Assembly (NCBI GenBank): GCA_028565635.1
Contig: JAOXYB010058945.1
Location: forward strand, 1 to 25,210
Direction: 5' to 3'
Source of the DNA: Phoronis ovalis
Lineage: Eukaryota; Phoronida; Phoronidae
Length of the DNA: 25,210 nucleotides
Position numbers and translations under genes: made by a program
In this document: piece by piece, positions 1 to 25,210 of the stretch
Layout: every line of letters starts with the position of its first letter
Position numbering within the stretch: position 1 is the first letter of the stretch
The notes under the pieces: generated by a model
Told to the model about the DNA's origin: nothing
The model's input: the letters and a program-made list of their open reading frames with translations, nothing else
Databases searched by the model: none

Positions 1-755
1 GTATATATTGCTAAGTAAGATAATATTTTACAAAGCCATCTAACCAAAAGTGTCCGAAATTACCTACATTTACCCTAGTACTTTTTTCCTTTATATCATA
101 TTCTTTTTATCTTCCTGATAAAATAATATAACAGTAAAGAATTAGAAGCAGCTGCTTTTTATCCAACACTTACTGGCTTATCAACATACTGGTCTAATGG
201 AATTAATTTTAAAATTGCCTCAAGAAGAGTTGGGATGTCATGACCTGGAAAATGAAATGTTAAAAAATTACATTATTCTTCTTTATGAAAAATAAATGTC
301 ATAATCATATTGAGCCCAACCAAGCTTCATTTTAATTTTATAAGAAGTTTGTGATGGTCAAAATATATTTAATACCAGCTCCATCCAAATCATTCCTGTA
401 CCATTCCTGTATTTACTCGAGGTATAACACAGCCAGCTTAAATGTTTGGATTTTAACTGCCTACATGATGTGTATCATTTTCCATGCATACTGATTGTAT
501 AGTACGTTTGATTGGATCATCATGTGGCAACTTTAGGCAGACTTGGTTCAAGAGACTTACAAGAGTGGATTAATATTATGCATGGTTAGAATGATTATCA
601 TGGCCAAACAGTAGATCTAATAAACATGTTATTGCCTACCATCTGCTCTTACTTCTTTAGCTTGATTTGCTTTACATATTGAACTTGTTGGAAAGTGCAT
701 ATCAGCTAAGACTGAAAAGACAAATGAAAAATCATACAATGTGGGATTGCTTTAA

Positions 756-862
756 AACTAATTATAATAATAATAATTATAATAAATCTAATAATACTAA
801 TTATAAATATAATAATACTAATTATAATAAATATAATAATACTAATTATAATAAATATAACG
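756..862. repeat. AT-rich minisatellite, 24-bp unit
   Basis: Units of the form AATAATACTAATTATAAATA / AATAATACTAATTATAATAA repeat about three times after an ATA microsatellite. The 24-bp period keeps reading frames open on both strands, so the open stretches at 667-948 and 706-978 are artefacts. Confidence 0.85.
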
Positions 863-1896
863 AAAAATTGGAAGCGAGATTTAATCAACATTTCAAATGT
901 ATTTTTGATGACTTTAGCTTGTGGTATTGTGGTTGCACTCATCTGTAAATAATAATCAACATAGTGTAAACGGAGCAATACTGAGATAAGAGGACCCAGT
1001 TATTTCTCTGCAATGCATAGTAAAATAGTAAAGTAGGAGGCAATCGCCTACTAAGTGGAGAAATAATTTTGGCAAGCACGGTGCCAAAATTTCGAAAGTA
1101 GGTGGCAATTGTTTGCCAAAGTGGGTTTTGCCTTTTATCATGGCCATGGTATCAAGAATTCATCAAAATAGGAACAATATCTATCATACAGGCAAAGAAA
1201 AACTGCCTCATCTTTAAATGACAATTTTAAAAACATCGAAAATTTATTTTAACAGCAAGAGTTATTAGAGTATTGGCTGAATGTAGTTAGTGTGGTTCGT
1301 GGCACTATAGGTCCCAATGCAGCGATCAGATTATATAATGTACGAAATTTAATGTTCAGTCTTTGACCACACCAACCTGGCGAGCATATGGGTCAAAGGG
1401 GGGCTCCACATGCGCAATAAAAAATCACGTGAAATATGTTTAGTTATCTGAATGAGGATTTTTACTGAATGAGGTCTCCCCCAAGGGTTACTTTTTAAAC
1501 CTGAACATTTCCAAAGGGGTGCTTTTTAGCAGGCTATATACACGTTCACAGGCTTTATATTCGTGCATGTGACCCCAGGGCTGAAGTATTCCTATATTGA
1601 AATTTAAGCTAGGGGTTTTAAGTCTACACCCAGGGTCATTTGGGCACATCTCATAACACACAGAGATTTTCTTAATTATGAATTAATAAATTCATTGAGT
1701 AGTGTGTTTGAAATAGCTACATTGTAAATACAATGGATGATGACAGGATCAATTATTTTTTAAAGTTTAAAAAATGATTTGGGAAGTAAATAACCATGCA
1801 AAATATACCCATTTTAGTAAAGTTAGATTCAGTCAACATTATTTGATATATTAAATAATAAATAAAAATGTATAAGGAAGGATGTTCCTATCGGAA

Positions 1897-1916
1897 GTTA
1901 CTTCCGATACAGATCA
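1897..1916 (+). promoter_or_regulatory. ETS-type inverted pair
   Basis: ATCGGAAGT, T, ACTTCCGAT forms a perfect 19-bp palindrome carrying two CGGAAGT cores in opposite orientation. Chance cannot be excluded. Confidence 0.3.
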
Positions 1917-2333
1917 CAAGGCCAAGGATAAGAAAAAAACAAATATTAAGCAGTATAAAAATTTAACTAGGTGTGACAACAGGTGTACGTCAGAATCACA
2001 TGGCAATAATTTTACTCTCTTTGCATATTATTACTGTGACAAATCCTGAACAAGGAAGTATTTTTAATTATCAAATTATTTCAGGTAAAAATCGATATAT
2101 AGCTGCGAGTGAGAGAGTGGAATCAGACTGAAAACGAAAATTAAAATAAAAGAAAGATACAAATGATTGCTAATCACACGTGCTATGCCACTATACCTAT
2201 TTCATCTCCATGTCCCATAGAAGATAATACATACAACAAGTCTGGGGAAATGATAGCTGGAACTCCTTTTAGAGGCATTTTCTGTAGAAAAAAATAATAC
2301 CCGCACCTCAAGGTCACCAGAACTAAATCTTCC

Positions 2334-2371
2334 GGTCACATGACGGTCCGGGTAAGTCGGGGTCACATGAC
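2334..2371 (+). promoter_or_regulatory. Two copies of GGTCACATGAC (E-box type)
   Basis: Exact 11-mers at 2334-2344 and 2361-2371. CACATG inside GTCACATGAC resembles the MITF/TFE extended E-box. They lie about 1.5 kb upstream of gene A, so any regulatory role is speculative. Confidence 0.3.
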
Positions 2372-3806
2372 ATCGGAAGCAATAAGATGCGATTTATTAT
2401 TTGTAAATATTGACGATGTAAACAATAAAAATGAATTACTTAAATTTATTATTTTTTAAATTAGAAAATAAATAGGTAATGTTTGTATCAGCTTACTTTA
2501 GCCCCAATGTCGCAAACAGATTATTTTCGAGTAAATCGACGTGTAAATAAATCCGAAAGATACTATATAGTACACAATTTTCGGATAGAACTGGGTGCTG
2601 CATTAGTCTAAAGTACAACAAAATCATGTGCACAATTTATGTATGTTGTTTTAAATCTAATAAGTCGTCTGGTATGAAATTTTTAAGTAACTAGTAATTC
2701 GAATTGTTACAAAATGCTGTTTTTTAAATGTTCTTAAACTACGAGTACTTTTAATACTATATAATGTCATGTTTCGATAGTCCTCTATAATGATAATGAA
2801 ACAATAACATATTTGACACTCGCCCTGAGCACTATACTTATCAATAATTCTGCTTGTAACCAAACATATCCATTATTATTTTAAGAATTATGCTCCTGAG
2901 TGAAGGATTGGAAAACTCGGAAAACAAAGTACCCACTCTATTATCTTGGAATTGAAACCAATCCTAGAGGAGCTGTAGGAAATATATCTTAAACACTAAT
3001 TCTATTAGTCCCACAATAAACAAAGAAATAATAACAGAAAATACAATGAAGTGCGTAAAACCTGGTTTCTACTGCTATTGTGTTGTGTTGAAAGAAAATC
3101 ATGCCGATTTCACCATTATTGAAAATATCTTATTCACCAATAAAATGCTTGGGAAAAAATCCAGCCGAAACCAGTCTTGAGATAATTTATTAAATAATTA
3201 ATTACTTATATAACTGTCGAATAGCTACGAATGAATGAATTTGGATACTGCATCCATTTCCTGTCTTACGAATGTTTCGTAACATTCAAGCAAGGTTACC
3301 ATGCTATCCGGGATTTCCCTACTGAGTATTATACAATGTAGTGGAAAGTGAAATTTATCATTTGAACTTTATCGGAATATTTATTATCAATTGACAAGTA
3401 ACAACGAAATCTCTCACTTACTTGACAATATGACCATTTCATTATAACTTAGTTATTTTAAGATCAAAGGGGAATATTTCTTTTAATTGTGTTCCAATTT
3501 GACTCAGACCTGAGCTCAGAGCTGGAGAACAGAAAATACCTTGAGTAAACCAAGGATATTTTTTTTAACGCTTGCACTACTCATACTTTTTTCTGAATTA
3601 TTTAATAATGCAGTTAATGACATTTAGAAAAGACATTTTATGTTATACTTGTAGATCAGAAAATAACAATAAAACAATTTTGCGGACTGGGATTAAAAAT
3701 GCATTATAAATATTGATTATTGATCTGTACGGCCTTTGTTGACCTAATTTGAATCGAAAGTTTCAGTATGGGTCATACCGTATTCCGATCTATATAATAC
3801 AAGAGC

Positions 3807-3816
3807 GGGAATTCCC
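3807..3816 (+). promoter_or_regulatory. Perfect NF-kB-type palindrome
   Basis: GGGAATTCCC fits the Rel consensus GGGRNWYYCC exactly and is palindromic. It lies about 90 bp before the TATA-like element at 3908 and about 200 bp before the gene A start. A TATATAA at 3791-3797 lies just upstream and may be an alternative core promoter. Binding is not shown; one match can occur by chance. Confidence 0.45.
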
Positions 3817-3907
3817 TTTTGTCACCGACTGAAACTATCCAAAGCGCGGGTGGCTTGAAAAAAGTCCGAATGACCTAATGTAATAATTTTAAACCCAGAA
3901 AGAAACC

Positions 3908-3917
3908 CATAAAAAGG
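3908..3917 (+). promoter_or_regulatory. TATA-like core promoter of gene A
   Basis: CATAAAAAGG lies about 110 bp upstream of ATG 4021. With initiation about 30 bp downstream, the 5' UTR would be about 75-80 nt. Gene D has the near-identical TATAAAAAGGG at a comparable distance from its ATG. Confidence 0.45.
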
Positions 3918-4020
3918 CAATTTTCTGTTTAATTCAAACATACACAACACGACTACGAACCAGACAGTCGAGAAAATATTTTGCACTAAGAAATTCGAGT
4001 TAACAAATTGGAAAACAATC

Positions 4021-4048
4021 ATGGGATTACACAACTGTTTAAGCAAAG
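4021..4048 (+). CDS. Gene A exon 1 (start of signal peptide)
   Basis: Encodes MGLHNCLSK plus the first base of a Gly codon, then a GTACAC donor. This gives the phase-1 junction that the acceptor at 4240 requires. It is longer than the 13-nt first exons of genes C and D and lacks their M-x-F-A pattern, so another upstream exon or a start at the in-frame ATG 4246 in exon 2 remains possible. Confidence 0.5.
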
Positions 4049-7000
4049 GTACACTTTCTGGTATAGATTATTTTGTTAAGAAATGACTAAATTTTGTTAT
4101 TACTATTTATATCTCTATAATATCTTTCATCTGTGAGCCTGACATGTAATACTAATGACTTGACTAAAGAGTTTATGTCAACTCTGAAATTACAAAATAT
4201 TACAGTATATAACAAATTTTCTATTTTGATATTTTTTTAGGTATCATGGCTGTTTTAGCCTGCATGTTTTTGGGAATGGCGAACATGATTGAAGCAAAAC
4301 CTTTTGGAGGGACGAGAAGCCTTCTGGAAGTGTCATCGCCACGTTGGTATACGCCATGTGCTGGAAGCAATCCTACCGGAGAGGTCATAGAGACGCCAGT
4401 AACAAGACCACTAAGAGATGCCTATTACCATATCGCGTTAAAATCCACAGAAATTAAGCATAAAATTGAAGAACTGAAAGAAAGATATGTAAGTAACATA
4501 TTTATTGTTAGAAAAATGTAATCAAAGTTATTTGTTTAAAGTTTCTTCCGATGTTATGTATTCCCCAGTATGATTCACGTTTACGAATACTAGATTTTAT
4601 GCATAGCTTGGATTTTCCCCCTAAAATACAGCATTGTAAAACAACTCGTTTTATCATGTTAATTTTTTAAGGCTTATTTATATAAATATTCAAACACGTG
4701 AACTGGGCTCTCATTAGACGTAACTGTGTCCAATAAGCAACAACAGAAACTGTTATTATGTCTACTTATGGATATAAGGAAAACTGTTTGTTTTGGTATC
4801 AATTAATTAATCCTTTTGTCTTTATAAATAACAAGTTACGATACAGTATACAGTTTCACGGTATCATATTTCATAACCACCTACGTACCTCATATAATTT
4901 CTCAAAACTGTTTGTTTTGGTATCAATTAATTAATCCTTCTGTCTTTATAAATAACAAGTTACGATACAGTATATAGTTTCACGGTATCATATTTCATAA
5001 CCACCTATGTATCTCATATTGTTTTTTCAATAACTATTTAATATGTACTGTGTATATATAAAGAATAAAGTGGACATTATACTCTCTTGTAATACATTTA
5101 ATAATCAAAGGCAGTCGAATTTAACTTCCGTTTTATTTAAGTTTTAAAGATTCGTAAGTTATCTTTACAATTCATCAGCTTACTAAATTCGAGGACATTA
5201 AATGGAAAATAAGAGGTCTCGTATCAACAATTAATGTAAACTCCTCTCCGGGGACAACCTTGACCGTAAACATTATAATGGCTTGATGCTCTTGCATTAA
5301 GTTTGTAAACCAAAAATTACGCCGTCTTTTATTAATTGTTTTAAATAAACATAGGGATAATCAAATTATTCTATTGTATTTGTAACATTGTACGCGTAAT
5401 TATTGATTTAAAGAATTTTTTCTGACCAACTTTTATTCACAACGTTCAAAAATTAATAGCTATCATAATAGTAAATCCGTCGTTTGATTAGTCATAGTGT
5501 CGTACGAAACATTTTCTTTCTCAAATTTAATAATTATTAGTTTTAATATATCTTTAATAATTGATGAGTCAATTTTACTGCTACACAGGGATTTCAAACA
5601 TACGTAAAAGGTGATCCCCAAGTTTCGGTTTATCCATGACACATACATACTTGCAATAGTTCTGAGGATCATATAAAAGAGTGACCCCATACTTTTCATT
5701 TATCAAATTGTATTTCTAAATTTAACTGATTATTAGTTTTAATATATATTAAATTAATAATGAGTCAATTTTACTGTTACCTATGGATTTTGAAATATAA
5801 AAGGTGTTCCCCAAGTTTCGGTTTATCAATAGCATGACACATGTACAAACTTTACTTGCAATGTCGATGGTGATATATTCAAAGGGTGATCCCAAAGTTT
5901 CTAATTATCAAATTCTAAATAAAAAATTATTGTATGTACAAATATATACGTTATTAATTGCCGGTATCAGAACTCGCTTATGTTTTATTTTTTATCATCT
6001 AGCTCGTATTGAATTGTATTTGACAATAAATATGAATTGCATGTGTATCAACGAAAATAACAGCTGGTGATAGGCACTAATGAAGGTTTAAAATAAATGA
6101 CAGCCCTAATTAAAATTAACATTTATTAATATTATATTATAATTAGTCATTTTCATTCTACTAACTTGTATGTCATACGAAATTTACTTGTTTTTGTTGA
6201 ACACGGCGAAGAGTACCTGGGATTTATCTCCCCCATGAAACTGACATCATAACTGGGCTTTCCTCATTTCTTAGAAATTGATCTATATTTGTTTAGTGCC
6301 CTAAATTATACATGTTATTGGAAATTAACAATGACCTACTTTAATTGCACCTACGCTTTTAAGCTTCCACAATGAATTATGCGTAGGCAATTTAATTTAT
6401 AATAGTATATTCATAAAGAAAAACAAAACAAAATATATCCTAGGTGCTAAAAATAAGACATGAGTTGTCGCAATTAATCCACACAGGTAAATCCAAGCTA
6501 TGTGTATCAAATCTAAACATCATATGATATATCGAGTGGTTAGTTTGATAGTATTTCTTCGATTTCTAGAGGAATGCTGATTGTTATTAGCTTATTTGCC
6601 GCTTGAAAATATAATTCTAGTACCTGCTTAGCTAATCTCACGATGTCTTAATGTACTCCTACAAGATTAAAAAAAAATGTAGCAAACTAGAGTAAGTTGT
6701 GGGTGTTGTATATACCCATTTGATTAACTGTATAATAGTCCTTACTTCTGTTCAGACCCCTTCAGACATACAGCCTAGAATACGGTGTATTTCTATACCT
6801 ATAAGCTTCCTGTTAAACTTGTATCTGTATTTAGCAATGCTGTTACAACATGCGTGTGTCAGACATGTCTTTCCTTATCTTTAATTAAAGCAACAATATT
6901 ATCTTCATCTGTATAATATTTATATACTACCTGTACTTATATACTGCCGAGCGGTCGTATTAAACCGTCTGAAAATTAAACGTCATTGGCTACCATGGAG

Positions 7001-8480
7001 GAAATCTTATGCTTCTCCTGTTACTTATAAAAAAAGATTGCTGTTTCCATGGTATAATAGTGTGCTAAATTATTTTCTACAATAGCGATTGCATGAAATT
7101 TATGACCTATTGGTAACTATATACGGAAAATATGGAATTTAGATGTGATTTAAATTATAATTCTGCTTTAAGTGTGTTTCATTATTATCATTTCTTTTGT
7201 ATATTTTATTGCTTTAGATTTTTTTTTATTGCAATAGGCTTACTTTATTTGCGTGGACATTGCACTGAGTGCATATATCTGTTGCTAGTTTTTCTTGAAT
7301 GTGTTTTCAGATTTAAAACCCCATGAACTTAATGATGGCGCCAACGTCAAGGAATTAGCACAATCTGATCCCATGTATATCTATATATTGCCATTCCTCC
7401 ATTCATGTATACTAATTTGACGCTTAGAAAGCTTAACCATCAGGTTGAAATTTGTTAAAATATGCAAAATTACAGAACACCGGAACAAATAATTAAAATA
7501 TTTTCAAGTGACTTTTACGGTTGTTACAGATTCAGCAACGTTTTGGGGATCCGCAGTTTGTGCAAATGTTGTCAACTTTCAAGATTGGCGGAGTTCCTGA
7601 CGTCGAGGTTACAGATGAAGCTCTGACCTTTGCCTTACAACAGGTGCGTTATCTTAATTGCGATAATCTTATTCATTTTATGACCATTATTCATTCTATA
7701 CTTTGCAAATTGTACGTTACATAAATATTTAACTATTAATAAAATATATAACTGATTAAACTTTATACTGCAATTTTCAGACTGATGAATTCTTGATCGA
7801 AGTGTACAATCACCTTGCCGCAATCGCAGTATTTGTGGATAAAATGAAGTTGGATGAACTTTCGTATGAAGACAATGGCGGATATAAAGATGATATTGCG
7901 GAAATTGAAAGCATGAATTATGAAGAACTATGCAATATGTTCAGTGTCACTGTCACTACAAAAGGTGTGTATATAATGAAACTAAACAGTAATGTAAAAG
8001 TCTTTACAGATCGCTAGACCATGAATCTGTTTATAGTTTCTGGGTAATATTTAACTTATTGGTTCGCATTACTGGCCTGTTTCACGAGTGTTATATAGTA
8101 ACAATATATAATTGAGTCTATTGATTAATATTAGAGATTTAAAATAGATTGTAAATACTTCTTTTGTACTCTTATCATTTTATTGAAAAGGACATGTAGA
8201 ACGTTGTTCTGTTGTTTGACTGCAAAAAAAAATTCAGTATGGATCCTTGGTGTATATAAATGTATTCGATTCGATTACTAAAACTAATTTTTTTAATACA
8301 GGTTTGACTCTCCCGGAAACTGTTACTACAGATATCATCCCTGCAGATTTTCGTGACCTAGCAAGCCAAACGAACCGATGGATTCGAGATTACATCATTC
8401 TTCGAGATTATAAGAAACTGATGAACTATGTTCATGCCACATTCCAGCACTTGATGGACAACACACCTGAATCTCCGTAA
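4021..8480 (+). CDS. Gene A: secreted four-helix (class I cytokine-like) protein, five exons, 250 aa
   Basis: Coding exons 4021-4048, 4241-4488, 7530-7643, 7781-7964 and 8302-8480 join in frame (intron phases 1,0,0,1) with GT/AG borders. The signal peptide ends near Ala28 (IEA|KPF). Pre-helix motif W45-Y-T-P-C49-A-G-S; predicted helix A about 65-92; an A-B loop in exon 3 (93-130); helix B about 131-155 and helix C about 165-186, carrying L180-C181, in exon 4; helix D about 217-243 (RWIRDYIILRDYKKLMNYV) in exon 5. C49 and C181 are the only cysteines of the predicted mature chain, so they could form one disulphide. No N-glycosylation sequon is seen. The start has an A at -3 and G at +4. Known: IL-6/G-CSF-group cytokines have five exons with a phase-1 intron in the signal peptide. 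Inferred: an extracellular helical ligand. Any other small secreted helical protein is the alternative. Exons 4-5 are confirmed by fragment B; exon 1 is the least certain. Confidence 0.75.
4241..4488 (+). CDS. Gene A exon 2 (signal peptide core, PCAGS motif, helix A)
   Basis: The acceptor follows a T-rich tract ending in TTTTTTTAG, and the donor is GTAAGT after a Tyr codon (phase 0). It encodes the hydrophobic core MAVLACMFLGMANMIEA, the WYTPCAGS motif and a charged amphipathic stretch ending KIEELKERY, read as helix A. Confidence 0.85.
4780..5022. repeat. Tandem duplication, two copies of about 124 bp
   Basis: Copy 1 is 4780-4903 and copy 2 4904 to about 5022. Both start AAAACTGTTTGTTTTGGTAT and run through the same order of words to ACCACCTA[CT]GTA. 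They differ at only a few positions, so the duplication is recent. Confidence 0.9.
5526..5920. repeat. Diverged tandem duplication, period about 195 bp
   Basis: TGAGTCAATTTTACTG recurs at 5566 and 5761, followed in both by GATTT, AAAAGGTG[AT]TCCCCAAGTTTC, GGTTTATC, ATGACACAT and ACTTGCAAT in the same order. More diverged than the 124-bp pair, so older. Confidence 0.8.
7530..7643 (+). CDS. Gene A exon 3 (A-B loop)
   Basis: Thirty-eight codons, phase 0 on both sides, with a TTGTTACAG acceptor and GTGCGT donor. Starts IQQRFGDPQF and ends ALTFALQQ. It has no duplicate in fragment B and is unlike gene D exon 3 in sequence, as expected for a loop between helices. Confidence 0.8.
7781..7964 (+). 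CDS. Gene A exon 4 (helices B and C)
   Basis: Acceptor CAATTTTCAG; the last base is the first G of a Gly codon before GTGTGT (phase 1). Contains KLDELSYEDNGG and YEELCNMF, both kept in fragment B (about 43 of 58 comparable residues identical), which supports real coding sequence. Confidence 0.9.
8302..8480 (+). CDS. Gene A exon 5 (helix D and stop)
   Basis: Acceptor TTTTTTTAATACAG; begins with GT completing Gly192, then LTLPETVTTDIIPAD, helix D and a TAA stop at 8478-8480. RWIRDYIILRDY is identical in fragment B. Confidence 0.9.
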
Positions 8481-8819
8481 ACAACTTGAAGGTGTACTTT
8501 TTGCGGACCTCTCTAGTTAATTGAGGCACAAAGTACTGCGTTCAGTAAATTATTTGCGGTTTTTTCTTTTTACTCGACCTTGTATGGGTCCTAAATATTT
8601 ACAAAATTCTGAGGTAAAGAACAGCCTTTCTGTGAATGGCTGTTTAACAGAATTAGTAGATTTCATGTGTAGCAACGTATCGTTGCAAACATTATATATT
8701 TTTCATCTCATAAGAGTGGTTTGTCTTTAATAAATTATTGCTTATTAGAAGTTAATATTAATTTAATTACAGAAAGATAGAATTTTAGAAAAATACAATG
8801 TATGTGCAATCAACAAACA

Positions 8820-8905
8820 TTCTAATCGGAATTCTTTTTATAAAACGGGTGCTATAAAAATGATTTTAACATAGCAATGAATTAAAGTTCACATTCCGAT
8901 TAGAA
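8820..8905 (+). repeat. Inverted repeat in gene A 3' UTR
   Basis: TTCTAATCGGAAT (8820-8832) and its exact complement ATTCCGATTAGAA (8893-8905) flank a 60-nt loop containing GTGCTATAAAAA. The B copy carries different inverted repeats at the same place. Confidence 0.7.
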
Positions 8906-9238
8906 ATTATAAACATTTGAATTTGTAAATTTAAGCTAGGCAGTAGCTTTTTTTCATTAATGTCATTTTTGATTATAATTATAATTTTAAGTAATTTAAA
9001 CTAAAATAAAAAAAAAAATTTGTAAAAATTTACTAGACATTCACTGAGACAAGCTTATATTTTTGAAATATTAAGTGCGATTTGTTTAATGAGTAACCCA
9101 ACGTTTTTTTGTTGGTAAGGATATTATATGTTTTAAACATTGTCAATGTTCGTAATAGCTTTGCCTGTATTTTTATTCTGTGACGTATAGATTGTATGTA
9201 TTTCAAAACTTTATAAAGTAACGTTTAGAAAAGCTTGG

Positions 9239-9412
9239 GGACTGTTGTTGGAAGTATCGTAAGTTACAGTTTCGTAAATATTTACGATTTTCGTAAATAG
9301 ACACTTTCAGTACACCGTTTGTAATTTTTTTTTCTGGCAACGCATTTTGCTACCGTAAGTCCTGATCAATTATTACGGAATTGTAAATTTACATCGTTTC
9401 CAACAACGGGCC
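9239..9412. mobile_element. MITE-like element, 174 bp, with 5-bp target-site duplication
   Basis: Terminal inverted repeats GGactGTTGTTGGAA and, on the other strand, GGcccGTTGTTGGAA, with weaker similarity running inward about 10 bp. CTTGG flanks it on both sides (9234-9238 and 9413-9417). The homologous place downstream of B (about 23064-23068, CCTGG) has one target copy and no insert. No open reading frame, so non-autonomous. Superfamily not assigned. Confidence 0.65.
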
Positions 9413-9775
9413 CTTGGTGGCTTGATAAGTATTGTCAAAATCGCCGCAATCGTATTACGTCTTACGGTATTGTTTTATGCGTGTCCCAAATTAAGTGCTA
9501 TAGAGATTTAGGAGGTAAACAATTAATGCAAACAAAAAAAATGATCTCACTTATTTTATCGATATTTCGTCTTATGTTTTGTAATCTGTCTTATTATCTT
9601 GTACTTGCCTATGGTTGGGTGTTTATTTGTATATGTTTGTTATTTTAATTATTTTGTTCCTAATAAACGTTTCTATTACTAGTGTATATAGAAATTGTAT
9701 CAGTTGTTTCCCACTCCTTTACATATCTATATTTCACAATAATATAGTTCCACTTGCGGTTAACGCTTAAATAAA

Positions 9776-12581
9776 AATCAGCTTAATAAGTACAGTTTAG
9801 TATCATTTTTAACAGTGATAGAAACCACAACGAAGTAGGTAGTAGCATCCATAGTGTTTTCACCTGCAACCTGAATGTAGCAAAAATGTTGGGACTATTT
9901 TAACCGAAGTTCTTAAAATTGTTCCTAATCATTGAAAGCATTGTTATCGATAATAAATACGTACACAATTTGAGAATTACCTCAATAATGCGAAATTCGG
10001 GATGGTGGGCTGAACTATTTACTTAGAAAACTGGTACAGGTACAGTTGCAAAATTACTTGCAGTGTTCAGATAATTAACAAAACATATATAGATGCTACT
10101 GCAACCTTAACTCTATGCAGCTTCTTTTCATGTTTTAAATCCAAAATTCTGGTTTTATTTAATAAATTTACCCACTTTGACTCTATCAACCATCTCAGTC
10201 TAAAATAATAAAAAAAGTTATCACTGAATCCAAAACATGCTAAAGTTTATGGAATGGTCCGAATGCATTAGATGTATATTTTTATGAGAAATAAAAGGCT
10301 TTATTATCAAAAATATCGTATCCATATTATGCAGCTGTTATATATCAGAGTTGGTTCTTTGTCATTTTAAAATTTTAATAACCTAGCTTCGTTATTCTTA
10401 AGCTAAAACTTGCATACTGCTTTGAATGCTTGACGTTTATTTCAAGACATATTTTTGGACTAAAACGCAAGACACACATCTAGAAACAACATCACTGTCT
10501 CGCACAAATTTGTTACCAGGAATTACATTGTCCTAATCAGCCAACATATTAAATTAAATACAACATTGGATTCAAGGAGTTACTCAACAGTTTGTGCGTA
10601 TACCTCTCGTAAATATTCTTAGCCACATGTAGCATTCTCAGTAATTTGCATAATTTATTTTTTATTTATTAAGTATTGCCATAACAAAAACAGTGTGCAT
10701 AAGATACACCTATTTATAATGATATGGGAGCATCCAAATTGTTTACCCTCTTTTTGAGCCTCGTTTTCATGAAGGACTAAGTTGCACAGTAGAAACAAGT
10801 AAAACTACAATCTGCATGCCCCATACCAAAATATTGGCCAAGTTCCGCAGAGTACCTCTAACTAGATCACAAAACATAAAATTACTTTCTCGGACCCTGT
10901 CCCATAATAAGATCATAATGCATTTTCCCATCATCTTCTTTAATCTCATAAATCATTATAAAAAAATCCAAAACGTAGCCGGAACCTATTAATTATATAC
11001 CCTATTGCCGGTTAATTTTTCAAACTGGCATGATCGACCAACACATTTTTTGATTTGAAGACTATCTCCGGAGAAAACAACAACTCATAAAAAATATTTA
11101 TGAATACTTTTGTAAAATACAACGTGTCATCTTTTTTAAAAAACAATACTCTTACAAATCTAGGTAATTAAACACACCCAGACGGAAAAAACAAACTGCG
11201 AAAGAGACTGTCCAGTGTGCAGAACAGTAACGAGGTGACGAACTACAAATAGTTTTACATACATGTTAGTTTCTTCAATTCTTATTGACCAATAGGCTAG
11301 TCAGCGAAAACTGGAAGTAAACAATATAAAGCATTTACGACCGAATCACATAGATCAAAAGTAATTTCTGAACAATAGGTCTTAAATTATTTCAAATCGG
11401 AAGTTGTTCAAGGAAGCGAAACTGTCAATACACTTTACTGGAACGTCCAGTAAACCTCGATCTTTATGCAACCGCAGAGAGTGACGGTGATCGAAATGAT
11501 TTTTATTCATACTATCCAATGATAATCCATATATTATCACGAGTAACGAAGAAATATAGCTTACACTAATTGGATAATTAAAAACAGCGTTTTTATATAA
11601 CGTTACCAATGAACAATGAGTTAATGACATGCTGTGAACTAGGAAAATACAAGCAATAAAATTGGGAAATAAAAAAAGGGAAACAGGCAATTTGTCAATA
11701 TTCATGCACGGCAAAAAATGAAATTTAATGTTAAAACAGCGAAATATGAGTTAAATCCAAAGCTAGCATTATTTCGGCGGGAGCATTGTTTTCGTTCTTT
11801 TCAAACACCTTCACGCAGAGAGTGGGCATTTTCATTTGCCTATCCCGCTTCCCTTGTAACAGACACGTAATGACTAAATGTATGAATTTACGAATTAATA
11901 AAACATATAGCTTCATAATGCACTTCTATGACAGTTCTAATTCTAACTCTGCACACCCCTTGCTAAGATTTGTCTTATGGAGTATATTTGTAATAAAAAA
12001 TTACGCTTATTTCAACTAAAAAACGGAATTTCCTCACTAAATGTTTCAGTGTAGGCATGAACATTGGCCAGAGGTTATCAATTCATCTTACAACTTGTTT
12101 ATTATCTATGATACACACGCTTTACGACTTCTTATCCAACACTATCTACTATATGAGATTTCGTGACTAAGATGAAAGTGTAATAAACGTGAGATTTAAA
12201 CCATAAAAAAATCTAGAAGACGATACGAAGAAAAAAAAACGGGCCTCAAAGATTCGTAGGTTCTAAATTTAAATACGTAACTGGAAAATGCTATTAAATA
12301 TGGGAAAGTAGTTTCGTTAAACCTGTTATTCATGACCACAAACTAGTACTGTGAACTTTGAACTGGGAAAAGTATATTAAGTGTAGTAAGCAATTTCTAA
12401 GAATTCGGTGGCTTTTCCGGTTATTCCCCTCTCACACTGTCACTGAATATTTTAAGTATCGATGTATTTTTCGGGGCATTTTTGATATTTCATTAGTTGC
12501 TATGACGAAACAGGAAAACAAAAATGACCATTAGAACAAAAATAAATAGGGAAATATAATTTCGATTCCATACTGTAAGTA
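9776..12581. other. Intergenic DNA between genes A and C
   Basis: No supported gene or RNA. Open stretches such as 11382-11714 (-) lack splice context, a recognisable domain or a paralogue in the window. A short perfect hairpin (TTTACTGGA, ACG, TCCAGTAAA) lies at 11434-11454. The right end must hold the upstream regulatory region of gene C. Confidence 0.5.
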
Positions 12582-12589
12582 TATAAATA
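12582..12589 (+). promoter_or_regulatory. TATA box of gene C
   Basis: TATAAATA lies 71 bp upstream of the exon 1 ATG, predicting initiation near 12612 and a 5' UTR of about 50 nt. Confidence 0.45.
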
Positions 12590-12659
12590 CAATAAGTAGA
12601 ACAAAGGGTTATTATGCCTTTCTGATTTTTTTGTGATAGCACAATATAATAAATACAAG

Positions 12660-12672
12660 ATGCTGTTTGCTG
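12660..12672 (+). CDS. Gene C exon 1
   Basis: ATG CTG TTT GCT G then the donor GTGAGT. Encodes MLFA plus one base, matching MIFA plus one base in gene D. The joined base makes GTA (Val5). A at -3 supports the start. Confidence 0.75.
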
Positions 12673-15600
12673 GTGAGTATGATAATTAATTATACGCTAA
12701 CTTATTATATTCCTTTCACTAGGAATTTCGTTATTGTTTGAAGCAGAATTCATAATTTTAAAACATTTTTTAAAATTATGAAAGCATAAAGTTGTAGTTT
12801 AGAAATAATACTAATAACCATGTATTGTGTATAATATTTTTGACAAATGTTTTCAACAACAGAAAGAGGAAGGTAATTTATAAAAGTAAATCCAAAACGT
12901 TAGTGTGTTTTAAGAATGCTTTTTAGGATAAGTGTAGTTAAAATGCTGTGAATATTAAAAAGATATACTAAAAACATGTTTTCATATGAAGATAATATAT
13001 CCATGAACATCTGGAATTATCCCAAATAAGCATAGTTTAAGCAGTTACGGGGAAAAAGTTGTAAGGTTAGAAACATTCAGTATATCAACTAATTGCCAGT
13101 TCCCCGCTTCCACCAGAGGTCGCCCTTAATGATGAAGATGCCTCAGTGATGTCGGATGCTTTATTTGTGTCCCGGTTTGCGTCTAAACTTTTGTTGCCCA
13201 TATACCTAACTAAATTACAAGTAGATTGAACATATTATAATTTCTATATCATAGCTTATAAAAATGTACAGTTTAGGCGGAATGTTTTTGTACTTCTTTC
13301 CCCAAAAGCGTTTTGCGACATTGCATTTTTTTGGAGAATGCGTAGGACAATCGAATCCGTTCTTACTGTACAATTTTTCTCTACTGCCCTTTAACCTGGG
13401 ATTGAAACATCTGACATGCACTGCAATTTTTTACTGCTAACAGGGGAATTTATGAATTGATGAAATAATGTATAATTTCGACCTTATGCATGATTACAGA
13501 CTCGTTAAAATACAAGAAACGTCCATTATTAACGGTAAACTTTATATTTTGAATTTTTTAGTACTCTTAGCCGCCATTTTGGTTTTGTCATCTACCTCAT
13601 TTGCGACCTCAGCAGAAGTTATTCTGAATAACACCCACACTGGTACCCTGTACGGATTTTTTGAATACCTGGAAGAGAGCCCGTATCCTTCCATTTGTAA
13701 TGCAAGTAATACTCTGCCTGGAATTTTACCAGGCATATATGCAATAACAATTCACACATATAGGGCATTGGCTGATCAAGCTGGAAACTGTAGTGCAAAA
13801 GACCGAGATTTATCTTTAGAAATAGTGAGTATTTTACCACAAATATTTGTAAAAAAATATATAATTTGTATTCCGAGTTGAGGTTAAAAGTTATTAACAA
13901 TGATAAAATTTAACATATGATTATTAGTAATGTCGATGCAAACTTGCTGAAGGAATTGCGATGCAAGAAGAAGTAGCTAAGTTTATACATTTTACTCTTG
14001 TACTTTATACATAATTTGAAATCTTAAAGACTATTGCGTTTACAAACGAAATCCCCAATTCTAGAAGGCGCACTCTATTCTCGCTGGTCTATTATTTACT
14101 CTGAACAAATGATAAATTGTAAATGGATCCGGAAATTTCCAACTAGTCTAATTCCTAGTAATTCCATGAAAAAATCTTTTTGTCGTTGAATGCACATGCA
14201 CAATTTGAGACACAAATTAAGCATAAAAAGCTTCATATATTAAAAAAGTATATATTAGTTGTAACTAACCTTACAAATTGAACAGGACGTCCACACAAAA
14301 AATAACATAATGGTAGATACAAGGAACAATCGTCATATACCTATCTTGCTACTACACAGAATGCATACCAAAAATTACACAACTATCATATAAGAACTTA
14401 GTGATTAAATCTTACTTTGTCTTTTTGTGTGACATAGATTTGCAAAATTCATATTTCTAAGAAAAGCACCAAACCTCGTTCTGGGCTCTTTAACTTACGT
14501 AGTAACAAACCACAGGGGGCCTGACCCTTGACATTAAATTATTTTACTTTTGTACTTTTATAATATTAATAAACCAAATATAAATGTATTTCCTACCACC
14601 AAAGTAGTTTCTTATTATTACAATAATAAATAAGTGCTAGAATGTATTTTTAATAAGAGTTAAATGTATTTTTTTTGTACATGATACTAATGTAAGCCCA
14701 GGATTGTAGTTATTCAATATATTTCCGATTTCATAAATTACGTGATGGTGTAGTACTGTTTTTTTTGTAGGGTGCGAATGTCGCAGCAGAAGCATTGGGT
14801 AACTGTAGTAAACTGGAGTTATATCTTAATATTTCTTTTTCGTCCAAAGTAAGTAATAAAACAAAAGTAAAATGATGTTCTAATTGTTTAAACAAACTCT
14901 AGACCAAACCTTGGAACAGCATGTCTCCCTCCACACCACACTGTATTCTTGGAATTATGATAAGTTATTGTGGGTGGAGGAACGTGCAATTCGTGCATGC
15001 ATTGTACACATGGCAACAATTAATTGCTGAATTATGTCGATCTTTGTCTTTGCCCTAGTGGGATATTTGTCTAGTGTATTCTTTAGTTTATCTCGTAGAT
15101 GCTTCAATGCCTTAGAAATAAAAATCTTCAACTGAAGTGGTTGTGAAAAATTGCTGAAAATCTGTATTTTTACCATATTATCGTCTGTACTTTAGAGTGC
15201 TGCATTCTTTTCTAGCCTGTTTTGAATTAGAACACTCTATCATTTATTTTTTCCAAGATTTATTAATAGAATTTCACTTTTACCTTGGTCACTTAAAGCA
15301 ATTTCGACAATCTTGTAATAGACTAGCAATGCATTTGACTTCTGCCCTCGTAGCCAGTGTCCATTACAATTCCTACATATTCCCCAAAACTGCTTTAAAT
15401 TGAAACATGTTGAAATGTTCAGTCATTCTCAGCATTTTTAATTCATCCTCTAATATCCGTTTAACATATTTTGCTTTTATTTTTACAGTTTGAAATATTT
15501 CTCAGCCAAGTACAAGGCTATGTATCAAAGATGCAGCCATTTTTACTGCGGGCACGGGACATTTACCGTGACGGTGTACGGCCAAGTCAACAACCGAACT

Positions 15601-15905
15601 ATCCAGCTCAAGATCCTAACTATGATTTGGAATACAAAACTAATAATGTAATTGCTGATCAGTACAACATATTATGCTCTATAAATCTTCTACTCACCGC
15701 TAAAGGGCATCATTCTTTGTATTCGTTAGATTATGTCATTGATACGTTCCTCAACAAACTGGACACAGAAGTAACGTCACCTACAGAAAAAACTGGATTT
15801 GTTTTACAAATAAATAAATGCCTTTTTGATATTTTAAAAAAACGTACAGAAAAAGAAGTTATAGCACAGGAAGTTTATTCTTTCTTGCAATTGCTTAAGC
15901 GCTAG
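12660..15905 (+). CDS. Gene C: divergent secreted helical cytokine-like protein, four exons, 256 aa
   Basis: Exons 12660-12672, 13562-13824, 14771-14848 and 15489-15905 join in frame with intron phases 1,0,0. Signal peptide MLFAVLLAAILVLSS..., cleavage near Ala22 (TSA|EV). Five N-glycosylation sequons (Asn27, 51, 80, 103, 112), unlike gene A. The last exon (119-256) has three predicted helices: EIFLSQVQGYVSKMQPFLLR, one around YNILCSINLLL with L180-C181, and a C-terminal pair ending EVYSFLQLLKR; a Pro/Asn-rich loop (about 147-163) separates the first two. C50 in SICNAS is placed like the PCAGS cysteine of A and D. No intron lies between the last two helices, unlike gene A. Sequence is far from A/B and D/E; kinship rests on gene structure, cysteine placement and location. 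Possible function: extracellular helical ligand (inference). Confidence 0.75.
13562..13824 (+). CDS. Gene C exon 2 (signal peptide, first helix)
   Basis: Acceptor GAATTTTTTAG, donor GTGAGT after an Ile codon (phase 0). Hydrophobic LLAAILVLSS, sequons NNT, NAS and NCS, and a short helix around YAITIHTYRALAD. With exon 1 it totals 92 codons, the same as gene A exons 1-2. Confidence 0.85.
14771..14848 (+). CDS. Gene C exon 3 (26 codons)
   Basis: Acceptor TTTTTTTTGTAG, donor GTAAGT, phase 0 both sides. Encodes AAEALGNCSKLELYLNIS within it, which resembles the end of exon 2 (ADQAGNCSAKDRDLSLEI), as if it were a duplicated exon end. Confidence 0.75.
15489..15905 (+). CDS. Gene C exon 4 (helices B-D, stop)
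   Basis: Acceptor TTTTATTTTTACAG at 15488; 138 codons and TAG at 15903-15905. The longest open exon of the window, with no disruption. Confidence 0.9.
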   Translation, partial: FEIFLSQVQGYVSKMQPFLLRARDIYRDGVRPSQQPNYPAQDPNYDLEYKTNNVIADQYNILCSINLLLTAKGHHSLYSLDYVIDTFLNKLDTEVTSPTEKTGFVLQINKCLFDILKKRTEKEVIAQEVYSFLQLLKR

Positions 15906-16332
15906 ATGTGTTACCTGGATTTCAAGTTATATCAAGAGACACCGCGAATTAGACAGGTGCATCAACTTGTTAGTGTCAAAACGTAAGATTTCCAAGCCAT
16001 TGCAGTGATAATTGGTATATGATATTGCTATTTTTGAAAACTACTCCATTTAATTTTTGTATTTTTTTCTTCTAAATTGGGTTTAATTTTTATAACATAT
16101 ATTATTTATAAACTGTTAAAGAGCATTTACCTTTTATAGTTTATTTACTTTGCTAACCACTTGAAGTTCAGCATGCATTTATTTTGCTACGTGCATTTTA
16201 AGATAAAGTTGTAATATTATTATTTTTTGTGTCACACCTTTTCCTGCTATTAAAACTGTTAGTTGACCTAAATTATGTATTTTCAAAATAAGTATATAAC
16301 AATTGTTAAGCAGTTTGATTCATTTTAATAAA
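15906..16332 (+). other. 3' UTR of gene C
   Basis: AATAAA at 16327-16332 ends a UTR of about 430 nt. It holds several ATTTA words and one TTATTTATA nonamer at 16102-16110, the AU-rich instability type found in many cytokine mRNAs. In DNA this AT-rich such words are expected by chance, so weight is low. Confidence 0.5.
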
Positions 16333-16640
16333 TGCATTTGATTTTTGTACTTTTTGCTGTTGAACTTTCCTTTCCTAGCATCCTAGAAAGAAATATATAA
16401 ATATCATTTACTTTGTGGACATCCGTTTTACACTAAGCACATATTTAATACCACACCTTAATTTTCTGAACTCTAGTTATCTTGATATATAACACTGAAG
16501 GGATATATTATAATTTAATTTTATATATGGATGTATATACAGTATTTCGTAATAACAAAGAAAAGGTCAGGTACATCCACTTCCGTGACAGAAAATAAAT
16601 TATTTTGCATATGCAGTTAGCGAGATTCGGATTACGTATG

Positions 16641-16706
16641 GGTAGCGGGTTAAACCTTTTGATGGATATATCTTGACAACCTGCATCCGATTTCAAAACA
16701 AATATT
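16641..16706. repeat. Dispersed repeat, copy 1
   Basis: Shares ATATCTTGACAACC, CATCCGATT and a GGGTTAAA..TTTGATGG context with 23761-23825, same orientation. Not part of the gene A/B segmental duplication. Family not identified. Confidence 0.6.
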
Positions 16707-16738
16707 CCCAATATGCACAAATGACTAAAATTACTCTA

Positions 16739-16781
16739 GTTATCTTACCGGTTCCGATCTGGTTATCTTACCGGTTCCGAT
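16739..16781. repeat. Direct repeat, two copies, period 23 bp
   Basis: GTTATCTTACCGGTTCCGAT occurs exactly at 16739-16758 and 16762-16781. Confidence 0.9.
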
Positions 16782-18750
16782 TAAGCAACCCGTGTACAGC
16801 AGTAATCTCGGGACTTGGACTCAAAAACGGGCGAGGAACTGCTTATTATTAACCTCTTTATTAGACCACGCTTAAACAATTTTTTCCTTATATGCATCCA
16901 CGGGGATCCATTAATAATTATAACTTTATTGCCGATCCATTCATTATGACTGCTCAGGATCCATTTTACATTTCTCATGAACCGACACGTGATGTGATTT
17001 AGCTAATCTGATTGCGTGAGGTATAGATGTCCTATAGCAAAATAACCTAAGCCTCAGTATAGATTTATAAATATTTATAAACATTTCTTGCCTATAGTAA
17101 GTACCGAGGCACAACATAAAACATTGTATCGTGGTCTGTCTTCGTCAGATTGCAGACGATGCATCTCATTTACTTTCAAACCTATAGTCTTCCAGAGGGC
17201 AGTTTGTTTTATGTTAGTCAAAAATATTTCCCTTTGTTGTGTCAGAATCCCGGAAATGGATTTACAGTTCATCAACAATGATAAACATCAAATAAAATAA
17301 ATAGAGGATCATTGTGTAAACAAGTAATACCACCTTCATTATTACAACCAGTCATATTTGATTACACTTGTGATGCAAATGAGGAGCATGCCCGATAGAT
17401 ATGACAACCAATAGGGTGACTCGTTTCGTATGTGACTAACTAATAACATTTAGGCAACAATGTTTTCAGTGGAATATTTCCTTTTTGTTCTTTTTTCGAT
17501 TCTGCCCAGGCCATAATGATTACTGATATTTAAAAGTATGTTTTTTTAGCTGAAACATTAAAATGACCGAACTATTTTTGATTTAATGAAACCATAGTTT
17601 CATGTTTTGATTGTGATTTGCAAAGTGCCCACCAGATGGTTTCTAGTCGTTTAATGACCTCTCCATTGAGAATTATTTTAATTGGCCATACATTGCTCGC
17701 ATGAAGAATAAGAAATCCGTCGTGGATATTAGACTTCTACAAAGGCGGGAAATATTTTGTTACCACTACAAATGGAAGGGGAATTCACCAGCGCTTATGT
17801 GTCATTGTGAAATGAATGCAGTAAACTTAGGTAATAAATGATTATCCATGCATCCAGGTAGATAACCTGTACATTTACGAAACATTTTTACCTGAATTTC
17901 AAATAATATGAGATGTATAAGGCACCATGTTACCGGGCCTTAATTGTGCATCTGCTATGTACATTAAAACCAGATACACACTTCTTTAGCTTGAACATAA
18001 TATTTGTACCAAACAGCATGCCCAAATGTTTGTACTTTTCTTTAAAGAAACAATTCTGTATTGCAGATTATCACAATTTTATATTTACACACGAGTACCC
18101 TGCATGCACTTCTAATTCTTGACGCTTGTAGAAGTTTGAGTGCAATATATGATTATCTATATATATCCCAGAGGCAAAACTTGAACATATGCAGCAGTAC
18201 AGTATATCCATTGACCCCTTCACGAAAAGTAAAAGTTCATGTATTTTCATTTTTATATTATATTTTGTTATTATAAAGTGAACTTGATAATCAGTATAAT
18301 AATGAGAAAGACATAAACATGTTGCCATCAAGTTTGCAGTTTACAATATGTTAAACTGAAAAAAATGTTATGCTTTAAACACAATGAAACAATGCCAAAA
18401 CTCTTACATACAGTACTGGCCACATTACTCTTAACAAAAGAAAAAACAATAAAAATAATAGTATTTGAAAAATAAATACCCATTTTTCTAAACTAAACAG
18501 TAAGAAATAAAATTCGTTTGTTGTACAGAATTGTCAATGCCTGCCGATTTGATAATAACAAATATTTCTATAATCCTATATTCTTACGATATGTTAATTG
18601 TGATTTTACAATAAAAACATATAATCACGTAAACAAATTAAAATTTGAAAAAAAAAAATTAATTGAAACTGTTATGAAAGACATTAAGAATAAAACTAAT
18701 ATACATACAAAATAATTTAATATTAAAAATAAAAGTAAGATTAAAAAAGA

Positions 18751-18873
18751 AGCACCTTTTCACAAAAAATACATAAATGAAGTAATACAAGCGCTCTTTT
18801 TTGAGCTTCACAATTGTATCACAATATATTATGCAGTAATGTTATTTCAACTTGAAAAGAAAACTATAGTAAC
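18751..18873 (-). other. 3' UTR of gene D, conserved with gene E
   Basis: Words such as GTTACTATAG, CAGTAATG and the GAAGC..AAAAAGAGCG region match 24261-24355 in order. No canonical AATAAA was found on this strand; ATTAAA at 18716-18721 is a candidate polyadenylation signal. Confidence 0.5.
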
Positions 18874-19206
18874 TTAATTATTACAATTCATATTCCCTAC
18901 ATATGTTTCTAGATCCTCCAAAAAATCTATAAAATCTGTTATAAGATTAACAATACACACTTCGTGCTCAATTTTTGTAGGTCTACACTGCGACGGTCTT
19001 TGTACCATATCAGATTCTGTTGAGTCCAGCATGTCTCTTGTTCCTAAAGCAAAATTTAGCGGACAAAGCAGTCGAGAGCTGAAAGGCACCTCCAAATAGT
19101 CTTTGATTTGTCTATTCATTTGTGAGCGTCGACAGATAGAGGCGTCATCTAAACGTTTCCCAAATTCTCGTAATATCTCGTAGTATTTTAACAATTTTGA
19201 ATTATC
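18874..19206 (-). CDS. Gene D exon 4 (helices B-D, stop)
   Basis: Acceptor TTCTTTTTTTAG; 110 codons plus TAA. SKL.KYYEIL, FGK.LDD, SRLLCPL.FAL, LITDF.DFL.DLET and the C-terminal NM.CNN are all kept in gene E, so it is coding. Confidence 0.92.
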   Translation of the reverse strand, partial: DNSKLLKYYEILREFGKRLDDASICRRSQMNRQIKDYLEVPFSSRLLCPLNFALGTRDMLDSTESDMVQRPSQCRPTKIEHEVCIVNLITDFIDFLEDLETYVGNMNCNN

Positions 19207-20531
19207 CTAAAAAAAGAAATACATCGTTTGTTTCGTTTAAAAGAAAGGAGCAAATTGTAACACAAACAATACTTATATGTATGAAAAAAAATAAATAACA
19301 ATAATACTGTAATAACATAAGTTAATAATAATAACATGCATATACAGTTTTGTGACTAGTGCTATCACAGTCAATCGTGATCGATGAATTATGATTTGTT
19401 ACACACCTAAACGTGTTTGGCAAATCTTGATATTTCTCCCACTAAATACAATAGTTACTGAGCTATTATTATTATTAATATGATACTATTATTTTACTCA
19501 TTTTTTACGGATATCTGACATAGTGGTCAATCCTAGATTTTTTAAATAAAAAATAAAAATGCTGCTCTCATTCTGCATGTCCAAGCAAATTTTTAACATT
19601 TAGTACCTAGTATTTAGGGATGACGTTATCTCGTTTTGAAAACGCGCAACTTTTAGCTCATTCATGTGAATCTCTACATTTGTACAATGCTTAAAAACGA
19701 ATTGATCAATCCTACCGTGTCAAGGACATCTCGCCAAGTGGTATCAAATTGGCTTTTCCAATCAAAATTGTTAGGACAATTCCATTCATATCTCTGTACT
19801 CTGGTTATAAAATCATTCGTCTGTAAATAGAAAGAGAGAAAGCCTAGTAGAATAAAGTTAAAGTATCGCTACTAAGGCAGCTATGGGCTATTTTTTCAAA
19901 AAGAAAATGTGAATGAAAGTAATATATATGCCATAAAAACTTTTTTATTCCTTTTCTTATTTTATAAATATAAATTAGTTTATGTTATTTTATATGAAAA
20001 AGGTCATTATAATTAAACGCGGTTGTGTTTTTACAGAGTTGTCAATCCCAAATATCGCACCGTGGAACTTACCACATTATTTCGCAGACTACGCGTACTT
20101 TCTACAATGTTATTTCCCAGATAAGCTAAGCATACAGGCTTAAGAGATGTCAACAGGATTTCCAAGTTTGGGCGCCGGCCTTGTGTACGAATGCTTCCCG
20201 CGCATGGCGAAATCCAATTAACATTAGCTCTTGCGGAAGACAAGTCTATGCAAATAGCTAAAATGGCAACAGCTACAGCCAGTTTTCCTAGAAATATAAT
20301 GTTAAGATTAAATGATTAATTAATTAATAGTTACCACTGAGGTTCAAACAACAAACTAATCAGAAAAATAAAAAAAAATTAAATTAGTAAAATTGCATGT
20401 ATATTAAACGATATCTTTGGTGAAATTTGAAATTACGAAAAATAAATTTGAAATTTTAGGTTTACGGTATACGGTGTCAATTAATTTTTCACAAATTAAA
20501 ATGCAAGCATATTTTTACCTGCGAATATCAT
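18874..20531 (-). CDS. Gene D: secreted cysteine-rich four-helix (cytokine-like) protein, four exons, 221 aa
   Basis: Exons, in gene order, 20531-20519, 20287-20073, 19820-19716 and 19206-18874, intron phases 1,0,0, all GT/AG. Signal peptide MIFAGKLAVAVAILAICID..., cleavage near Ala23-Ala25. W29-I-S-P-C33-A-G-S matches W-Y-T-P-C-A-G-S of gene A with the same spacing. Helix A is about 46-76; exon 3 (77-111) is a Trp-rich loop; exon 4 gives helix B (KLLKYYEILREFGKRLDD), helix C with L158-C159 (SSRLLCPLNFALG) and helix D (NLITDFIDFLEDLETYVGNM). Several more cysteines than gene A, so extra disulphides are likely. One sequon (N-V-T) is created across the exon 2-3 junction. Paralogue of E. Inferred role: secreted helical signalling protein; receptor unknown. 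Confidence 0.78.
19716..19820 (-). CDS. Gene D exon 3 (A-B loop)
   Basis: Acceptor TTTCTATTTACAG, donor GTAGGA, 35 codons, phase 0 both sides. Trp/Asn-rich: YEWNCPNNFDWK. Confidence 0.75.
20073..20287 (-). CDS. Gene D exon 2 (signal peptide, PCAGS motif, helix A)
   Basis: Acceptor TATTTCTAG, donor GTAAGT, phase 1 in and phase 0 out. KLAVAVAILAICI is the signal core; WISPCAGS follows. Confidence 0.85.
20519..20531 (-). CDS. Gene D exon 1
   Basis: ATG ATA TTC GCA G then GTAAAA. Encodes MIFA plus one base, closely parallel to MLFA in gene C. A at -3. Confidence 0.75.
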
Positions 20532-20644
20532 GCTGTTAATTTTATATCAATTCTGCACGCAATAAAAAATGTTTTTTCTTTGGTCAAATTTTGTATGTTT
20601 CAACCGTGATCTCTTAAACACTTTAACAAATTTTGATCCTGTCG

Positions 20645-20655
20645 CCCTTTTTATA
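20645..20655 (-). promoter_or_regulatory. TATA box of gene D
   Basis: On the minus strand TATAAAAAGGG lies about 115 bp upstream of ATG 20531, predicting a 5' UTR of about 90 nt. Almost the same core as the CATAAAAAGG upstream of gene A. Further up (about 20839-20848) the minus strand reads GGGAATTTTT, which fits the looser insect Rel consensus GGGRNYYYYY. Confidence 0.5.
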
Positions 20656-20659
20656 CCTT

Positions 20660-21699
20660 AATTTTGCCATTTTCCGATATTTACTTAATTTTCTTCCTTT
20701 TTGGTGCAATATTTTTATATAAAGTACTGGTCACGTCACGTCAAAAGTAAAATTATTTCATCCAATCAAATTTCTAAGCAAAATTAACTGGCAAAGTTAA
20801 TTACATTCGTCACCAAATACATTGTATAGTATACAATAAAAATTCCCTTCTCCGGTTCCTTGTTATTGTAGATCGTAAGGTACAATAGTTAAAATAAATA
20901 TTTAAGTAGTAAATGCTCGCTCAATTTTACATGTTATGTTTATATAGAAACAAAAAATTTTAACTCACGACCGGAACAAAAGTAAAATGCTTACTAACAA
21001 CCTTTCTAACACGTAGTGTATATGCGTGTATCGAAACGGACCTTAAATGTGTAACTTGCGTGAACAGGCCTACCTAACCAGCGTAGACTCGAACCGTCAA
21101 TCCGCATTCGGACCTGTTTCCTACCATTCGAACCCATTTTTCGGGTTTCGCACCAAAATTCCTGCTACTCGAACCTTCATTTCCGGTTCGAGTAGCAGGA
21201 GAATGGGTTCGAATGGTAGGAAACAGGTCCGCGAATGCAGATTGACGGTTCGAGTCTACGCTGGTTAGGTAGGCCTGGTGAAGGGGATAATTTAAATTCT
21301 CAGATGATGACCAAAAAAGAAAGTTTACATAAATTCTATAGGGTATCTCATTATTTATAAAAATCCATTGTCTGAACATTCTGAAACCTAAAGCAGCACA
21401 TAAACCTTACTTAAATACAATTGAAGTTATTATTTGTACATGTTTTAAACAATACGTGTTTTGTTTGCCACTGAACAATTAAAATGTACACTATTATTGT
21501 ATCGCTGTTTGGTTTGACCAAGTAGCTATATAAAAAGCTATACAAAAATGTGACCTAATCCAAATATTTCATGTTTTCTCCATTTTTTATGTCTTAACAG
21601 ACCACAATGCTCGCTGCTCACGAAAGCCCCCCTATAGGCCTCTACACGCAGATGCTTTAATTGCGTGAAGTTTGTACTGTAATCAATATTATTTTTCAG
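20660..21699. other. Divergent intergenic region between gene D and fragment B
   Basis: Carries the upstream region of gene D and the foldback palindrome. No sequence resembling gene A exons 1-3 was found here, so B has no visible 5' part. Confidence 0.6.
21065..21277. mobile_element. Foldback palindrome, 213 bp
   Basis: From CAGGCCTACCTAACCAGCG to its complement CGCTGGTTAGGTAGGCCTG the arms are inverted copies with few mismatches; central loop 21176-21184. The left arm has about 22 extra bases (around 21139-21160) where the right arm has 2. Much richer in G+C and CG dinucleotides than its surroundings. [AG]TTCGA[AG] boxes repeat along the arms. No transposase; a non-autonomous foldback/MITE-type element is the best reading. 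Confidence 0.75.
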
Positions 21700-22178
21700 A
21701 CTGATGTGTTTCTTGGTCGAAGTGTATAATTATATTTCCGCATTCGCAGCATTTGTGGATAAAATAAAGTTGGATGAACTTTCTTATGAAGACAATGGCG
21801 GATTTAAAGATGCCATCCAAGAAATCGAAAACATGCATTACGAACAACTATGCAATGTCTTCAGTCACACTGTCACAACAAAAGGTGTGTATAATAAACT
21901 ATTTGCCTCCAAAACAAAAACTGTCGATGTAAATAATTCAGATGCGAATAGAACACAAGGTTGTCGGATCTGATTACTGTTTCTACTGAATGCTTAATGT
22001 ATATATTTCAGGTTTAACTATCCCGGAAACTGTTACTGCGGATATCATCCCGGCAGATGTTCGTAACATGGAAGGTACAGATCGGTGGATTCGAGATTAC
22101 ATCATTCTTCGAGATTATACCAAACTAATGGCCTACGTTCATGCTACATTCGAACATCTGCTGATAAACACGCCATAA
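21700..22178 (+). pseudogene. Fragment B: 5'-truncated duplicate of gene A exons 4-5
   Basis: Exons 21700-21884 and 22012-22178 keep the acceptor, the GTGTGT donor, the phase-1 junction and the stop of gene A. Of about 58 comparable exon-4 residues about 43 are identical, and helix D is nearly unchanged; one codon is missing in exon 5 (in frame). Counterparts of exons 1-3 and the signal peptide are absent upstream. The first codons carry one extra base relative to gene A (ACTGATGTGTTTC against ACTGATGAATTC), so a phase-0 upstream exon would not read through. An ATG at 21704 opens the frame, but any product would lack signal peptide and helix A. Probably a decaying duplicate; a remote or novel 5' exon is possible. 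Confidence 0.8.
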
Positions 22179-22620
22179 TATTCCTAAACGGCTTTTTGGA
22201 GGGGACTTTTTGAGCAAGTGCAGTCTTCCGTAAATTTTATTTGCGGATTTTTTCTTTAAACTCGACCTTTTAGCATGGGTCCTACGTATTTGCAAAATTC
22301 TGAGACAACAGCCTTTCTGTAAAATTTTTCGCTTGCTGTCAAGTTAAGTAATACATTTCATTAACAATTAATAAAAGAGAAGTTCTAAACTGCGCGCGAG
22401 AATTTTACCAGAATGGCTTTATTAAACGTACAGAGTTTTTGTGAATTTCCTGTGTAGTAACGTATCGTTACGCAGACACTTTATATTTATTACAAAACGA
22501 GTGGTTTGTATTCCGGCAATTTTGTATACCTATTCTAAAACTGTAAAACACACTAAACATTAGAATTACTTTAATTACTGAAAAAGAAAAATTAAAAATT
22601 TAATGCATTGTATGTGCAAT

Positions 22621-22701
22621 CAATGAGACATTTTTAAATGTCTCATTGTTTTTATAGTACATTTTTTAAAAGTTTCAATTAAAACTGAAACTTTTAAAAA
22701 A
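22621..22701 (+). repeat. Two hairpins in the 3' flank of fragment B
   Basis: A perfect 13-bp stem (CAATGAGACATTT, 22621-22633, with 22636-22648, loop TT) is followed by a perfect 15-bp stem (22662-22676 with 22687-22701, loop 10). They sit where the gene A copy has its own, different inverted repeat. Confidence 0.8.
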
Positions 22702-23455
22702 GGTGCTATAAAAACGATTTTATCATAGCATTCAATTATTATTAAAGTTTATTTTCCATATAGACAGTTAGATTTTTTTAAAATTAAAATTAAATAAAAT
22801 AATTAATACTAGAATCTTTTCTTGACGTATTCACTGAGACAAGCTTATGTTTATAAAATATCAAATAATTGTGAATTATTTAGTGCAGTTTGTTTAATAA
22901 ATAACGCATAAATGTTTCTTTTGTTGGTCAAGATATTGAGTGTTTTTAAACAGTAGCCTACGTTTGTTATAACACTATGTGTATTTTTTCTGCCACTATC
23001 TCACTGCCTAAATCTTATGAAATTTAAAAATTCAATTTAAAAATTCAAAAGTAGCGTTTAGAACCTGGTATCTAAGTAGGTATTGTTGGTACTGTTATAA
23101 TGCAATCATATTATGTTATACAGTAAAGTTTCACGTGAACCTCGAATTATTAAATGTTAGAGGTAGTAAGTTAAGAAAACGTGCAATTAAAAATGATCTC
23201 ATTTTTAAAAAAATCGGTTAGCCATTGCTCATTTCAAATATTTATTATGTTATTAAATTACTTCTTGTAAAACTTTTGTTTGGTAATTCGTTATCTTTAT
23301 ACTGGTTAAGTTTTTTATTTGTATATATTTGTTATTATTTAAATTATTTTGTTCCTAATAAATTTTTTATTGCTGTTGTATATAAAAATTGTGTTCATTT
23401 ATTACTCTATCCCGTGAGTGCCTTTCACACAACTCTTACTGCTTGCGGTTAAATT

Positions 23456-24260
23456 TTACAAAAAATGCTTCTCAATGCACCTTGATATCTTTTCAGTATA
23501 GTATGTTGTTAGGCCAGAACAAAAGAAACTTTGTTTAACGGGTGCGACCGCCTCAAATTTAGGGTGTTTATTTTTATTTTTTTTAAAATAAACCTTGTTT
23601 AACAGACGCGACAGTTTAAAAAAAGGAATTATTTAAAAAAAATGGTTATTGTTTAATATTTTTTCTTCTTTTAACACTAAAAAAAAATCCCGACTGACTT
23701 AGTTGTTAAGGGCTTTTGCCCGTTAAGCAGCTTATATTTTTGGCGTGATCTTACCCGAGTAAGGGGTAAAACATTTGCATGGCTGGGCATATCTTGACAA
23801 CCGTTCATCCGATTAAAAAAACGAAAATACACAGTGTACGTGTTTAGTTTAGATTAAGACATAACATAAATAACAATTAGTTACGATCAGTTACTGATAT
23901 GGACTATTTCTGAAAGTTAGTCTTTGTACCTAAAATTTGATAAAACGCAAAATTGTTGGCGTTTTTTCTCATATTAATTTAGAAATAGCAAAAAGGTGAT
24001 GAAAACGATCACTGAAACTAGAGTAAAGTACAAATATATATTAAAGTATACTTTTTACATAAGAAACAACGTCAAAACATCAATGCACTGCCCAAACTAC
24101 TTAAAAGAAAAAGGCGAATTATTTATTATTATTATTATTAAAATAATAATATCTAAAAACAAAATATAATTTTTATCTATGTTTTATAACGAAAAATAGC
24201 ATTTTTATATAAATGTCCTTATTTGTGTAATTACAATAAAAAAACTCATTTAACGCAAAA
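23456..24260. other. Intergenic DNA between fragment B and gene E
   Basis: No gene seen. Holds a short diverged direct repeat ([CT]TTGTTTAAC[AG]G[GA][TC]GCGAC at about 23530 and 23592), the second dispersed-repeat copy, and an ATT microsatellite at 24121-24150. Confidence 0.5.
23761..23825. repeat. Dispersed repeat, copy 2
   Basis: ATATCTTGACAACC..TCATCCGATT, preceded by GGGGTAAAACATTTGCATGG, pairs with 16641-16706. Confidence 0.6.
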
Positions 24261-24355
24261 AGCACCTCTTCGCAAGAAATAAATAAAGTTAGGCTTTTTT
24301 TTTGGCTTCACAGTTTTATCCAGTAATGCTGTTTCAACTTAAATAGTATAGCAAC

Positions 24356-24733
24356 TTAATTGTTACAGTCCATATTTCTTATAAAGGTTTCTAGATCTTT
24401 CAAAAAGTCCAGGAAATCTGTTATAAGATAAAATTTACACATTTCATGGTGAGCATTTGTAGACATACACGGCACCGGTCTTCGTACAATACTGATTGCT
24501 CTTGAATCCAACTCATCGTTGCTATTAGCTTCTAAACGGGTTTTTAAGGCAAAACGTAGCGGGCATAACAGTCGAGAATTGAAATGTGTCTCCAAATAGT
24601 GTTTGATTTTTTCATTGATTCGATTTGACTTGAGTTCTTCTAGACAGGTATCAGCCTCGTTTACAATGACGTCATCTAAATGCTTCCCAAATTTTAGTAA
24701 TATTTCGTAGTATTTTGACAATTTTGAATTCTC
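24356..24733 (-). CDS. Gene E: last exon of a gene D paralogue, 125 codons (partial)
   Basis: Minus strand, acceptor TTTATTTCAG, first codons ENSKLSKYYEILLKFGKHLDD, stop TAA at 24358-24356. Helix B, helix C (NSRLLCPLRFALK) and helix D (LITDFLDFLKDLETFIRNM) match gene D exon 4; four cysteines align (LLC, [QP]C, E[VM]C, CNN) and a fifth is near (TCLEE against ICRR). It is 15 residues longer than D, through insertions after helix B and before helix D. No disabling change. Gene D has a 509-bp intron before this exon, so exon 3 and the rest should lie beyond the window; none is seen in 24734-25210. Confidence 0.85.
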   Translation of the reverse strand, partial: ENSKLSKYYEILLKFGKHLDDVIVNEADTCLEELKSNRINEKIKHYLETHFNSRLLCPLRFALKTRLEANSNDELDSRAISIVRRPVPCMSTNAHHEMCKFYLITDFLDFLKDLETFIRNMDCNN

Positions 24734-25210
24734 CTGAAATAAAGAAAATAAATATTTTATAGTGTACTACTTTTAAGGACTCGTGATACAGGAAGCATTA
24801 ACTTTTTAAAAATATGTACTTTTAAATGTCTATTCTCTATTAAACCTAGGTTGAAATGTATATACACCACTTTGTATCTAGAGACCTTAAAAAAACAAGG
24901 AAACCAATTAATAAACAATATATAGTGAAACGAGAGAAGTACAAATGATACAGTCAGTCACTTTTCTAAAAAACCAGCTCATTTTGAGACATGTTTTATT
25001 ACAATTATCTAAATACATTTCAAGCTTAGAATAATGTAAACAAGTGAAAGAAAAGTGTCAAACTGGGATACTCTGCAGAATACTGATACATATAATGCCA
25101 TGTAATAATAATACTCTTATGATAAATAGGCCCCATTAAGTTTTCTTGACCGTATTTACACCCCTAACGAAGTGAAATTTTAACGATTACCTAACGAAGT
25201 GAAATTTCCA
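24734..25210 (-). other. Probable last intron of gene E (partial)
   Basis: Upstream of the gene E acceptor; no coding sequence resembling gene D exon 3. Ends in a 27-bp-period direct repeat at the window edge. Confidence 0.45.
25163..25207. repeat. Direct repeat, period 27 bp, at the window edge
   Basis: CCTAACGAAGTGAAATTT occurs at 25163-25180 and 25190-25207; the array may continue past the window. Confidence 0.8.

Follow-up and report, generated by a model that had tools for sequence, protein, structure and literature searches.

The window, the whole stretch of 25,210 nucleotides that was analysed, carries three full genes (A, C and D), one partial gene (E) and one fragment (B), an arrangement put forward in the preliminary description and confirmed by splice models and sequence comparison (Table 1). 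Gene A was modelled with five exons (4021–8480, plus strand) encoding a protein of 250 aa, and with intron phases 1,0,0,1; genes C (12660–15905, plus strand; 256 aa) and D (20531–18874, minus strand; 220 or 221 aa, as set by the choice of exon-2 donor) were each modelled with four exons and phases 1,0,0. All three products are of secreted type, the signal peptides being predicted from N-terminal hydrophobicity (best 12-residue mean Kyte-Doolittle values of 2.5, 3.3 and 3.3 for A, C and D, respectively). The homology of B to exon 4 of A is in frame and begins one base out of step with the exon start of A, for which reason B looks like a fragment.

Table 1. Positions of the exons and upstream sites in the window
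Feature	Positions	Strand	Basis or remark
Gene A exon 1: split signal peptide, phase 1	4021..4048	+	splice model
Gene A exon 2: signal peptide, WYTPCAGS, putative helix A	4241..4488	+	splice model
Gene A exon 3: putative A-B loop, 114 nt, phase 0/0	7530..7643	+	splice model
Gene A exon 4: putative helices B and C, Leu-Cys	7781..7964	+	splice model
Gene A exon 5: putative C-D loop, helix D, stop	8302..8480	+	splice model; homologous exons on L020 and in B
NF-kappaB-like consensus site GGGATTTCCC, upstream of A	3310..3319		motif scan
NF-kappaB-like palindromic site GGGAATTCCC, upstream of A	3807..3816		motif scan
Gene C exon 1: 13 nt, phase 1	12660..12672	+	splice model; counterpart exon in L019
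Gene C exon 2: signal peptide, putative helix A	13562..13824	+	splice model
Gene C exon 3	14771..14848	+	splice model
Gene C exon 4: putative helices B-D, stop	15489..15905	+	splice model
Gene D exon 1: 13 nt, phase 1	20519..20531	-	splice model
Gene D exon 2: signal peptide, WISPCAGS, putative helix A	20073..20287	-	boundary 20076 if donor is the first GT
Gene D exon 3: putative A-B loop	19716..19820	-	splice model
Gene D exon 4: putative helices B-D, RLLCPL, stop	18874..19206	-	splice model and D/E comparison
E: last exon of a D paralogue, remainder past contig end	24356..24733	-	splice model and D/E comparison
B: incomplete copy of exons 4 and 5 of A	about 21710..22177	+	sequence comparison with A

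Gene layout, shared residues and upstream sites

The gene structure shared by A, C and D consists of a phase-1 intron that splits the signal peptide, within which the first coding exons of 13–28 nt lie, followed by two phase-0 introns. With helix boundaries drawn by eye, intron 2 lies beyond putative helix A, and intron 3 coincides with the start of putative helix B or lies close to it. Vertebrate long-chain class I cytokine genes likewise have a split signal peptide and intron phases 1-0-0, and in IL-6 the introns also fall after helix A and at or near the start of helix B, exon 3 (114 nt) having the same length as exon 3 of A. The resemblance to IL-6 does not extend to the fourth intron, which is phase 0 in IL-6, phase 1 in A, and absent from C and D. 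The introns of class II and short-chain class I cytokine genes are phase 0, and these genes are not known to carry a phase-1 intron within the signal peptide.

Residues described earlier as shared were also recovered. The W-x-[ST]-P-C-A-G-S motif, read directly, stands right after the signal peptide as WYTPCAGS in A and WISPCAGS in D, and local alignment of the two proteins across it gave p 0.024 in a shuffle test. The third putative helix carries Leu-Cys in all four genes: EELCNMF in A, NILCSIN in C, and RLLCPL in both D and E. The mature part of A contains two Cys only, and the N-terminal and helix-C positions (21/153 in A, 28/159 in C and 8/134 in D) resemble those of OSM (6/127) and LIF (12 and 18/131 and 134), vertebrate proteins with disulphides from the N-terminus to helix C; in A, C and D the disulphide itself is predicted. 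The amphipathic helices said to dominate these products were poorly borne out, the helical moment exceeding that of shuffled sequences (p<0.05) in just two of 12 helices delimited by eye.

Local duplication was evident from the last exons of D and E (60% identity) and from the repeat blocks of A and B (79–85% identity). Further copies or relatives were located on three other contigs, one of them probably an allele: the copy of C on L019, whose introns and flanks are 94–96% identical to those of C, was therefore left out as an extra gene.

The two kappaB-like sites of Table 1 are the only two in the whole window, and both lie no more than 711 bp upstream of A; with both strands counted, four matches were observed as against 0.44 expected for the window, and gene A may thus be subject to induction by NF-kappaB. 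No occurrence of TTCCNGGAA was found in the window. The presence of TATA boxes is uninformative because about one per 400 nt is expected by chance, and the frequency of ATTTA was not above that of shuffled sequences in any of the four assumed 3' UTRs.

A gp130-type receptor gene in the same genome

The class I receptor-like gene envisaged in the preliminary description was found in the same genome, as four exons on contig C3891 whose layout comprises an N-terminal Ig domain and then a cytokine-receptor homology module. The IL6Ra-bind profile matched with 28.4 bits (cut-off 24.3), preceded by Lep_receptor_Ig with 27.7 bits, slightly below its cut-off of 28.8. Against PDB sequences the best match of the fragment was gp130 (E 4.4e-11), which also accounted for all of the top 11 of 60 rows listed, whereas the Ig exon alone best matched CRTAM (E 4.9e-4) and reached gp130 with an E of just 0.11. 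No WSXWS was present in the six frames of C3891, a contig that stops inside the domain expected to carry it.

Neither EpoR_lig-bind nor STAT_bind and STAT_alpha were found when these profiles were run against the genome contigs, and the control for STAT_bind was also without a match anywhere; these absences are uninformative because the assembly is partial, with CCT chaperonin matches on 6 contigs. The ligand–receptor link between the cluster and C3891 is one of co-occurrence in one genome only. The mitochondrial contig uses the invertebrate code and has a lophotrochozoan-like gene order, which agrees with the ancestral mollusc pattern except for atp6 beside cox3; apart from COX1 and the large rRNA, its genes were identified by visual inspection of the open frames.

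Similarity searches, fold model and alternative readings

Searches of a protein set (E<=10) yielded no homologue of A among 371 candidates, of D among 114, or of C among 805. Pfam returned no significant match to A, C, D or E (three matches below cut-off for E, none for the others), and nothing for a further seven open frames in the window, exon 4 of C among them; NCBIfam, a prokaryote-oriented library, gave no match to A, C or D, and Rfam nothing on the window. PDB sequences likewise provided no significant match, with zero rows for A, one for the last exons of D/E and two for exon 4 of C, at chance level. The Pfam IL6 profile had no match among the genome contigs, in a run whose control matched nowhere either.

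The best local alignment of A with IL-6 is in order and falls on helix D (p about 0.02), and that of D with LIF places helices B-C on B-C, including the helix-C Cys, in order (p 0.14); A gave no alignment signal with LIF (p 0.99) or OSM (p 0.37), and profile comparison of the D/E/F last exons with LIF/OSM was no better than with shuffled columns (0.44 of 150). A similarity between D and IL-6 (alignment p 0.011; profile comparison with the D/E/F last exons 0.02) was not counted as support because it sets the last helix against helix B of IL-6, and hence out of order. A six-way MAFFT alignment of A, C, D, IL-6, LIF and OSM brought neither the shared motif nor the Cys into register. Similarity of the cluster to IL-6, LIF or OSM is accordingly suggestive at best. 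True family pairs also score weakly (IL6-LIF p 0.65, IL6-OSM p 0.35), and since human IL-6, LIF and OSM fail to retrieve each other in a PDB search at E<=10, sequence similarity is a weak criterion of membership.

A structural model of exon 4 of D, which takes in three of the four putative helices and omits helix A, was all helical (helices 2-21, 28-38, 47-61 and 78-105), with pLDDT 44.4 and pTM 0.29 from an alignment of two sequences. The want of a confident fold, together with the empty protein searches, the weak amphipathicity and our estimate that phases 1-0-0 by themselves are not uncommon, would suit secreted helical proteins of a lineage-specific family with some other job, whether antimicrobial, reproductive, structural or secretory, and with cytokine-like phases by coincidence. 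This main rival nevertheless appears unlikely: coincidence would have to extend to the common phases, split signal peptide and cytokine-like Cys positions of A, C and D, a gp130-type receptor occurs in the same genome, and genuine IL-6 members also evade detection.

Appreciably less probable is that the genes encode class II (interferon/IL-10-like) or short-chain helical cytokines and not long-chain class I ligands. Helical cytokines are of similar sizes and low mutual sequence identity, which leaves room for such an assignment, whereas the first intron of A, C and D is phase 1 and that of those classes phase 0; the receptor found, moreover, is of gp130-type class I, in a search that covered class I receptor profiles. 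An oyster interferon-like protein, described as structurally class II-like in the accessible text of a review (PMC9756803), may be set in favour of the class II assignment.

That the cluster comprises decaying copies or misjoined open frames is very improbable indeed, since the shifted start of B, the truncation of E, gene models drawn from sequence and weak dN/dS values for the C1473 exon (0.72 and 0.83) are opposed by ratios of 0.256 for C and its near-allelic copy, 0.50 for D/E, and 0.37 and 0.22 for A/B (below 1 in all six comparisons, range 0.22–0.83, as point estimates), by differences of 12, 9 and 21 nt, all multiples of three, between three exons of C and that copy, and by the retention in it of the splice sites of C.

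Proposed signalling and known systems

The best reading, and a probable one, is thus that of class I helical cytokines signalling through a gp130-like receptor. The helical cytokine locus originally proposed is supported in part: a secreted-type, multi-copy and divergent family with cytokine-like layout and a gp130-type receptor in its genome still stands, its four-helix fold, spliced transcripts and receptor binding being predicted. The locus would consist of duplicated, divergent long-chain class I (IL-6/LIF-like) cytokine genes of an animal that is lophotrochozoan and probably mollusc-like, each protein beginning with the intron-split signal peptide seen in the sequence and presumably folding into an up-up-down-down four-helix bundle pinned by a disulphide from the N-terminal Cys to that of helix C. 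One face of the cytokine would grip the cytokine-receptor homology module of the gp130-type receptor, and another the N-terminal Ig domain, such two-faced binding pairing receptors and thereby switching on JAK-STAT; gene A would possibly be NF-kappaB-induced. The wider proposition, held somewhat less firmly and still favoured, is that these are true class I gp130-engaging ligands of a protostome, that the ligand-gp130-JAK-STAT axis predates the protostome-deuterostome split, and that lophotrochozoans operate a diversified IL-6-like network of cytokines that is in part driven by NF-kappaB. If so, class I ligands would not be a vertebrate gain.

The cluster could supply candidates for the missing signals of the gp130/IL6R-type receptor in such invertebrates and, as candidate ligands and receptor occur in one genome, the question of the ligand can be tested by binding and signalling assays. 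The combination of phases 1-0-0, a short first exon, and N-terminal Cys plus helix-C Leu-Cys offers a search handle independent of overall similarity.

Compared with the vertebrate IL-6/LIF/OSM family, A, C and D are alike in secreted type, split signal peptide, phases, mature size (about 200-230 aa), Cys positions and accompanying gp130-type receptor; they differ in having no significant sequence similarity to it and a four-helix fold that is putative. Outside the vertebrates, the accessible part of a 2026 survey reports an IL6R-type receptor within an IL6R-JAK-STAT module in molluscs with no ligand, BLAST (E<=1e-5, identity >=30%) having found no IL-6 family ligand in invertebrates (PMC13203501); an IL6R/gp130-type receptor is common to those animals and the present genome, whereas the cluster here provides a candidate ligand set. 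Likewise, the text available of a 2022 review of soluble mediators in molluscs and annelids names no class I ligand (PMC9756803), and another of the same year, as far as its excerpted text goes, calls the origin of type-I helical cytokines undetermined (PMC9010856). That source also describes amphioxus GH-like (GHl), a divergent type-I helical cytokine of 208 aa outside the vertebrates, which by description differs from the present protostome cluster with its IL-6/LIF-like features in being GH-like and from a chordate (PMC9010856). An alternative IL6R-type ligand, a shrimp C-type lectin said to activate Domeless and suggested as possible for molluscs in the part of the survey at hand (PMC13203501), is a lectin and not, on its description, a free helical cytokine. 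The Unpaired proteins of Drosophila (Upd1-3), described in the available passages as ligands of the gp130-like receptor Domeless (PMC8226699, PMC13203501), offer a protostome parallel, by description and not by sequence, for ligands that act on a gp130-like receptor; the receptor fragment on C3891 reaches gp130 itself by sequence.

Gene models, paralogues and upstream sites

Splice modelling confirmed the gene cluster proposed in the preliminary description: within an assembly of 77.4 Mb and 4,805 contigs, the window, a single contig (C3614) of 25,210 bases and 31% GC, carries three full genes (A, C and D) with N-termini of secreted type, the last exon of a fourth (E) whose remainder lies past the contig end, and a partial copy (B) of exons 4 and 5 of A. 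The first donor of A (GTACAC) is weak. The protein sequence of E is 60% identical to the last exon of D; DNA identity between A and B is 79-85% across repeat blocks, with the in-frame homology of B exon 4 starting 1 base out of register with the A exon start. Two further repeats were recorded, one of them an inverted repeat that looks like a small foldback element.

Coordinates of the features described (gene entries are splice models)
Feature	Location	Position	Strand	Details
A	window	4021-8480	+	5 exons, GT-AG borders; 250 aa; intron phases 1, 0, 0, 1
C	window	12660-15905	+	4 exons, first coding exon 13 nt; 256 aa; phases 1, 0, 0
D	window	20531-18874	-	4 exons, first coding exon 13 nt; 220 or 221 aa; phases 1, 0, 0
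B	window	21710-22177	+	partial copy of A
E	window	24733-24356	-	last exon
Tandem repeat	window	4780-5024		two ~121-nt copies, 95% identical, within A intron 2
Inverted repeat	window	21065-21277		between D and B; 46-nt arms, 98% complementary; 121-nt spacer
Segment with near-allelic copy	window	9220-18148		much of it copied on C3492 (L019)
A-type last exon	C1473 (L020)	19-191		contig start; E 8.4e-10; 48% identical to A
D-type last exon	C393 (L024/L026)	686-1051		E 7.4e-20; 48% identical to D
Receptor exons	C3891 (L028/L029)	4235-10115		four exons, GT-AG borders; phases at exon ends 1, 2, 1, 0
Second Ig/CHD-like copy	C3891 (L028)	2145-3100		upstream of receptor exons; 2286-2411 matches at E 0.33

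The near-allelic copy on contig C3492 includes gene C, with splice sites kept, introns and compared flanks 94-96% identical to the window, and exon length differences of 12, 9 and 21 nt that are all multiples of three, whereas many of the intron gaps are not; the corresponding point estimate of coding dN/dS was 0.256. Equivalent point estimates were 0.50 for the last exons of D and E, 0.37 (exon 4) and 0.22 (exon 5) for A and B, and, as weak values, 0.72 against A and 0.83 against B for the A-like exon on C1473. The D-type exon on C393 is open for 121 aa and retains SRLLCPL and FAL in putative helix C. Given these relatives on other contigs and dN/dS values below 1, the family reaches past the window and is diverging fast, but as protein.

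The window contains two distinct sites for GGGRNWYYCC, a kappaB consensus, and both lie 205-711 bp upstream of the A start codon. Over both strands they give 4 matches against an expectation of 0.44, a count equalled in 1 of 100 shuffles. Read post hoc, these kappaB-like sites suggest, no more, that A may be inducible by NF-kappaB; ATTTA elements and TATA boxes occurred at chance level.

The same assembly includes a 15.7-kb mitochondrial contig (C1114, L004/L005) with an in-frame TGA in COX1. Under the invertebrate mitochondrial code, and with all names except COX1 and the large rRNA assigned by eye, one strand reads rrnL-nad1-nad6-cob-nad4L-nad4-nad5 and the opposite strand cox3-atp6-nad3-nad2-cox1-cox2. 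This is the ancestral mollusc or lophotrochozoan arrangement, the place of atp6 excepted, its position adjoining cox3 being unusual for a mollusc-type order; the animal is accordingly taken to be mollusc-like.

Gene layout, cysteines and comparison with IL-6, LIF and OSM

A phase-1 intron interrupts the signal peptide after 9 1/3 codons in A and 4 1/3 codons in C and D. In all three genes introns 2 and 3 are of phase 0, the former lying directly behind putative helix A and the latter where putative helix B begins or close to that point, as judged from helix borders drawn by eye. A 1-0-0 phase start is common to the IL-6, G-CSF, GH, EPO and LIF genes; class II and short-chain cytokine genes have phase 0 introns. 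No paper stating cytokine intron phases was among the literature matches listed.

Mature A has two cysteines only, at 21 (the N-terminal PCAGS) and 153 (the helix-C Leu-Cys), and both places are likewise occupied in C (28/159) and D (8/134), which have further cysteines. Those of OSM (6 and 127) and LIF (12 and 18; 131 and 134) stand at like places and are joined by disulphide bonds.

Local alignment paired helix D with helix D in the best match of A to IL-6 (p ~0.02), and helices B and C in order, cysteine included, in that of D to LIF (p 0.14). No similarity signal was obtained by this means for A with LIF (p 0.99) or OSM (p 0.37), for D with OSM (p 0.23), or for C with any of the three (p 0.09-0.50). 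The match of D to IL-6 was stronger than the others (p 0.011), and was discounted as support because its helices were out of order. Profile comparison of three D-type exons gave no signal with LIF/OSM (0.44 of 150 shuffles); the value with IL-6 was 0.02, again with helix pairing out of order. A six-way MAFFT alignment of A, C and D with IL-6, LIF and OSM did not bring the motifs into register. The human proteins provide the yardstick: LIF and OSM detected each other (p 0.003), whereas IL-6 was mutually undetected with LIF (p 0.65) and OSM (p 0.35), and none of the three as query against PDB at E<=10 recovered either of the other two. Taken together, the sequence comparisons neither establish nor rule out kinship.

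A gp130-type receptor fragment in the same assembly

A class I receptor-type gene, sought in the same genome, was located as a gp130-type fragment on contig C3891. The Pfam model IL6Ra-bind gave one sub-threshold match in the genome (21.9 bits, E 0.0133) and none in 14 control genomes. Once spliced, the fragment (249 aa) scored 28.4 bits with IL6Ra-bind (cut-off 24.3) and 27.7 bits with Lep_receptor_Ig, below its cut-off of 28.8. Its best PDB match, at E 4.4e-11, was gp130 (IL-6 receptor subunit beta), in an alignment that starts in the Ig domain and extends into the second domain of the cytokine-receptor homology module (CHD); gp130 supplied the best 11 of 60 matches listed, followed by prolactin receptor, IL-13 receptors, CRLF1, G-CSF receptor and others. 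The Ig exon alone was less specific than the whole fragment, with Lep_receptor_Ig as best Pfam match (28.6 bits) and CRTAM as best PDB match (E 4.9e-4; gp130 just 0.11). WSXWS was not found in C3891, which stops short of the exon that would carry it. The second, weaker copy on this contig, picked out by eye among open frames, is perhaps a decayed tandem receptor.

The receptor evidence does not depend on the case made for the ligands, and it shows co-occurrence in one assembly, with no binding implied. A gp130/Domeless-type receptor would be expected in protostomes regardless, according to the available part of PMC1963337. STAT was not found in this genome, the assembly being partial (a CCT-chaperonin search gave 6 contigs, several incomplete); JAK and STAT are reported in molluscs in the portion available of PMC13203501.

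Proposed mechanism and known cytokine systems

The observed components of the case are N-termini of secreted type, the gene layout, paralogues whose dN/dS falls below 1, and a gp130-type receptor fragment. Chiefly through the layout and the receptor, the helical cytokine reading of the preliminary description is now stronger than from sequence alone, with fold and binding still putative. The last exon of D, modelled by itself in alignment with E, was predicted to be all-helical (helices 2-21, 28-38, 47-61 and 78-105; pLDDT 44.4, pTM 0.29). This model would accommodate helices B, C and D plus a long C-D loop, and is silent on topology.

Each candidate ligand would be envisaged as a four-helix bundle held by a single disulphide from the N-terminus to helix C, presenting one face to the receptor CHD and a second to a partner receptor's Ig domain, which is the binding mode of gp130 ligands. 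Receptor pairing would then switch on JAK-STAT, and the duplicated ligands may tune different cells or challenges.

As far as the available text of PMC13203501 (May 2026) extends, IL-6 family cytokines are vertebrate-only and IL6R is traced to Mollusca, where receptor, JAK and STAT are present and the canonical ligand absent; gp130 itself is counted as vertebrate-only, and it is suggested that other ligands may serve, with a shrimp C-type lectin as an example. The first appearance of gp130 is placed in molluscs by the text, and in lampreys by a figure legend, in the accessible part of PMC8226699. No report of a lophotrochozoan IL-6-type ligand was among the literature matches listed, most subscription journals and preprints lying outside the coverage, and an earlier description is possible. 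The sections available of PMC9756803 describe mollusc and annelid cytokines, a class I ligand not among them, while JAK-STAT components in invertebrates are treated in part of PMC3296744, and CRLF3 in parts of PMC8063046 and PMC12409108, the former stating that no endogenous ligand has been identified for it. Upd3 and a sea star IL-6-like molecule are both cited in the same portion of PMC8226699, and an amphioxus GH-like type-I cytokine is described in PMC9010856, which, in the part available, leaves the origin of the superfamily unsettled.
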